Assembly: GCA_019163175.1 (NCBI GenBank)
Contig: JAFLKN010000067.1
Coordinates: forward strand, 1-64,000
Origin: Prolixibacteraceae bacterium
GTDB taxonomy: Bacteria > Bacteroidota > Bacteroidia > Bacteroidales > Prolixibacteraceae
DNA: 64,000 nt
Direction of reading: 5' to 3'
Positions within the stretch are counted from its first letter, which is position 1. Every line of letters starts with the position of its first letter. Made by a program: the position numbers and the translations under genes. The notes under the pieces were generated by a model. It was not told where the DNA came from and searched no databases. It was given only the letters and a program-made list of their open reading frames with translations. Positions 1 through 64,000 of the stretch are shown piece after piece.

Positions 1-1
1 C

Positions 2-913
2 CGCGAAACCCGACTGCAAATGTATGCTGAGCTGGAAAATCGTTTCCCTGAAACTACTATTGGCCGAATGAATGAAACCCCTGTTGATTTGCTGACCGGC
101 ACTTTCGGTGCTTCTGCGATTGCAGCCATTTACGGTGTACCAATCCGATATGATGAAGAACAATGGCCAACATCCGAACATCAGTATTTTTCTGAGGATG
201 AACTTGAAAAACTCTTTCCGCCAGATCTGGATCAAAACCCGTTTTTTCAGTCGCTGATGGAACAAGTTGACTGGATTGGATCGCAGGAAGGAAAAATAGT
301 TGGATTTATGAACTGGCAGGGCGTGCTGAATAACGCCCAGCGAATTCGGGGTCAGGAGTTGTTTATGGATTTTTATATGAATCCTGAGGCGGTGAAAAAC
401 CTGCTTGATTGTGTTTGCACGACCATGATTGGTGCGGCAAAAATCCTGCAGCAAAAACAGAGTGATAGCGGCATTGATTTTACCTTTTTTACGGTCAGCA
501 ATTGCCTGGTAAACATGCTTTCGCCTGAATTGTATGCCGAATTTATTTTGCCGTTCGACAGGAAAATTGCAGAATCATTTGACACAATTGGAATTCACAA
601 CTGTGCGTGGAGTGCAACTCCGTATCTCAACGATTATGCACAAGTACCCAAAGTAGGTTACATCGACATGGGAATGGATTCGGATTTGGAAAAGGCCAGA
701 AAACTTTTCCCCGAAACACGCCGCGCCATTATGTACACGCCAATGGATGTGGCCAATAAAACACCGGAACAAATTAGAAACGATATGGAATTGATTGCCA
801 AAAAATATGGCCCTTGCGATATTGTTGCTGCTGATATAGAACACGGAACACCCGACTCCAGAGTCCTCGATTTTATTAAAATCTGTAAGCTGATTTCTGA
901 AAAATATAAATAA
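2..913 (+). CDS. URO-D / cobamide methyltransferase-like protein, 5' truncated
   Basis: The frame is open from base 2 through the ATG at 20, so the gene starts left of the window. About 303 residues are visible against the usual 340-380 of the uroporphyrinogen decarboxylase superfamily (PF01208). His193-Asn-Cys195 and Cys266 (numbered from the ATG at 20) reproduce the H-x-C...C zinc-ligand pattern of the methyltransferases MtaA/MtbA, with similar spacing, which argues against a HemE decarboxylase. It lacks a visible signal peptide, so it is probably cytoplasmic. It lies 15 bp upstream of the next plus-strand gene and may be part of the same transcript. The role is inferred to be methyl-group transfer or demethylation; the substrate cannot be told from sequence. 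The family call is firm and the function tentative. Confidence 0.8.
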   Translation, partial: RETRLQMYAELENRFPETTIGRMNETPVDLLTGTFGASAIAAIYGVPIRYDEEQWPTSEHQYFSEDELEKLFPPDLDQNPFFQSLMEQVDWIGSQEGKIVGFMNWQGVLNNAQRIRGQELFMDFYMNPEAVKNLLDCVCTTMIGAAKILQQKQSDSGIDFTFFTVSNCLVNMLSPELYAEFILPFDRKIAESFDTIGIHNCAWSATPYLNDYAQVPKVGYIDMGMDSDLEKARKLFPETRRAIMYTPMDVANKTPEQIRNDMELIAKKYGPCDIVAADIEHGTPDSRVLDFIKICKLISEKYK

Positions 914-928
914 ATTAAACTGAACACG

Positions 929-3085
929 ATGAGCATAAAGAACCCAATCGCTGCAATACTGACTATCACATTTTTAAGTTATTGCATTCCTTCTGCTGGA
1001 CAAAATTTCCCCGGAATTCCAATCAACAGCTATTTTCAGGAAGTTAAAACTGACATTCAATTGCCTGACGAAGCCGGAAAGAATGTGGTGAAATTATTCA
1101 GCTTGAATAATAATCGGATAGCAGTAACTTCCAATGGCGTTTATATAAACCGTGATGGGAAATGGACCGGCAAAGCCTCCGGCTCAGACTGGCGGACTGC
1201 GGTCTTGGATGCGAAAAATGAAATCTGGCTGGCTTCTGTGAACGCCATTCAAATTGAAGGCGATGCAGCGAAAATTGAACTGCCTGAATATGCCCAAAAA
1301 GACACCATCCTTTGCCTGATGTGGGAGAATGATAAAACACTGCAAGTAGGCACAACAAAAGGCCTCCTGACTTATGACGGAACCTGGACATCAATTCCTT
1401 TTGCAAACGGGAAGCGTGTAAATTCGATCGCAAAAGACTCGAAAAATGATCTTTGGCTGGCCACTACCGATGGACTTTTACGTCGTGTTGAAGGGAAATG
1501 GCTCGACATGGATGAAACAATGATGGCGTATGGATTGAATCGCACCTACTTTACTCTGGAAAGCAGAAATGAGAAAGCTGAACTGCTTTTTGGCGGACTT
1601 TTCTCGGTTGGATGCATCGCCGAAAATGGTGACAACTGGATATTAAGAGGTGCTGATGGTCTTCCATATGGACCGATTACTACTATCAGGAGTTTTGCTG
1701 ATGAAATGTGGCTGGGAACCAGCAAAGGCGCCATCAAAAAAGATAAAACCTGGCACTATTACACTGGCAAACGCTGGATTCCGAACAACAAAGTGAATGA
1801 TATTCTGGTACTTGATCCACATACGGCATGGATTGCTACTCCGGAAGGAATCAGCCAGATTCAGGAAGTTGAAATGACCTTGGATCAAAAAGCCGCAGCG
1901 TTTGAAGAGCGAATTAAACTGCGCCACGATCGTTACGGAATGGTTAGCGGATCACACCTGACCACTCCGGGCGACCTTAGCACCAGTCAAACCCGAACCG
2001 ATGATAATGACGGACTTTGGACTTCCATCTATCTGGCGGCCGAATGTTACCGGTATGCGGTAACCAAAGATCCGGAGGCAAAGAAAAATGCAATCAAAGC
2101 TTATGAGGCCATGGAACGCCTGGAGACCATTACCGGAATTTCAGGATTTCCGGCCCGTTCGCTGGTAGCGGCCAATGAAAGTACCGGTGAAGGTGGCGAA
2201 TGGCACCTCACTGCCGATAAAAAATGGAAATGGAAAGGTGACACCAGTTCCGACGAAATGGTTGGGCACCTGTTTGCCTATCCCCTATTTTATGATCTGG
2301 TTGCTGAAGGAGCAATGAAAGAACGGGTAAAGAGCCTTGTTCAGCGAATTATGAATCACATTGTTGACAACAATTTCCATTTGATCGACATGGATGGAAA
2401 ACCAACCCGTTGGGCAGTATGGTCGCCTGATTCATTGAATTTCAAAACCAACTGGATGTACGAAAAAGGAATCAATTCGCTACAAATACTTTCATTCCTG
2501 AAAGCCGGTTATCATGTAACCAAAGACCCGAAATTTCAGGCTGCCTACCAAACGCTCGTGCAAAAACATCATTACGTTGAAAACATGATTCAGCAAAAAA
2601 ATTACGGACCATTCGACATTAATCACTCTGATGACGAACTGGCTTTCCTACCCTATTACACGCTGTTTCGATATGCGAATGATCATGAATTACTGCCATT
2701 CTACGAAAAAAGTATGCAACGAAGCTGGAATGTGGAGCAGGCTGACCGAATTCCGATCTGGAACATCATTGCCAGTTCAGCCTTGAAAAAAGATTGCGAC
2801 CTGAACACTGCACTGGAAGAACTTCAGCAAATTCCGATGGATTTGATTACCTGGCGGATGGAGAACATCCACCGCTGGGATTTACCCAAAGATCAGTTGG
2901 TCGACCGTTTTGGAAAAGCACAGGCGATAAGACCAATACCAACCCCGGAACGAGGAATTTCCAAATGGAATTACAATACCTATCAATACGATGCAGGAAC
3001 AAACGGATCGGGTGAAGATGATGGCGCCTACTTTTTGCTTCCCTACTGGATGGGCAGGTATCACGGATATTTTGTAGAAAAATAA
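929..3085 (+). CDS. secreted beta-propeller / alpha-alpha-toroid protein, copy 1
   Basis: A 718-residue protein with an N-terminal signal peptide (hydrophobic residues about 8-24). Residues about 30-315 carry repeated units ending in patterns such as LWLATTDGLL and MWLGTSKGA. These match the two-component-regulator propeller (Reg_prop) repeat. Residues about 335-718 are helix-rich and read like an alpha/alpha-toroid (six-hairpin glycosidase or lyase type), with acidic motifs DDNDGLW and SSDEMVGHLF as active-site candidates. No kinase, receiver or DNA-binding domain is present, so it is not a regulator despite the propeller type. It is the first of a tandem pair with the next gene. The product is predicted to be extracytoplasmic; I infer a carbohydrate-active role from the fold and neighbours, but I cannot assign a known family. 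Confidence 0.75.
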   Translation: MSIKNPIAAILTITFLSYCIPSAGQNFPGIPINSYFQEVKTDIQLPDEAGKNVVKLFSLNNNRIAVTSNGVYINRDGKWTGKASGSDWRTAVLDAKNEIWLASVNAIQIEGDAAKIELPEYAQKDTILCLMWENDKTLQVGTTKGLLTYDGTWTSIPFANGKRVNSIAKDSKNDLWLATTDGLLRRVEGKWLDMDETMMAYGLNRTYFTLESRNEKAELLFGGLFSVGCIAENGDNWILRGADGLPYGPITTIRSFADEMWLGTSKGAIKKDKTWHYYTGKRWIPNNKVNDILVLDPHTAWIATPEGISQIQEVEMTLDQKAAAFEERIKLRHDRYGMVSGSHLTTPGDLSTSQTRTDDNDGLWTSIYLAAECYRYAVTKDPEAKKNAIKAYEAMERLETITGISGFPARSLVAANESTGEGGEWHLTADKKWKWKGDTSSDEMVGHLFAYPLFYDLVAEGAMKERVKSLVQRIMNHIVDNNFHLIDMDGKPTRWAVWSPDSLNFKTNWMYEKGINSLQILSFLKAGYHVTKDPKFQAAYQTLVQKHHYVENMIQQKNYGPFDINHSDDELAFLPYYTLFRYANDHELLPFYEKSMQRSWNVEQADRIPIWNIIASSALKKDCDLNTALEELQQIPMDLITWRMENIHRWDLPKDQLVDRFGKAQAIRPIPTPERGISKWNYNTYQYDAGTNGSGEDDGAYFLLPYWMGRYHGYFVEK

Positions 3086-3093
3086 CAAATCGT

Positions 3094-3101
3094 AAAGGAG
3101 G
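3094..3101 (+). promoter_or_regulatory. strong Shine-Dalgarno site
   Basis: AAAGGAGG ends 8 nt before the ATG at 3110. This is a near-perfect anti-16S match and unusual for Bacteroidota, most of whose genes, including the others inspected here, lack one. It supports the 3110 start and may raise translation of the second propeller-toroid copy relative to the first. Confidence 0.6.
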
Positions 3102-3109
3102 ATTTTTAA

Positions 3110-5278
3110 ATGCATGCAATTAAGGCAAGAGCAATTTTATTCATCACTTTCTTTTTAACCGGTAGCTTGATTTCAAAAGCTCAGCTTATTCCTACCATTC
3201 AATCGGGACCTTATTTTCAGGAAATAAAAACTGAAATTAGTTTGCCTACGCAAGCCGGGAAGAATGTAATCAAGCTGTTTAAAACGCAGAACACTCTGAT
3301 CGCAGTCACTTCAAACGGAGTTTTTAAATACAACGAAGGGAAATGGAGCGGGAAAGCTTTTGGCTCTGATTGGCAAACTGCGACATTTGACTCCAAAGGC
3401 GAAATATGGCTGGCATCGGCTCAATTTATTCAAAAAAATGGTGATGCAAAACAGATTAACTTACCTGATTTTGCTCAGAAAGACACCATCATCTGCCTGA
3501 TGTGGGAAAACGACAAAACGCTGCAGGTCGGAACTACAATAGGCTTGCTTACTTATGACGGTGAATGGAAAGTCGTTTCTTTTGCAAAAGGCAAACGAGT
3601 AAATTCCTTGACGAAAGACCAGAAGGGTGAGCTCTGGATCGCCACAGCTGACGGACTTTTGAGAAGAGGGTCAGGAAAATGGGTGAACTTGGACGACAAC
3701 CTGATGGCTTATGGTTTGAAGCGACACTATTTTGCGTTGGAAAGCCATCAGGATAAAGTGCTTTTCAGCGGACTTTTTGCAGTTGGCTGCATTGCTGAAG
3801 ATGGAAACAACTGGCTTTTGACCGGGGCAGATGGCTTGCCATACGGCCCAGCTACTTCTATTTGCATTTCAGGAGAAAATATGTGGCTGGGCACTGCCCG
3901 TGGGGCTATCAAAAAAGACCAAAACTGGCACTATTACAACGGAAAACGTTGGTTGCCCAGCAATAAAGTCAAAGATATTTTACCCGTCGACGAACATACC
4001 ACCTGGATTGCTACTTCGGACGGAATCAGCCAAATTCAGGAGGTAGAAATGACTTTAGAGCAAAAAGCAGTTGCTTTCGAAGAACGAATTAAATTGCGTC
4101 ACGATCGTCATGGTTTGGTAAGTCCATCTAAACTTAAAAATCCGGGTGACTTATCGACCAGCAGAACGGTCAACAACGACAACGACGGACTTTGGACTTC
4201 GATCTATCTGGCTGCCGAATGCTACCGGTATGCTGTAACCAAAGATCCGGAGGCCAGAAATAGTGCCATGAAAACGTACGAAGCCATGGAACGACTGGAG
4301 ACTGTTACCGGAATATCTGGATTAGCAGCCCGTTCATTTGCTGCGGCAACCGACAGCGTTACCCAATCGCGTTCACCTCATTCGAAAAAGTGGCACCCTT
4401 CGCCCGACGGAAAATGGCAATGGCTGGATGATGTGAGTTCGGATGAAACTGTTGGACACCTGTTTTCTGTTTCGCTTTTTTATGATCTGGTAGCTGATAA
4501 CGAAATGAAAATACGGGTTAAAGGCTTAGTTGAGCGCATCATGAATCACATCATTGACAACAATTTTCAGATCATTGATCTGGATGGAAAGCCCACCAAA
4601 TGGGCTATATGGAATCCTGATTCGCTCAATCACAACGACAACTGGGCATACGAACGCGGCTTGAATTCGTTGCAAATTCTGTCGTTCCTGAAAACCGCCG
4701 TTTACATCACCGGAAATCCAAAGTTCGAAAAAGCTTATCGCACCCTGATCGAAAAACATGGATATGCTGAAAATGCGCTTCAGGCCAAAAAGTATGCGCC
4801 TTTCGAAAACAGTCACTCCGATGATTTACTGGCCTATCTTCCTTATTATTGCCTGATCAGGTATGCCAAAACGGATCAATTTTTTCCTGTTTATACCAAA
4901 AGTTTGCAACGAAGCTGGGATGTCGCTCAACAAGATCGTATTCCGTTATGGAACATCATTGCCAGTGCCGGATTGAAAAAAGATTGTGATTTGAGGTATG
5001 CGCTGGAAGAACTTCAGCTGATTCCGATGGACATGATTTCATGGAAAATGGAGAACAGTCACCGCTGGGATTTGCCTCAGAACCCGCTTTTAGGAAGATT
5101 CAGAGGGATACAGTCGGTAAAACCAATTCCAACTCCTGAAGGTGGTATCTCAAAATGGAATACCAATCCCCATCAATACGATACCGGCGATAATGGCTCG
5201 ACCGAAGACGACGGCGCCTATTTTTTACTTCCATACTGGATGGGCAGGTATCACGGGTATTTCGTTGAAAAATATTAA
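3110..5278 (+). CDS. secreted beta-propeller / alpha-alpha-toroid protein, copy 2
   Basis: A 722-residue paralog of the preceding gene, colinear along the whole length and clearly highly similar; long stretches of both the propeller and the toroid match. It has a signal peptide (about residues 8-25, cut near SKAQ), a Reg_prop-like propeller (about 35-320) and a toroid (about 340-722). DNDGLW, SSDETVGHLF, the HRWDLP segment and the EDDGAYFLLPYWMG ending are all conserved. The main differences are a short insertion near residues 415-430 and altered loops, as expected for duplicated enzymes that have diverged in specificity. It starts 24 bp after copy 1 behind a strong Shine-Dalgarno. The molecular function is unknown. 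Confidence 0.75.
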   Translation: MHAIKARAILFITFFLTGSLISKAQLIPTIQSGPYFQEIKTEISLPTQAGKNVIKLFKTQNTLIAVTSNGVFKYNEGKWSGKAFGSDWQTATFDSKGEIWLASAQFIQKNGDAKQINLPDFAQKDTIICLMWENDKTLQVGTTIGLLTYDGEWKVVSFAKGKRVNSLTKDQKGELWIATADGLLRRGSGKWVNLDDNLMAYGLKRHYFALESHQDKVLFSGLFAVGCIAEDGNNWLLTGADGLPYGPATSICISGENMWLGTARGAIKKDQNWHYYNGKRWLPSNKVKDILPVDEHTTWIATSDGISQIQEVEMTLEQKAVAFEERIKLRHDRHGLVSPSKLKNPGDLSTSRTVNNDNDGLWTSIYLAAECYRYAVTKDPEARNSAMKTYEAMERLETVTGISGLAARSFAAATDSVTQSRSPHSKKWHPSPDGKWQWLDDVSSDETVGHLFSVSLFYDLVADNEMKIRVKGLVERIMNHIIDNNFQIIDLDGKPTKWAIWNPDSLNHNDNWAYERGLNSLQILSFLKTAVYITGNPKFEKAYRTLIEKHGYAENALQAKKYAPFENSHSDDLLAYLPYYCLIRYAKTDQFFPVYTKSLQRSWDVAQQDRIPLWNIIASAGLKKDCDLRYALEELQLIPMDMISWKMENSHRWDLPQNPLLGRFRGIQSVKPIPTPEGGISKWNTNPHQYDTGDNGSTEDDGAYFLLPYWMGRYHGYFVEKY

Positions 5279-5365
5279 TATTTGATTAAACGATAGTTGG
5301 TTTTTTGTGATCGGTTAACTTTGGCCAAACTAAACCTAATCCAATTTGGGTTTATTAAACTATTT

Positions 5366-7390
5366 ATGACAAAGTACAACATACTTATTATCCTTTTAGC
5401 ATTTAGCATTTATGCCAAAGGTCAGGCTGATAGCATGACAGTTATTTCAATTCAGGAGGTAATTATTACTTCGCAGCGTGTTCCTCAAAAAGAGGCAGTT
5501 ATTCCATACAGTGTAACGTCCATCGGCCGGAAAGAAATGGATAATTTCAATCCTCGAACAACGCCAGAAGCACTGATGAGCACCAACGGAGTATTCGTTC
5601 AAAAAACCAATCATGGTGGTGGGTCGCCTTATATTCGGGGACTGACCGGAAACCAGACCTTGCTTTTGATTGACGGTATCCGGCTTAATAATTCGATTTA
5701 CCGCTATGGACCAAACCAATACCTGAATACGATTGATCCATTTTCGATTGATAAAATCGAAGTAGTCAAAGGAACCGGGTCGGTACAATATGGTTCGGAT
5801 GCCATAGGTGGAGCATTGCAGGTATTCACCAAAGAACTTGTTTTGAATAAAGAAAGTAAGGAATTTCATGGGAATGTATTGGGAAAATATATGACTGGCG
5901 ACATGGAAAAAACAGGTCGGGCTGAACTTCAATACAGTTCGCAAAAACTGGCTGCCTTTGTGGGAGGAACTTATCGCGATTTTGGTGATCTCATCGGTGG
6001 AAGAAATACCGGAAAGCAAAGTCCTTCAGGCTATAATGAATATGCCTTTGACAGCAAAATTGCACTTGCCTTAAAAGATAACATCCAGCTTACTTTGGCC
6101 AATCAATTCCTTCGTCAGGAACATGTGCCTGTTTATCACAAAGTGAAACTCGAAAACTATATGCTGAATGAATTTGATCCGCAACAACGCATGCTCACTT
6201 ATGCCCGGCTGAAAATTCAGGGACGCCAGAAACTATTCAATCAGGTAAAACTCATTGCTTCGTGGCAACAAGGCATTGAAGGACGCAGTTTTCAAAAGAA
6301 CAGCAGTTCCACACTGACCAGGGAAAGAGACGAAATAAATACACTCGGGTTCACTGCCGATGTCAGTTCCAGATTGAGCAACAAATGGACAGCAAATTCA
6401 GGAATCGAGATATATCACGATCAGGTGGGCAGCACAAAAGCTGACATTTCAGATTCCGGCAATGGCTCGTCCACAACAAAAAGAGGTTTATATCCTGACG
6501 ATTCAAAATACAGTAGTTATTCCATCTATACCTTGCATCGTCTCGATTGGGGAAATTGGATTTTCGATGGCGGAGTCCGCTTTAATGCCTTTCAGATTAA
6601 TATTAGCGATGCAACTCTTGGCGAGGTGAAAATTTCGCCTGAAGCGTTGGTATTCAATGCATCAGCGATGTATAATTTCAGTCAGGCTCATCACGTTTAT
6701 ACCACATTCAGCAGTGGATTCCGTGCTCCAAACATCGACGACATGGGCACTTTGGGCATAGTCGATTTCCGCTATGAAGTTCCGGCGTATGACTTGAAAC
6801 CCGAAAAATCTCAAAACTACGAACTGGGTTACAAACTAAGTCTTCCCAAATTTTCAGGAACCGTTGCAGCTTATTACATGGATCTCAATCAATTGATTAC
6901 TCGCGTAAAAGTTGATGGGCAAATGATTGACGGATATCAGGTGTACAAAAAAGAGAATGTGGAAGAAGCCTATATTCAGGGCTTGGAGACCACAGCGAAA
7001 TGGAAACCTCTTTCAGCTTTCGAAATCAACGGCGGAGTTTCATACACCTATGGACAAAGCATCACTAAAAATGAGCCATTGAGAAGAATCCCGCCATTAA
7101 ACGGAAGACTGGCCGGAACATATTCAGTGAAGAAATTCGTTACCACTGCAGAATTTTTATTTGCAAGCAAGCAAGACCGGCTGGCTGCAGGCGACAAAAG
7201 CGACAACCGTATTCCGGCTGGCGGAACTCCCGGCTGGCAGGTAGTCAACCTTTTTGCCGGTTATCAGCTGGCTTCAGTAAAATTCAATCTAGGCCTTCAG
7301 AACTTATTCAACGAAGATTACCGGACACATGGGTCAGGCATCAACGGAGTTGGAAGGAGCACTTTTCTTTCAATTAATTACGCATTTTAA
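5366..7390 (+). CDS. TonB-dependent outer-membrane receptor (non-SusC type)
   Basis: The start is set at ATG 5366, where a normal signal peptide begins (MTKYNILIILL, cut near AKGQ); the open frame extends to 5297 but encodes no signal there. The protein has 674 residues. A TonB-box-like segment (IQEVIIT) is followed by a plug domain with the typical PYIRGLTGNQTLLLIDGIRL and KIEVVKGTGSVQYGSDAIGG-type motifs. A beta-barrel then ends in an aromatic residue (NYAF). The carboxypeptidase-D-like N-terminal domain of SusC is absent and no SusD follows, so it belongs to the BtuB/CirA/FepA-like group. It probably imports the product of the neighbouring enzymes, or a cofactor such as a corrinoid or chelate. 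The ligand is unknown. Confidence 0.9.
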   Translation: MTKYNILIILLAFSIYAKGQADSMTVISIQEVIITSQRVPQKEAVIPYSVTSIGRKEMDNFNPRTTPEALMSTNGVFVQKTNHGGGSPYIRGLTGNQTLLLIDGIRLNNSIYRYGPNQYLNTIDPFSIDKIEVVKGTGSVQYGSDAIGGALQVFTKELVLNKESKEFHGNVLGKYMTGDMEKTGRAELQYSSQKLAAFVGGTYRDFGDLIGGRNTGKQSPSGYNEYAFDSKIALALKDNIQLTLANQFLRQEHVPVYHKVKLENYMLNEFDPQQRMLTYARLKIQGRQKLFNQVKLIASWQQGIEGRSFQKNSSSTLTRERDEINTLGFTADVSSRLSNKWTANSGIEIYHDQVGSTKADISDSGNGSSTTKRGLYPDDSKYSSYSIYTLHRLDWGNWIFDGGVRFNAFQINISDATLGEVKISPEALVFNASAMYNFSQAHHVYTTFSSGFRAPNIDDMGTLGIVDFRYEVPAYDLKPEKSQNYELGYKLSLPKFSGTVAAYYMDLNQLITRVKVDGQMIDGYQVYKKENVEEAYIQGLETTAKWKPLSAFEINGGVSYTYGQSITKNEPLRRIPPLNGRLAGTYSVKKFVTTAEFLFASKQDRLAAGDKSDNRIPAGGTPGWQVVNLFAGYQLASVKFNLGLQNLFNEDYRTHGSGINGVGRSTFLSINYAF

Positions 7391-7414
7391 CTTTTCACCG
7401 ACTGAATCTAAGCT

Positions 7415-8779
7415 ATGACAGTACAAATTAAGCTATTACCAATCTTACTTTTTATTATTCTTTTTTCGGGATTTGCAAAGGCGGCAACAAAAAAATACGA
7501 GTCGTCAAAAGACACTCTGGTTCTGGAACAGATATTTCCATTTCAGCAGCAACACTGCCACGGAAGTACCATCGTTGAATTGCCCAACAAAGATTTACTG
7601 GCAGCCTGGTTTCAGGGAAGTGGTGAGCGCACTTCGGATGATGTGGCTATTAAAGGTGCCAGATACAATCATCGCACGCGCCAATGGGGTGAACCCTTTG
7701 TTATGGCCGATGTTCCCGGGTTTCCGGATATCAATCCGGTTTTGTTCATCGACAGCAAATCAAGACTGTGGCTGAGCTGGTACACCGTAATGGCTTACCA
7801 ATGGAGTACTTCACTACTCAAGTACAGAATCAGTGAGGATTATATGCAAAAGAAAGGTGCTCCGGTCTGGAAATGGCAGGATGTATTACATGTAAAACCA
7901 GATGGACAGCCAACCAATGGAATTGGCGAAAAAGATCCCTTTGTTGAGATATTGACCAAAAAATTTGACGATTATTTCAGTTATCTGGCTGAGAGTGGAC
8001 AGTTGCAGGCCATCGGTGAGAAAGCTGCTATTAAGGAAAAGTTGGAAATGGCCAGAAAATTTTATTTGGATATTGCCAAAGGAAAAAACCTGGTCAGTGA
8101 CGGAACCGACACCAACGAAGCCGGAGAAAAAGTAAAGAAACAACTAGGATATCCGTTGATGCGGCGGATTGGCTGGCAAACCCGAAACAAACCAATTTTT
8201 ATTGGAAACCGAATGTTGCTCCCACTTTACTCTGACGGATTAAACCTTTCACTGATTGCCATTACCGATGATTTGGGCGAAACCTGGAAATTCAGCGAAC
8301 CTATTTTAGGCGGTGGTGCCATTCAACCCACCTTGGCTGTGAACAAAGACGGTTCGATCACCATGCTGATGCGCGACAATGGTCCGGCTCCAAAAAGATT
8401 GATGAAAAGTGTTTCGAAAGACGGCGGATTGACCTGGAGTTCGGTGGTGGATACCGACATTCCAAATCCTGGAACTGCTGCCGACGTGGTGGTGCTTCAA
8501 AGCGGAAACTGGGCTTTGGTGCACAACGACATTGAAGATGGTCGTCACCGGATGTCAGTCTGGCTTTCGGAAGATGAAGGGAAAACATGGCCTTTCCGGA
8601 AGATTATCGTGAATGGCGAACCAAACAGCGCAGTCAGAGGACATTATCCGGCTATTATTCAGGGAAAAGACGGCATGATTCATCTTTCGTACACGAACCA
8701 AATTGCGGGTCCAAAAGGAGAACCAGACCTGAAAAATATTGTCCACGCTGTGTTTTCAGAGAACTGGTTAAAGCATTGA
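7415..8779 (+). CDS. BNR-repeat (sialidase-fold) secreted protein
   Basis: A 454-residue exported protein (signal to about residue 24). It carries three Asp-box motifs of the S/T-x-D-x-G-x-T-W type, at about residues 284-291 (DDLGETW), 334-341 (KDGGLTW) and 385-392 (EDEGKTW), which mark the BNR_2 six-bladed propeller. The conserved opening HCHGSTIVEL and an RGHYPAI segment are typical of the family. No F/Y-R-I-P motif of true sialidases is visible, so a sialidase name would be misleading. It lies 24 bp after the TonB receptor and 19 bp before a second propeller enzyme, in one probable transcript. It is likely a glycan-acting hydrolase or lyase of unknown specificity. Confidence 0.8.
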   Translation: MTVQIKLLPILLFIILFSGFAKAATKKYESSKDTLVLEQIFPFQQQHCHGSTIVELPNKDLLAAWFQGSGERTSDDVAIKGARYNHRTRQWGEPFVMADVPGFPDINPVLFIDSKSRLWLSWYTVMAYQWSTSLLKYRISEDYMQKKGAPVWKWQDVLHVKPDGQPTNGIGEKDPFVEILTKKFDDYFSYLAESGQLQAIGEKAAIKEKLEMARKFYLDIAKGKNLVSDGTDTNEAGEKVKKQLGYPLMRRIGWQTRNKPIFIGNRMLLPLYSDGLNLSLIAITDDLGETWKFSEPILGGGAIQPTLAVNKDGSITMLMRDNGPAPKRLMKSVSKDGGLTWSSVVDTDIPNPGTAADVVVLQSGNWALVHNDIEDGRHRMSVWLSEDEGKTWPFRKIIVNGEPNSAVRGHYPAIIQGKDGMIHLSYTNQIAGPKGEPDLKNIVHAVFSENWLKH

Positions 8780-8798
8780 AACTATTAAACTTTGAAAC

Positions 8799-10664
8799 AT
8801 GAATTTACAAGCTATACCGATTTTTCTTTTTGCTTTTTCTGCTTTCCTTTCTCTAAATGAGAACAAAGAGAAGCAGGGTTTACCCGAAATAAAAGTGAGC
8901 CAAATTCAGGCAATCACTCCGGAAGATTCGGTGATTCTGGTTTCAGGAAATGAGCAGCAAAAGTTAAATTTAGATTTGCCTGATGGCGGACTTGCTCCGC
9001 TTCCTGGAGTGCTAAATATTGAACTGCTGCGCACAACCCGCGATGCCCCGGAGCTTGCTGATGGTGATGGATGGACTTATGCGCATCATATGGACCTGGC
9101 TGAATGGCGGGGTCGGCTATACGCAGCATGGAACATGACGTTGAAAGACGAAGATGTTCCTCCGTCAAAAGTAGTTTATGCCACCTCCGAAAATGGTATG
9201 GAATGGAGCAAACCTGCAGACTTGTTTCCACGCGAGTTGGCCTGGGCATGTAGATTTTACTTTTACCATACCAAAAACGATAAAATGCTGGCCTTTTGTG
9301 CTGCCCGACTCGGTGACGGCATAGTTACCGAAGATTTAAAGTCGGTACTTTTGGTAAGGGAAATACAGGCAGATCACCAGCTTGGCCCGGTTTTTACCTT
9401 GATTCACCCCATGGAAAAGCTTCCTCCATCCTTTGAAACGTCAACAGATAAAGCTTTTGTGGAAGCCTGCCGCGAAGCTGCCGGAAACAACATGCTACTG
9501 GAGCAACAGGATTATGGCGTATTTTTGGGCGACCGAAAAATGAAATGGCACGAGCAAACGCCGCCATACAAAGGATTCTACAAATTCGGAAAAGCTTTTA
9601 GTTTTTATCAGCGGCAAGATCAGCAATGGGTTGGAATTTCAAAAATGGGATTTGTAACCCATTCGGCTGACAACGGAAAGAACTGGGCAGAACCAGTTCT
9701 GCCATCTACCCTCATAGCCGGTTCAGCAAAAATATGGGGCCAGCGAACCTGCGACAATCGCTATATTCTGGCCTACAATCCCGATCCCAAGCGGGTAAAA
9801 CGATTTCCGCTGGTCATGGTGAATGGCGACGACGGCATTCATTTTAAAGATATGCGGGTACTACATGGAGAATACCCTCCGCTACGTTATCCGGGCAGAT
9901 ACAAGGATTTTGGCTATCAGTATGTGCGAGGCGTGGCAGCATGGTCGTCTGATGGCAGTTTTGCCGACAAGAAATCGACCTGGCTGATTTACAGCGTTCA
10001 CAAAGAAGATATCTGGCTGGCACGAATTCCGCTTCCGATAAATGCTGAACCCAACTCGTTCCCCGCCGATAACTTTGACAAAATACCAACTGGCGCTATA
10101 GTTCCGGATTGGAATCTCTATTCGCCAAAGTGGGCGCCGGTGGGAATTGTTGAAGAATCGGGCAAAAAGCAAAATCATTGTCTGGAACTGCGTGACGGTG
10201 ACCCCACCGATTATGCCCGTGCGATGCGGCTTTTCCCTTCAGAAAGCGCGGTTAATGCGCAATTCCGGATCAAAGCTTTTCAAACAAATGCTCCAATCGA
10301 AATTGAGTTTCAGGATGAAAATGGAAATGCTTTTGTGAAAATCAGTTTAACGCCGGATGGATTTGTCAAAGCATCGGCTGATCAGAACCAGCTTGATTTG
10401 GGCAAATACAATTCGGGGAAATGGAATTCTTTTCAGATCAGTGCAGATACAAAAAGTGGAGCTGTAATTCTTCGCTTCAACGACAAAAGTGTAAAATTTT
10501 CCGGAATTAATAATCAGGCTGAAACAAAGTTGCAGCGCCTTGTTTTCCGGACCGGTCCAAGCCGGAAACTCGGTGATACAGATGTATTACAAGGCGGAAA
10601 AGACAAGCCTTTAGCCAATCCATCTGTATTTCTGATTGATAATGTAACTGTCAAAAAAAAATAA
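8799..10664 (+). CDS. propeller enzyme, possibly exo-lyase/rhamnosidase-like, with C-terminal jelly roll
   Basis: A 621-residue secreted protein. Residues about 75-430 form a degenerate BNR-like propeller (repeats such as VVYATSENGMEW and FVTHSADNGKNW), with a HHMDLAEWRGRLYAAW segment near the start. Residues about 440-620 look like a concanavalin-type jelly roll (LELRDGDPTDYARAMR ... FQISADTKSGAV ... IDNVTV) suited to carbohydrate binding. The arrangement recalls the seven-bladed PL42 (formerly GH145) enzymes that act on rhamnose-glucuronate ends, including a His early in the propeller. That comparison rests on pattern memory and is weak. The gene is part of the 929-13069 run. Confidence 0.65.
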   Translation: MNLQAIPIFLFAFSAFLSLNENKEKQGLPEIKVSQIQAITPEDSVILVSGNEQQKLNLDLPDGGLAPLPGVLNIELLRTTRDAPELADGDGWTYAHHMDLAEWRGRLYAAWNMTLKDEDVPPSKVVYATSENGMEWSKPADLFPRELAWACRFYFYHTKNDKMLAFCAARLGDGIVTEDLKSVLLVREIQADHQLGPVFTLIHPMEKLPPSFETSTDKAFVEACREAAGNNMLLEQQDYGVFLGDRKMKWHEQTPPYKGFYKFGKAFSFYQRQDQQWVGISKMGFVTHSADNGKNWAEPVLPSTLIAGSAKIWGQRTCDNRYILAYNPDPKRVKRFPLVMVNGDDGIHFKDMRVLHGEYPPLRYPGRYKDFGYQYVRGVAAWSSDGSFADKKSTWLIYSVHKEDIWLARIPLPINAEPNSFPADNFDKIPTGAIVPDWNLYSPKWAPVGIVEESGKKQNHCLELRDGDPTDYARAMRLFPSESAVNAQFRIKAFQTNAPIEIEFQDENGNAFVKISLTPDGFVKASADQNQLDLGKYNSGKWNSFQISADTKSGAVILRFNDKSVKFSGINNQAETKLQRLVFRTGPSRKLGDTDVLQGGKDKPLANPSVFLIDNVTVKKK

Positions 10665-10679
10665 ATAATAAACTCATTC

Positions 10680-11966
10680 ATGAAGATAAAACCTCAATGG
10701 ATTAGCATTCTGGTCGTCGGACTTAGTTTCGGAACTGCCTGGGCCATCCGCGGACAATTCGGTCACGAACAGGGAGCTGCGTGGGCCGGAGCAATCGGTG
10801 GATTGTCGGTAATTCTGGCTGCCCGACGTTCAGACTGGTACCGGAATATGCTGATGATCACGCTCAGTTCTGCCGTGGGTTGGGGTTTTGCGGGAATCAT
10901 TAGTTACGGCGCCATTGCCGGGAAATATGCACAAAGCGACAACTTTACCAACACCTATTACGGGCTGATGATGCTTTTCGTCATTGGTGCTTTGTACGGT
11001 TTAGTGGGTGGCGGACTGGTTGGTTTGTCGCTTGGTTCATCAAAAAAGCAACCTGTCAATTGGTCCCGACTTATTACCGAAATGGCTGTTGGTGGAATTG
11101 TTGTTCATGCTTTACTCATCGATCAGCTTGAAATTTTAATGACTCCTCCCCGATCCGAAGCCTGGGCAATCTGCTTAGGTGCAGGACTCGCCATGCTCTG
11201 GTATATGGCCCGAAACGAGCACAATTCTCCCATTCGGGTAGCACTCTTTGCTGCGTTGGGTGGTGGATTTGGTTTTGCTTTCGGCGAATTTTTCCATATC
11301 CTGATGAACTGGATTCAATTGCCATTCAACACCTGGAATATGGCCGAATACAGCATTGGATTCTTTGGCGGAATTGGCATGGCTTATGGGGTTTTCAGTT
11401 CGAAATGGGAAAACGAAACTGCTAAACCCTTAAAATGGGAGAACGCAGCAGCATTGTTATTTCTGACCGTGCTGATTACGCTGATCATCTTCCGTGAATC
11501 GTTCACCTACAGCATGTTCCTCGAGAAATACAAAGACCTTGCAAATGGAGGAACAGCAGCCTTTCTGAACAGCCTGTCAGCCTGCATTATCCTGCTAAGC
11601 ATGTCCGGAGCAATCTGGTATTTCCTGCATCGCAACAAGGAATCCTTTACTGCACGACATACTATTGCCTTTTTCCTGATTTACACCTTAGCCTACATTC
11701 TTTTAAGCTACATTTCAACGGGATTATTTCTGGGAACTTTCCTGAAGAACTCGAACCACCACCTTTATCTGGTCAACCTATTGGTTGTTATTCTGTTACT
11801 CCGGAGAAAAGATGAAGCTTTTAGAAACAACCCGACAAATAAGATGGATTGGAAAACAGGATTGATCTGGCTCCTGTTTTTCATTTTTATTTTTGCTATT
11901 TTAGCCTTGATTACTATTCAGTTGCATGGTCCAACGGATGCAAGCTACGACCGGTTTCCCATTTAG
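10680..11966 (+). CDS. uncharacterised multi-pass membrane protein
   Basis: A 428-residue protein with roughly ten to twelve hydrophobic helices and many glycines. The N-terminal motif G-T-A-W-A-I-R-G-Q-F-G-H-E-Q-G-A-A-W is striking because it puts Arg and His inside an otherwise apolar stretch. Further Gly-rich helices (GALYGLVGGGLVGL, ALGGGFGFAFGEFFH) follow. It starts 15 bp after the propeller enzyme and 53 bp before the DUF1080 gene, so co-expression is likely. I do not recognise a transporter family. A permease for the sugar released by the neighbouring enzymes is a reasonable guess from context only. Confidence 0.7.
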   Translation: MKIKPQWISILVVGLSFGTAWAIRGQFGHEQGAAWAGAIGGLSVILAARRSDWYRNMLMITLSSAVGWGFAGIISYGAIAGKYAQSDNFTNTYYGLMMLFVIGALYGLVGGGLVGLSLGSSKKQPVNWSRLITEMAVGGIVVHALLIDQLEILMTPPRSEAWAICLGAGLAMLWYMARNEHNSPIRVALFAALGGGFGFAFGEFFHILMNWIQLPFNTWNMAEYSIGFFGGIGMAYGVFSSKWENETAKPLKWENAAALLFLTVLITLIIFRESFTYSMFLEKYKDLANGGTAAFLNSLSACIILLSMSGAIWYFLHRNKESFTARHTIAFFLIYTLAYILLSYISTGLFLGTFLKNSNHHLYLVNLLVVILLLRRKDEAFRNNPTNKMDWKTGLIWLLFFIFIFAILALITIQLHGPTDASYDRFPI

Positions 11967-12019
11967 ACTAATAAGAAAAAATGCAATATTTAAATTCATC
12001 ATTACTAAACAATCATTTT

Positions 12020-13069
12020 ATGAAGACTAAACTTTTGTTATTTGCTGCTTTTGGAAGTATTCTTGTCCTAAGCTCATGTCAGGAAAAAGCAAAACCTGCA
12101 GCGGAACCTGTTCAAAAAACCGACGTCAGTGAATTTCTGGGTCAATGGACCATCGATGTTCAAGGTGGCGGAGTTGGCTGGCTTGAAGTGCGCCAGGAAG
12201 CCGAATACCTCGATGCCGACTTGCTTTGGATTGGCGGAAGCGTTTCGCCGGTCGCCAGCGTTTATATGGATAACGACAACCATCTGGTAGTTACGCGTAT
12301 TGACAATGTGGTGCGCACAAAAGATGAAAATAAAAATCCAATCCGTTCGCATCAAATCGCCAACACCTACCAGATATCGAAGAAGGGCGATCAAATTGAA
12401 GGATTCGTTTTCAGACCAAAACGCGACGGAAAAGGCGTGGATACAACCACTTTTGTAGGAACCAAGTTAATGGCTCCACCGGCTGCTCCTGATCTGGCTT
12501 CGCTTAAATTCGGAACACCTGTAAACTTGTTCAATGGCACTGATCTGACTGGCTGGAAACTGATTGACGAAAAACAAAAAAATGGTTTTTATGCCAAAGA
12601 TGGCGTTTTGGGAACCGATCCTGTTCAGGTTGAAGGACAAGAACAAATTAGCTACGGAAACTTACGCACCGAGCAGGAATTTGAAGATTTTAACCTGAAA
12701 CTGGAAGTGAATGTACCGGAAGGCAGCAACAGCGGCGTTTATCTGCGTGGAATCTACGAAATTCAGGTTTTGGATTCATACAAAAAACCATTGGATTCGC
12801 ACAACATGGGCGCTCTTTACAGCCGGATTACGCCTTCAGTTGGAGCCGAAAAACCAGCAGGAACCTGGCAAACGATGGACATCACCTTGTGCGATCGTCA
12901 CGTAACAGTTATCCTGAACGGAACCAAAATCATCGACAATCAGCCGGTTTACGGACCAACCGGTGGAGCTATGAAATCGGATGTAAATACTCCGGGACCA
13001 ATCTATTTGCAGGGTGACCACGGAAAAGTAGCCTATCGTAATCTGGTCCTGACTCCGATTGTGAAGTAA
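12020..13069 (+). CDS. DUF1080 (3-keto-glycoside hydrolase-like) lipoprotein
   Basis: The start at 12020 gives a classical lipoprotein signal (MKTKLLLF..., lipobox LSSC, Cys about residue 19); an upstream in-frame ATG at 11981 has no signal. The protein has 349 residues. The N-terminal part (about 35-145) is a small beta domain containing FLGQWTID and VEGFV-like strands. Residues about 160-347 are a DUF1080 domain (VNLFNGTDLTGWK ... SNSGVYLRG ... PGPIYLQGDHG ... YRNLVL). Family members cleave 3-keto-glycosides produced by Gfo/Idh/MocA oxidoreductases; one such oxidoreductase is at 28628-30034. It is the last gene of the run and is followed by a terminator. Confidence 0.85.
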   Translation: MKTKLLLFAAFGSILVLSSCQEKAKPAAEPVQKTDVSEFLGQWTIDVQGGGVGWLEVRQEAEYLDADLLWIGGSVSPVASVYMDNDNHLVVTRIDNVVRTKDENKNPIRSHQIANTYQISKKGDQIEGFVFRPKRDGKGVDTTTFVGTKLMAPPAAPDLASLKFGTPVNLFNGTDLTGWKLIDEKQKNGFYAKDGVLGTDPVQVEGQEQISYGNLRTEQEFEDFNLKLEVNVPEGSNSGVYLRGIYEIQVLDSYKKPLDSHNMGALYSRITPSVGAEKPAGTWQTMDITLCDRHVTVILNGTKIIDNQPVYGPTGGAMKSDVNTPGPIYLQGDHGKVAYRNLVLTPIVK

Positions 13070-13096
13070 GAATTTAGCGTATAATCTGTATATAAG

Positions 13097-13146
13097 AATC
13101 CCTGATTTTGCTCCTGAAGAGGAATCAAAATCAGGGATTTTGTTTG
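13097..13146 (+). terminator. intrinsic terminator after DUF1080 gene
   Basis: A perfect 14-bp stem (13097-13110 with 13126-13139) around a 15-nt loop is followed by a T-rich tail. It closes the plus-strand run 28 bp after the stop codon. Confidence 0.85.
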
Positions 13147-13260
13147 GGTATTTAAACGATTCTGCCTGTCAACGAAAAACAACAACTGTAAGTTGCGGTA
13201 TTTCAGGGAGCTATCGTTTCGGAATTGCACAAATGTTTCTTTCTTGCACAATATTTCAAC

Positions 13261-13305
13261 CTACCACAAAAGCCTGCAATTTATCGCATATTTTATGTTA
13301 GCTGT
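13261..13305. repeat. left member of an imperfect inverted pair flanking SDR and peptidase genes
   Basis: The plus-strand sequence from TACCACAAAAGCCTGCAA to TTAGCTGT resembles the minus-strand reading of 16392-16437, which has ACAAAAGC, then GCAAATGC, then GTTAGCG. The two copies face each other around 13306-16391. The match is partial and judged by eye. Confidence 0.35.
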
Positions 13306-13329
13306 ATGTCTTTTCAATTAAAATGTACA

Positions 13330-14061
13330 CTACCAAGGTATGCGTACACCTTTGTGTACTAACTGTCCATGCGGAAACAGGTCTCTTTCAATTGTCACAA
13401 GACTTACAACTGTACTTGCTCCCTCTTCTACCTCCATGGGGGCAGCATCTGAACCAAGATCAGTCTTTACCCAACCCGGATGTGCAGCGGCAACTGCAAT
13501 TCCCTTAACGCCCAGTGTTTTGGATTGAATCTGTGTAAGCATATTTAGTCCAGCCTTTGAGGTTGCATATCCCACGGTCATGAATCCCGAAATATACTGC
13601 CACATATTCTCTGCTGCATCAATAGAGCCTAACTGCGACGAATGATTAATCACCCTTGCGTCGTCACTCAATGAGAGTAGAGGCTCTAATGCTTCTGTAA
13701 TAGCATAGGGAGCGATAAGGTTAGTTTCGAGTGTACGTCGAACCTTTTCCGTGTTGGTTGGTTGTCCGTCCCATTCAATAGCTATTCCAGCGTTATTTAC
13801 TAAAATGTCCAGTTTGCCGAAATTTTCTTCGAGATATTTCGCAAGATTGGCAATATCGGCAGCACTGGTAACTTCAAGTGCCACAGTATGAGCATCGCAA
13901 CCTGCTGCAACAAGCTCTTCAACCGCTTTTGCCCCTGCATTTAGGTCACGGGCTGTGAGCACAACTGTATATCCAAGTATACCTAATTGACGTGCTATTT
14001 CTTTGCCAATTCCTTTGTTTGCCCCTGTAATCAGGGCTACTTTTCCATTTTTATTTCCCAT
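13330..14061 (-). CDS. SDR-family NAD(P)-dependent oxidoreductase
   Basis: A 243-residue classical short-chain dehydrogenase. It has the cofactor motif TGANKGIG near residue 13, NNAG near residue 90, a Ser pair in NHSSQLG, and the catalytic Tyr165-x-x-x-Lys169. The whole Rossmann fold is present at the family's usual length. The HPGWVKTDLGS segment and the overall pattern resemble carbonyl-reductase-like SDRs. It is cytoplasmic. It is the last gene of a minus-strand accessory block, 63 bp downstream of the prolyl oligopeptidase gene, and has no evident link to the glycan genes. The substrate is unknown. Confidence 0.9.
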   Translation of the reverse strand: MGNKNGKVALITGANKGIGKEIARQLGILGYTVVLTARDLNAGAKAVEELVAAGCDAHTVALEVTSAADIANLAKYLEENFGKLDILVNNAGIAIEWDGQPTNTEKVRRTLETNLIAPYAITEALEPLLSLSDDARVINHSSQLGSIDAAENMWQYISGFMTVGYATSKAGLNMLTQIQSKTLGVKGIAVAAAHPGWVKTDLGSDAAPMEVEEGASTVVSLVTIERDLFPHGQLVHKGVRIPW

Positions 14062-14124
14062 AATATATTCCTTTAATTTATAATTATTTTGTTAGATTTT
14101 TTGTTTTTATCTGCTTGTGCCTTT

Positions 14125-16266
14125 TCAGTCATACTTATTAGCCTTGTCAAAGCCACATTGCCAGAGTATATAAGCATACTTAGCTGCTTGTTCTTTAATT
14201 GAAGCTTGTTTGTCTGTCATATCACCGCTATGTCCGCCATTGAAATTTACTTTTAGCAAAACAGGCTTGCCTGATGCTGTTGCATTTTGTGCTGCTGCTG
14301 CAAATTTGCCCGATTGCCAGCTGCTCACTCTTTGGTCGTCCCAACCAGTTACTACTAACATTGCAGGATAGCTTACCCCTTTTTGAATATGTAATAGAGC
14401 ATCGCTTTCCATCATGGAGAAGAAATCATTGATATCATCCACTGTTCCAAAATCAGCAGCTTGGGTTTTGCCGCTGGTTGAATACTCAAAACGCAAAATG
14501 TTTAACACTGCTGCTTCTGGTACAGCACAAGCCCAAAGGTCGGGCCGTTCAGTAATTGCTCTTCCAATTAGTATTCCACCGGCACTGGCACCTTCGCAAG
14601 CTAAATGAGTTGCAGTTGTATAACCTTTGTTGATTAAATATTCCGCACAACTATTGAAGTCTTTCCAGGTATTAGGTTTGCTCTGCTTTGTACCACCTAT
14701 GTGCCAGAAGTATCCCTTTTCGCCGCCACCCCTAACATGGGCATAACAAACAACTACACCTTTATTAGCAAGCATTGCATAGGTTTTGTTAAGCTCTGGT
14801 GTTATTGTAAGTCCATAGGCACCATAACCATTAATTATAGCAGTGTTGTTTCCGTTTAGTTTTAAATCTTTTCTGCGGATGATGGTTAGCGGTACTAATG
14901 TACCATCATAACTCGCTACTTCTATTTCTTCCACCATCAGGTTGTTTGCAAAAGGGAGGATTGTGCTGGTATAAAATTTACTCGGCATTTCTTTATTGCT
15001 TCCAACAGCGGCATACGAAAGTTGAGGAGAGTTTGCCCAGCCTTCTCTTACAATTAAAACACTGTCGTTTTTATCCTTGTTCGTTCCAAAATATCGTGTT
15101 CTTGCTGTATATTCTTTAAATGGAGAGGGGATAATTTTATTAGTAGGTAAATAAATGAACTTACTATATGTAGTAATACCATTTTTTTTAAACGGAACGA
15201 TTAGGTAATTTTTTGATTGGGAAATAGCTTCATAATCCAATGGGTCGATTTGCTGAGCTAAAATGGTTTTAGGTGTTGCTGATGGATTATTTAAATCCAT
15301 CATGTTTATTTTACCATTTGGAGCATCTTTAAAGGAAGTGTAATAAATTTTATTTTTAAAATAGTAAATGATGTTATACACTTCGTCATCTGCATCAAAT
15401 AGTCTTTGCCACTTATCAGCAGAGGGGGATTTTCTATATAAAAATTCAGAGGAGGAAATACATGCAAACTCATAATTGCATCCTTTAAAAGTTTGAATTT
15501 CCCAAAGGTATCTCTCATCTGTATAGCTCATTATTTCAGGATTCGTTTGTTTGCTTACAATAACTTTGTCAAGGGTGGTGTCGGTACCGATGGTATGAGT
15601 TTTAAAAATTTCATCGTTATGCGAATAGGCTTCATGAGGGTCGTATGTTGGACGCTGGGTATAATAAAATACCCCATCTTGATTATTCATAAATCCTTTA
15701 AAGCTGCCTTTTATTTTGTCGGGTAATATTTTGTTTTCAGCAATACTGTAAATTTTTACATCGTTTATTTCCTTTCCACCTTCGAGGGCATAAATTGCAA
15801 TGTATTTTTCGGAAGGGTCAATATCATAATTATGTATGTTGTAGTTTTCTCCCCACATTTCGGGTGAGGCAATAATCTGGGGTGAACTTTCATTATCAAA
15901 CTTCCTGTATATTTTTAACTTTCCTTCCCCTCGCTTTACCTGATTATAAAAAACCGAATTGCCTATCCGTTGATTACCATATTTTTGTTCAGGCTGCGCA
16001 ACGTCCATACTGTTCAACTCACTGAATAACATATTGGTATATGGTAATTTATTCAAGATGCTATCAGTAAAATTTGCCTGCGCTTTAAACCATTTATATA
16101 CTTCGGGATTTTTTAGATTTTCGAGCCAGCGGTAGGGGTCTTTCACTGTTACGTTATGCCAGGTATCGCTAGTTTCAACCGTTTTGGTGGCAGGATAATT
16201 AAACTGAGCGTTTGCACTTTGACCATAGGTTAATATAAAAGAAAAAAAAAGCATTACTTGTCTCAT
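14125..16266 (-). CDS. prolyl oligopeptidase family (S9A) serine peptidase
   Basis: A 713-residue exported protein (signal to about residue 20), near the usual family length. Residues about 25-420 form the N-terminal propeller, including the conserved DPYRWLEN opening. The C-terminal alpha/beta-hydrolase domain contains the nucleophile Ser561 in EGASAGG, an Asp in WDDQRV (643/644) and His679 in GGHSGD. These complete a canonical catalytic triad, so an active peptidase that cuts short proline-containing peptides is expected. It sits in the minus-strand accessory block. Its base composition looks more A/T-rich than the glycan genes around it, which would fit recent acquisition. Confidence 0.93.
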   Translation of the reverse strand: MRQVMLFFSFILTYGQSANAQFNYPATKTVETSDTWHNVTVKDPYRWLENLKNPEVYKWFKAQANFTDSILNKLPYTNMLFSELNSMDVAQPEQKYGNQRIGNSVFYNQVKRGEGKLKIYRKFDNESSPQIIASPEMWGENYNIHNYDIDPSEKYIAIYALEGGKEINDVKIYSIAENKILPDKIKGSFKGFMNNQDGVFYYTQRPTYDPHEAYSHNDEIFKTHTIGTDTTLDKVIVSKQTNPEIMSYTDERYLWEIQTFKGCNYEFACISSSEFLYRKSPSADKWQRLFDADDEVYNIIYYFKNKIYYTSFKDAPNGKINMMDLNNPSATPKTILAQQIDPLDYEAISQSKNYLIVPFKKNGITTYSKFIYLPTNKIIPSPFKEYTARTRYFGTNKDKNDSVLIVREGWANSPQLSYAAVGSNKEMPSKFYTSTILPFANNLMVEEIEVASYDGTLVPLTIIRRKDLKLNGNNTAIINGYGAYGLTITPELNKTYAMLANKGVVVCYAHVRGGGEKGYFWHIGGTKQSKPNTWKDFNSCAEYLINKGYTTATHLACEGASAGGILIGRAITERPDLWACAVPEAAVLNILRFEYSTSGKTQAADFGTVDDINDFFSMMESDALLHIQKGVSYPAMLVVTGWDDQRVSSWQSGKFAAAAQNATASGKPVLLKVNFNGGHSGDMTDKQASIKEQAAKYAYILWQCGFDKANKYD

Positions 16267-16438
16267 GATTTTGAATTTTTAATTACACATGAAGGCGAAG
16301 CAGGTAACGGCTAACGTTATAACAAGTGTGGGAATAAATTGTTGCTCAACTGGCAGCCAGCTCAAAATATATGTAGAAAATTCAAATGTTTCAACTTACA
16401 CGCTAACGTGCATTTGCTATAGCTTTTGTTGTACCACG
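16267..16438. other. spacer with two GCTAACGT blocks
   Basis: This 172-bp gap has no gene. It holds GGCTAACGTTATAACAAG (about 16309-16325) and, near its right end, CGCTAACGTGCATTTGCTA (from 16401). The second belongs to the inverted relative of 13261-13305. The blocks recall recombination-site remnants, but they do not match the integron attC core consensus exactly. Confidence 0.4.
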
Positions 16439-17614
16439 TTATTCTTTAAATCTATTGTATTTTTTTAGGATCTTAATCAGTAAATCGTGAGGCAAAGCAT
16501 ATGATTTATTCCCATTAATTCCTTCCATTGTTTCGGCTGCTATCATAGCATTAATGATCGCTTCTTCGACCGACTGAACCGTCGCTTCAAGTAAAGGGTC
16601 GATCAAATCATTAGGCAGTACTTCAACTTTTGTGAAATCCTCTCTTTGAAAAGCGTCCGGATTAGCGGTGGAAAAGGCAATAAAAATATCACCGGAACCA
16701 TTGGTTCCATATCCTCCGGTTTTTCCAATACCCAGCGGAACTCTATTTGCAATTCGTTTCAATTGATGAGGAAGTAATGGAGCGTCCGTAGCAACCACAA
16801 CAATGATAGAACCGTCTCCTTCTTTCCGATACGATTTGGGTGGTAATTTGAGTTCATTGTTCAATGTGTCTATTAACTCCATACCAACCGGTACACCTGC
16901 AATAGTCAATGATTTTTTTCTACCAAAGTTTGCTTGTACTAAAACGCCAACCGTATAAGTTGAATCCTTAATTTGTACAATCCTTGATGCTGTCCCTGTT
17001 CCACCTTTAAATCCCAGGCACATCATTCCTGTACCTCCACCAACATTTCCTTCTGCTATTTTACCATTTGAAGCGTTATTAATTGCTTCTAAAACATTTT
17101 CTTCTTTAACGTGAAAACCATAAATATCATTTAGAAATCCATCATAAGTTTCCGCCACAACAGGATAGGTGTACCACCAATCGTCTCCATTATACCAATT
17201 TGTATCTACATACCACTTCAATACTGCGTCTCTAACAACTCCAACACTGTTGGTATTTGTTAACATAATTGGTGTTTCTAAAAATCCAGATTCAGTTACC
17301 CAGGTTGTACCTGTCATTTCTCCATTTCCATTAAGACTGTACCAATTGGCATAAACCGGACTAATTTTTTTGGCTTTTCCTCTCGGAAATATTGCGGTAA
17401 CTCCAGTTCTTACAGGTCCTTTACCTACTATGTTTTCTCCTACACCAGAAATAATAGTGCTGTATCCAACCTCGACTCCTTTAACATCTGTGATAGCATT
17501 AAATTCTCCCACTGTCCCAGCAAATGGAACGCCTATATCTCTTGCTCTTGATTTTTGTGCGTATGATTGATAAGTAATAAATAGTATTGCAAAGACCAGA
17601 AATGTTCTTTTCAT
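16439..17614 (-). CDS. P1 family peptidase (DmpA-type aminopeptidase/amidase)
   Basis: The start is placed at ATG 17614, where a signal peptide begins (MKRTFLVFAILF, cut near SYAQ); the frame extends to a TTG at 17641. The protein has 391 residues, normal for the family. The signatures are RARDIGVPF and NAITDVKGVEVGYSTI at the N-terminus, then GNVGGGTGMMCLGFKGGTGTASR, and NGSGDIFIAFSTAN, the segment that in this Ntn-hydrolase-like family holds the Ser exposed by self-cleavage. Relatives release N-terminal residues from peptides or D-amino-acid amides. It is exported, and it stands alone between repeat-rich spacers in the accessory block. Confidence 0.9.
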   Translation of the reverse strand: MKRTFLVFAILFITYQSYAQKSRARDIGVPFAGTVGEFNAITDVKGVEVGYSTIISGVGENIVGKGPVRTGVTAIFPRGKAKKISPVYANWYSLNGNGEMTGTTWVTESGFLETPIMLTNTNSVGVVRDAVLKWYVDTNWYNGDDWWYTYPVVAETYDGFLNDIYGFHVKEENVLEAINNASNGKIAEGNVGGGTGMMCLGFKGGTGTASRIVQIKDSTYTVGVLVQANFGRKKSLTIAGVPVGMELIDTLNNELKLPPKSYRKEGDGSIIVVVATDAPLLPHQLKRIANRVPLGIGKTGGYGTNGSGDIFIAFSTANPDAFQREDFTKVEVLPNDLIDPLLEATVQSVEEAIINAMIAAETMEGINGNKSYALPHDLLIKILKKYNRFKE

Positions 17615-17732
17615 TTTGTTTGCTTTTTTTAAGTGGTACAACTTATATAGGTCTCACAAAAACAGACCCAGCCAACTTATTTAGGCTGAATAGTCCTGAT
17701 TATCCATAGACAACATATTTCTGCTAAAAATA

Positions 17733-17774
17733 AAAACTCTTCCCCGTAATACATTGATTTCAGAGAAGAGTTTT
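17733..17774 (-). terminator. hairpin, probable terminator for the leftward gene
   Basis: AAAACTCTTC (17733-17742) pairs with GAAGAGTTTT (17765-17774). Read on the minus strand, the stem continues into a T-rich stretch. It lies about 190 bp beyond the stop of the luciferase-like gene, so it could end that transcript. Confidence 0.5.
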
Positions 17775-17815
17775 CATAAAATTAAGCCCCACTCTACCCT
17801 ATCTTTAAACTCTCT

Positions 17816-17860
17816 ACCCCTCGTTTGCAACGAGGGGTAATAATTTTGAGTTTGCAACTC
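17816..17860. repeat. REP-like double hairpin with shared TTTGCAA loop
   Basis: The first hairpin is ACCCCTCG / CGAGGGGT (17816-17838) with loop TTTGCAA. Ten bases later GAG-TTTGCAA-CTC (17848-17860) carries the same core. GC-rich paired palindromes like this are typical of dispersed intergenic REP elements. Confidence 0.55.
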
Positions 17861-17962
17861 AATTCTTTGATTTTAACTAATCAGATTTCAATTGTTACCG
17901 CTGACGTTTAAATGAGGGACAGTTCCGTATTTCATCGATTTTCCCTGAAACGAATAAGGCAG

Positions 17963-18958
17963 CTATTCACTACGCAGTGCATCGTACAATATGGAGTATG
18001 ATTTCAGCTTGGCTTCGTTATCGTAAATGTAAGTGGCCGCCATCAGTTCATTTATTCCGGTTTCGGCAATAAACTCCGACAATTTCGTTCGTAGCGTTTC
18101 CCTGTTTCCTGTGAAGGTGCACGACAACATACTATTTACCAAGGTACGCACTTCAGGAATTTTAAAACTATCGGGTAATTCACCCGGCGGCATTAGCGGG
18201 CTGCGTGTATTGGTTATCACCCCCAGAAACATGCGGTGTAAACTGGTAAGTAAAAATTCAGCTTCTTCATCTGTATCAGCACCCAAAACATTAACACATG
18301 CCATCACATAAGGCTGATCCAACTGTTTGGATGGCCTGAAATTATGCCGGTATATTTCGATTGCCATACGAAACTGGCCGGGAGCAAAATGAGCAGCAAA
18401 TGCATAAGGCAAACCCAATTGTGCGGCAAGGTAAGCACTGTCGGTACTCGAGCCCAATATCCAGATCGGAATATCCAATCCTTCACCGGGAAATGCGCGT
18501 ACTTTGGCGGTATTGTTGCTCTTACTAAAATAAGCCTGCAACTGTCTAACGTCTAAAGGAAAGCTTGATGCAGCATCCATATTGTTGCGGCGGAGAGCCA
18601 AGGCCGCCAGTTGGTCGGTCCCGGGAGCACGACCTAAACCCAAATCAATCCTTCCGGGATAGAGCGTTTCCAATGTTCCGAATTGTTCTGCAATAACTAA
18701 TGGGCTGTGATTGGGCAACATGATTCCACCCGATCCCACACGAATACTGTTCGTTTTACCGGCCACATGCCCAATAAGCACCGAAGTAGCAGAACTTGCA
18801 ACGTACTCTATATTGTGGTGTTCGGCCATCCAGATACGCTGGTAACCAAGAGATTCGGCATGTTTTGCTACTTCTACAGTGCCCGCAATAGCTGAGCCAT
18901 GATTTCCTCCCTCTTTCACTGTAGCCAATTCCAAAACTGATAATGGTATTTTAATCAT
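17963..18958 (-). CDS. LLM-class flavin-dependent oxidoreductase
   Basis: A 331-residue cytoplasmic TIM-barrel protein of the bacterial-luciferase-like family. It has the conserved IWMAEHHN motif near residue 43, [20 protein letters not shown] near residue 75, and [16 protein letters not shown] near residue 100, which together mark the YhbW-like subgroup. It would bind FMN or F420-type flavin and oxidise a small organic substrate; which one is unknown. The length is normal and no lesion is seen. It heads the minus-strand accessory block and has no functional link to the neighbouring polysaccharide genes. Confidence 0.92.
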
Positions 18959-19283
18959 CGATCGCGTTTTAAGTTTTGCCCTCTTCTACTGAAAAAGAAT
19001 GAACCCTGGACATGAACTACTAACATCTGCTAACGCGAATGGTTTACATTAAGGAATTACATTTTAAATAAAATGGGATAGTCGCGGCATGCTTAAACTT
19101 CAGAAAAATAAAATAAAAAAAAGGCTGTCTCAAAAGTCAGAATGCATGCGAATCTAGTCATACCGAATTTATTTCGGGATCTGATATACAATGCGTTTGG
19201 ATCCTGAAGCAAGTTCAGGATGACGGGATCAATGACTTTTGAGACAACCTCTTTGGTATGCTGTAAGAATTAGGAATCTCCTA
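18959..19283. other. 325-bp gene-free spacer
   Basis: This region lies between the start of the luciferase-like gene and the end of the DUF4838 gene. It contains CTGCTAACGCGAATGG (about 19027-19042), loosely like the GCTAACG blocks at 16.3-16.4 kb, and the inverted-repeat element at 19122-19250. No coding sequence is evident. Confidence 0.6.
19122..19250. repeat. 129-bp inverted-repeat element (MITE/REP-like)
   Basis: Terminal arms AGGCTGTCTCAAAAGTCA (19122-19139) and TGACTTTTGAGACAACCT (19233-19250) are inverted, 18 bp, with one G-T-type mismatch. Inside are two nested hairpins: CCGAA / TTCGG (19163-19177) and ATCCTGAA / TTCAGGAT (19201-19221), bounded by GTCAT / ATGAC. It has no coding capacity. 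The layered symmetry points to a small mobile or dispersed intergenic element that may also terminate transcription. Confidence 0.7.
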
Positions 19284-21845
19284 CTACCTGGCATTTTCAA
19301 TTTCGCGATGAAAAGATGCCTTGTGTAATTCGCCAGCTTCGGCATAATGTGTAATTCCCTCTCGCTCGGCAATGCGGCAAAATTTGGCATAGGTTCCGTC
19401 CAATCTGGCAGCCACTGGCGTGCGTTTGCATTTCAGGTATAAAACAGGCAGTACTGCCATTTCTACCCGACGTAAAATCTGGTCGTTATCGGCCACTCGT
19501 TCAGCTTCAGCAAAAAGAGCTTCAGCCTGTTCAATAAATTGGTTCGAGAAAACCGGATCAGTTGGAGTTAAGCTGTAATGAAAATGCAATTCAGGAGTTA
19601 CCTGATTTTGCAATAAATCGAAATAGCGCTGGACATATTTTCCTGAACGGCCATAATATCCGGCAATAAAATCACTGATCACCTCTTCGGTGTTGCACTC
19701 TGTATCCCAAAGTAATTTTGAAATTAAATACGACCGGAGTTCGGCAAACTCTCCTCCCCTGCTCTGGTAGGCAGCCTGCTCCATAATGCCAATCGCATTG
19801 TTTTTCTGAAATGCCTTAATTTTTGATTGCAAAGTCCTAAAGTTAGGCAATGGTAAAATGTAATGATTGAAGTTCACCACGTAATCCCAGATGTATAAAT
19901 GAGGCGCCAAAGTTGACCAGTTTTGCAGATCAGCAAGGAAAGAGCGGTTTTCGTGACATTCAAAATCGTGCGCCACACAACATTCGATGCTGCACAAACG
20001 TACCACCACATTTTCGCGAGGACTAATGTTTGCCGGGGCATGGCGGGTGTATTGATAAGCGAGCGTTCCGATAAATTTATCAGGAAACTCTTTTTCAACT
20101 GCCTCGGCCACCTGATTAACGAACCAGATAATTATACCCGATTCGCCACCGTATTTTTTGGTTAATGCCTGGCATTTATCACACTGACACGGATTGCCCC
20201 AATCGTTTTGGCTTACGTCGTAAATCAGGTATTCCGGACTTTTGCGCATCCGGTCTTTAATCCGTTCAGTAATAATTTTCAGTACATCGGGATTTGACAA
20301 GCACAACTGTGCATGATCGTGAATTCGTTTTCCATCAATCAGGCTGTAATAGTCGGGATGTTTTGCAAAAAACTCTTCCGGCGGCATTAAGGGGTAAAAT
20401 GTATGAACTGCCCAATAACTTTCAATTCCGCCCGGCTGTTCACGATAGCCCATCGATCCGTTTACCCGGTTTCGGGCCGCCCAAATGGGTTCAAAAGCTT
20501 CAAAATAAAAGTCATTCCGAACCCTTACGCCAGGCTTTTCGGCATGATCGAACCATCTAAATTTGTATTCGTTCCGCGCAGGAATAACGGAAACCGAAGG
20601 TGTGTACCACCGGCAACCCAGTTCCCGCTCTAAAAACGAAAAAACACCGTACATCGTTCCACGCTGCTTGCCTCCATAGATAAAAATATCACTTCCAGAG
20701 TTGAAATAGCGGAACGATTCATCCAAAATTGCGGGCTCATTTGCTCCTGTTTTCGAAGCTACCAAAGTATTGTATCCCAATATGATTTTGGGTCCTGCCT
20801 TGGCCTGACCGAGTTGTGCTATCGGAATTTCCGAGCCGCTGATGTCTTTTAGCCAGTGCTGCAACTCTTTGGCTGCCCATTGTTCCGACTCCGATGCATC
20901 AGCAGAAAGCACGATCTGATAGTCAGATTTTTTTTGGCTGAAAAGTTTGTACTCAATCCTTTTGCCTGACGTAAATTCCTGTTTGTGGGTAATAATCTCA
21001 CCATTTTTAAGAACGGCCCTAAAATGTGCTATATAAGTTTGATAGTCGGAAGTTGGCAATTTCAGTAATCCGGAAAACGGGAAGTTCCTTTTTTCATTCA
21101 ACAACAATTGCTCCTGATGATTATAAATTTTGACTTCGAGGGAATTCACCAATTCGGTCAAAACTGAATTTGAAAAAGCCGAACCCACATTCGAGTTTCC
21201 GGCATCGTTCGATTCAATGCGAAAAAGTTCGCCGCGATCGGCTGCTCCCTGTGCCGAAAATTCCAGAAAACGGGCACAAAATCCCCAGTTGCTGCCATGT
21301 TGTTCCACTTTAAATACCAGCGTATTATTCCCCTTTTTCAGAAAAACGGGAACCCTGTCATTGTCGGGTTTTAAGCCTCGCATCGATGGATAATCCCACA
21401 TTTGCTCGCCATTTACCCATAACCGGCCGCCATCGTTGGTGCCGAAAGACAATAACCAAAGTCCGGATTCCGAGGCAGTAACTTCGGTATAGGCATAGGC
21501 ACAAACCGGTGATGCTTTCGAGATGGCAGTTACTAGATTTACAGTCGAATCGGGTGATTCATAAGCAATCCATTTGGCCGAGCCTTCCTTAAATTTCACT
21601 ACATCTCCGGCTTTGATAGCCAGATTGGTTTCTCCACCGTATTTTTTCAAATAATCGGTTTCGAATCCGATCATATGATCCCTTAATTTATTTGGGTCAG
21701 TCTGCACATGGAGCGGAATTGGTCCGCAAAGTAACCAGGATTTCATCCATTGTTTTGCGGCAACTTTTTGCGGACTCAAGTTTTTTTGGCTAAATCCGGC
21801 AAGTGAAACCGAAAGGAAAACAAGAAAAGCAATCAACACTTTCAT
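19284..21845 (-). CDS. DUF4838 glycoside hydrolase-like protein
   Basis: An 853-residue secreted protein (signal to about residue 19). Residues about 35-195 form a galactose-binding-like jelly roll (LLSFGTNDGGRLWVNGEQMW). Residues about 300-425 resemble the N-terminal domain of GH67 alpha-glucuronidases and GH20-type enzymes (AAKELQHWLKDISG ... GTMYGVFSFLERELGCRWY). Residues about 440-720 are the DUF4838 TIM-barrel-like core, containing YDVSQNDWGNPCQCDKC with a C-x-C-x-x-C. The helical tail ends at ENAR. DUF4838 proteins are common in Bacteroidota glycan loci, and a uronic-acid- or hexosamine-directed activity is inferred. It is transcribed divergently from the metallophosphoesterase gene. 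Confidence 0.8.
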   Translation of the reverse strand: MKVLIAFLVFLSVSLAGFSQKNLSPQKVAAKQWMKSWLLCGPIPLHVQTDPNKLRDHMIGFETDYLKKYGGETNLAIKAGDVVKFKEGSAKWIAYESPDSTVNLVTAISKASPVCAYAYTEVTASESGLWLLSFGTNDGGRLWVNGEQMWDYPSMRGLKPDNDRVPVFLKKGNNTLVFKVEQHGSNWGFCARFLEFSAQGAADRGELFRIESNDAGNSNVGSAFSNSVLTELVNSLEVKIYNHQEQLLLNEKRNFPFSGLLKLPTSDYQTYIAHFRAVLKNGEIITHKQEFTSGKRIEYKLFSQKKSDYQIVLSADASESEQWAAKELQHWLKDISGSEIPIAQLGQAKAGPKIILGYNTLVASKTGANEPAILDESFRYFNSGSDIFIYGGKQRGTMYGVFSFLERELGCRWYTPSVSVIPARNEYKFRWFDHAEKPGVRVRNDFYFEAFEPIWAARNRVNGSMGYREQPGGIESYWAVHTFYPLMPPEEFFAKHPDYYSLIDGKRIHDHAQLCLSNPDVLKIITERIKDRMRKSPEYLIYDVSQNDWGNPCQCDKCQALTKKYGGESGIIIWFVNQVAEAVEKEFPDKFIGTLAYQYTRHAPANISPRENVVVRLCSIECCVAHDFECHENRSFLADLQNWSTLAPHLYIWDYVVNFNHYILPLPNFRTLQSKIKAFQKNNAIGIMEQAAYQSRGGEFAELRSYLISKLLWDTECNTEEVISDFIAGYYGRSGKYVQRYFDLLQNQVTPELHFHYSLTPTDPVFSNQFIEQAEALFAEAERVADNDQILRRVEMAVLPVLYLKCKRTPVAARLDGTYAKFCRIAEREGITHYAEAGELHKASFHREIENAR

Positions 21846-22127
21846 GGCAATACGTGTTAGTTAAATAAATAAAGTAAGAATGCGACATTGTGCTTTCTAA
21901 AGATATTTATAGATGCAGGAAAAAACATCACTTATTTTAGCCAAATGTGCAAGGAAATAAGCTGTAAACTATTGATTAGGAAGTCAATTTTCCGTATGAA
22001 AATGTTAATAATCCGGACTTTATTTTTATTTAAATTTACTTGATTTGTACGAATACCTTTGATACACTTCTAAAGTGAGGAAAAGACTGAACATCCATCA
22101 GGCAATTAACCAACTAAACTATTCGAA
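21846..22127. other. divergent promoter region
   Basis: This 282-bp A/T-rich gap lies between two divergent genes and must hold promoters for both. A candidate plus-strand element is listed at 22054-22061. I see no clear minus-strand match. Confidence 0.4.
22054..22061 (+). promoter_or_regulatory. candidate Bacteroidota -7 element
   Basis: TACCTTTG fits the TAnnTTTG consensus exactly and lies 66 bp before the ATG at 22128. No convincing -33 TTTG is found at the expected 19-21 bp distance, so the call is tentative. Confidence 0.35.
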
Positions 22128-24023
22128 ATGAAAAGAATTTATTTATTGCTGGCCATTTTTTCAATCTTTTTATCAGCCTGTCATTCGCCTAAGGTTTTTG
22201 TTACTGATGTAACAACCGAAAAGAAACCTTGGACCAACCTCGACTTTAATAACAATCCCGATAATTTTCAGTTTGCAATCGTATCTGATAGAAATGGTGG
22301 AAGCCGGCCCGGTGTTTTTGAAGATGCTGTGCGGAAAGTTAACCTTTTGCAGCCTGAATTTGTGCTCAGCGTAGGCGACCTTATTTCAGGATACACCACA
22401 GACACAACCGTGATTAGCAAACAATGGAATGAAATTAACGGAACTTTGTCGGAGCTTAAAATGCCATTTTTCTACCTTCCCGGAAACCACGACATCACCA
22501 ACAAAGTGATGGAAAAAGAATGGGAAAAGCGCTATGGGAGCCGTTATTACAGTTTCACTTACAAGAATACTTTATTCATTATTCTGGATAGTAACGACGA
22601 CGATGACTTTAACCTGACCCGCAAGCAAACTGATTTTGTTCTAAAGGCGCTGAAAGACAACAGTCAGGTGAGATGGACTTTTGTACTGATGCACCACCCC
22701 ATTTGGACATACAACACGGATGGCCGTTTCGAAGAAATTGAAGCTGCCATGAAAGGGCGGAAATTTACTGTTATTGCTGGTCACGAGCATCATTACCATC
22801 AGGAAACCAGAAATGAATCGAACTATTATATCCTCTCTACAACAGGCGCCGGAAGTGCTTTGCGGGGTAACTATTTTGGAGAATTTGACCATGTTTCGTG
22901 GGTGACGATGGCCGACAATGGCCCTGTAATGGCTAACTTACGTCTGGATGGCATTTTGCCGCACGACATCAGCAACGAAAAAACCAATGAACTTGCCCAA
23001 CCTCTGATTGAAAACGCCCGCCTGAACAATCTCTTGCTTTGCAACAAAGGCAATCAGTTCACCAACGGAACATTATACCTGTCGTTTAAAAATCCAACCA
23101 AATCAAAACTGAATATTAAAATCAATTTCTTTCACCACCACCAGTTGCAAATCACAAATCCGACCATTCAGTTGATTGCAGAGCCGGAAAGCCAGCAATT
23201 TGTGGAAGTGCCAATCAGCTCGGCCAAACCGCTTGACTACACGGCCATCGATTTGTTGCTGTTTGACTGGCAGCTGAATTACGACATTCCGGAATATAAA
23301 GATTTTGCACTCCGCGGAAAATACCAGATTGCAGTTAAACCGGGCAAAACTGAATTTATCGACAAAGAATTTAATTCATTCATTGACCAAACTACAGTTC
23401 CGTTTGTTCATTCGTTTACCAACCTCGAAACCTGGGCGAGTATAAACAATGCTGAATACCAAAAATACTCCAAACCGCTGGAAATCAAAAATACTGGTAC
23501 AGTTTCGTTTTACCTGAAGAACAAAAAAGACGAATATACCGCGGCAGAAAGTCGCACCTTCGAAGAAACATCCCTTTTGAAAGCTACTGAACTCAATGCT
23601 CCCAAAGAAGGACTTGAATACAAATACTATGAGGGCGATTGGGCCGAAATACCTGATTTCAGTAAACAGGAAGCAAAAGCTAAAGGAGTTGCCAAAGATT
23701 TTATAGTGACCGATCTGGCTAAGCGTGGCGATAACTGGGGACTGGCCTACAACGGGTACATCAAAGTAGAAAGTGATAATTTTTATTTATTCAGGATAAA
23801 AGCCGACGATGCCTGTAGGTTTTACATCGACAATAAACTGGTTGTTGACGAAAAGACTCTGATTAAAGGCGAGAACATGGGAGCCATTGCACTTAAAAAG
23901 GGTTTCCATCCGGTTAAAATTGAATTTGTGAAAAAAATTGGTGATGCCAGACTTCGGATTTATTCTAAAGCTGAGGGCGAAGAAGATTGGAAACAAATAG
24001 AAAAGGGGCCTTTCTTCTATTAA
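22128..24023 (+). CDS. metallophosphoesterase lipoprotein with C-terminal PA14 domain
   Basis: A 631-residue lipoprotein (lipobox LSAC, Cys18). Residues about 45-270 form a calcineurin-like phosphoesterase with GDLI, GNHD, MHHP and AGHEHH, the di-metal site motifs. The usual first motif D-x-H is D54-R-N56 here, so one metal-bridging His position is Asn. Residues about 300-480 are beta-rich. Residues about 490-631 form a PA14-like domain (LEYKYYEGDW ... ADDACRFYIDNKLV) of the kind that binds sugars and that also ends the GH92 protein at 61172. It is probably surface-exposed and dephosphorylates or cleaves a phosphodiester in a glycoconjugate (inference). Confidence 0.85.
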   Translation: MKRIYLLLAIFSIFLSACHSPKVFVTDVTTEKKPWTNLDFNNNPDNFQFAIVSDRNGGSRPGVFEDAVRKVNLLQPEFVLSVGDLISGYTTDTTVISKQWNEINGTLSELKMPFFYLPGNHDITNKVMEKEWEKRYGSRYYSFTYKNTLFIILDSNDDDDFNLTRKQTDFVLKALKDNSQVRWTFVLMHHPIWTYNTDGRFEEIEAAMKGRKFTVIAGHEHHYHQETRNESNYYILSTTGAGSALRGNYFGEFDHVSWVTMADNGPVMANLRLDGILPHDISNEKTNELAQPLIENARLNNLLLCNKGNQFTNGTLYLSFKNPTKSKLNIKINFFHHHQLQITNPTIQLIAEPESQQFVEVPISSAKPLDYTAIDLLLFDWQLNYDIPEYKDFALRGKYQIAVKPGKTEFIDKEFNSFIDQTTVPFVHSFTNLETWASINNAEYQKYSKPLEIKNTGTVSFYLKNKKDEYTAAESRTFEETSLLKATELNAPKEGLEYKYYEGDWAEIPDFSKQEAKAKGVAKDFIVTDLAKRGDNWGLAYNGYIKVESDNFYLFRIKADDACRFYIDNKLVVDEKTLIKGENMGAIALKKGFHPVKIEFVKKIGDARLRIYSKAEGEEDWKQIEKGPFFY

Positions 24024-24150
24024 TGGGTAACATTTGGGAAATTGGAAAAAGTAATGTAAATTGGTCAACATGATTGTGGTTTTTGCTAAACAATAACCCA
24101 ATCTCCTTTTTTAGCTGACCTTTTAACCCAAATAAATCATCAATCACAAT

Positions 24151-25770
24151 ATGGTTGACCAAGATAAAACTAAACCTGAGCTAATTGCGGAAATACATCA
24201 ATTACAGCTAGAAAACAGCCTTTTAAAAGCTTTGCACGATAAAGACCTTAGCGACTTTAACCAAAGGAATGATCTCATTCAGAATAAGATCATGAACTTT
24301 GAAGCTGTTTTCGAATCCTCCCCGGTAGCTATGCTAATTATCGACGAAACAACCAATATCGTCATGGTCAATCTGACAGCAGTAAAGCTATGTGGCGGTA
24401 GCGAGGCAGATATTCTGCAACACCGGCCAGGCAACGCGCTGCGCTGTGTGCATAGCACTGAAGATCCCCGTGGTTGTGGCTTTGCCAAAGATTGTAAAAT
24501 TTGCCAGTTGCGTAATGGGGTTGAATCATTAATTGCAAATGGTGGAACAATAAACGGAGCAGAGCTGGAAATGGAACTGATCCGCAACGGTAAACCACAA
24601 AAAGTTTGGATTAATGTGGGGATTGAACCATTACTTAAAGATGAGCAGAAACTCTGGTGCATTGCAATGAATGATGTCACCCAGCACAAGGAAACTGAAC
24701 TCCGGCTAAAAGAATCGCAAACCCTGCTTAATTCTATTATTGATAGCACCAATGATATGATTTGGTCTGTCGATTCCAACTATTTCGGACTTTTGCAATG
24801 GAATACATCATTCCATGATTATTTTTTGAATGACAGGGGAATTGAGATAGGCCTTGGAATGACACCAAAAGACTTGTTTCCTGAAGATTCTGAATTTATC
24901 TCATTCTGGACGGATCTTTTCAGTCGAACATTGAAGGAAGGTTCTTATTCTACTGAATATGAAACGTTTTCAGGAACCCGAATTCTACGAATAAATCTTG
25001 AATTACTTGTAGAAAATGGCAAAACTTTAGGAATAACCGTATTCGCTAAAAATATAACAGCCCAAAAGAAGGCTGAAATAAAATTACTGAAAGCAAACCG
25101 CTTATATGCAGTCATTAGTCAGGTTAATCAAGCCTTAGTTTATATCAAAGAAAAGGATAAACTATTAAATGAAATATGTCAGATTGCTGTTGACTTCGGT
25201 AATTTTCAAATGGCCTGGGTTGGATTAGTAGATGAAACCACACAGCTGGTAAAACCTCATTCTGTCGCCGGATTTGATAATGGGTACCTAACTACCATAA
25301 AGCAAATTAAAGCCACTGATACACCGGAAGGTCGTGGCCCAACCGGCAGGTGTATCCGTGAAGGAAAATACATTGTTTGCAATGATTATGCACATGATCC
25401 GAACCTTGCTATCTGGCGTGAGGAGGCACTTAAACGGAATTTTCATTCATCAATAGCATTGCCAATTAAGCAACAGGGAAAGGCAATTGGCGCATTTACA
25501 CTCTATGCTTCAAATCCCGATTTTTTCGATGAGCAGGAAATTCTATTGCTAACAGGCGTGGCTGATGACATTAGCTTTGCTCTGGAAACCATCGAACTTG
25601 AACAAAAACACCAGCAGTCAGCCTTAGCTCTGGCTAAAAGCGAAGATCAATTCCGAGGTATATTCAATAATCTTCAGGATGCTTTTTTCAAGCCGATCTT
25701 TCAGGAAACTTTACAATTGTTAGCCCATCTGCCCTACGAATGTATGGGTACGATTCGCTGGACGAAATGA
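24151..25770 (+). CDS. PAS-PAS-GAF sensor fragment (5' part of a split histidine kinase)
   Basis: The 539 residues comprise a short coiled coil (1-45), PAS (about 45-185), PAS (about 185-310), GAF (about 315-485) and the beginning of a third PAS that breaks off after AFF (residue 513). The last 26 residues are out-of-frame sequence. The natural continuation (QADLSGNFTIVSPSAL...) is found in the -1 frame and leads, across one more stop codon, into the kinase gene at 25839. PAS1 carries C99, H101, C109, C115 and C118, a possible metal-binding insert. No signal peptide or membrane segment is visible, so sensing would be cytoplasmic. By itself this product has no output domain. Confidence 0.8.
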   Translation: MVDQDKTKPELIAEIHQLQLENSLLKALHDKDLSDFNQRNDLIQNKIMNFEAVFESSPVAMLIIDETTNIVMVNLTAVKLCGGSEADILQHRPGNALRCVHSTEDPRGCGFAKDCKICQLRNGVESLIANGGTINGAELEMELIRNGKPQKVWINVGIEPLLKDEQKLWCIAMNDVTQHKETELRLKESQTLLNSIIDSTNDMIWSVDSNYFGLLQWNTSFHDYFLNDRGIEIGLGMTPKDLFPEDSEFISFWTDLFSRTLKEGSYSTEYETFSGTRILRINLELLVENGKTLGITVFAKNITAQKKAEIKLLKANRLYAVISQVNQALVYIKEKDKLLNEICQIAVDFGNFQMAWVGLVDETTQLVKPHSVAGFDNGYLTTIKQIKATDTPEGRGPTGRCIREGKYIVCNDYAHDPNLAIWREEALKRNFHSSIALPIKQQGKAIGAFTLYASNPDFFDEQEILLLTGVADDISFALETIELEQKHQQSALALAKSEDQFRGIFNNLQDAFFKPIFQETLQLLAHLPYECMGTIRWTK

Positions 25771-25838
25771 TTGGTATGCCTGCTTCAAGACTTTACGCAC
25801 ATGCCGAAGTTCGTGACCAAATCATAAAGGAATTGTAA

Positions 25839-28562
25839 TTGAATGGGAAACTTGTGGACTTTGTGGGTGAAGGGAAACGGAAAGATGGTTCCACTTTTTG
25901 GGTTTCGATGAATATTCGAATTATGCACCAAAATGGAAAAGTCTCGGGCACTGAGGGAATTGTTCGCGATATAACAGAACGGAAACTTGCAGAGAAAGAA
26001 ATAGTTTGGGCAAAGGATCAAGCCGAAGAAAGCGAAAGAAAATACCATGAACTTTTTAATGAAATGATTGATGGTTTTGCCTACCACGAAATTATTTTAG
26101 ATAATGCAGGTAATCCAACAGACTATATTATACTGGAAGTTAATAAGGCTTACGAAAAGCATTTAAATGTGCAAGGTGTAAATGTTGTTGGGCAAAAAGC
26201 AAGCACTTTCTTGTCTGATGAAGAATTGCAGCATTGGCTTGAAATTTTTGGAGCAGTTGCAATATCTGGCCAATCCTCAAATTACAGGATGTATTCACCA
26301 AAAGATCAGAAATATTTTGAAGGAAAAGCCTACTGCCCTGAAAAAGGGAAGTTTGCTATTACATTTTCAGATGTTACTGAAAAGGAATTAGCCGAAAAAT
26401 CATTGATAGAAAAGGAGAAAGAATATCGTACACTTGTTGAAAACCTTTCAGCAGGTCTCGTTGTGCACGATGCAAGTTCAGCTATAACCTTTGCAAATAT
26501 TGCTGCCAGCCAAATTCTGGGTTTGACTGATGATCAGCTAACGGGAAGAAGTGCAATTGATCCGACATGGAATTTCCGGAAAGAAGATTTATCAATTATG
26601 CCTGTTGCTGATTATCCGGCAAATATTGTTCTAGATACAGGCGAACCGCTGAAAGATTATATTTTAGGCATTTACAGACCAGATTTGGGTTATATAGTTT
26701 GGGTCATTTGTAACGGCTATCCCGTTTTTGACTCATCCGGTAAAATAAATAATGTAGTCATCACCTTTGTTGATATAACAAGAAGAAAGAATGCTGAGCA
26801 GGAAGTGATCCGTGCCAAAGGAATGATAGAAGAAAGCGAATACCGCTTAAAATTGGCTACAGCATCAGGCAAACTTGGAATCTGGGACTGGAATCTTGTT
26901 GAAAATACTATGATTTGGGATGAAAGGATGTTTGAACTTTATGGCACCACACACGATACTTTCCCCAATAACATTGATGCCTGGATAAATGGACTTCATC
27001 CGGATGACAAACAAATGGCTATTGATGCATGCAATGCTGCATTAAATGGAGAGAAAGATTTTAACACCTCATTCAGGGTGCTCCATCCCGATGGTAAAAT
27101 TTTACATTTAAAAGCTGATGGATCAATCATTCGGGATATTGATGGGAAACCCTTGAGGATGATAGGAATAAACAAAGATATCACTGAAACGAAACAGGCT
27201 GAAGAAGCCCTCCTCGAAAGCGAAAAACGTATCCAAAAGAAGCTCAACAACTTACTTTCTCCGGAAAGTGACATCAGCGAACTTGCACTTGAAGACATCA
27301 TTGATACAGATGTAATACAATCACTAGCTGAAGATTTCTTCCGAATAACTAATATTCCAATCGTTATAATTGATCTTGAAGGGAAAGTACTTGTCGGAAA
27401 AAGCGACTCATTCTGGAAAGATATATGTTTGAAATTTCACCGTGCTCATCCAGAAACATTGGCGAACTGTATAGAATGCGATACTGTTTTAACAAAGGGG
27501 ACACCCAAGGGTATTTTCAAATCCTATTTGTGCAAGAACAACCTTTGGGACAATGCAACACCTATAATCATTGGCGGTCGTCATTTAGGAAATCTATTTA
27601 CAGGTCAATTTTTTTACGAAGGTGAAAAACCAGATGATGAGATATTCAGGGAACAAGCTGTGCGATATGGCTTCGATGAAAAGAGTTACATGGAGGCTGT
27701 TGGTCGTGTACCTATATATAGCAGGGAATTCATTAATAATGTGATGGCCTTTTTTATAAAACTATCAAACATGATCTCGTCGCTTAGCCATACCAATATT
27801 GTATTGGCAAAAGTATTGGAACAGCACAAACAAACTGAAAAAGAATTAATAAAAGCCAAAGAAAGAGCTGAAGAAGGTGACCGCTTGAAATCTGCATTTT
27901 TGGCTAACATGAGCCACGAAATCAGAACCCCGTTGAACAGCATTATTGGTTTTTCTGAATTGTTGAACGATCCGGATTATGAGCCAGAACAAAAAACTGA
28001 ATTTACTAAAACCATTGCTCAAAACGGGACCAACCTTTTGGTCATTATAAATGATATAATGGACTTGTCGATGTTAGAGGCAAGACAGGTAAAAATCAGA
28101 AAAGAGCAATTTGCGGTAAAAGGCCTCTTAAGCGACCTGGAGAATGAGTTCAGTACAAAAGCCCATAAAAAAGAACTTAAATTCATTGTAAATATACCGG
28201 CTACTCTGGAAAACAAAACGATTGAAAGTGATTACTATCGTCTCAGACAAGTATTTAATAATCTGATTGGTAATTCGATTAAGTTTACAAACAAAGGGGT
28301 TATTGAAATAGGATTTTTGCCAATTGACAAAGGAGTCGAGTTCTATATTAAAGACACCGGGATAGGAATTGCGTCAGAATTTCACGAAGAAATTTTCGAA
28401 CGTTTTCGCCAGGTCGATGAAACCCGAACGCGTAAATATGGTGGAAATGGATTAGGTTTATCTATTTCGAAGAACCTTGTAGAAGTGCTTGGTGGAAAAA
28501 TCCGGATAGAAAGTGAACCCGGGAAAGGCAGTATATTCTATTTTACCATTTCAGACAATTAA
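25839..28562 (+). CDS. PAS-PocR histidine kinase (3' part of a split gene)
   Basis: The frame is open after a TAA at 25836 and begins with a TTG at 25839; the first ATG is at 25908, already inside a PAS domain, so neither is a natural gene start. Domains from residue 1: remainder of a PAS (1-60), PAS (about 65-190), PAS (about 194-325), PAS (about 332-460), PocR ligand-sensing domain (about 475-650; HRAHPETLANC, GQFFYEGEKP), HisKA with phospho-acceptor His693 in SHEIRTP, and HATPase_c (about 777-905; NSIKF, DTGIGI, GNGLGL). The signalling core is intact. There is no receiver domain or response regulator beside it. Function depends on whether the upstream lesions are real. Confidence 0.85.
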   Translation: MNGKLVDFVGEGKRKDGSTFWVSMNIRIMHQNGKVSGTEGIVRDITERKLAEKEIVWAKDQAEESERKYHELFNEMIDGFAYHEIILDNAGNPTDYIILEVNKAYEKHLNVQGVNVVGQKASTFLSDEELQHWLEIFGAVAISGQSSNYRMYSPKDQKYFEGKAYCPEKGKFAITFSDVTEKELAEKSLIEKEKEYRTLVENLSAGLVVHDASSAITFANIAASQILGLTDDQLTGRSAIDPTWNFRKEDLSIMPVADYPANIVLDTGEPLKDYILGIYRPDLGYIVWVICNGYPVFDSSGKINNVVITFVDITRRKNAEQEVIRAKGMIEESEYRLKLATASGKLGIWDWNLVENTMIWDERMFELYGTTHDTFPNNIDAWINGLHPDDKQMAIDACNAALNGEKDFNTSFRVLHPDGKILHLKADGSIIRDIDGKPLRMIGINKDITETKQAEEALLESEKRIQKKLNNLLSPESDISELALEDIIDTDVIQSLAEDFFRITNIPIVIIDLEGKVLVGKSDSFWKDICLKFHRAHPETLANCIECDTVLTKGTPKGIFKSYLCKNNLWDNATPIIIGGRHLGNLFTGQFFYEGEKPDDEIFREQAVRYGFDEKSYMEAVGRVPIYSREFINNVMAFFIKLSNMISSLSHTNIVLAKVLEQHKQTEKELIKAKERAEEGDRLKSAFLANMSHEIRTPLNSIIGFSELLNDPDYEPEQKTEFTKTIAQNGTNLLVIINDIMDLSMLEARQVKIRKEQFAVKGLLSDLENEFSTKAHKKELKFIVNIPATLENKTIESDYYRLRQVFNNLIGNSIKFTNKGVIEIGFLPIDKGVEFYIKDTGIGIASEFHEEIFERFRQVDETRTRKYGGNGLGLSISKNLVEVLGGKIRIESEPGKGSIFYFTISDN

Positions 28563-28575
28563 GTCAAAAATACAA

Positions 28576-28611
28576 AACGGGCTGCTTCAATATTACCTGA
28601 AACAGCCCGTT
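28576..28611. terminator. convergent terminator hairpin
   Basis: AACGGGCTG-C-TTCA (28576-28589) pairs with TGAA-A-CAGCCCGTT (28598-28611), with one mismatch. It lies between the convergent kinase and Gfo/Idh/MocA genes. The minus-strand side runs into a T-rich tail, so it mainly serves the GH31/Gfo operon. Confidence 0.75.
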
Positions 28612-28627
28612 ACTAGGAAAGCTTTTT

Positions 28628-30034
28628 CTACCACAAATTCTCGCCGAACGACCATCCTTCGCGAACGGGTTCTTTGATGTAAGCATCCAAATCAGGACGG
28701 TTCGTGATTTTCATATTCTGTGCATCGTATTCGAGGCGGGTTGCAAAACGCTGAGCCAATACACCAACAGCGATCATTTCGGTTAATTCTGCGGCATAAT
28801 CAAAATTCGATCCGGGCAGTGTATGGTTTTTAATGGCATCAATCCATTCCATTTGTGGTAACTCTTCAGCAACCCTTGGAATAGTTTGTGCAGGTGCATT
28901 CTTCAGGAATTCGGCCATTTCTTCTTCAGAAACCGCCAATCGAGGTTGATTAGGCCTCCCGCCTGTAATTAAAGTCTTCTTTTCTCCAACCATAATCATA
29001 CCCGAACCCGGTAATTTATCAATTCCCCATTCAGGTTTAACTTCTGGTTTTAAACCACCTTCGTACCATGAAAGTGAAGCCGGAGCTTTATCGCCCCGTG
29101 CGCCAAACTGATACGTTACAACCGACTGGTCAGCAATAAAACTATGATCAGGTATTGGATTAGCCACAATTCCTTCCGCCGACAGAGGCATTCCGAGATC
29201 CAATGCCCAGAACGGTGCATCAATGGTATGACAGGCCCAATCGCCTAACATTCCGTTTCCGTAATCATAAAAACCCCTCCACGATTTTGGAGCATAAGCA
29301 CTGTTGAACGGACGTTCAGGCACCGGTCCCTGCCACAGTTCCCAATCGAGATTTGCTGGTACCGGCTGAGCCGTAGGTGGAAATGCATCGGGTTTAGTCC
29401 AGTAACCACCCGGTTTAAAATCGAATGGCCCAAACCAGGCATGAACTTCTTTAACCTGACCCAATACACCGCCATCGTACCATTCTTTAATTAGCCGGAT
29501 TCCATTGGTTGTGTGTCCCTGATTACCCATCTGCGAAACAACACCATAATGTTTGGCTGCTTTTTTCAGGGTTCGCAATTGCCAGATGTTGTGCGCAAGT
29601 GGTTTTTCAACATAAACATGTTTACCCAGCTGCATGGCCGCCATCGTTGCGGCAAAATGGGTATGATCGGGAGTTGAAACAATTACGGCATCAATTTCAT
29701 TCGCCATTTCATCGAACATGACCCTGAAATCTTTATATCTTTTGGCTTTCGGGAAAATTTTAAATCCATCGGCAGCACGTTTTTCATCGACATCGCACAA
29801 GGCAACAACATTCTCGGTTAAAATTTCCCGCCTTTGATCTTCGGGTTTATTGGCATCCTCGGGAGCGTCCATAAACAATTTCTCCCAGTTGTCGGCTCCA
29901 CGTCCGCCAACTCCAATTATGGCAATGTTTAATTTGTTATTGGCTGAGCAGCTAAATAGGTTAGGAATGATTAAAGTTCCGGCAGTTAAAACAGCTCCTG
30001 ACTTTAAAAAAGTTCGTCTTGATAAGTTATTCAT
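28628..30034 (-). CDS. Gfo/Idh/MocA family oxidoreductase, Tat-exported
   Basis: A 468-residue protein that starts with a twin-arginine signal (SRRTFLKSG) followed by a lipobox-like LFSC. The Rossmann domain (about 35-200) contains AIIGVGGRGADNW and the family's EKPLAHN Lys motif. The C-terminal alpha/beta domain (about 205-420) includes the WYDGGVLGQVKEVHAWFG and GDWACHTIDAPFWAL segments typical of Bacteroidota periplasmic members. Such enzymes oxidise sugar hydroxyls or use a bound NAD for glycoside cleavage; in the keto-glycoside route they feed DUF1080 enzymes. It lies 34 bp after GH31 on the same strand, so the two are probably co-transcribed and act on the same substrate. Confidence 0.92.
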   Translation of the reverse strand: MNNLSRRTFLKSGAVLTAGTLIIPNLFSCSANNKLNIAIIGVGGRGADNWEKLFMDAPEDANKPEDQRREILTENVVALCDVDEKRAADGFKIFPKAKRYKDFRVMFDEMANEIDAVIVSTPDHTHFAATMAAMQLGKHVYVEKPLAHNIWQLRTLKKAAKHYGVVSQMGNQGHTTNGIRLIKEWYDGGVLGQVKEVHAWFGPFDFKPGGYWTKPDAFPPTAQPVPANLDWELWQGPVPERPFNSAYAPKSWRGFYDYGNGMLGDWACHTIDAPFWALDLGMPLSAEGIVANPIPDHSFIADQSVVTYQFGARGDKAPASLSWYEGGLKPEVKPEWGIDKLPGSGMIMVGEKKTLITGGRPNQPRLAVSEEEMAEFLKNAPAQTIPRVAEELPQMEWIDAIKNHTLPGSNFDYAAELTEMIAVGVLAQRFATRLEYDAQNMKITNRPDLDAYIKEPVREGWSFGENLW

Positions 30035-30068
30035 GTTAAAATATTTAGAAATTAATTTAGGCTATCTT

Positions 30069-31850
30069 TTATTTATAAACGACATAGGAACCAGTCGAAT
30101 ACTGATCTGTCCGGATTATTAATTTATTCCGGTCTTTATCGAAGCGGTAGTTCAAACTATCAGAGAGTACAGAACCATCCAGCACAACTTTTTTCGGTGC
30201 CGAACTGATGTTGATATTTAATACATGTGGTTTGTGTACACCACTCATCGAAATATTAATTTTTTCAGGATTATCTTCTACTAAAACTGTTGTACTTCCG
30301 CTTTTATCCGGATGATGAACGATAAATTCATTGGTGTTTTCAGGATAAATCAGCAAAGTCAGATATCCTTCTGAATTTTTATCACCCAGACCGGTATAGT
30401 CACGCTTAATGTCCATCGGTATTATAGCACCTTCGCGAACATAAACCGGAAATTCTTCGAGAGGAAACTCACGTTCAAAAGTTGTTGGCCCTTTAATCAC
30501 TTCCTTATCATTGAAGAAATACCTCCAATTTCCATCGGGCAAGGTAATTTTGTTTTTTAATTGATCTTTATAAATGGGAGCTACAAGGAAATTATCGCCA
30601 AACAAATAATGGTATTTGCCTTTAACCGGCCGCTGAAGCAACGTTCCTCCATTGTGGGCTTCAACCACGTAAGTGTACATATAAGGAACAAGTTCAGTAT
30701 GTAACCACGAGAATTTTCGGATAATCTCGAGTTCCTGTGGAGTCCGTTTCCATAAAGCCCGTTCTCCGTGCCCACCGTTTAGAAACAAACCACAAAATGT
30801 GGAAAACTGTGCCCATCGAATATAGAGTCGCGGAGGAATTACCCTACCCGAGAAACCGGCCACATCCGAACCAACAATATTATAACCCACCTCGGCACTT
30901 TCCAGAATATTCTGCATAGCCATTTCGATGCCATCAATACCATCCATGGCAATGTCAGAGTTTTGCTTGTCTTCAGCCGTTATTTCACCGGTCGATTCCC
31001 AGGTATGCTTCTGATCGCCTACCCAATTAACGGGTGAAGCGTCAATTGGTGCAAACCCTTCAGGATGATACCAATTATCGATTGAACGGGATAGAGTAAC
31101 AAATTCTGGATTTTGAGTAAGGCCATGTTGATATTCATCACGGTAATAATGATCCATGTAAGTACGGGTGGTCATTATTCCATCATGTGTTGACTTATAA
31201 AAAAGTGGTACAGGTCCAACTAAAGTATAGAAAAGAGTTCCGGTACCATCCAGTTTCCAGCCATCAATGCCCCAGTCAAAAACCTGCTGTTGCATTCCGC
31301 GCCACCATTTCATAGCTTCAGGATTGGTATAATCTATAAATCCACCTTTTCCTTTCCACCATTTTATCTGATCGCCTTTGCCAGCCACATAACCTTTCTG
31401 AGCAGCTTCAGTGAACCACGGCTCCGATTCACTGATCCGGGTATCCTTACTTTTACTATCAACCATAGTGGTCATCCAAAGTACCACACGGTAACCGCTG
31501 TTTTGCAAATCAGCAAACCATTTTCCAGGATTAGGGTAAAGTACAGTATCAACTTCGAAATCGTTGTAGCGCAAACTCCATGGGCTATCAATAAGAATAG
31601 TACGAACCGGAATATCATACTCAGCATATCCTTTTAGCAACGAATCAACTCGCTGAGCAGTATTTGAATCATCTTCCCAAAGCCAGCACTCCAGTGCCCA
31701 TGCCGGGGTAAGTGGAGGATTCCCATGTCGTTGCGCATTGAAGGGAGTACCTCTGAATGGAAATTCGAAACCGAAATAGTAAATAAGAAGTAAAATGCCT
31801 GCAAAAAAGGACAAGTACTTCAACCATTTTTTCATTTTAATCCGGGCCAT
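30069..31850 (-). CDS. GH31 alpha-glycosidase, signal-anchored
   Basis: 593 residues from ATG 31850; an ATG at 31835 is equally possible. An N-terminal hydrophobic segment (about 10-27) acts as signal or anchor. The GH31 barrel contains the nucleophile Asp201 in GWKLDG and the likely acid/base Asp279 in NWVGDQ, then the SDVAGF and RWAQFSTFCGLFLNGGHGER region. C-terminal beta domains start near residue 450 (YLFGDNFLVAP). It lacks the long N-terminal beta domain of most GH31 enzymes, since the barrel begins by about residue 50. The activity could be alpha-xylosidase, alpha-galactosidase, alpha-glucosidase or sulfoquinovosidase. It is the first gene of a two-gene unit with Gfo/Idh/MocA. Confidence 0.9.
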   Translation of the reverse strand: MARIKMKKWLKYLSFFAGILLLIYYFGFEFPFRGTPFNAQRHGNPPLTPAWALECWLWEDDSNTAQRVDSLLKGYAEYDIPVRTILIDSPWSLRYNDFEVDTVLYPNPGKWFADLQNSGYRVVLWMTTMVDSKSKDTRISESEPWFTEAAQKGYVAGKGDQIKWWKGKGGFIDYTNPEAMKWWRGMQQQVFDWGIDGWKLDGTGTLFYTLVGPVPLFYKSTHDGIMTTRTYMDHYYRDEYQHGLTQNPEFVTLSRSIDNWYHPEGFAPIDASPVNWVGDQKHTWESTGEITAEDKQNSDIAMDGIDGIEMAMQNILESAEVGYNIVGSDVAGFSGRVIPPRLYIRWAQFSTFCGLFLNGGHGERALWKRTPQELEIIRKFSWLHTELVPYMYTYVVEAHNGGTLLQRPVKGKYHYLFGDNFLVAPIYKDQLKNKITLPDGNWRYFFNDKEVIKGPTTFEREFPLEEFPVYVREGAIIPMDIKRDYTGLGDKNSEGYLTLLIYPENTNEFIVHHPDKSGSTTVLVEDNPEKINISMSGVHKPHVLNINISSAPKKVVLDGSVLSDSLNYRFDKDRNKLIIRTDQYSTGSYVVYK

Positions 31851-32247
31851 GTATGGAAATATTCAGCGTTTCAAGATTTACACTTGCGATTTAAATTTGT
31901 TTTGAACCAATGTGAAGGTAATATGTTGAGTGTTTTGTCTGCAATTTCAAAACTGATACAACACTATAAAATATTACCTCGTTAGTCCGTAACATCACAC
32001 AAGTATTCGAACAGTGAATTTCTAGTATGATATTATAGCATGTAATAATAGTTAATCAGGAATAGAAAAATTAAAATAATGTAATCCGATTTTAATGCTT
32101 TTTTAACTTAGCTAAATGGTTTTAGCGGAAAAACACGTAACTTTAAAGTTAAATTACAATGTATATTGAATAAAATGTCACAAGTTTATTGATTTGACTT
32201 TAAATATTTTTTACTGACACTAAAATTCGCGATTCAAAAAACACAAG

Positions 32248-32275
32248 TTGCTGATATATTTAAAGTTGTAATTTG
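32248..32275 (+). promoter_or_regulatory. candidate promoter for the PKD-SusC-SusD operon
   Basis: TTG (32248-32250), an 18-bp spacer and TAATTTG (32269-32275) approximate the Bacteroidota -33/-7 pattern, one base short of TAnnTTTG. It would give a leader of roughly 320 nt. Confidence 0.3.
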
Positions 32276-32349
32276 TATTACATCTTTATTTTTTGATTTC
32301 GAGACCATTTCTATTTCAATACATCAAGTTTTAACCAATTCTATTAATT

Positions 32350-32445
32350 ATGAAAAAACCGGTACATTTTTCTTCCGCTTTATTTAAGGTCGGATTAAAT
32401 CTTCCTCGAGTTCTTAAAGAAGATCCACCAATCGATTCACCTTAA
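32350..32445 (+). CDS. possible 31-residue leader peptide
   Basis: This short open frame begins ATGAAAAAACC and would encode MKKPVHFSSALFKVGL followed by 15 further residues. It lies in the long leader of the SusCD operon. The start context (ATTAATT-ATG) resembles those of real genes here. It has no recognisable domain and could be fortuitous. If translated, it could couple translation to the downstream hairpins. Confidence 0.25.
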   Translation: MKKPVHFSSALFKVGLNLPRVLKEDPPIDSP

Positions 32446-32597
32446 ATCCGAATTTTGAAACAACAAAACACATCTTGTTTATTCTTGTCGGATTTAAAAT
32501 TGCGATAAGACTTAACTTATGTTTTCGATCTAATCTATTTCAAAATTCTCTTATAAAATTCAGTACTTCATGTAATTAAATCTTAAATGTTTTATAT

Positions 32598-33521
32598 ATG
32601 AAAAAAATTTTCAAACTAGCAAGCTTATTTTTATTGGTGTTGTTTCTTTTTGCGACCTGCAAAAAAGATACTCCGGCACCAACAGCTTCTTTTACAGCCA
32701 CTGTCACAGGGAATGTGGTTACGTTTACTGCAATCGCTACTGACTACACTAAATTCGAATGGGATTTTGGTGATGGTAGCTATATAAACACTATCCCTTC
32801 GCCATCTCACACCTACAATGAATATGGGAAAGACTTTACTGTGACTTTAAAAGTTTTGGGCGAAGGTGGACAAATGGTTGTAATTAACAAGGTAACAATT
32901 CCACCAAAAACCAAAATGCAATTACTTACTGGAGGCACTGCTGCAACAAGTAGCAAAAAATGGCGGATAAGTGCTTCAGCAGGTATTGATTTTGCAGTTC
33001 CGAATGCAGCTCTTACTGTTGCCAAGAGTTACCCAGCCGGTATCCTTGGAGCAATCGGACTTGCTCAGGTTTATACCGATGAATTTGTACTTAAAGGCGA
33101 CGGTAGTTTAACTATCAATCCTAAAGGTGGTGGTATTCTTGCCGGATTTGTTTATTGCGCATTAAATGGTGTTGCAATGGCTCCAGATGCAGGTGCAAAA
33201 AGTGCGGGTCTTGCTTATGCCAAGCCGTTTACAACTCCTGCAGGCGCCACATTTGCTGTAAATGAAGGCAAAAGCTTTGTGGTTCCGGTTACTGCAGATG
33301 GACTAACAACTGCTAATGTTACTTATGCTGGTGTAACTACATTAAGCTTCGCCAACAAAGGTTTCATCGGAATTATGGATTTCATGAGCGAATGCATTGT
33401 TCTGGAATTGACCGATACAAAAATGAAGGTTGCCTTCTTTTTATCAACGGTCGCTCCTCCGGCTACACAGCTTGGTAAGGCTACCAATGTTTTGATCGTA
33501 AGCTTTGAGGTAGCACCATAG
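32598..33521 (+). CDS. PKD-domain surface lipoprotein (putative glycan-binding protein)
   Basis: A 307-residue lipoprotein (Cys21 after LFLFAT). Residues about 30-102 form a PKD domain (FEWDFGDGS ... SHTYNEYG). Residues about 108-307 form a second beta-rich domain that begins LLTGGTAATSSKKW, a motif recurrent in Bacteroidota surface proteins encoded with SusC/SusD pairs. No catalytic motif is visible. It lies 176 bp before susC on the same strand. A surface glycan-binding role, SusE/F- or SGBP-like, is inferred. Its position before susC is less common than after susD. Confidence 0.8.
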   Translation: MKKIFKLASLFLLVLFLFATCKKDTPAPTASFTATVTGNVVTFTAIATDYTKFEWDFGDGSYINTIPSPSHTYNEYGKDFTVTLKVLGEGGQMVVINKVTIPPKTKMQLLTGGTAATSSKKWRISASAGIDFAVPNAALTVAKSYPAGILGAIGLAQVYTDEFVLKGDGSLTINPKGGGILAGFVYCALNGVAMAPDAGAKSAGLAYAKPFTTPAGATFAVNEGKSFVVPVTADGLTTANVTYAGVTTLSFANKGFIGIMDFMSECIVLELTDTKMKVAFFLSTVAPPATQLGKATNVLIVSFEVAP

Positions 33522-33697
33522 TTTTGCTTTGGGGAGGGTTCATTTTAAACAATCTGACTGTTTAACGAATTAGAAAAACTTCAGGAGAAGTTAATTCACT
33601 AACATCAGAGAATAAATGAAAATTGAATGGAACCCTTCTTTTATAGTTGATTATAGAATTATTAAATATTAGCAATTACAACTAATTAAAATTATTT

Positions 33698-36600
33698 ATG
33701 ATGAAAAGAAAATTGCTTAAAGCAATGTTGATGTGCTTCTTCATTGTGTTGACTCACAATCTTTTCGCGCAAAACGTTGTAACGGGAAGTGTCAAGGATG
33801 ACACGGGACAGATATTACCTGGAGTCAGCGTAGTCGTTAAAGGGACTACTATTGGAACTGTCACCGATTCTGATGGGAACTTTTCGTTATCGGTTCCAAA
33901 CGATGCCACTTTGGTCATTTCATTTATTGGAATGGAAAACAAAGAGTTGTCAGTCGGAACCCAAAGGAGAATAGATATTACACTTGCCTCCAAAATAATC
34001 GGTGTTGACGAAGTAGTAGTTACAGCACTTGGTATTTCAAGAGAAAAGAAATCCTTAGCCTATTCTGTTTCTGAAGTAAAAGGTACAGAATTAGGAAAAA
34101 CAGGTGGTGCCAATGTGCTGAAGTCGCTTGACGGACGTGTTAGTGGGGTAAATTTCACCTCTGCAAGTTCTGATCCTGCAGGTTCGGTTTTTGTGACCAT
34201 CCGTGGAGCTACCAGTTTGAATCTTTCTTCGTCCACAGTTGCAAGTCAGCCAATGTTTGTTGTCGATGGAATTCCATTGGGAACGACCAGTGTTGACAAC
34301 CGTAATGGTGCTGACTTTGGAAACCTTCTTTCGCAAATGAATCCTGAAGACATCGAAAGTGTATCAATTTTGAAAGGTGCCAGCGCTGGAGCTCTTTATG
34401 GTTCTTCTGCAGGTAACGGAGTTATCATGATCACAACCAAATCGGGTAAAGGTGGTAAAAAAGGTATTGGTGTTTCTGTAAATACCTCAATGGTATGGGA
34501 TCAACCTTACAATTTTTACGAAACCCAGCAGGAATATGGTGTAGGCGTTCGCGCTTCATATCCTCTTCCTGGTCAGGGATACGACTGGGGAGCAAAATTC
34601 TCAGACTTTCCGGATTATGCTATCGACAGCTACAATACGCTTACACAACGTATCGAAACTAAACTTTTTGCAGCTACTAAAGAAAATCGCTTGAAGGAGT
34701 TTATGCAAACGGGAGCAACTCGTAATTACAATGTGAGTGTAGCCGGAAACTATAAAGATGGTGCATTCCGTTTTTCTGTAGGTAAAATGTCGAATATTGG
34801 TGTAATGCCTAATAATCAGACCGATCGTATAAACGCCAGTTTAAATGCAGAATACAATGTTACTAAAAAGCTTAAAGTTTCGGTAAACAGTGCTTATACA
34901 GGCCAGTATTCTCCAAACAAAACTGCTGCAAACAGCGAGGTTGTTGAACTGTTAACAATGGATTTCCTTGCACATTTACAGCCAATTAAGGAAATGAAAA
35001 ATGTTTGGAAAACCGGTTATGAAGGAGTTCTGCAAAATGCTCCTTATTATAAGCCTAACGGTGAACCTTATGCTGATAACCCTTACATGTATGTGTATTC
35101 TGAAATCAATACTTACCGTAAAGACAACTTCTTTGGTAAAGCTCAGATAGACTATGAAATTATCAAGCCTCTTCGTTTTATGGCTCGTACAGGTATCGAT
35201 TACAATGGTGATAACTACGAATACAAACGTGCAAAAGACTTCTCTGATTCCAATCAAAGAGATGGCAAATATTCAGTACAGACAGGTAATGGACTATCTG
35301 TTCAGAATGACCTGATGTTGATCTTTTCCAAGGAATTCGGAAAATTCACTACAGACCTTACTGTAGGTTACAACTATGCTTATGGCAACAGTTATTCCTA
35401 TTCTGCCAATGCCGAAAAACTTGTTCGGGCTAACGACTACTCTTTGAGTAATGCTGTTGCTGGAACAATGACATCAAGCAGTGGCTGGGGTATTGGAAAA
35501 TCGCAGAGTACTTATGCAACTGCACAATTGGGTTATGCCAATCAATTGTACCTCGATGTATCTGGAAGAAAAGACTGGAGTGGAATTTTGGAAGAAGACA
35601 AAAACAGTCATTTTTATCCATCATTATCAATGAGTTGGTTAGCTTCAACTACCTTTAAACTTCCTGAATTCATTAATTTACTTAAAGTTAGAGCTGGTCT
35701 GGCACAGGTTGGTCACGGAATTGGTACACCAAGAAGTAACTATACCTTTGGTTTCAGTCCAATCGATTATGGTAGCACTAAGATTGTAAATATTGGCGGT
35801 TCATTAGTTGACCCGGATATCAAGCCAGAAGTTACAACTTCTTATGAACTTGGTACTGATCTGGCTTTCTTTGATCGCCGCGTAACTGCTGAATTCACAG
35901 TTTATAAGAAAATACACGACAATCAACAAGGTTCAATTCCAACTTCACCAGGTATTGGATACGGTGGTATGTTGACCAATGTAGGAACAGTGGAAGCAAA
36001 TGGTTACGAATTTTCACTTGGATTTAATCCGGTTCGTACAAAAGACTGGAACTGGGATTTAGGATTTAACTTCAGCAAAGTTGAATCGGAAATTACCAAA
36101 CTTTCGCCTGAATACGTACCTAATGGTTATACATTCTACGGAAATGGACCGAATGTGGACATTAGACTGGCCGTTGGTGAAAAAATCGGAACACTTTGGG
36201 ATCACAACGTATTTGAAAGAATGCCTGCAACCAGCAAATATGCCGGGATGATTGTTCTGACAGATAAAGGTGAGTGGAAATACTCCAATGAAGAAAAAAA
36301 CAGAAAAGCGATTGGAAATTACAATCCTGACTTCATCCTGGGTATGAATACCTCTTTAAAATGGAAAAATTTCCGTTTAGGCCTTGTTGGAAGTCTTCGT
36401 AAAGGTGGTCAATACTTATCGAATGTTGAACGTCGTGCTGTTACTAACGGACACTCCTTGCTGACCATTGGTGACAAAGTTAACGGACCAAACAACTACA
36501 CCGTTGGCGGACGCGATGCTGCAAGTGGTGGTTTGCCTTGGCCAAGTGCCTCTCAGATGAAATACCCTTACATGGCTGCAATAGTTAGCAATTACGCTAC

Positions 36601-37036
36601 CTATGGAACCAATGTAAAAACTGATGATGCTAGTTACTTTAAGGGAGTTTGGTTAAAACCAGGCGGAGATCCAAAAAATGATGCTGATTACATCGTAAAC
36701 GGTGAAGATCCTTTGGCTACATTCTATGGTTTGCCCGGCCTTATCCTTGGAACACAGTATTGGAGTTTTGCTGAATCACTGATTCATGATGCAACCAACT
36801 TCAAACTAAAAGAGATCACGCTTGACTATTCAATTCCAACCCAATACACCAAAAAATTAAATATCGAAAATCTGGTAATTGGATTTGTAGGAAGAAACAT
36901 CTTCCAGTGGAACAAAGATGATACCCAGTCTGATCCTGAATCAGCATTTGAGGGTATTGGTTCTAATCAGGGTATCGTTGGTAAAGCTTTACCTTCAATC
37001 GGATCGTACGGGTTCAAACTATCGTTTGATTTTTAA
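33698..37036 (+). CDS. SusC/RagA family TonB-linked outer-membrane protein
   Basis: A 1112-residue protein with a signal peptide (cut near LFAQ) and a carboxypeptidase-D-like domain (about 28-110, GSVKDDTGQILPGVSVVVKG). The TonB-box-like DEVVVTALG lies near residue 107. The plug (about 115-250) contains the SusC signature PMFVVDGIPL and ISILKGASAGALYGSSAGNG. A 22-strand-type barrel ends in an aromatic residue (LSFDF). It pairs with SusD downstream to import oligosaccharides in a TonB-dependent way. It is full length with no lesions. The ligand is not deducible from sequence. Confidence 0.97.
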   Translation: MMKRKLLKAMLMCFFIVLTHNLFAQNVVTGSVKDDTGQILPGVSVVVKGTTIGTVTDSDGNFSLSVPNDATLVISFIGMENKELSVGTQRRIDITLASKIIGVDEVVVTALGISREKKSLAYSVSEVKGTELGKTGGANVLKSLDGRVSGVNFTSASSDPAGSVFVTIRGATSLNLSSSTVASQPMFVVDGIPLGTTSVDNRNGADFGNLLSQMNPEDIESVSILKGASAGALYGSSAGNGVIMITTKSGKGGKKGIGVSVNTSMVWDQPYNFYETQQEYGVGVRASYPLPGQGYDWGAKFSDFPDYAIDSYNTLTQRIETKLFAATKENRLKEFMQTGATRNYNVSVAGNYKDGAFRFSVGKMSNIGVMPNNQTDRINASLNAEYNVTKKLKVSVNSAYTGQYSPNKTAANSEVVELLTMDFLAHLQPIKEMKNVWKTGYEGVLQNAPYYKPNGEPYADNPYMYVYSEINTYRKDNFFGKAQIDYEIIKPLRFMARTGIDYNGDNYEYKRAKDFSDSNQRDGKYSVQTGNGLSVQNDLMLIFSKEFGKFTTDLTVGYNYAYGNSYSYSANAEKLVRANDYSLSNAVAGTMTSSSGWGIGKSQSTYATAQLGYANQLYLDVSGRKDWSGILEEDKNSHFYPSLSMSWLASTTFKLPEFINLLKVRAGLAQVGHGIGTPRSNYTFGFSPIDYGSTKIVNIGGSLVDPDIKPEVTTSYELGTDLAFFDRRVTAEFTVYKKIHDNQQGSIPTSPGIGYGGMLTNVGTVEANGYEFSLGFNPVRTKDWNWDLGFNFSKVESEITKLSPEYVPNGYTFYGNGPNVDIRLAVGEKIGTLWDHNVFERMPATSKYAGMIVLTDKGEWKYSNEEKNRKAIGNYNPDFILGMNTSLKWKNFRLGLVGSLRKGGQYLSNVERRAVTNGHSLLTIGDKVNGPNNYTVGGRDAASGGLPWPSASQMKYPYMAAIVSNYATYGTNVKTDDASYFKGVWLKPGGDPKNDADYIVNGEDPLATFYGLPGLILGTQYWSFAESLIHDATNFKLKEITLDYSIPTQYTKKLNIENLVIGFVGRNIFQWNKDDTQSDPESAFEGIGSNQGIVGKALPSIGSYGFKLSFDF

Positions 37037-37056
37037 TGTTTAAATCTATTGTAATT

Positions 37057-38700
37057 ATGAAAAAACAGATATCAATAGTATTATTGACTCTTTTCATCTT
37101 CGCATCCTGCTCGAAACAACTGTTGAGAGAAGATGAAATACTGCAAAAACGTGATGCGGTTGAGTCAGCGACTCCCAACCTCCTTTTATCTTCGGTGATT
37201 CAAAAATCGGCTTATCTCTATCAGGGACTGGGAGGAGTAAATTCGAAAACGCTTGCTACTACGGTTCAGTATATGCAAGGTAACCGAGGTGCAGACGACA
37301 ATATCTACAAAAGCTTTGAACGTCCGAAATCTGATTTATATGCAATAACTGGTGAAATCAAATTGGTACAGGCTGCCATTGATGATATGCATAAAAAAGG
37401 TTTAAAAAGCTACGAAGGAATCTTTCTGATCTTTAAATCTTTATTGTGGTCAACTGCCACCGACCTCTACGGAGACGTCTATTACACCGAAGGATTGCAT
37501 GGTCGTGATGGAATTCTGTTCCCAAAATTTGATGATCAGAAAGACATCTATCCTCAACTAATCCAAAATTTGAAAGATGCCGTAGCCCTGATTCCTGCCG
37601 GAACAGAGTCAATCGACAAAACCTACGACGTTCTTTACAAAGGGGACAAAGCCAAATGGGTAAAATTTGCAAATTCTTTGCGCTTGAGATTATTAATGAG
37701 AGCCAGCAAAAACTTAACCGGTGCTGCTGCCGAAATTGCTGCAGTTGCTGCTCTTCCTTTGATGACTGATGTAACAGACAATGCCTCGATTGATTACCTC
37801 GCCGGCGACCGCACTTTTTCATGGCCAATGGGTAGTTCTTACATGGGATATAACGACAATTTCTTGTTGATGCGTCCATGCAAAACGTTAGTTGACTCTT
37901 TAAAAGCTCTCAACGACGAGAGGTTAAAGTTATGGGTAGCCCCTATTGAAAGACCTTGGACCAATACCTTGGATTCCTTGAAACTTAACAATGGCACCAG
38001 AACGATAACACAAAAAGGATATACTTACACTTACAAATGGGAATATATCGATCGTAGTAAACCTGTAATCAAAAACTCAGCTAAGTTAATCATCGATTCT
38101 CTGACCATTTATGCCGGCTATTCTGCAGGATTGTACGAAGATGTTTTGGCTGCCAATGGTAGTTTCGAATTTCCTGATACCAAGTGGAATTATAAAGTTT
38201 CTATTTTCTCTAAACTGTTGAATGAAAATTCAAACCCATTGTTAAAAGCTTGTATGATGCAGGCTGATGAAGTTCAATTCTTATTGGCCGAAGCCAATGT
38301 GAAAAAGTATATTACAACAAGCACTGCTGAAACCTATTACAAAAAAGGTGTTGAACTGGCATTGAAAAGATGGGGAGAACCATTACCTGCAACTTATTTC
38401 AACAATCCAAAAGCTAAGTTCCCTGCAACCGGAACCGACAGCCAAAAGCTGGCAAAAATCGGATTACAGAAATGGCTTGGACTTTTCATGATGGGAACAG
38501 AAGCTTATGCTGATTTCAGAAGAACCAGATTACCTGCAATAGAATTAAATGGTGCTTTAAAAAGTGGCATTTATAAATTCCCATTGCGCTTCAGGTATCC
38601 TGAAACCGAATTCAACAATAACGCTGAAAACTATCAGGCAGCTGTTGCTAAGCTTGATAAGGGCGATACTGAATTCTCACAAATGTGGTTAATCAAATAG
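37057..38700 (+). CDS. SusD/RagB family surface lipoprotein
   Basis: The start at 37057 gives a lipoprotein signal (MKKQISIVLLTLFIFASC); an ATG at 37036 overlaps the susC stop but lacks a signal and is disfavoured. The protein has 547 residues. The TPR-like helical scaffold and the YEGIFLIFKSLLWSTATDLYGDVYYTE segment are typical of the SusD-like 2 subgroup. The AEPNVKKY-like and QKWLGLFMMGTEAYADFRRT stretches near the C-terminus support this. It forms the lid of the SusC channel and captures the glycan at the cell surface. It directly follows susC, and a strong terminator closes the unit 30 bp after its stop. Confidence 0.95.
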   Translation: MKKQISIVLLTLFIFASCSKQLLREDEILQKRDAVESATPNLLLSSVIQKSAYLYQGLGGVNSKTLATTVQYMQGNRGADDNIYKSFERPKSDLYAITGEIKLVQAAIDDMHKKGLKSYEGIFLIFKSLLWSTATDLYGDVYYTEGLHGRDGILFPKFDDQKDIYPQLIQNLKDAVALIPAGTESIDKTYDVLYKGDKAKWVKFANSLRLRLLMRASKNLTGAAAEIAAVAALPLMTDVTDNASIDYLAGDRTFSWPMGSSYMGYNDNFLLMRPCKTLVDSLKALNDERLKLWVAPIERPWTNTLDSLKLNNGTRTITQKGYTYTYKWEYIDRSKPVIKNSAKLIIDSLTIYAGYSAGLYEDVLAANGSFEFPDTKWNYKVSIFSKLLNENSNPLLKACMMQADEVQFLLAEANVKKYITTSTAETYYKKGVELALKRWGEPLPATYFNNPKAKFPATGTDSQKLAKIGLQKWLGLFMMGTEAYADFRRTRLPAIELNGALKSGIYKFPLRFRYPETEFNNNAENYQAAVAKLDKGDTEFSQMWLIK

Positions 38701-38729
38701 GAAAGCTCATAAAGTAAAAGCTAAATTAG

Positions 38730-38766
38730 AAGAAAACAGGCCTTTAAAGGCCTGTTTTCTTAATTA
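38730..38766 (+). terminator. intrinsic terminator after susD
   Basis: A perfect 32-bp palindrome (38730-38761) centred on CCTTTAAAGG ends in TTTTCTTAATT. It can end susD transcription, although the PqaA-type gene begins only 15 bp beyond, so partial read-through is possible. Confidence 0.85.
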
Positions 38767-38781
38767 TAAATCGATAGAAAA

Positions 38782-40137
38782 ATGAGAAAATTATTCGTTG
38801 TCTTTTTGTTCTTGGTTTACTCTGCCACACTTGTATTGGCAGGAAAACCCATTACTCCGGAAACAGCTCTTCAGGCTTATCTTCATAACAATGACAAGTC
38901 CTTCAAATGGGAAGTTAAAGATAAATTGAAGGGCGATGGAGTTACATTCTATCAGGTACGTTACACCTCACAAACATGGCAAAACATTAAATGGAGCCAT
39001 GATATGATGATCATGGTACCCGACGTGCTGAATTACAAAACAGCCTTGTTGTTTATCACCGGAGGCAGCAATAAAAACGGTGAACCAAACGCGCACAAGT
39101 TTACCGAGGATCTTCCTCAGGAATTTGGCAAAATTGCAAAGACCAATCAAACTATTATTGCGTTATTGTGGCAGGTACCCAACCAACCTTTGTATGATGA
39201 TTTAACCGAAGATGCACTGATCTCAAGAACCTTGCACAATTACCTTGAAGATCATGATTTTTCGTGGCCACTACTTTTCCCTATGACAAAAAGTGCAGTC
39301 CGCGCCATGGACATTGTTCAGATGTTCTCGAAACAGGAAATTAAAAAGAAAGTTACCGGATTTGTGGTCTCCGGAGCATCAAAACGTGGTTGGACATCCT
39401 GGTTAACCGGGGCCAATGACAAACGCGTTGTGGCAATTGGGCCAATGGTTATTGATGTACTGAATATGCCGGTAAATATTGACTATCAGCGTAAAGTATG
39501 GGGTGATTACAGTATCGAAATTGAAGACTATGTGAAACTTGGTATAGCTCAGCAATTGGGTACTCCCGGGGGTAACGATCTGACTAAAATGATTGATCCG
39601 TATTCATACCGGAGGACGCTCACCATGCCCAAAATGCTTTTTATGGGAACCAACGATCCATACTGGCCAGTTGATGCAGTGAAAAATTACATCGACAGTA
39701 TTCCGGGCGATAACCACATTTGCTATACCCCAAATGCCGGTCACGATTTGGGCGATAAGAAAACGGCTTTTAGCACACTAAGCGCCTTTTTAGGCAATAC
39801 AGTAACCAAAAGCAAATTGCCTGTTTGTAATTACACAATAGCAAAACAAGACAATAAAGTGGTTCTGACAGTCAACACAACATCTGAACTTTTAGTTGAT
39901 GCCTATTTATGGAGCTCTTCGTCTACCGATCAGGATTTCAGGAACGAGCAATGGAGTTCAAATGATTTAAATGCAGTGAAAAAACCAACATTTCAGGTTG
40001 AGGTTGAACTGCCAAAATCAGGATTTAAAGCCTTCTACGTTGATTTGAAATACAAAGCTCCTTTTGGAAACGATTATACCCAAAGCACCAGAATGTTTGT
40101 TTTAACCGATAAACAATTGCTTTTGAAAGAAAAGTAA
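38782..40137 (+). CDS. PhoPQ-activated pathogenicity-related (PqaA-type) alpha/beta hydrolase
   Basis: A 451-residue secreted protein (signal to about residue 20) of the PF10142 family. The putative catalytic triad is visible: Ser200 in SGASKRGW, Asp292 in GTNDPYWP and His321 in NAGHDLG. An oxyanion-forming LLFITGGSN segment precedes them. A beta domain (about 345-450) ends the protein. In Bacteroidota and other glycan degraders these are presumed exported esterases or peptidases; the name reflects the Salmonella homolog, not a virulence role. The gene sits just after the SusCD terminator on the same strand and may be controlled with it. Confidence 0.88.
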   Translation: MRKLFVVFLFLVYSATLVLAGKPITPETALQAYLHNNDKSFKWEVKDKLKGDGVTFYQVRYTSQTWQNIKWSHDMMIMVPDVLNYKTALLFITGGSNKNGEPNAHKFTEDLPQEFGKIAKTNQTIIALLWQVPNQPLYDDLTEDALISRTLHNYLEDHDFSWPLLFPMTKSAVRAMDIVQMFSKQEIKKKVTGFVVSGASKRGWTSWLTGANDKRVVAIGPMVIDVLNMPVNIDYQRKVWGDYSIEIEDYVKLGIAQQLGTPGGNDLTKMIDPYSYRRTLTMPKMLFMGTNDPYWPVDAVKNYIDSIPGDNHICYTPNAGHDLGDKKTAFSTLSAFLGNTVTKSKLPVCNYTIAKQDNKVVLTVNTTSELLVDAYLWSSSSTDQDFRNEQWSSNDLNAVKKPTFQVEVELPKSGFKAFYVDLKYKAPFGNDYTQSTRMFVLTDKQLLLKEK

Positions 40138-40153
40138 TCGAAAATTTATTCTC

Positions 40154-40197
40154 TAAAAAAGTGGGAAGCCTGAATCATCAAGCTTCCCACTTTTTTA
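40154..40197. terminator. bidirectional terminator between convergent genes
   Basis: TAAAAAAGTGGGAAGC (40154-40169) pairs perfectly with GCTTCCCACTTTTTTA (40182-40197), flanked by A and T runs, so it works on both strands. The right arm contains the stop codon of the leftward esterase gene (40195-40197). Confidence 0.9.
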
Positions 40198-41205
40198 TTT
40201 GAGGTACTTCTCAAAAAAATCATTCAAGGTAGGTTTGAAATAATCATTTACCCGTTGAACCATGTCCATGGTATGCGGCCAGCCCGGAAGTGGTTTGTAC
40301 ACGCAGGGAATGCCTAGGCTATCCAATTTATCACGCAAGAGTTCGGCCTGACTCATTGGGATCAGTTCATCAGCCGTACCCTGAAGGATTAAAGTTGGAG
40401 GCGAATTTTTATCGACATAGGTAATCGGTGAAGCTTCTTTATACAGTTCAGGTATTTCAGAATATGGCCGGGCCATTAAACCGGTTACAGTAGGGTGATT
40501 TCTGGCATACTCGGTTGTTAAATCAACAGGTCCGTAAATTTCTACAACCGCTTTGATCTTGTGATGTGCTTTTAAGCTGCTTATACTATCAGTTTTCACT
40601 GTATCAGATTCAACCACATGTTTCTTCCAGCCATAGGCGGCCAACATGGCCAAATGCGAACCTGCAGAACCACCGATTAAAGCAATTCGATCTGGATCGT
40701 AGTTGTATTTGTACGAATTCTGAAAGAACCACTCTACTGCATCAGTAATATCTTCGGCGCATGCCGGATATGGAGAATCAGAAATAAACCGATACGATAC
40801 TGTAGCTGTAACATAACCGAGTTTGGCAAAGTGTGTCAGGTAGACCAAATAATCGGAACGTTGACCACCCTTCCAACCTCCACCATGAATAAAGACCAGC
40901 AAGGGCGCCGGTTTGCTCATCTGTTTGGGTTTGTAAAGATCGATTTGCAACGATTTTCCATTGCTGTTTTTGTATTCAATATTTTTTATTTCTTCAACCC
41001 CTTCCGGAACCGCCGGAGCCTTATCAATTAACGATTCCAAGCCTGTAATTACAGCAATAATCGTGGGCGTTTGGTAATAATAGCCCAGTGGCGCTTTTTT
41101 CGGATTTAATGCCGACCATCCTCTCGGAATTAACATCACAACAATAAATGAAGCTAAAAGAATAAGCAACGAATACAGGATACGTTTAAAGATTTTCGAT
41201 TTCAT
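40195..41205 (-). CDS. BD-FAE-like alpha/beta hydrolase esterase, copy 1
   Basis: The start at ATG 41205 (MKSKIFKRILYS) is chosen over a TTG at 41220. The protein has 336 residues with an N-terminal signal or anchor helix (about 5-27). The BD-FAE / hormone-sensitive-lipase type fold has oxyanion HGGGW, nucleophile Ser180 in GGSAG, Asp in GTADELIP and His in WPHTMD. A relative about 60 percent identical by eye is at 49683, and each copy has a ceramidase-like gene nearby. It probably removes acetyl, feruloyl or other acyl groups from a glycan in the periplasm. It is divergent from the plus-strand cluster that begins at 41480. Confidence 0.9.
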   Translation of the reverse strand: MKSKIFKRILYSLLILLASFIVVMLIPRGWSALNPKKAPLGYYYQTPTIIAVITGLESLIDKAPAVPEGVEEIKNIEYKNSNGKSLQIDLYKPKQMSKPAPLLVFIHGGGWKGGQRSDYLVYLTHFAKLGYVTATVSYRFISDSPYPACAEDITDAVEWFFQNSYKYNYDPDRIALIGGSAGSHLAMLAAYGWKKHVVESDTVKTDSISSLKAHHKIKAVVEIYGPVDLTTEYARNHPTVTGLMARPYSEIPELYKEASPITYVDKNSPPTLILQGTADELIPMSQAELLRDKLDSLGIPCVYKPLPGWPHTMDMVQRVNDYFKPTLNDFFEKYLK

Positions 41206-41383
41206 AAGAGTAACTTTCAATGATTTGGATAATCGTATTTTGCTTAGTTAAAGGTCTAAAAATAACAGAACAGCGCAAGCATTACAGATAGAAATTTGTT
41301 CATATTGCAATGAATTTAGACCATGAACCTATTTCCCGATTCAGCTAAAAAAACATTAAAAAAAAACATGATACTTTAATTGA

Positions 41384-41414
41384 TTGATGCCTAAATCTGT
41401 TTCCTTTATATTTC
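41384..41414 (+). promoter_or_regulatory. candidate promoter for the 41480 cluster
   Basis: TTG (41384-41386) and TATATTTC (41407-41414) are 20 bp apart, close to the Bacteroidota -33/-7 arrangement except for a final C in place of G. It lies 65 bp upstream of the CPBP gene. Confidence 0.3.
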
Positions 41415-41479
41415 TGGAAGTTGAATTAAAATACAATCAATCAAAACTTTCATAATTAAATCAGCAAAAACCTAATCCA

Positions 41480-42661
41480 ATGGAAATCACAAAAGATTTA
41501 CTGAATGATTTAAAAAAAAGTGGTGTTTATACCGTTATATTAACCTTATTACTACTTTGGCCTGGCACTGAGGGAATTTCTTCCGGTGTTTTGCTACTCG
41601 CCCTACCCTTCTTTGTTGTACTTTATTTCGTGGTTTTTGCTATCGGACGTGAATCTATCTTATCGGCTATTCAGAGCTGGATCAGAAAAAGAGCAATCCA
41701 TGCATTTCTCTTTCCTGCGGGAATGCTTATTCTCTATACAATTTATCTCCTGATTAACGGTCAGAATCCGCTCGAAGGAAATCCATGGTTGTTGGTATAC
41801 ATTATCTTTTTTCCGGTGCTTGCATTCACTTTGCGTCGCGAAACTTCACAAAAAATTGGCTGGTTCGACTTTACTATTTTCGTCCTGACACTTTTGCCAA
41901 GCGCATTTTTCAGTGTGAAACAATCCAGCGAAATTCCATTTACGGGTGGAGGATTTGACTCGTTTTCGCATATCATGATTCTTTTGACAGGAGTTTATGC
42001 TTTTGCTGTGGTTCGCGGTGTAAAAGAGGTGGGATTCTTTCCCGAATTCAAATTCAATTCTCTGATTACTGCCATTTGGGTATGGTTGGCCTTTTATGCT
42101 TCGGTTTTTGCAATTGGGTATTCAGTCGATTTCATTCAATTTATTGGCTACGACAAAACCTTCGATGTCCTTTTCAAATCCATCTTATTAACCATGATCG
42201 GGACATTTTTGCATACCGCCCTGTTTGAAGAACTTTTTTTCCGGGGTATACTCCAAAATATGCTGGCCCGAAGAATCGGACAAGCCAAATCGTGGAAGAT
42301 ATTCTGGACAATTGGTTTCGTATTTCTATTTTGCTGTGCCATTTTGGTTGGCTATACATTGGAAGGAAAAATGAAATGGTTCCCTGCACTGGTTACTGTT
42401 CTGATTTTTGCTGCCGCATACGTTATCGAGAACTCCCGCAAATTTGAAATGGGCCTTTACACTTCGCTGGCCTTAACCGGAGTAACCTTCGGTCTGGTTC
42501 ATTATCATGCCAAATCAATCATTTACATAGGTTTTGCTTGCATAGCAGGTTGGGCCTACGGATATACCTACATCAAAACGAAGAATGTATTTTACAGCGC
42601 ACTGGTTCACATGTTGGTGAATACTTCAGTTCTGATTTTCGGACTGAAAATGATGCGTTAA
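41480..42661 (+). CDS. CPBP family intramembrane metalloprotease
   Basis: A 393-residue polytopic protein with eight or more hydrophobic helices. The CPBP (CAAX protease/bacteriocin-processing, formerly Abi) motifs are in order: Glu250-Glu251-x3-Arg255 in EELFFRG, a His in GVTFGLVHYH, and a final HMLVNT. All catalytic residues are present. Family members cleave prenylated or signal-type substrates in the membrane or act in self-immunity; the substrate here is unknown. It leads the plus-strand cluster with a 30-bp gap to the ADP-ribosylglycohydrolase-fold gene, so it may be co-transcribed, though its biochemical link to the glycan genes is unclear. Confidence 0.9.
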   Translation: MEITKDLLNDLKKSGVYTVILTLLLLWPGTEGISSGVLLLALPFFVVLYFVVFAIGRESILSAIQSWIRKRAIHAFLFPAGMLILYTIYLLINGQNPLEGNPWLLVYIIFFPVLAFTLRRETSQKIGWFDFTIFVLTLLPSAFFSVKQSSEIPFTGGGFDSFSHIMILLTGVYAFAVVRGVKEVGFFPEFKFNSLITAIWVWLAFYASVFAIGYSVDFIQFIGYDKTFDVLFKSILLTMIGTFLHTALFEELFFRGILQNMLARRIGQAKSWKIFWTIGFVFLFCCAILVGYTLEGKMKWFPALVTVLIFAAAYVIENSRKFEMGLYTSLALTGVTFGLVHYHAKSIIYIGFACIAGWAYGYTYIKTKNVFYSALVHMLVNTSVLIFGLKMMR

Positions 42662-42691
42662 ACCTTTCTACATATTGCTTAATCTGAAACA

Positions 42692-44299
42692 ATGAAATCG
42701 AATCTTTTATTATTGCTATTGATTGTAGGTGTAATGTTCGTTACATCCCGGACTCAGAAAAAAAACACAGTACTAAAAACCATCTCAACAGAAGTTTTAA
42801 AAGATAAAATTGCTGGTGGTTGGGCCGGAAAGATGTTAGGTGTAAGTTACGGAGGGCCTACTGAATTTGATGCGCACGGGTTCATCCTGGAAGATTCCAT
42901 CAAATGGAAACCCTCGGATGTCAACTTTTCACTTCAAGAAGACGATATTTATGTGCAGCTTACTTTTATGATGACGATGGATCAGTACGGAATTGATGCA
43001 CCGGCTAAAAAATTTCAGGAACTTTTTGCCAAGTCGGGTTATAAATTGTGGCATGCCAACGTACAGGCAAGAAAAAACTATTACGACAGCATTTTTCCGC
43101 CACAATCGGGAAGTCCAGAGTTTAACTCGCATGCTGATGATATCGATTTTCAGATTGAGGCCGATTACATTGGATTGATTTGCCCCGGAATGCCTCAAAC
43201 GGCCAATCGCATCGCTGATAAAATTGGGCATATCATGAATTACGGCGATGGCGTTTATGGCGGAGCTTTTGTTGCAGCCCTTTATTCTGAAGCCTATTTT
43301 GAAAGCGATATGCTGAAAATAGTGCAAAATGCGCTGCGTACAATTCCTGTAGAAAGCGATTATTCAAAGATTGTGAATGATGTAATTTTGCTTTACAAAC
43401 AATACCCAAAAGATTGGAAGGCTGCATGGAAAGAGCTGGAAGACAAATGGGCCAACACCGATATGTGCGGGGCCGGTTCAAGCTATAATATCGATGCCAA
43501 ATTTAACGGTGCCTACATTGTGATGGGTCTGCTTTATGGCGATGGCGATCCGTTCAAAACAATGGATATTGCTACCCGCTGCGGGCAAGACTCTGACTGC
43601 AATCCATCCAACGCCATGGCTGTGTTGGGAGTTGTAAAAGGGTTCAGCGCTTTCCCCGCTGAATATCGCGAAAAAGTGCTGGCGATTAAAGATTCGCTTT
43701 TTATAAACACCAATTACTCCTTCTACAAAACAGTTGAAAAAACTTTAGACTATGCCAAAGAGATTACAGTAAAAAACGGAGGCAAAGTTTCTGATGCTGA
43801 ATTAGCCATTAACGTGCAAACTCCTACTCCACTGGCCTTCGAAGAATCATTTCCAAATCTTGTATTTGATCGTCGGGTTAAAGTATCTGAAGAAGGATGG
43901 ACATTTAACGGGAATTGGGAAACACGGAAAAAAGATGATAAAACCATTCAGGATAAAGTGAGTGCCAATGCCGGCGACGAAGCTATTTTCAAGTTTGAAG
44001 GAACTGGAGTTTCGATAGCCGGAAACTGGAACAACAACTGCGGAAAAGCTGATGTATTTGTGGATGGCCAACTAAAAAGAACCATTGACTGTTATTTTCA
44101 CTATTCCAACCAGCACCCCGGCAATGTGAATTTGTACCTGACAACCAACCTTCAGGAAGGGAAACATACTGTTCATGTGGTTGTTAAAGGGGAAAAACGA
44201 ACCGAATCGGAAGGAGCAAATATTTACCTCTCGGAAGCTGTGGTATACAAAACCGGGAAGAAAATAGATAAAGACTTCAAGTTTTCATTTCAGAAATAA
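42692..44299 (+). CDS. secreted ADP-ribosylglycohydrolase-fold protein with jelly-roll domain
   Basis: A 535-residue exported protein (signal to about residue 20). Residues about 30-370 have the all-helical ADP-ribosylglycohydrolase fold: GGWAGKMLGVSYGGPTEF, QEDDIYVQ for the first metal site and GQDSDCNPSN for the second. Residues about 385-520 are a beta jelly roll (FEGTGVSIAGNW ... ADVFVDGQLKR) like carbohydrate-binding modules. Export plus a sugar-binding domain argues against intracellular ADP-ribose removal and for cleavage of an N- or O-glycosidic bond in an external glycan (inference). It sits between the CPBP and ceramidase-like genes. Confidence 0.85.
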   Translation: MKSNLLLLLLIVGVMFVTSRTQKKNTVLKTISTEVLKDKIAGGWAGKMLGVSYGGPTEFDAHGFILEDSIKWKPSDVNFSLQEDDIYVQLTFMMTMDQYGIDAPAKKFQELFAKSGYKLWHANVQARKNYYDSIFPPQSGSPEFNSHADDIDFQIEADYIGLICPGMPQTANRIADKIGHIMNYGDGVYGGAFVAALYSEAYFESDMLKIVQNALRTIPVESDYSKIVNDVILLYKQYPKDWKAAWKELEDKWANTDMCGAGSSYNIDAKFNGAYIVMGLLYGDGDPFKTMDIATRCGQDSDCNPSNAMAVLGVVKGFSAFPAEYREKVLAIKDSLFINTNYSFYKTVEKTLDYAKEITVKNGGKVSDAELAINVQTPTPLAFEESFPNLVFDRRVKVSEEGWTFNGNWETRKKDDKTIQDKVSANAGDEAIFKFEGTGVSIAGNWNNNCGKADVFVDGQLKRTIDCYFHYSNQHPGNVNLYLTTNLQEGKHTVHVVVKGEKRTESEGANIYLSEAVVYKTGKKIDKDFKFSFQK

Positions 44300-44318
44300 G
44301 AATTAAAATTTATTCGAT

Positions 44319-45710
44319 ATGTTGAAAAAAATCGGAATCATTCTTGGGAGTATAGTGGTTATTTTGATCGCGCTGTTTTTTATCCTCACTAAATCAGTTG
44401 ACCAAACGGCTTTCTACAATACTGATTATTACCAGAAAAGCTGCGTGTTGACCGACAGTTTGAAACAATTCAGCTCCTCTGTAACCGACTCGATTCAGGC
44501 AGGATTTGCCAAAGTGAGTATTACGCCCGGCCTAAATAACCCCAGCGATCAAGCCAGTGAAGGGAAATTTAATCAAGTTCCGTTGGCAGGATTTGGTGCG
44601 CGCAAAGGCAAAGCAGCAACCGGCGTACACGACAGTATTTTTGTTAAGGCCGTGGCTTTGAAAGCTGGTGCCCGTACAATCATTTTTGTTGGTTCCGATC
44701 TGCTAATTATGCCACCCAACATCATCGATACCGTAAGCATCATTCTTGAAAAACAAGGCATCTATCGCGATCAGGTCGTTTTTTCGGCATCGCATACCCA
44801 TTCGAGTATTGGTGCATGGGGACCCGGTTTTATAGGCGAACAATTTGCAGGCAAAGCCAACCGAAATATTCAGAAATGGTTGGCCACTCAAATTTCAAAA
44901 GTTGTTCTGGCAGCCGCGGCTGATCTTCAACCTGCACGGATTGGATACGGAACATTCAATGCCGGAGCCTATACCCGAAACCGACTGATTGGAGAGAAGG
45001 GCATAAAAAATGATGATTTCGCTTTCGTTTACCTTGAACAGCGTGCAGGGAAAAAGGCGGTCATGGGATCATTCTCAGCACATTCAACCACTATGGGTGC
45101 CGGAAATATGGAAATTAGCGGAGATTATCCCGGATACTGGCAACGGAAGATGGAAACTACTTCGGTTGATCTGGCTGTATTTTTTGCCGGTTCAGTAGGC
45201 AGCCAAAGTCCGGTTGGTGAAGGAAAAGATTTTGAAAAGCCTAGATTTATTGGCGAAGCGCTGGCTGATAGTCTGAATGTGTATTTGCCCAAAATAAAAA
45301 CAGAGAATTCAATCACACTTTCAGCTGTTTCAGTCAAATTGCCTTTACCCGAATATCACATCAGAATCACGGATCATCGCGGCCTGACAAGTTCTGTCAG
45401 CAAAAAATTAATGCCCTATCCAATGAATCCATACCTGCAGGCAGTCCGAATCGGTCAGTTTGTTTGGATCAGTGCGCCAGCCGATTTTAGTGGCGAATAT
45501 GCAGTCCAGATCAAAAATAACCTGACGGCCAAAGGATTTCAGGCTAATGTTTCCAGTTTTAACGGAAGTTATCTCGGCTATATCATTCCCGGACGATACT
45601 TTTATCTGGATGAATATGAATCGAAAACAATGGGTTGGTTTGGACCAAATATGGGCGAATACACTATGGATGTTATTCGCCGGATTTCGGAAATAGCAAC
45701 AAGTAAATAA
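44319..45710 (+). CDS. neutral/alkaline ceramidase-like hydrolase, copy 1
   Basis: A 463-residue membrane-anchored or exported protein (hydrophobic helix about 4-24). The neutral-ceramidase N-terminal domain pattern is visible: AGFAKVSITPG, LAGFGARKG, and the zinc-site SHTHSSIGAWG. At the catalytic position, where the family consensus is N-x-G-D-x-S-P-N, this protein has S-V-G-S-Q-S-P-V. Ser297 and Pro are kept, while the flanking Asn and Asp are not. Activity on an amide or ester bond is plausible, but true ceramidase activity is uncertain. It lies 19 bp after the ADP-ribosylglycohydrolase-fold gene and 6 bp before the PHP gene, so they form one transcript. Confidence 0.8.
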   Translation: MLKKIGIILGSIVVILIALFFILTKSVDQTAFYNTDYYQKSCVLTDSLKQFSSSVTDSIQAGFAKVSITPGLNNPSDQASEGKFNQVPLAGFGARKGKAATGVHDSIFVKAVALKAGARTIIFVGSDLLIMPPNIIDTVSIILEKQGIYRDQVVFSASHTHSSIGAWGPGFIGEQFAGKANRNIQKWLATQISKVVLAAAADLQPARIGYGTFNAGAYTRNRLIGEKGIKNDDFAFVYLEQRAGKKAVMGSFSAHSTTMGAGNMEISGDYPGYWQRKMETTSVDLAVFFAGSVGSQSPVGEGKDFEKPRFIGEALADSLNVYLPKIKTENSITLSAVSVKLPLPEYHIRITDHRGLTSSVSKKLMPYPMNPYLQAVRIGQFVWISAPADFSGEYAVQIKNNLTAKGFQANVSSFNGSYLGYIIPGRYFYLDEYESKTMGWFGPNMGEYTMDVIRRISEIATSK

Positions 45711-45716
45711 AATTAC

Positions 45717-47018
45717 ATGATTATAAAAGTTTTCAAATACTTGCTACTTCTGATTTTTGGACTGCTCCTGATTGCGCTTATTATTCTTTTTGCAGGTCCA
45801 GTTTGGCGACATTGGGTAACTTACCCGAAATTGGAAAACCAGATCAGCGAGTTTCAGAAACTGCGAAAAGAACCGGTAAAACTGAGCAATCTGAATGTTT
45901 ATCGCGGAGTTCTTCATGCACATAGTTTCTGGTCGCACGATAGCGAAGGAACATTATTCGACATTATTCCGGCAGCAAAAAATGCAGGACTTGAGTTCAT
46001 TTTCCTGACTGATCACCCGCGAGGAAATATTGATACTATACCACGCGGTTACAACGGAAACTACGAAAGAGTTTTGATACAACCGGGAAGTGAAAAGCAG
46101 GGATTCGATTGCTGGCCGCTCGATTCAGTTGTAATTGACTGGAAGCTTAATAAAGATACGATTGCGAAAAATATCGTATCCAATGGCGGAATTATATTTT
46201 ATGCCCACACTGAAGAGCCTCACAACTGGGGCAATCCAGACTACCAGGGCATGGAAATTTACAACTTCCACACCGACACCAAAGACGAAACACTGGCTCC
46301 ACACATTGCAAATTTTCTGGTCAATGGGAACAAATACCGGCCATTGGCACTTCGCGAAATGTTTGATGAGCAAACTCACATTCTGGCCCGTTGGGACTCA
46401 TTGAATATGAAAAGAAAAATTGTTGGTTTCTCGGCAGTTGACACCCACGAGAATCAAAACTTCAGGGCCCGATATTTAAAAGATGGAAGGGTTGAATGGG
46501 TTGGACCAAATGCCAATGTGATTGATACGATGGAAGTAAAATGGTGGAATAAATGGATTTTCAGCAAACCTGACCCGAGTGGCTGGATTTTCAAATTCAT
46601 GGTTGACACATACAACGAAGGATTCAATTACATTACCAACTATGTGCTTGCCGACACGTTATCTGTCTCTTCATTGGCCACAAATCTGAAGAAAGGGCAC
46701 CTTTATACAGCTTTTAAAAGTCTGGCCGATGCCAAAGGTTTTATGTACTATTCGAGAAATGAAAATGACAGTATAAATGCAATTCTGGGAGATTCAGTGC
46801 GAATCGATCAGGTTAAAACACTCGATGCAGTTTCACCTTTTCCGGGTCAGTTCAAGCTAATTCACGACGGAAAAACAGTCAATGTTTCAACTGAAGAAGA
46901 TTACCAGTTTTCATGGAAGGAACAGTTGAAAAAGGGTGCCTACCGCATTGAAATGCACATCAGGTTAAACGGTAAGCTTATCCCTTGGCTGTATAGTAAT
47001 CCAATTTATGTCTATTAA
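45717..47018 (+). CDS. membrane-anchored PHP-domain phosphoesterase-like protein
   Basis: 433 residues with a single N-terminal membrane helix (about 5-28) and the rest outside. The PHP-type metal motifs are visible: His67-Ala-His69 with SHDSEGT, then FLTDHPRG (about 96-103), YAHTEEP and AVDTHEN. A C-terminal beta domain (about 340-433) follows. PHP enzymes hydrolyse phosphate esters with a trinuclear metal site; external members of this type are uncharacterised. It follows the ceramidase-like gene by 6 bp and precedes the beta-helix gene, which suggests a shared substrate. Confidence 0.75.
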   Translation: MIIKVFKYLLLLIFGLLLIALIILFAGPVWRHWVTYPKLENQISEFQKLRKEPVKLSNLNVYRGVLHAHSFWSHDSEGTLFDIIPAAKNAGLEFIFLTDHPRGNIDTIPRGYNGNYERVLIQPGSEKQGFDCWPLDSVVIDWKLNKDTIAKNIVSNGGIIFYAHTEEPHNWGNPDYQGMEIYNFHTDTKDETLAPHIANFLVNGNKYRPLALREMFDEQTHILARWDSLNMKRKIVGFSAVDTHENQNFRARYLKDGRVEWVGPNANVIDTMEVKWWNKWIFSKPDPSGWIFKFMVDTYNEGFNYITNYVLADTLSVSSLATNLKKGHLYTAFKSLADAKGFMYYSRNENDSINAILGDSVRIDQVKTLDAVSPFPGQFKLIHDGKTVNVSTEEDYQFSWKEQLKKGAYRIEMHIRLNGKLIPWLYSNPIYVY

Positions 47019-47061
47019 TTTTTAATTGGCCGCACAAACTATCAATGATAAAAACTCCACT

Positions 47062-48306
47062 ATGAAAAAACATAAATTACCATTACTGATAATTGCTTTT
47101 CTGGTTTGGACAGCAGGATTAACAGCTCAGAAAATCAATTCATCACTCTCGAAAAGCATTCGGTCGTTTGGTGTACTTCCTGAAAATACAGCAGAAGTAA
47201 ATAAAGTAAATCTGCAAAAAGCTATTGATTGGGCAACAGCAAGTGGTTCGGCCCTTTTTGTTGAACCGACTGAAAAGCCCTATGAAGTTTCCGGTGGAAT
47301 CGTCCTGAAAAAGAATGTATCACTGATTGGTGTTCATGGCCCTGTTCCACGCGGCACCAAACATCCGGAATTAAAACAACCAGTTGGAAGTGTTTTCGCT
47401 ATTCGGGATACGAATCAGCCCTTTATCACAGTTGAAAGCAGCACCCAGATTAAAGGAATCCAGTTTTGGTATCCGGATCAAAGCATAAAAGATCCATCAA
47501 AAGTGATTGTTTATCCACCAACAATTCAGGTTTCGAAAACCAGCAATACCGAAGGAGTGACGCTGTCGAACCTCACTTTTTATGGCGAATATATGGCCAT
47601 GGATTTTAATGCATCGGCCCAACACCCCTGCGAATTGATACTGTTTGAGCATTGTCATGGCTATCCGCTGGGTGGAGAATTTATCCGAATTGATTATTGC
47701 TACGATATTCCCCGAATTCTGCATTGCCATGTTAATCCAGCCATTCAGCGACAACTGGGTGGTCAATATCCAAAAGAAATGGTCGATGCAGTGGTTGCCC
47801 GGCAAAAATTCAGCTATGCCATTAACCATACCGATAATGCACAAATGATTGATCTTTTTACTTTCGGAAATTATGGCGGAATTTGGCTTGGTCCGGCTAC
47901 ATACGGTCAATTGACCAACTTCAATCTGGACTGCGTAACCGTTGGAATTCATAAATCAGGCGACAACTTAAAAAACCGGAACTGGATGATTGCACAAGGC
48001 TCCATAATTGCCAATACCGGTGCAAAACCAGAAGATGTGCACCCATTTGTAATTGAAGGAAAAGGACACACATCAATTTCAAACGTAGAAGCTTTTTCGG
48101 GTGGAAATTCGGCTTTGAGCAACTTCGGTATGTCTTGGGATTACATGATCATCCGAGGAAACGATAAATGCTCAGTGAGCTTATTTGGCTGCCGCATGCG
48201 CGATTACAAATCGGATCTGCCAATTACAATACTCAATCCAAATGTTTTAATTCAGGCTGAAGGCTGTATTGATAAAATGGAGAAACCCTTTCGGATGACA
48301 CCTTAA
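47062..48306 (+). CDS. secreted right-handed beta-helix (pectate-lyase-fold) protein
   Basis: The start at 47062 gives a signal peptide (MKKHKLPLLIIAFLVW, cut near LTAQ). The protein has 414 residues. The opening (IRSFGVLPENTAEVNKVNLQKAID) and successive short beta-rungs (VTLSNLTFYGEY, LFGCRMRDY) indicate a pectin-lyase-like single-stranded beta-helix. I cannot identify GH28 catalytic DD motifs, so it is not an ordinary polygalacturonase. It is the last gene of the plus-strand cluster, followed by a strong terminator and facing the MFS transporter. A polysaccharide lyase, hydrolase or epimerase role is possible. Confidence 0.7.
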   Translation: MKKHKLPLLIIAFLVWTAGLTAQKINSSLSKSIRSFGVLPENTAEVNKVNLQKAIDWATASGSALFVEPTEKPYEVSGGIVLKKNVSLIGVHGPVPRGTKHPELKQPVGSVFAIRDTNQPFITVESSTQIKGIQFWYPDQSIKDPSKVIVYPPTIQVSKTSNTEGVTLSNLTFYGEYMAMDFNASAQHPCELILFEHCHGYPLGGEFIRIDYCYDIPRILHCHVNPAIQRQLGGQYPKEMVDAVVARQKFSYAINHTDNAQMIDLFTFGNYGGIWLGPATYGQLTNFNLDCVTVGIHKSGDNLKNRNWMIAQGSIIANTGAKPEDVHPFVIEGKGHTSISNVEAFSGGNSALSNFGMSWDYMIIRGNDKCSVSLFGCRMRDYKSDLPITILNPNVLIQAEGCIDKMEKPFRMTP

Positions 48307-48334
48307 GAAGTTTGAATCCAATTTGATTAAAACT

Positions 48335-48372
48335 AAATAGAGGCTGAATTTTTCAATTCAGCCTCTATTTTT
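48335..48372. terminator. bidirectional terminator between the two clusters
   Basis: A perfect 16-bp stem (AAATAGAGGCTGAATT 48335-48350; complement 48355-48370) has a 4-nt loop and U-rich flanks. It separates the convergent beta-helix and MFS genes and can serve both. Confidence 0.9.
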
Positions 48373-48392
48373 ATGCCGTGATCAGGAATGAA

Positions 48393-49634
48393 CTAATCCT
48401 CCGTTTTATTGATTGTTTTAGGACGCAAAAAAAATAAATTCAGCACAATAGCTACTACTACAACTATTGAAAGTAAGGCAAAATCGTGTCTCATATTTCC
48501 GGCATCGGCTGATTTTCCAAGGAAACCGGTAATAACAGCTCCAGCCGAGATACCTGCCAGATTCATGATTCCGTAACCCGTAGCCCGGTAGCGTGGCGAA
48601 ACAAACTGACAAAGAATTGGCATGTTGTTTACATCAAACATTCCAAAGCCAAGTCCAAAAATTATACCTCCCAATAGGATAAGTTCAAAGCTATTTCCAT
48701 ACCCTAACAGAAAAAGTGCAGGAATAGTTAAAAACATTCCTACGGCACCTGTATAAACCCGTCCGCGAAGATTCTTTTGAACCCATCTGTCAGAAAGGTA
48801 ACCCCCAAGCAATACGCCAAGTAAAGAAGAAAAGGCAGTGGTAATAGTCGAGATCGGACCTGCAGAGGACATATCCATATGGAGTGCATCAGAGAATAAA
48901 GTAGGCAACCAGTTTTTAACCGCCCATCCCGGAAAGCTGGGAGCAGAAAAATTAAACAGGATTACCCAAAAAGCTATGTTCGTGAACAGTATACCCAAAC
49001 CCTTCCAGGCTTGCGAAAACTCCATTCCAATTGATGTTTTTTTAGTAGTATCAACAACATAGCCTTTCTTTTCTTTCAGGAAAAACAAAAGAACTAAACT
49101 GTATGCCATTCCCAGAAATCCAAAGGAATGAAAAGTCCACTGCCAGGAGAAAAGACTGGCCACCGTAGCGCCAAAACCACCAAAAGCCTGACCAAGATAT
49201 ACTCCGGTAATGTGTATTCCGATGGCGATAGAGCGTGTTTTTCCCTGATGATAATCGGCTATCAGTGCCAAGCCTGCCGGCATGTAGAACGCTTCACTAA
49301 CACCCATAATGGCTCGCAGCACATAAAGCTGATCGAATGTTTTGGCATAGCCCATTGCCAGCGTCACACCCGACCAAACGAACAAGCTACCAACAATCAT
49401 CCACTTTCGGTTTACCCGGTCGGCTATTATTCCTGAAATAGGGCTCATAAAAGCATAAATCCAAAGAAAGATAGCCATCAACCGTCCAAAATTTTCGGCT
49501 TTAGCCAATTCCACAATATCCACCATCATCGATGGCTTCATGGTCGAAAGCATTTGCCTGTCGAGGTAATTAAGCAAGGCTACGAACCACAACATTCCGA
49601 CCACCAACCAGGGGTACATTTTCTTTTCTTGCAT
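48393..49634 (-). CDS. MFS transporter (ACS/hexuronate-like)
   Basis: 413 residues with about twelve membrane helices. The N-terminal LNYLDRQMLST matches the Y-x-D-R signature of the anion:cation symporter group, which includes hexuronate and sugar-acid carriers. The MFS loop motif GIIADRVNRK follows helix 2, with a related GGYLSDR segment in the second half. It is the last gene of the ten-gene minus-strand cluster, where it would import the final mono- or disaccharide, probably acidic, across the inner membrane. It ends at the bidirectional terminator. The substrate is inferred from context and family only. Confidence 0.9.
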   Translation of the reverse strand: MQEKKMYPWLVVGMLWFVALLNYLDRQMLSTMKPSMMVDIVELAKAENFGRLMAIFLWIYAFMSPISGIIADRVNRKWMIVGSLFVWSGVTLAMGYAKTFDQLYVLRAIMGVSEAFYMPAGLALIADYHQGKTRSIAIGIHITGVYLGQAFGGFGATVASLFSWQWTFHSFGFLGMAYSLVLLFFLKEKKGYVVDTTKKTSIGMEFSQAWKGLGILFTNIAFWVILFNFSAPSFPGWAVKNWLPTLFSDALHMDMSSAGPISTITTAFSSLLGVLLGGYLSDRWVQKNLRGRVYTGAVGMFLTIPALFLLGYGNSFELILLGGIIFGLGFGMFDVNNMPILCQFVSPRYRATGYGIMNLAGISAGAVITGFLGKSADAGNMRHDFALLSIVVVVAIVLNLFFLRPKTINKTED

Positions 49635-49682
49635 GTATTCGAGTATTACAATTTAAATTTTGACGATTTAAACTTAAGTATG

Positions 49683-50675
49683 TTATTTCAAGTGTTTTTC
49701 AAAAAAGTCACTCATTTGTTTTCTGGAATAATCATTCACCCGCTGAGCCAGATCCATCGTATGCGGCCACCCCGGAACGCGGCAATACACATTTGGTATT
49801 CCAAGTTTATCGAGATGCACTTTCAGTGAATCCGACTGACTGATAGGTACCAAATTATCTGCAGTTCCATGCAAAATCATGGTTGGCGGATCTGACTGAT
49901 CCAGATACTGCATCGGCGATGCCTCCAAATACAGCTCTGGTTTTTCCTCGTACGAATGACCAATTAAACGAGTAACCAACCGGTGTGTCCGGCTGTAGGG
50001 CGTAGTCAAATCATAAGGTCCGTAAATATCAACCACGGCCTTTATTTTGTGCTGAAGCTCAGGAATCGAATCAGGCTTTTCTTTGGTGGACTGACGCCAG
50101 CCATAAGCACCCAAAAGCGACAAATGTCCACCAGCCGATCCGCCAATCAGGGCAATACGATCGGGATCGTACCCATATTTTTCACCATTCTGAAAAAACC
50201 ATTTAACTGCATCGCTGATATCTTCGGCACAGGCAGGGTAAATATTCATGCTGTCTTTTACGAGTCGGTAAGAAACTGTTGCTGTAATATAACCTTGTTG
50301 AGCAAAAGGTATCAGGTAAGTAAGGTAATCCGAACGCTTACCGTGCGCCCAAGCTCCTCCATGAATAAACACCAGCAAAGGTGCAGGTTTAGTCAGATTT
50401 CGGGGAACATACATATCAATTTGCAGCGAAGTGCTATCAATATTTTTGTATTCAATATTCTTTATTTCCTGAATTGTGGACGGAACCAGAGGTTCTTTCT
50501 CAATCATTTTTTCAAGGCCAGCATATAAAGCCACATAAGTAGGTGTTTCAAAAAAATAACCCAATGGAGCACGATTTGGCGTTAATGCTGACCAAATCCT
50601 TGGAAAACAAAGCAATACACCACTTAATAATAAAAGCCCGATTAATCCTATCAATATGAATTTTACAATCTTCAT
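49683..50675 (-). CDS. BD-FAE-like alpha/beta hydrolase esterase, copy 2
   Basis: A 330-residue paralog of the 40195 gene, with the same anchor helix (about 5-26), oxyanion HGGAW, nucleophile Ser180 in GGSAGGH, Asp in GTADNLVP and His in WPHTMD. The matching IWSALTPNRAPLGYFFETPT segment near the N-terminus shows a recent common origin. It starts 8 bp after the ceramidase-like copy 2 gene and precedes the MFS gene by 48 bp. It is probably a periplasmic deacylase of a glycan; differing loops may separate its specificity from copy 1. Confidence 0.9.
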   Translation of the reverse strand: MKIVKFILIGLIGLLLLSGVLLCFPRIWSALTPNRAPLGYFFETPTYVALYAGLEKMIEKEPLVPSTIQEIKNIEYKNIDSTSLQIDMYVPRNLTKPAPLLVFIHGGAWAHGKRSDYLTYLIPFAQQGYITATVSYRLVKDSMNIYPACAEDISDAVKWFFQNGEKYGYDPDRIALIGGSAGGHLSLLGAYGWRQSTKEKPDSIPELQHKIKAVVDIYGPYDLTTPYSRTHRLVTRLIGHSYEEKPELYLEASPMQYLDQSDPPTMILHGTADNLVPISQSDSLKVHLDKLGIPNVYCRVPGWPHTMDLAQRVNDYSRKQMSDFFEKHLK

Positions 50676-50683
50676 GTCATGTT

Positions 50684-52243
50684 TTATTTATTGGGTAATT
50701 CTGAGATAATCTCCTGTAGGTTTTTGTGCAAAATCGAGGCTGTTTCCGTTCCTAATGAATTCTCTTCTCCATATGGAGAATCATTTCTATCATAGGTATA
50801 AGGCGCCTCAACATCCCATTGACTTTTGGGAATGATATAACCAATTTCGTCGTTCGTCAGCCCAAAAACAAACTTGTATTTACCGGGCATCATATCTCGG
50901 ATTGCAGGTATTTCCTGAGGTTGAATGCCAAAGTCGTTTCCTTCGGGAGCTTCAACTCCTCCGTTTACCAACTCAGGATAAATTTCACCTGGTATTGTGA
51001 CCATCGAGATCACTCCAATCTGAACGGCAGAAATTTCGGAACGCATTTTCATCCATCCGGTGGTACCCCGATGCATAACTCCCAAAGCTGTTGCCAAACG
51101 GAACATTTGATTATCAATAGGCAAGGCCAGCGACTTTACAACCAACGAAATACTTCCTGAATGAATAGTATCAGTAGCTTTTTCCAAAGCAGTAAGCGCC
51201 AACAAAGAAAATTGTTTACCTGAAGCTTCGGCTTTTTCGTACGAAGGTTCCTTAAATTCTTGTCCGGTGAATGGGTCTTTCACAGCCAAACTCGGGTGAG
51301 TACACATCAGTCCGCCCAAAGCGCCATTCATAAATACACAAACGCCGCCAATTCCGGGTTTCACCAAACTATCGCCTTTGAAAACGCCCTTTTCGATTCC
51401 TTCGCGAATATAATGCGGATAATCAGAAGTAATCAGAAGATTTTTACTCCAAAGAGTTTCCGGATGATTGGCCCAGCCACAGAGCGATCCCAATGTTGCA
51501 CCGGTCTCGCTATCAATTGCTTTGATCATTCGAATACCCGAATCGTAAACAATCGGTGTGCGGGTATCTTTCACCAACGGAATGGCTCCGACGAGATCTT
51601 CTGCCAACGTGAATTTAGCCGGACGAAGATTTTTAACAGCTGCCAGAATCGAATTTACAGCTTGCTTTTTCACATATTCCATGTAAGTTGGGTTTACTCC
51701 GCTTTTGAAAGGAGTTTCGCCCCAAAGTCCTATCAAATCAGGTCCTTCGTGAGTATGGGTTGAAGCAACAATAGTATAGGTTATTCCAGCTTCAGCAGGA
51801 ATCTGTTTGCGAAGGTCAATCACATCGTTGTTCATAAAACCAATCACATCAAGCGATACAATGGCCAGACGAGTTTTTCCATCGTCAACAATCATAGTTC
51901 TTGCCCAAAGGTCGTCATGAACGCCGTTGGCTGCTTTACTGTTACTGAAACCAGCAATCCACACCGGATCAAAAACGCCGTTTCCGTTGCCATCGGTAAA
52001 TGTGTCACCATCTTTAGGATTGTATTTGGCATCATCGTTTACATCAGTCCATTTATCAGGAACTTCAGGCGTAATTGGGATAGCCGCAAACCCGGCGGAT
52101 AATTTTCCGGCATTTCCACCAATTACTTTCATGTCAGCTTTGTACTCGGGATACTGATCTCTCAGGTTCGAATACATCCAGATGAAGATACCTGCGATCA
52201 TCACCAAAAGGAAGATTCCAACTATTTTAAAAAACTTCTTCAT
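50684..52243 (-). CDS. neutral/alkaline ceramidase-like protein, copy 2 (no catalytic Ser)
   Basis: A 519-residue protein with a hydrophobic anchor (about 5-24). Family features are AGFAAIPITPE near the start and STHTHEGPDLIG at the zinc site. An insert (about 75-95) holds DGNGNGVFDP, an EF-hand/dockerin-like calcium loop. The catalytic stretch is N306-G-A-L-G-G-L-M, with no Ser-Pro, so the ceramidase nucleophile is missing. It is therefore probably a different hydrolase using the metal alone, or a binding protein. Its similarity to copy 1 is clear but low. It lies between the propeller phosphoesterase gene (15 bp) and esterase copy 2 (8 bp). Confidence 0.8.
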   Translation of the reverse strand: MKKFFKIVGIFLLVMIAGIFIWMYSNLRDQYPEYKADMKVIGGNAGKLSAGFAAIPITPEVPDKWTDVNDDAKYNPKDGDTFTDGNGNGVFDPVWIAGFSNSKAANGVHDDLWARTMIVDDGKTRLAIVSLDVIGFMNNDVIDLRKQIPAEAGITYTIVASTHTHEGPDLIGLWGETPFKSGVNPTYMEYVKKQAVNSILAAVKNLRPAKFTLAEDLVGAIPLVKDTRTPIVYDSGIRMIKAIDSETGATLGSLCGWANHPETLWSKNLLITSDYPHYIREGIEKGVFKGDSLVKPGIGGVCVFMNGALGGLMCTHPSLAVKDPFTGQEFKEPSYEKAEASGKQFSLLALTALEKATDTIHSGSISLVVKSLALPIDNQMFRLATALGVMHRGTTGWMKMRSEISAVQIGVISMVTIPGEIYPELVNGGVEAPEGNDFGIQPQEIPAIRDMMPGKYKFVFGLTNDEIGYIIPKSQWDVEAPYTYDRNDSPYGEENSLGTETASILHKNLQEIISELPNK

Positions 52244-52258
52244 ATGCTTGTCTTTTGA

Positions 52259-55018
52259 TTATTTATTCTGGTATAGTGTTTTCCTTTGAACATCGTCGTT
52301 GTCATATTGATTTCTATACAACATTTTACGTTCCACTTCCTCATTATCTAATTCAGGCCCCTGTTCTATTTTGCGCCAGTCGATGGTGATGTTGTATTTT
52401 TTCATTGCTTTTTCTGCATCAAACACGCGCAAATCGTGCAATTCAAGTGTGTAAGGTGTATAATCTGGTATTGGCGTAAAAAAGTCCTGAAGCAAGGATG
52501 CTGTTACATCAAACTGATTCACATACGGCACATTCAGAATATTGTAGATGGTTTTCAGAATAGAACCAAAATTGGCATGTGTATGCGACACATAACCTCT
52601 TTTTACATACGGACCAGCCATCATCAACACCGAACGGTGACCGTCGATATGATCAACTCCGCCCTGAGGATCGTCTTCGGTAATAATAACCAGCATATTT
52701 TTCCAGTACTTGGTGCGCGACAAAAAATGCAAAATCCGGCCAACAGCCAGGTCATTGTCAACCATAAATGAATGTGGATAGTAGTAACCATCTTCGGGGC
52801 GAATGCGAGCCCCGTGATCGTTGGGAACCTGCATGGTAATCAATGATGGCAATTTTTCTTTACCCTTAATCCAACGGTTAGTAAACTCGCGCTCAAACTG
52901 ATCCATCCGATACTGATCAGGAATATTCATATTGTACCCGGCATAATCGTGACTGGTTCTTTTGAACAAAGCATTTTGCATGGGAACCATAACTCCATGA
53001 GCAGCACCAGTATTGGTATCGAACCATTCTTCGCGTACATGGGCAGTCTCGTTAGCCTCTCCAAAGTTATAAAACGATACTTTCTTTCGCTCGAGCGCCT
53101 CCCAAAGACCACCAATTTCGGCGTAATCCTCCGGATCAATACTTCCGGTTGATCCGGGATGCCGCCTTCCGGGAGCTTTCGAGAAAATCCGAGCTGATTT
53201 GGACACACTCGAATTTGCTTCTACCCATTCGTTCGGAATTACGCCCACCATCCAATGGTGACCATGTATAGAGGCATCGCTGTCGCAATAGTAATTGTCG
53301 GAAAAAGAAAACTGCTTCGCTGCCTTGATGTGATTGGGACTAATCCGAAGATTTGGGAATTTTGTCCGCAGTGAATCGGGCAAAGTATATTCATTGTTGA
53401 CACCAAAACGAGCCAAAGTACTGTCGCCACTGGCATTTTTCATTTGCCCAAAAATTTCGTCGTAGGTACGGTTCTCTTTGGTAATGTACACAATGTATTT
53501 AATCGGAGTTTTTTGTATTCCGGGCAAAGCTGGCAAAGGATTTTTTCCATCATCCTCAACCGTTATACTTTTAAATGTATTGTCAATCGATTGTTTGGTG
53601 TAAGCTGCCAGCTGATCGGCATCGGGCATCTTTACTCTCTGGAAACTGCCCAACTGAATATCGCCGACATAGTAACCTTGTTCAGGTGAAACAAAACCGT
53701 TGCCACCATTGGGACCTGCGCCTAATCCTCTACAGGTAATGATATACAATTCTTTTTCGTCAGCCGATAATTTCACACGGGTTGGACCCCAAGCCGATGG
53801 AATTACCCCTTTGGTTGTTTTGGAGTCAACATCAATAACTGCTACAGCGTTGAATCCTAACAGGGCAACATAAAGCGTTTTTTCATCCTTGCTCAGAGTA
53901 AGACCAAAAGGTAAAAGGCCACGAAATTTGTCAATTCGTTGATCAACCTGGATTGAAATATGCCCCAATAGCTTATGATTTTTGTAGTCGATGACAGAAA
54001 TATTATCGTTGGTGGCATTTGATACGTAGGCAAATTGTTTTCCCACAACAACCGAATTCGGACTGGCACCGCCAACAACCTCGGCATCTTCAATCATTTG
54101 ACCAATCTGATGGCCGGTTTTGAATTTGTCGATTACTTTATTGGTCTGCAAATCAATGGTAAATACACTCATTGCATCAGGATGAAGCGGGCTTCCCACT
54201 CCGGGCACTTTCTTTCCTTCAACAACAGTTCCTTTAATCGACTGCTTGGTGTTGTTGCCGTAGGGATGATGTGAAATCATGAGTGAGTCAATATTTTCAG
54301 GGGTTGCCCCGGTAATAAGTGGATAGGAATACATGCCCACGTTAGCCACAAATGCGGTCTTCTTATCAGGACTTATTGACAGGCCGAAAGGCTGACGACC
54401 AACCGGTATAGATGCAGTGATTTTTTTGCTTGCCAAATCGATACGAACCATACGGAAATTGGCACGATCCAGCACCAAAAGCTCATTGTTTACTTCGTTC
54501 AAAACGAGGTCTGAAGTAAAACTATCACCAAAGTCAACACCATTAACTGATCCATTCAATGAAATTGAATCGAGTCTGGTGAAATTTTCAATGTCGTAAA
54601 TAATCACAGCTCCATTATCGCCGCCACTCAAATACACACTTTTCGAATCAGGAGCAAAGGCTACTCCCAAATAAGATCCTTTTGACAATGGAGATTTGAT
54701 TTTGTTGTCGTAACTCGGAACCCGGACAGGTTTTAAAGTACGGAGATCGATGACAGTAAAAACGCCGTCGTGCAGTGTAACAGCCCTATTTCCATCAGGT
54801 GAAACAGCCAATCCAAAAGGATCGTCAGTAATTCGAAGAAAATCACCGGCAGGACTTAAAAACCGTCCGCTTGGCAAAATGGTTGTGCCTGAAGGATTGA
54901 TTTTGGCAAATTCATTGCCGGCCGGTACCGAAAGGATTTCCACTTTATTTTGCGCCAAGGCAACATTCAGTTCTGACACAAAAAGCGTGAATATTACCAA
55001 GCGAAGAAGTAAATTCAT
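52259..55018 (-). CDS. YVTN-propeller / PF04185 phosphoesterase fusion
   Basis: The start at 55018 (MNLLLRLVIFTLF, signal cut near ALAQ) leaves 4 bp to the upstream gene; ATG 55039 would overlap it. The protein has 919 residues. Residues about 30-440 are a YncE-like seven-bladed propeller (GLAVSPDGNRAVT, GLSISPDKKTAFV, AYVSNATNDNISVID). Residues about 500-850 are a phosphoesterase of the phospholipase C/acid phosphatase family with the ENRTYDEIFG signature, HGHH, and ITEDDPQGGVDHIDGHR. The acidic tail ends in two repeats of D-N-x-x-V-x-R-K-x-L-Y-x-N. It is exported and likely cleaves phosphodiesters or phosphates on an extracellular glycoconjugate or lipid. Confidence 0.9.
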   Translation of the reverse strand: MNLLLRLVIFTLFVSELNVALAQNKVEILSVPAGNEFAKINPSGTTILPSGRFLSPAGDFLRITDDPFGLAVSPDGNRAVTLHDGVFTVIDLRTLKPVRVPSYDNKIKSPLSKGSYLGVAFAPDSKSVYLSGGDNGAVIIYDIENFTRLDSISLNGSVNGVDFGDSFTSDLVLNEVNNELLVLDRANFRMVRIDLASKKITASIPVGRQPFGLSISPDKKTAFVANVGMYSYPLITGATPENIDSLMISHHPYGNNTKQSIKGTVVEGKKVPGVGSPLHPDAMSVFTIDLQTNKVIDKFKTGHQIGQMIEDAEVVGGASPNSVVVGKQFAYVSNATNDNISVIDYKNHKLLGHISIQVDQRIDKFRGLLPFGLTLSKDEKTLYVALLGFNAVAVIDVDSKTTKGVIPSAWGPTRVKLSADEKELYIITCRGLGAGPNGGNGFVSPEQGYYVGDIQLGSFQRVKMPDADQLAAYTKQSIDNTFKSITVEDDGKNPLPALPGIQKTPIKYIVYITKENRTYDEIFGQMKNASGDSTLARFGVNNEYTLPDSLRTKFPNLRISPNHIKAAKQFSFSDNYYCDSDASIHGHHWMVGVIPNEWVEANSSVSKSARIFSKAPGRRHPGSTGSIDPEDYAEIGGLWEALERKKVSFYNFGEANETAHVREEWFDTNTGAAHGVMVPMQNALFKRTSHDYAGYNMNIPDQYRMDQFEREFTNRWIKGKEKLPSLITMQVPNDHGARIRPEDGYYYPHSFMVDNDLAVGRILHFLSRTKYWKNMLVIITEDDPQGGVDHIDGHRSVLMMAGPYVKRGYVSHTHANFGSILKTIYNILNVPYVNQFDVTASLLQDFFTPIPDYTPYTLELHDLRVFDAEKAMKKYNITIDWRKIEQGPELDNEEVERKMLYRNQYDNDDVQRKTLYQNK

Positions 55019-55022
55019 AGGT

Positions 55023-55814
55023 TTATTTTTTAGAATCATTTTTCTTGTAAAATTTCACATAGTCTACAACAAATACATCCGGGAAAATGCTTTTTGCAAT
55101 TTCTTCTTTTTTCGCGGGATATTCCATGCTTAGGATCATGTATTCTTCGATATTTGAAATACCGGCAGTCACCTCATAAAATTTGTATCCGTCAACGTAA
55201 AAAATGTATTTATCAGGAAGCCACTCCAATCCAAATGTATGAAAACCTTCACCCAAACCTTTTAAATAGCTTTGCATACCGTGTGTTGATTGCTGATGTG
55301 GTCCGTAAGCCCAATGCACATTGTGCGAAACAATATCATCACCCAGTTTTCTAAAGCACTCCATAATATCGATTTCGGCGCCATAAACGGCGGGGTCTTC
55401 GCCCTGTGAAATTTTTGCCGACTGAATCCAGAAAGCTGCCCAAACGCCAGCTGGCGATTTCTGAACCTGGGCACGGCATTCGTAGTAACCAAACTTCGAC
55501 ATAAACAAACCCTGTGTTCCAATAGCGCTTCCAAGCAAGGTATCACCTTTCTGCAAAGCATACAATTTTACGCAGCCATTCTCAACTTTAATTGCTTTTT
55601 CGGTTACATAAGCAATAGCTCTTTGACCGACTCCACGCACTTTCCATTTGGTCGAATCCAGCTTATTCCCATTAAATTCATCGGCCCAAAATAGTTTGTA
55701 ACCCAACTCTTCGGGAGTATATTTCTTATCGGAAACAGGTCCCTGTGCAGGTCTTTGTGCCTGAGAAATAAACGATAAAACAAATGCTGCAAAAATGAAA
55801 AGGATATGCTTCAT
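55023..55814 (-). CDS. GH16 family glycoside hydrolase
   Basis: A 263-residue secreted enzyme (signal to about residue 19) of normal GH16 length. The active-site signature Glu147-I-Asp149-I-M-Glu152 is complete, with Glu147 as nucleophile and Glu152 as acid/base. The YKLFWADEFNGNKLDSTKW opening and FHTFGLEWLPDKYIFYVDG further support the family. GH16 enzymes cut internal beta-1,3 or beta-1,4 links in glucans or galactans (laminarin, agar, carrageenan, porphyran). The exact specificity is not visible. It lies 4 bp from each neighbour in the minus-strand cluster. Confidence 0.95.
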   Translation of the reverse strand: MKHILFIFAAFVLSFISQAQRPAQGPVSDKKYTPEELGYKLFWADEFNGNKLDSTKWKVRGVGQRAIAYVTEKAIKVENGCVKLYALQKGDTLLGSAIGTQGLFMSKFGYYECRAQVQKSPAGVWAAFWIQSAKISQGEDPAVYGAEIDIMECFRKLGDDIVSHNVHWAYGPHQQSTHGMQSYLKGLGEGFHTFGLEWLPDKYIFYVDGYKFYEVTAGISNIEEYMILSMEYPAKKEEIAKSIFPDVFVVDYVKFYKKNDSKK

Positions 55815-55818
55815 AGTT

Positions 55819-57192
55819 TTAATCTAGCCTGATATGAAAAATTTGCTTTTTGCCATCTTTACTACCTTCAACAGCTACGGAGCGGTTAAAGGCGATTGTT
55901 TTGCCATCGTTCGACAACACAATGTTCGATAACTCAACCTCCGAAGGTGCTGTTAATCTCCTGAAGCGCTTTTCAAACGGGCGGTCAGAAACTTCGCAAA
56001 CTACAATGATGTTGTCCCAAATGTAATAAACGAACTTATTATCCGGACTCCAGCGCACACCGCTTTGCACCGAAGATGTGTGTTCGGTCAATTGATCCGG
56101 ATTTTCACCAAGTGGCGAAATCAGAAAAACCTGCTGAATTCCATTCTCATCTTTGGCCAGATAAGAAATCTGACTGCCATCAGACGAAGAGCGGACAACG
56201 CCCCCGCAACCAGGAAATTTACTTTCAGCTGTAAACGTTAATCTTCGTTGAACGGTGCCTTTGGGTGGCATCGGAAACGAATTCAGGGTTCCTTCCAGTG
56301 GACCAAACTCACCGGGAACATTAATCGAATCAGGAATATCGACCACAAAAAGTTCGTCAACCGGCTGTCCATTCTTGTTATTTACTTTTCCGATAAAAGC
56401 ACGTGCTACCTGAAGGGTTCCATCCGCCTTTTTATAGCCACTTGCGCCAATCCAGCTATCGGAGGCAGCATTGCTGATTTCGTCACTTTCGGGTGCCGGA
56501 TTAGGAACGACATGAACAACAACTGCGCTGTACCATTCGCCCTGCACATTTTCCTGAGCAGCGTCCTGATCAACCTTAGCCTTATGTTTTTGATTGGAAA
56601 CGGCGATTGTCCTTAAATTCCATTTCACGCCGGTAGAGTCTTCCAGATGTTTCATGATGGCATCATTGTAAGTGTACCCTACCCATTTGCCGTCTCGGCT
56701 CCATTCGTGGCGATGAGTTCCTCCGCGCAAAGCTCCTGCTGTAAAAGGATAAGTTACATCCCGCGAATCCATAGTAATTGGCACGTTTGGCTGGTCATCG
56801 CTGACCATAACACCAGTTCGGCGCCATTGCTGGTAAGGATTTTCCGTAGTGCAAATTGGCAATCCGTGAATAAATATTACCTTATTTTCAATTGGATGAT
56901 AACTAACTGCTCCTGCACCAGGACCATAATCCTGATTATTTGGTATTCCGAATAAAACTTCAGTTTTGCCGGTTTCAATATTTACCCGCTCAACCGAAGG
57001 GCTCCCTCCAATACCACCAATACCGGTGCGGGTATCGTAAACCAACCATTTTCCGTCGGGCGAAAAATTGTCGTTATTATCCAAATCATGATTTTGGGTT
57101 GTATCGAAAGTGAGTTGAATCTCTTTCAAATAGGATTGATTGGAAGTACACGATGCAAAAAGCAATAGGCCGAATAGAAGTTTATTTCTCAC
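55819..57192 (-). CDS. DUF3748 / TolB-like propeller lipoprotein
   Basis: A 457-residue lipoprotein (lipobox LFASC, Cys15). The repeats NFSPDGKWLVYD, HEWSRDGKWVGYTYND, VRWSPDNKFVYYIWD and VLSNDGKTIAFN are PD40/TolB-type blades, giving a six-bladed propeller. The DUF3748 pattern (NQDYGPGAGAVSYHP, TYPFTAGALRGGTHRHEW) covers most of the chain. No known activity is established for this family. His-rich THRHEW might be a metal or catalytic site. It is translationally close (4 bp) to GH16, which suggests joint action on the same glycan. Confidence 0.8.
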   Translation of the reverse strand: MRNKLLFGLLLFASCTSNQSYLKEIQLTFDTTQNHDLDNNDNFSPDGKWLVYDTRTGIGGIGGSPSVERVNIETGKTEVLFGIPNNQDYGPGAGAVSYHPIENKVIFIHGLPICTTENPYQQWRRTGVMVSDDQPNVPITMDSRDVTYPFTAGALRGGTHRHEWSRDGKWVGYTYNDAIMKHLEDSTGVKWNLRTIAVSNQKHKAKVDQDAAQENVQGEWYSAVVVHVVPNPAPESDEISNAASDSWIGASGYKKADGTLQVARAFIGKVNNKNGQPVDELFVVDIPDSINVPGEFGPLEGTLNSFPMPPKGTVQRRLTFTAESKFPGCGGVVRSSSDGSQISYLAKDENGIQQVFLISPLGENPDQLTEHTSSVQSGVRWSPDNKFVYYIWDNIIVVCEVSDRPFEKRFRRLTAPSEVELSNIVLSNDGKTIAFNRSVAVEGSKDGKKQIFHIRLD

Positions 57193-57295
57193 AGTTTATT
57201 CGCATTAGGATTGTAGCTAAAATATAGTTGAAGCATCTGATAAGCTTCGTTTATTTTAAGCAAAGCACATTAAATCTTACCCTGAAATCAATGAA

Positions 57296-58855
57296 TTAGA
57301 GTTCTTTCTTTTCAGCTTTGTCCACTTTTGTATCAGTCACACCTTTTACCTGATGAGTTGAGAAATTCGTGACATTTTTGAGAATGAACTGAGGCGCTCC
57401 CTCTCCTTTTTGAGCATCGATATTGTAAAAATGTGCATCGTGCACATCATCAAGCACAAAAGCAGGGCGCTCGTCGCGGTTCATATAGCGCAACACCACA
57501 TCGCTCACCCGCAAGCCTTTTACATACCTGAAATACATTCCATAAGCAGGTAAGGAATGCCATCGATAGGGATCGGGATACATGTCAACATTTTGAGCAA
57601 CTTCCTTATCAATCGCCTCTTTCGATGCACCTGCGCGATAATAAATCCGGATATTGCTCAAGGTCAAATCTTCAATGTAATGATCAGGAATACCCATCAC
57701 CATTCCGGCGCCAACTTCAGGGAACTTTGGTCGGCCACCAACATCATACACATTAATATTGCTGAATGTAATGCGCCTACAAACGCCAACAGGAGTTCCT
57801 TCCGGACCACGCATACGCGCACTCAGCCGGATAAAGAAAGGTGTATCGGTCACATCGCGCATGGTAATGTTGTCGATAACCACATCTTCAATGATTCCGC
57901 CATCGGCTGTTTCAATACAGATTCCGCGCGAATGCTCAAATACACAATTGGAAACGGCAATATTCTTAAATCCGCCGTTCGATTCGGTTCCCATTTTCAA
58001 CCGGCCGGTAATGCTGTGCTTTGCATTTGGATCCTCATCTTTAAATTCAGTTTTGAAGGTTCCGTCAATCAAAGTTCCATGATCGTAGCCGTACACATGG
58101 CAATTGGTAATAGTTACATTTTCGGTAGCCCGTGCGTAACCCAATCCAAACGACGATTTCAGGCAAAGACCGTCATCAGTTGGTGAGTTAATGTTGCAGT
58201 TTGAAATGCGCACATTTTTGCAACAATCGATATCAAACGCATCACGGTCGGCATCGGCACGAACATTATCAATAGTCAGGTTATCGACACCCGTAGCCAG
58301 AATACAGAAGTGTCCACCATGAAGAATAGAGATGTCTCTGATCGTCACATTGAAGCAATTCTTCAAGCCAATGGCTTTGTTTCCGGAGCCTTTCATGTCG
58401 GGTTTATCATAGGTATACAAACCTTTACCCCAAATCATTCCATTGCCCGTAATAGCAATGTCGCGAAGACTGTCGCCATAAATCAGGCTGTTTTTCCAAT
58501 AGCTGTGTCCAAAATCCTGAAACTTTTTGTACCAGGCATCAGCTTCAGGCAAGTCATACCCTACTCCATTCACTTCCTGATCGCCAATCAAAACCGCTCC
58601 CTGATCCAGATGAAGTGTGATTTTACTTTTCATACGAATGGTATACGAAAGAAAATTTCCGGCAGGAAAGAAAACGGTACCGCCTCCATTTTTTGCCGCA
58701 GCCACAATTGCAGCATTAATCGCCTTGGTATTGTTGGTTTTCCCATCTCCTTTGGCTCCAAAATCGACCACATTGTAAAATGCCTCTTTTGCCGAGACTG
58801 ACACCACTACAAAAAAAATAAGTAGTGCTGATAAAATAATTCTATTGTTCTTCAT
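57296..58855 (-). CDS. GH28 polygalacturonase-like glycoside hydrolase
   Basis: A 519-residue secreted protein (signal to about residue 22). The typical GH28 start (VVDFGAKGDGKTNNTKAINAAI) is followed by a right-handed beta-helix. The catalytic Asp cluster is visible around residues 203-232: DRDAFDIDCC and SPTDDGLCLKSS. A further H-containing rung (YDHGTLIDG) and GTESNGGFKNI lie where the active-site Gly-His and Arg-Lys strands occur. Substrates in the family include galacturonan and rhamnogalacturonan exo-ends and other uronosides. It is in the minus-strand cluster, 35 bp after the fucosidase gene and 103 bp before the DUF3748 gene. Confidence 0.93.
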   Translation of the reverse strand: MKNNRIILSALLIFFVVVSVSAKEAFYNVVDFGAKGDGKTNNTKAINAAIVAAAKNGGGTVFFPAGNFLSYTIRMKSKITLHLDQGAVLIGDQEVNGVGYDLPEADAWYKKFQDFGHSYWKNSLIYGDSLRDIAITGNGMIWGKGLYTYDKPDMKGSGNKAIGLKNCFNVTIRDISILHGGHFCILATGVDNLTIDNVRADADRDAFDIDCCKNVRISNCNINSPTDDGLCLKSSFGLGYARATENVTITNCHVYGYDHGTLIDGTFKTEFKDEDPNAKHSITGRLKMGTESNGGFKNIAVSNCVFEHSRGICIETADGGIIEDVVIDNITMRDVTDTPFFIRLSARMRGPEGTPVGVCRRITFSNINVYDVGGRPKFPEVGAGMVMGIPDHYIEDLTLSNIRIYYRAGASKEAIDKEVAQNVDMYPDPYRWHSLPAYGMYFRYVKGLRVSDVVLRYMNRDERPAFVLDDVHDAHFYNIDAQKGEGAPQFILKNVTNFSTHQVKGVTDTKVDKAEKKEL

Positions 58856-58890
58856 TGGTAGTTAATAGTTTACAATTCAAAATTTAGGTA

Positions 58891-60183
58891 TTACCTATAG
58901 GCTGGCACCGATTCTTTCGGTTCACCTTCGAAAGTGAGTTCAATTACATTCAAATAGGGATCAGTCGGTTGATTAGGCAAATCGTGTAACCAAACACGGT
59001 CGCCTTTTTGTTCGATTTTAGCCATTTGTCCGGTAGCCAACAAACAGGCTGATTTCACCTTGCTGCCGCACCAGGCAAAAGGAACAGTAGATCCGGGCCA
59101 ACGCTGAATCAGTAGATAGACTTTATCTTTTACCCGGCTGGTCATGCCCAGATTGGGGGCAACTATAGGTGAAGGTCCTGCTGAATAAATAGCCTTGCCA
59201 TTCAGTTTCATCCACTTTCCAATGTTTTTCAATATCTCGACCTGTTCTGTGGGTAGTGTTCCCTCTCCATCGGGGCTCACATTCAGCAAAAAATTACCGC
59301 TTTGCGAAGCACAGGAAGCCAGCAATCGCAGAATTTCATTGACGGGTTTATAATTGCGATCGAATGGTGCGTAACCCCAGGTACGGTTCATGCAAAAGCA
59401 GGATTCCCATGGTCTGGATTGCGCAGTCACAGCATTTTCAGGTGTAGCAAAATCGCCCGGCAAACCGGAACGATCGTTAATCAGAATCTCAGGCTGAAGT
59501 TTCCGCGCCATTTCCAACAATTCTTCCGAGCGCCAGCCTTCCGGACCATCAACGGTTAAACCATCAAACCACAAAACATCAACAGTACCATAATTGCTCA
59601 ATAACTCGCGAACCTGGTCTCTGGCCTGATCGGCAAGCAGTTCCATCGTTTTGGCATTTAATGGCGATCCCTGTGGCAAAACTCCGGGGAAATGCCAATC
59701 CTGAAGGGAATAATAAAATCCCATTCGCATTCCCGCTTCGTGACAGGCATCTGCAAATTCTTTAATCAAATCATGCTTAGCTCCGGTTTTATTTGCAGTA
59801 AAGTCGGATACTTTGCTATCAAATAAACAAAAACCATCATGATGCCTTGTGGTCAAAACCACATATTTCATTCCGGCATCTTTAGCCATGGCAACCCATT
59901 CCTTTGGATTGTATTTCTGAGGATTAAACTGATCAGCAAGTTTTGCATATTCAGGAAAAGGTACATGCTCCTGATACATCAGCCATTCGCCCCGCCCCGG
60001 AATGGAATACAATCCCCAGTGGATAAACATCCCGAACCGGGCATCCTGCCACCATTGAATTTTAGAATTTGTTGGGTCCTGATTCGCTTTAATATCAACA
60101 TATTGAGCCATTGTATGACTGGCAAATAGAAAAAATGTTATTGCCAGCGTAACCAACCTTATCGATTTTTTTGCTTTGTGCAT
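58891..60183 (-). CDS. GH29 alpha-L-fucosidase
   Basis: A 430-residue secreted enzyme (signal cut near HTMAQ). The GH29 hallmarks are WWQDARFGMFIHWGLYSIPG near the N-terminus, VVLTTRHHDGFCLFDS, GFYYSLQDWHFP, and the nucleophile Asp207 in VLWFDG. It has the catalytic barrel and a short C-terminal beta domain but no extra binding module. It releases terminal alpha-L-fucose from oligosaccharides. It lies in the minus-strand cluster between the GDPD and GH28 genes, 43 and 35 bp away. Confidence 0.95.
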   Translation of the reverse strand: MHKAKKSIRLVTLAITFFLFASHTMAQYVDIKANQDPTNSKIQWWQDARFGMFIHWGLYSIPGRGEWLMYQEHVPFPEYAKLADQFNPQKYNPKEWVAMAKDAGMKYVVLTTRHHDGFCLFDSKVSDFTANKTGAKHDLIKEFADACHEAGMRMGFYYSLQDWHFPGVLPQGSPLNAKTMELLADQARDQVRELLSNYGTVDVLWFDGLTVDGPEGWRSEELLEMARKLQPEILINDRSGLPGDFATPENAVTAQSRPWESCFCMNRTWGYAPFDRNYKPVNEILRLLASCASQSGNFLLNVSPDGEGTLPTEQVEILKNIGKWMKLNGKAIYSAGPSPIVAPNLGMTSRVKDKVYLLIQRWPGSTVPFAWCGSKVKSACLLATGQMAKIEQKGDRVWLHDLPNQPTDPYLNVIELTFEGEPKESVPAYR

Positions 60184-60226
60184 ATAGAGTATTTTTGCTT
60201 GAGTGAAATTTTCCTGACTATTTCAA

Positions 60227-61144
60227 TTATTTTCTGCTTTTTAAAAACTTAATCAATGCCTCCGGATCATCAGTCTGGATGCCATCCGTTCCCCATTGAA
60301 TAATTTGCTCCCATTCCGCAGAAGTTCCCTTTTCTTCATCTACAAAAACTTTCAAATTATTGGCATGTGCTGTTTTTACGAAACTTTCATTCAATTGTCC
60401 CATATCGCTGGCTAATGCCTGTGGATTAATCTGGGAAACAACTTCCTGAATATTCTTTTCTGTCCCAGGATCGGGCATCGGAATACATTCTGGACAAAGG
60501 TTTTGGAGCTGTTTGATAATCTCCATTCGCGATGCCGGAATATACCAGATGATCTGGCTTTCCATATCGTATTTATGAATAATCTGAAGCAATTCAGGAA
60601 CAAGTGGTTCTTTTAAATCGAGGTAAATACCAATCTGACCACGACACAACTGCAGAATTTCTTCGATAGTTGAAATGCGTGTATTCTTCCAATCCGGACC
60701 TATTTTTTCTCCAATGTCCATCTGTTTGAGTTCTGCAAGCGTGTAATCCTTTACCTTTCCGGTTTTACCAATAACATACGCATCAATAGTCGTATTGTGA
60801 ACACTAACAATGTGCCCGTCTTTGGTCATCCGCGTATCAATTTCAACAAAATCGCAACCCAGATCAATCGCCCTTTGAATAGCTGGCAATGAATTTTCAG
60901 GAATGCCAACATGGGCTCCCCGGTGTGCAATAACATACACATTGCCGTTTCTTGGTTTGGAAAAATTATTATTTGATTCTGCATTAACTTTACCATTGAA
61001 AGTTTTGGAATTATTTGATTCCGAAACAACCGACTCTTTCAGAAGTGTCGTTTGTGCAATCAGTTTATTCTGTTGCTCTGCAATTAAAGCAGCAATAATG
61101 AAACAGAATATGAGATTTTTTTTGTTTTGTATTTTCATTTTCAA
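60227..61144 (-). CDS. secreted glycerophosphodiester phosphodiesterase (GDPD) family protein
   Basis: A 305-residue exported protein (hydrophobic segment about 10-25, SignalP-like end near LIAQ). The catalytic motifs are AHRGAHVGIPENS, FVEIDTRMTKDGHIVSVHN with both catalytic His and the metal-binding Glu/Asp, and LKEPL. These give a complete GDPD active site. Family members split glycerophosphodiesters into glycerol-3-phosphate and an alcohol; some act on lysosphingolipid-type or teichoic-acid-type diesters. Its place between GH92 and GH29 is odd for phospholipid turnover and suggests a phosphodiester within the glycan substrate (inference). Confidence 0.92.
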   Translation of the reverse strand: MKMKIQNKKNLIFCFIIAALIAEQQNKLIAQTTLLKESVVSESNNSKTFNGKVNAESNNNFSKPRNGNVYVIAHRGAHVGIPENSLPAIQRAIDLGCDFVEIDTRMTKDGHIVSVHNTTIDAYVIGKTGKVKDYTLAELKQMDIGEKIGPDWKNTRISTIEEILQLCRGQIGIYLDLKEPLVPELLQIIHKYDMESQIIWYIPASRMEIIKQLQNLCPECIPMPDPGTEKNIQEVVSQINPQALASDMGQLNESFVKTAHANNLKVFVDEEKGTSAEWEQIIQWGTDGIQTDDPEALIKFLKSRK

Positions 61145-61171
61145 AATTAAAATCAGTTAATCAAAAGAATA

Positions 61172-64000
61172 CTATTTATTTTCGAGATGAAAGAAAGCAC
61201 TGGCCGGGATTTCCTGTGTAGGGATTCCGGGGCCATTCCAACTTATAACATTAAATTTCCGTGCTCCCAACTGGAAATATTTTTCCAGAACCTGATATTT
61301 TCCTTTCCGAAGGGCGATCGTTTTTTGGCCTCCACTCAGGAATTTCTTACCGTCGAGATACAGCGTACAACGGTCGTTTACTTTTATCGAAAAGGTATAA
61401 ATGCCGTCACGTGAAATATCCAGAAAACCAGACCAGATGTAACCAAAATAGTCTTCCCGCTTACGATTTTCAATCGTGAGATTGGGTATAATTCCGGCTT
61501 CAAGCGGAGTCAGTTTATCCAGATCATCTTCGTCCATCACTTGGGCATGGTAATATTTATAGTTCAGACCTTTCATAAAATTGCCACTACCCTCATAATT
61601 TCTGAAACCCTCAAATTCGAGTTTGTTTACCTGAACAGCAACCGGTACACTTGGCATAACGCCTGATTTGTAAGCTACAAACCGCAAGTTAGTAGTTTTA
61701 TCAAGAACTACGGGTTCTGAATAAAGCTGTGATTTTTCTGTTGGCCGACTGCCATCAGTTGTATAGTAAATCTTAGCTTCCGCATCATCACATTTCAGAA
61801 TTATTTTGCCCGTTTTAAGAAAATACTCATCGGTGGTAACCGCATAAGGAAGCGAAACCGCCGCTTCATATTTTTCACTGGCCGGACGATCCTCTATTGC
61901 TTCGGCCCAGTTCTTGTTTGGACTTGCGCCCATTTCAAAAACCAATTCGGAACCATTCAGAATATCGTTATGTGTAAACCATGATTTGGTATAAATCGCA
62001 CCGTTAAGCGTTGCTGACTGAATGTGTTTGTTGTCGGGCGAGGCATTCGTTGTTCGCACTATAAAATCTTTCCCATTCTCTAAATGGATAGTTATCCGGT
62101 CAAAAATCGGACTTCCGATCACATATTCCGGAGTTCCAGGGCAAACCTGATAAAATCCCATCGCACTTAAAATGTACCAGGCTGACATTTGTCCACAGTC
62201 TTCGTTTCCGCTCAAACCATTGGGTTGACCGTCGTACATAGTATCCAGAATCTGCCGGACGATAGCCTGCGTTTTCCATGGAGCGCCGGCGTAATTGTAC
62301 AAATAAGCCATGTGGTGACTCGGTTCATTGCCGTGTGCATACTGTCCAATCAAGCCTGAAGCATCAATCACATTTTCGTCGTGTTTCGATTGCTTGGTAA
62401 ACAGGGTATCCATCCAGGATATAAATTTCTCATCACCACCAATCAGGTTAATCAGCCCATTCACATCCTGCGGTGCAAAAAGACTGTACTGAAACGAGTT
62501 TCCTTCCACAAAATGCTCGCTTCCTTCCGAAGGATCGAAAGGAGTCACCCATTTCCGGTCAGAATTTTTGGGGCGCATAAAGCCAGTTGACGGGTCAAAC
62601 ATGTTTTTATAGAATTGCGACCGGTAGCTGTAGTCATGAAAATCTTCTTCCTTGTTCAACAATTTGGCCATCCGCGAAACACTCCAATCGTTATAGGCAT
62701 ATTCCATCACCATCGAAACCGAACCTCCAACTTTATCGGCCGGAATAAATCCTAAATCTTTGTATAAACCAATGTTCTGGACCCGCTTCTTCATGGCTTC
62801 GAAAGCCAGTTCCGCATCAAATCCACGGATTCCTTTAGTGTAGCCATCCAATATTACCGAATGCGTATGATAGCCAATCATTACAGCAGTATTGTTTCCG
62901 GCGAGTTCCCATTGCGGCAAAATCCCGCCTACCTTGTACATCTCCAGAAAAGTCAGGATAAATTCCTGATACCGGTTGGGATCGATAATGGTGTAAAGCG
63001 GCATGTTAGCCCTGAAAGTATCCCACAACGAAAAGACCGTGTAGTTGGTAAAGCCTTTTGCCTCATGAATCTGGTGATCAATTCCTCGGTAGCGATTGTC
63101 AACATCCTGAAATATGTTGGGAGATATGGCCGTGTGATACAATCCGGTGTAAAAAATCCGGCGTTGCTTTTCAGTTCCGCCTTCCACATCTATTTTCGAC
63201 AAAAAAGTATTCCAGTCCTCTTTGGCTTTATTTACTACTTTTTCAAAATCCCAATCCGGAATTTCCGCTTCGAGGTTCTTCTTTGCACCGGCAACATCTA
63301 CTGCCGAAATCCCTATTTTCACCAAGACTTCTTCATTTGCTTTGGTCTGAAACTGAACAAAAGCGCGGATATTCTGCCCTTCAGCCTTTTGAATTCCATC
63401 AACCAAAGTATCATTCAGTGCAATACCTGATTTGATAAATGGTTTCGAAAATTTGGCATAGAAATAAACATACTGATCCTCGGCCCAGCGACGTGACCGG
63501 CGCAATCCCTGAATTTCAGTATCGCTGATAATTTCAATATTCGATTCAAGTACATGATCCCGGTTTTTCAGGTCGATAATAACATTTGAATGTTCGGAAG
63601 CTGGAAATGTATAGCGGTGAAAACCTGCACGCGTAGTTGCTGTCAGTTCAGCTTTGACATGATCATCGTCTAACAGAACGCTGTAATAACCGGGCGAAGC
63701 ATGTTCGTTTTCATGTTTGAAAGCCGAACGGTAGCCTTCTTTTGGGCTATTCTCATCTCCGGGCAGAATCTGTACATGGCCAACTGTGGGCATTAAAAGC
63801 ACATCGCAATATTCCGGAGCTCCGGTGCCGCTCAAGTGGGTCTGGCTGAATCCCATGATGGTTTTATCGGAATAGTGATAACCTGAAGAGCCATCCCAGT
63901 CTTCCCAACGCGTATCCGGACTGATCTGCACCATTCCAAACGGTACAGTTGCTCCGGGAAACGTATGCCCATGCCCACCTGTACCGATCATTGGGTCGAC
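61172..64000 (-). CDS. GH92 alpha-mannosidase with C-terminal PA14 domain, 5' truncated
   Basis: The frame is open to the window edge. Codons before the first visible ATG (63991) read V-D-P, giving the usual GH92 opening VDPMIGTGGHGHTFPG, so only the signal peptide is missing and the internal ATG is not the start. About 943 residues are present. The beta-sandwich and alpha/alpha-barrel GH92 core (to about 700) includes ALWDTFRANMP-like and GNEDCGQMSAWYILSAMG motifs of the catalytic site. A chitobiase-C-like domain (about 715-780; IYYTTDGSRPT) and a PA14 domain (about 795-935; NDRCTLYLDGK) follow. It is a calcium-dependent exo-alpha-mannosidase and the first visible gene of the minus cluster. 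Confidence 0.95.
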   Translation of the reverse strand, partial: VDPMIGTGGHGHTFPGATVPFGMVQISPDTRWEDWDGSSGYHYSDKTIMGFSQTHLSGTGAPEYCDVLLMPTVGHVQILPGDENSPKEGYRSAFKHENEHASPGYYSVLLDDDHVKAELTATTRAGFHRYTFPASEHSNVIIDLKNRDHVLESNIEIISDTEIQGLRRSRRWAEDQYVYFYAKFSKPFIKSGIALNDTLVDGIQKAEGQNIRAFVQFQTKANEEVLVKIGISAVDVAGAKKNLEAEIPDWDFEKVVNKAKEDWNTFLSKIDVEGGTEKQRRIFYTGLYHTAISPNIFQDVDNRYRGIDHQIHEAKGFTNYTVFSLWDTFRANMPLYTIIDPNRYQEFILTFLEMYKVGGILPQWELAGNNTAVMIGYHTHSVILDGYTKGIRGFDAELAFEAMKKRVQNIGLYKDLGFIPADKVGGSVSMVMEYAYNDWSVSRMAKLLNKEEDFHDYSYRSQFYKNMFDPSTGFMRPKNSDRKWVTPFDPSEGSEHFVEGNSFQYSLFAPQDVNGLINLIGGDEKFISWMDTLFTKQSKHDENVIDASGLIGQYAHGNEPSHHMAYLYNYAGAPWKTQAIVRQILDTMYDGQPNGLSGNEDCGQMSAWYILSAMGFYQVCPGTPEYVIGSPIFDRITIHLENGKDFIVRTTNASPDNKHIQSATLNGAIYTKSWFTHNDILNGSELVFEMGASPNKNWAEAIEDRPASEKYEAAVSLPYAVTTDEYFLKTGKIILKCDDAEAKIYYTTDGSRPTEKSQLYSEPVVLDKTTNLRFVAYKSGVMPSVPVAVQVNKLEFEGFRNYEGSGNFMKGLNYKYYHAQVMDEDDLDKLTPLEAGIIPNLTIENRKREDYFGYIWSGFLDISRDGIYTFSIKVNDRCTLYLDGKKFLSGGQKTIALRKGKYQVLEKYFQLGARKFNVISWNGPGIPTQEIPASAFFHLENK

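Follow-up and report, generated by a model that had tools for sequence, protein, structure and literature searches.

The described systems closest to the locus reported here are the PULs of Bacteroidota, the neutral ceramidases of Pseudomonas aeruginosa (2ZWS) and humans (4WGK), the BT4146-type rhamnogalacturonidases, and the NPC4 and AcpA-type enzymes of the PF04185 family, to which plant NPC4 belongs. NPC4 is reported to hydrolyze GIPC, and the residues given for it are E23, N24, H79, T158, H264, D299 and E300 (PMC9837106). The locus shares with PULs a SusC/SusD pair, lipoproteins, several glycosidase families, an MFS carrier and facing arms; adjacent SusC and SusD genes (33698-38700) and linked carbohydrate-active enzymes (GH92, GH29, GH28, GH16 and GH31), by which a PUL is recognized, are both present. 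It departs from PULs, however, in that acyl, amide or phosphodiester hydrolases, as judged by fold, number 10 (including two genes past the window) against 5 glycosidases, and in that several of its hydrolases bear probable membrane anchors; the Pfam matches of both arms include no HTCS, SusR-type or ECF regulator.

The window is the whole stretch of DNA analyzed, 64,000 nucleotides long (positions 1 to 64,000 of contig JAFLKN010000067.1, forward strand; GCA_019163175.1, Prolixibacteraceae bacterium), and the genes of interest are listed in Table 1. The original prediction had drawn two facing clusters between 40195 and 64000; the facing arms are there, but the start has to be moved: the first gene of the plus-strand arm is SusC (33698), and 40195 belongs to a BD-FAE esterase encoded on the minus strand. 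The opposite arm continues beyond the window: the 5' end of the GH92 gene lies outside, at contig position 64081, and past it come a beta-lactamase-fold gene and then a gene ending at 66387, whose product has 82% identity over 309 aa with a DUF3089 protein. Pfam otherwise places the GH92, GDPD, GH29, GH28, GH16, PF04185, MFS, PHP (score below cut-off) and ADP-ribosylglycohydrolase proteins and the two ceramidase-fold proteins, here called CerA and CerB, where they had been claimed to be, and likewise the calcineurin-like protein with PA14 at 22128; the BD-FAE esterase at 49683, the DUF3748 protein (55819) and the 47026 protein are arm members that had not been listed. Elsewhere in the window, Pfam matches a PocR-domain histidine kinase at 25839 and, at 19284, a DUF4838 protein with a weak GH67 N-terminal match.

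Table 1. Genes of the two facing arms and the neighboring GH31 and PKD-domain genes
Feature	Coordinates	Strand	Basis
GH31 alpha-glycosidase family	30069..31850	-	PF01055 140.6 bits; adjoins SusCD arm
PKD-domain protein	32598..33521	+	PF18911/PF00801
SusC-type TonB-dependent outer-membrane receptor	33698..37036	+	PF13715, PF07715
SusD-like lipoprotein, PF12771 type	37036..38700	+	237.3 bits; lipobox
PF10142 PhoPQ-related protein	38782..40137	+	355.2 bits
BD-FAE type esterase	40195..41220	-	PF20434 197.8 bits
CPBP/Rce1-like polytopic membrane protein	41480..42661	+	PF02517 49.1 bits
ADP-ribosylglycohydrolase fold	42692..44299	+	PF03747 98.5 bits
CerA, ceramidase-fold zinc hydrolase, probable membrane anchor	44319..45710	+	PF04734 47.6 bits
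PHP-type (CehA/McbA-like) metallohydrolase	45717..47018	+	PF02811 19.9 bits, cut-off 26.4
Unassigned protein, secreted with beta-helix look (by eye)	47026..48306	+	no Pfam or NCBIfam match
MFS carrier, Spinster/sugar-acid-transporter neighborhood	48393..49634	-	PF07690 198 bits
BD-FAE type esterase	49683..50675	-	PF20434 189.2 bits
CerB, ceramidase-fold zinc hydrolase, probable membrane anchor	50684..52243	-	PF04734 33.8 bits, cut-off 32.1
YncE-type propeller + PF04185 phosphoesterase	52259..55039	-	PF04185 39.2 bits, cut-off 23
GH16 glycosidase family	55023..55814	-	PF00722 54.1 bits
DUF3748 lipoprotein	55819..57192	-	PF12566 120 bits; lipobox
GH28	57296..58855	-	Pfam 45.6 bits; BT4146-type rhamnogalacturonidase by model
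GH29 alpha-L-fucosidase family	58891..60183	-	PF01120 308.5 bits
GDPD phosphodiesterase	60227..61144	-	PF03009 95.7 bits, cut-off 23.6
GH92 alpha-mannosidase family + CHB_HEX_C + PA14	61172..64000, on to contig 64081	-	PF07971 610.9 bits

Several of these genes have companions elsewhere. A BD-FAE relative is present in 18 of the 31 loci that carry CerB, DUF3748, which often accompanies CerB, in 12, and the PKD-domain protein, a candidate surface binding protein, in nine; the PF10142 protein, presumably of alpha/beta-hydrolase fold, has a relative in seven, and GH31 in four, of the nine other loci with both CerA and CerB. The two BD-FAE esterases and the PHP protein have hydrophobic N-terminal stretches (hydropathy 2.69 at 40195, 2.85 at 49683 and 3.19 at 45717) that we take for probable membrane anchors, and the PHP protein reaches 43.3 bits with the CehA/McbA model NF038032 (cut-off 80). 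The ADP-ribosylglycohydrolase-fold gene, which holds an equivalent position in two other genomes (G001 and G022), ends in a CE2_N-like stretch that scores below the cut-off (PF17996, 22.7 bits vs 27.9). The best PDB matches of the MFS carrier are SPNS1 (71.7 bits), SPNS2 (56.5) and DgoT (46.9), and its score with TIGR00893 is 138.5 bits (cut-off 395).

CerA (463 aa) and CerB (519 aa) resemble the neutral ceramidases in fold and, together with the CerC family, in their zinc ligands, His, His, Glu/Asp and Tyr being kept in all 44 CerA, CerB and CerC sequences. Four ceramidase chains top the Foldseek lists of both proteins (E 2e-20 to 7e-15), including 2zws as a match of CerA (E 2.1e-20) and 4wgk as a match of CerB (E 1.0e-16); the CerA list also has three methionine adenosyltransferase chains below E 0.001, with low probability. 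There are differences as well: the fold search gives 12-19% identity and query TM-scores of 0.54-0.57, Pfam matches no C-terminal ceramidase domain in CerA or CerB, and the NCBI ceramidase equivalog model, with its cut-off of 1200, gives CerB 25.7 bits, does not match CerA and is not reached in any of 247 genomes of the phylum. CerA shares the ceramidase serine, which we take to be the nucleophile (S297 in 44319; 10/10 in the family), and keeps every ceramidase catalytic residue tested, whereas Met replaces the serine in all 28 aligned CerB sequences and Val in all six of CerC. This position is highly variable among ceramidase-fold relatives, while the metal site is constant in the sequences compared. 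The absence of the serine from CerB, the unmatched C-terminal domain and scores nowhere near the cut-off of the NCBI model tell against the cleavage of ceramide that had been proposed.

Like NPC4 and AcpA-type enzymes, the 52259 protein has a phosphoesterase domain, with which E-N, His and Asp-Asp positions seem to be shared. Across 13 aligned sequences, one row of which is cut short, E522 and N523 are invariant and H742, D789 and D790 nearly so; matched by eye, they would correspond to NPC4 E23, N24, H264, D299 and E300, T158 not being placeable. Unlike in those enzymes, the domain comes after a YncE-type propeller, and its best Pfam stretches skip the domain middle, the expected nucleophile site.

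Do these phosphodiesterases share a target molecule with the glycosidases beside them? Natural fusions provide the strongest new evidence suggesting that they may. GDPD and GH92 form one protein of 1244 aa in G043, each half being 64% identical to the window gene; its domain order is the reverse of that of the window genes and no second signal peptide is seen (by eye), which argues against an origin through a lost stop codon. A DUF3089-GH92-GH92 protein of 2002 aa occurs in G058, whose YncE-PF04185 gene is broken by a stop, and GDPD-BD-FAE proteins occur in G707 (Pfam) and G250 (BLAST), their GDPD halves being 34-36% and their BD-FAE halves 28-32% identical to the window genes. Because homologues of theirs are naturally fused, the mannosidase, phosphodiesterase and acyl-hydrolase folds probably act on one molecule, and the DUF3089 and BD-FAE domains of the fusions hint no less at acyl esters than at amides.

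The locus is a real, partly conserved system. Its grouping goes beyond chance: the facing layout recurs in other genomes, where the hydrolases are about 55-90% identical to those of the window and SusC/SusD just 27-33%, and in 9 of 34 cases GDPD has GH92 no more than 10 kb away, where 1.45 would be expected (6 of 29 against 1.22 when Cer contigs are excluded), although the P values take no account of the tendency of catabolic genes to cluster. Two counts weigh against the reading favored below. In a comparison with 395 genomes of the phylum, the close GDPD subfamily proves narrow, its best match outside its own genome being 40% identical. GH92 is found in 5, GDPD in 4 and CerA in 9 of the 31 CerB loci, many of which end at contig ends; the window therefore unites modules also found apart. 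Across Bacteroidales, ester-, amide- and phosphodiester-hydrolase folds recur as a set and the glycosidases vary. G707, which belongs to the same taxonomic class but to a different order, has SusC 62% and SusD 66% identical to those of the window, with PF10142, BD-FAE and GDPD-BD-FAE after them, and in G159 SusC, SusD, YncE/PF04185 and GDPD are consecutive (26, 24, 73 and 34% identical, respectively). Also against that reading, close SusD relatives have a GDPD or ceramidase-fold gene in the stretch read in only 3 of 7 genomes, and some CerB copies adjoin a xylose-isomerase-like protein, an aldo/keto reductase or GH97.

Since apparent cutters of esters, phosphodiesters and perhaps amides adjoin sugar-cutting enzymes, and some of these are fused in relatives, the locus probably feeds on a sugar compound that carries acyl groups and phosphate, e.g. 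a glycolipid. A glycolipid or phosphorylated glycan had been suggested; a phosphorylated, acylated glycoconjugate is indeed a reasonable target, because the hydrolase folds recur together and homologues are fused, whereas the ceramide part of the suggestion finds no support. We tentatively favor an acylated glycoconjugate with a phosphodiester. The likeliest candidates are a mannosyl glycophospholipid of the PI-mannoside, GPI or GIPC type, or what is left of it after deacylation, and a mannosyl glycan that bears phosphoglycerol. It is conceivable, if doubtful as a whole, that the locus serves SusC/SusD-driven glycophospholipid utilization as a lipid counterpart of PULs, with interchangeable glycosidases and a recurrent part in which the ceramidase-fold enzymes, as zinc amidases or esterases, would join the acyl esterases and phosphodiesterases, and with fused GDPD-mannosidase and esterase-mannosidase proteins dismantling one molecule. 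The compound would be taken up by SusC/SusD, its ester-bound acyl groups taken off by the BD-FAE, DUF3089 and PF10142 esterases, its phosphodiester opened by the PF04185 enzyme and GDPD, and its sugars removed by GH92, GH29 and the other glycosidases, after which the MFS carrier would import the products; the ceramidase-fold, BD-FAE and PHP enzymes, each with an N-terminal hydrophobic helix, would work on the periplasmic side of the inner membrane. BD-FAE enzymes are known as feruloyl esterases, so the esters in the target may be small.

The family name, taken from feruloyl esterase, would also suit an ordinary wall-polysaccharide locus (for rhamnogalacturonan, arabinogalactan or a mixed pectic glycan) with acetyl or feruloyl esterases, where the phosphoesterase- and ceramidase-fold proteins would be accessory and concerned with other decorations. 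The GH28 enzyme exceeds the cut-off of the BT4146-type rhamnogalacturonidase model (NF049898, 659.8 bits vs 500); GH29 and GH16 stand in the same arm, GH28 relatives occur in L031 and G032, an alpha-L-rhamnosidase at the G004 locus and GH127 at that of G707, and one CerB relative is close to GH97. Yet this enzyme lies among phosphodiesterases and GH92, with no rhamnogalacturonan lyase family matched nearby and no pectate lyase family in the arms either (although 47026 may be an enzyme of beta-helix fold), relatives have GDPD fused to GH92 and to BD-FAE, and wall-polysaccharide loci are not known to need GDPD or PF04185; we regard a wall polysaccharide as possible but rather unlikely.

The GDPD-GH92 fusion and association, and GH92 together with GH29, would also fit N-glycans with mannose and fucose, or phosphorylated mannans, from fungi, plants or algae, GDPD stripping phosphoglycerol or phosphodiester caps with no lipid involved; breakdown of plant N-glycans by gut Bacteroides has been reported (PMC9522356). 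This is unlikely, however, as no GH18 or GH85 endo-N-acetylglucosaminidase family was found among the 38 window proteins scanned, and it would not account for the abundance of acyl-hydrolase folds or for the N-termini that are hydrophobic. Finally, a plant, algal or fungal GIPC could be the target, its phosphodiester cut by the PF04185 enzyme and its amide by the ceramidase-like proteins. The hydrolysis of GIPC by NPC4 (PMC9837106) and the catalytic residues tested in CerA agree with this, as do the best solved relatives of the carrier, Spinster proteins that include sphingosine-1-phosphate transporters. But the carrier matches sugar-acid transporters too, CerB and CerC have no serine, neither the C-terminal domain nor the NCBI model speaks for a ceramidase, IolD, the sole inositol marker tested, has no match above cut-off in this genome, and none of the matches found points specifically to inositol, to glucuronate or to a sphingoid base, which makes GIPC itself quite improbable.

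If the locus is indeed a glycophospholipid utilization system, Bacteroidota would feed on glycolipids from plants, fungi, algae or bacteria by means of loci devoted to them, just as they do on polysaccharides. The bacterial 'neutral ceramidase' labels given by fold would then need a new reading, because of the constant metal site and widely variable serine position seen above. The GDPD-GH92 and GDPD-BD-FAE fusions, being single enzymes open to assay, could name the substrate.

The window comprises the first 64,000 bases of a 66,578-base contig from a 5.9-Mb genome, and the families that the original prediction had named in it were all recovered with Pfam and NCBIfam, PHP only below cut-off. 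Its two facing arms are laid out in the table. A BD-FAE gene on the minus strand separates the PF10142 and CPBP genes of the plus-strand arm; on the other side, GH92 is followed beyond the window by a beta-lactamase-fold gene and then by a gene named DUF3089 because its product shares 82% identity, across 309 aa, with a Pfam-scanned DUF3089 protein. The GH28 protein reaches 659.8 bits (cut-off 500) against NF049898, the model of BT4146-type rhamnogalacturonidases. No family match in Pfam or NCBIfam was found for the last protein of the plus-strand arm, which by eye resembles a beta-helix.

Features of the window and of related loci, each arm in its gene order
Feature	Strand	Position	Remark
Separate cluster		929-13069	two regulator-propeller proteins, TonB receptor, BNR protein, BT_1020-type propeller with sialidase-like CBM, 3-keto-disaccharide hydrolase
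428-aa family protein		10680	
DUF4838 protein		19284-21845	weak GH67 N-terminal match; 63% identical copy adjoins GH31-CerA arm in G058 (L045)
SusC	+	33698	first gene of plus-strand arm
SusD	+		
PF10142	+		
CPBP	+		
ADP-ribosylglycohydrolase	+		
CerA	+	44319-45710	ceramidase fold
PHP	+		
Protein 47026	+	47026-48306	last gene of plus-strand arm
Minus-strand arm	-	48393 to past window end	
MFS	-		
BD-FAE	-		
CerB	-	50684-52243	ceramidase fold
YncE-PF04185	-	52259-55039	propeller and phosphoesterase
GH16	-		
DUF3748	-		
GH28	-		
GH29	-		
GDPD	-	60227-61144	
GH92	-	61172 to beyond window	
GDPD protein, locus L046		3611-5740	
GDPD protein, locus L118		1163-3289	
YncE-PF04185, G058 contig C14 (L045)		35585-36360	one stop codon

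Are the two ceramidase-like proteins, CerA and CerB, really ceramidases? Their AlphaFold2 models (mean pLDDT 71.2 and 77.5, with several segments holding active-site residues below 50) find ceramidases as leading fold matches (2ZWS for CerA, E 2.1e-20; 4WGK for CerB, E 1.0e-16; query TM-scores 0.54-0.57), and as modelled both have the neutral-ceramidase fold. The residues that we take to be the zinc ligands of 2ZWS (H97, H204, E411 and Y448, numbered by counting on the alignment) have counterparts in 44/44 sequences of CerA, CerB and CerC, a third ceramidase-fold group present in relatives, with Asp replacing Glu in 9/10 CerA. The aligned serine position, presumably that of the ceramidase nucleophile, is by contrast Ser in 10/10 CerA, Met in 28/28 CerB and Val in 6/6 CerC. 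Among 26 further ceramidase-fold proteins from the fetched loci (at least 380 aa, sharing no more than 45% identity with CerA, CerB or CerC), all four ligands are again kept, the third being Glu in 23 and Asp in 3, and the serine position holds N in 7, T in 5, S in 5, A in 3, G in 2 and E, K, R or D in one each. Since the ligands are constant and the serine position is variable, the Pfam label is better taken to mean a zinc hydrolase of ceramidase fold than a ceramidase, and it seems, from these alignments, to cover a diversified hydrolase family. The ceramidase-like assignment thus stands for fold and zinc ligands in both proteins, and for the serine in CerA; the serine is not kept in CerB, with Met at that position. 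Across 247 genomes of the phylum, the NCBI ceramidase model gave some match in 8 and none above cut-off, and the ceramidase-fold protein beside the GDPD-BD-FAE fusion of genome G250 (described below) scores 24.2 bits in Pfam (cut-off 32.1).

The N-termini of CerA, CerB, PHP and both BD-FAE proteins are strongly hydrophobic (mean hydropathy 2.5-3.2, no lipobox), and these proteins are read, by prediction from hydropathy, as anchored in the inner membrane; the N-termini of GH16, GH28, GH29 and GH31 proteins average 1.6-2.2. In one relative (L026), CerA has a lipobox-like start.

CerB was searched for in 61 genomes (matches of any strength in 18) and in a named genome collection (19 loci), its named relatives lying in Prolixibacteraceae, other Bacteroidales or Bacteroidota metagenome genomes, and genes around CerB and CerA matches were assigned by BLAST to window proteins. 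Duplicate contigs were removed by eye (L024 = G008, L026 = G058, L038 = G029), near-identical species were kept as separate entries, and two contigs with CerA and no CerB (G022 C286, G029 C146) were left out. Counts in the resulting 31 distinct non-window loci are lower bounds because many loci are short: BD-FAE 18/31, DUF3748 12/31, YncE-PF04185 and SusD 11/31 each, SusC 10/31, CerA and PF10142 9/31 each, MFS 7/31, GH92, GH29 and GH31 5/31 each, GDPD 4/31, GH16 3/31 and GH28 2/31. CerA relatives at least 43% identical occur in 7/295 genomes of the order, the window's own included (any match, 17/295); a CerB-type frame, 519-548 aa long, is present in all seven as well, on the CerA contig in 5/7. 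The facing layout is conserved in G001, G004, G019, G058 and G540, and CerC follows CerA, or CerA's PHP neighbour, in several relatives; in the window genome a CerC relative lies on a different contig. The glycosidases vary: the window has GH92, GH29, GH28 and GH16, whereas G004 has an alpha-L-rhamnosidase, G019 a GH2, L028 a GH20 and L033 a GH97. The window's SusC and SusD share no more than about 27-33% identity with their counterparts in the remaining CerA loci, so the import pair changes as well.

In some CerB loci (L044 of G019, L058 of G043, L101-L102 of G511) the same four proteins recur, namely a DegT aminotransferase, a Gfo/Idh oxidoreductase, a GH2 and a protein read by eye as ROK-type; the products may accordingly include an amino sugar or aminocyclitol. 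The CerB copies of L033, L035, L037, L038 and L042 lie near members of the 428-aa family; further neighbours are a xylose-isomerase-like protein and an aldo/keto reductase in L042 and the GH97 in L033, pointing to a non-lipid role in those two loci.

Several candidate readings were set aside. The MFS carrier was considered as a sphingolipid transporter, Spinster proteins being its best solved matches, yet sugar-acid transporters match too, and it is not relied on. GH31 was considered as a sulfoquinovosidase after a match to PRK10426 (which we take to be YihQ), but a xylosidase model and YicI score higher. As for inositol use, IolD of the window genome reaches only 262.9 bits against a cut-off of 715; family matches occur in 14/14 control genomes, above cut-off in 3/14. 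Among the matches listed from the open-licence literature, no such locus was described for GIPC with Bacteroides or PULs, for ceramidase with PULs, or for glycerophosphodiester phosphodiesterase with GH92 or mannosidase.

The substrates of GDPD enzymes are deacylated glycerophosphodiesters and lysolipids. In relatives the GDPD domain is fused to others found in the window. G043 encodes a 1244-aa protein in which GDPD (63.6% identical to the window's) precedes GH92 (63.9%), on a contig that also carries a CerA relative (50%); the fusion reverses the window gene order and shows, by eye, no signal peptide between its parts, so it does not stem from a lost stop codon. A 2002-aa protein of G058 joins DUF3089 (64.7% identical to the window-adjacent one), GH92 (81.4%) and one more GH92. 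G707, which belongs to another order within the class, encodes a GDPD-BD-FAE esterase fusion (Pfam) beside SusC and SusD (62% and 66% identical to the window pair) and a PF10142 protein, with GH127 after this set, and G250 has a GDPD-BD-FAE fusion by BLAST beside CerC-type (70%) and PF10142 (53%) proteins. In G159, SusC, SusD, YncE-PF04185 (73%) and GDPD (34%) are consecutive. No GH92 was found by BLAST in the long frames with GDPD homologues of G208, G122, G079, G095 and G662. In G058 and G001, GDPD is preceded by roughly 440 additional N-terminal residues with no Pfam match; such a stretch, in the GDPD proteins of L046 and L118, by eye resembles an alpha/alpha-barrel glycosidase.

Proximity was counted in 14 genomes, all chosen for CerB (14/16 CerB genomes; G008 and G538 left out), with rows of one protein merged (GDPD from 35 to 34, PF04185 from 41 to 28) and 150 of 176 GH92 matches listed, observed and expected counts both being lower bounds. 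The distance from GDPD to GH92 is at most 10 kb in at least 9/34 cases, the G043 fusion and the window included, against at least 1.45 expected (P about 8e-6), and in at least 6/29 against at least 1.22 (P about 1e-3) when Cer contigs are excluded; for PF04185 near GH92 the counts are at least 6/28 against at least 1.35 (P about 2e-3) and, under the same exclusion, at least 5/21 against at least 1.00. These P values are optimistic because the expectation assumes uniform spacing and ignores general clustering of catabolic genes. Within the CerB loci, GDPD and GH92 each occur in a minority.

What might such a locus act on? Because fusions join mannosidase, phosphodiesterase and acyl-hydrolase-type domains, these probably act on one molecule, and the simplest fit would be an acylated, phosphodiester-bearing mannosyl conjugate. 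An ordinary wall-polysaccharide locus is the less probable reading, kept in play by the rhamnogalacturonidase-type GH28 of the window and the rhamnosidase (G004) and GH127 (G707) of related loci. Against the conjugate count the minority occurrence just noted, the change of import pair between loci and the narrowness of the close GDPD subfamily, some GDPD match being found in 326/395 genomes of the phylum and the best outside the window's own genome, among the strongest matches listed, being 40% identical. The window SusD has E <= 1e-100 in its own genome only among 395 genomes of the class (at most three scored candidates per genome listed); its close relatives, in 7 genomes of the G707 family (244 searched), have GDPD in the stretch read only in G707 and G1096 and a CerC-type gene only in G1237, with GH20 in G1096 and G1239. 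The stop-interrupted YncE-PF04185 gene of G058, through decay or assembly error, also counts against it.

For the GIPC-like glycolipid originally proposed, published work describes cleavage of GIPC by plant NPC4 (PMC9837106) and, in a fungus, a GIPC phospholipase C that belongs to a putative sphingomyelinase family (PMC11496612). GIPC is one example of the conjugate favoured here, alongside PI-mannosides, GPI anchors and phosphoglycerol-bearing glycans; the simplest fit remains that the locus would serve to attack a molecule of this general kind, acylated, mannosylated and bearing a phosphodiester.
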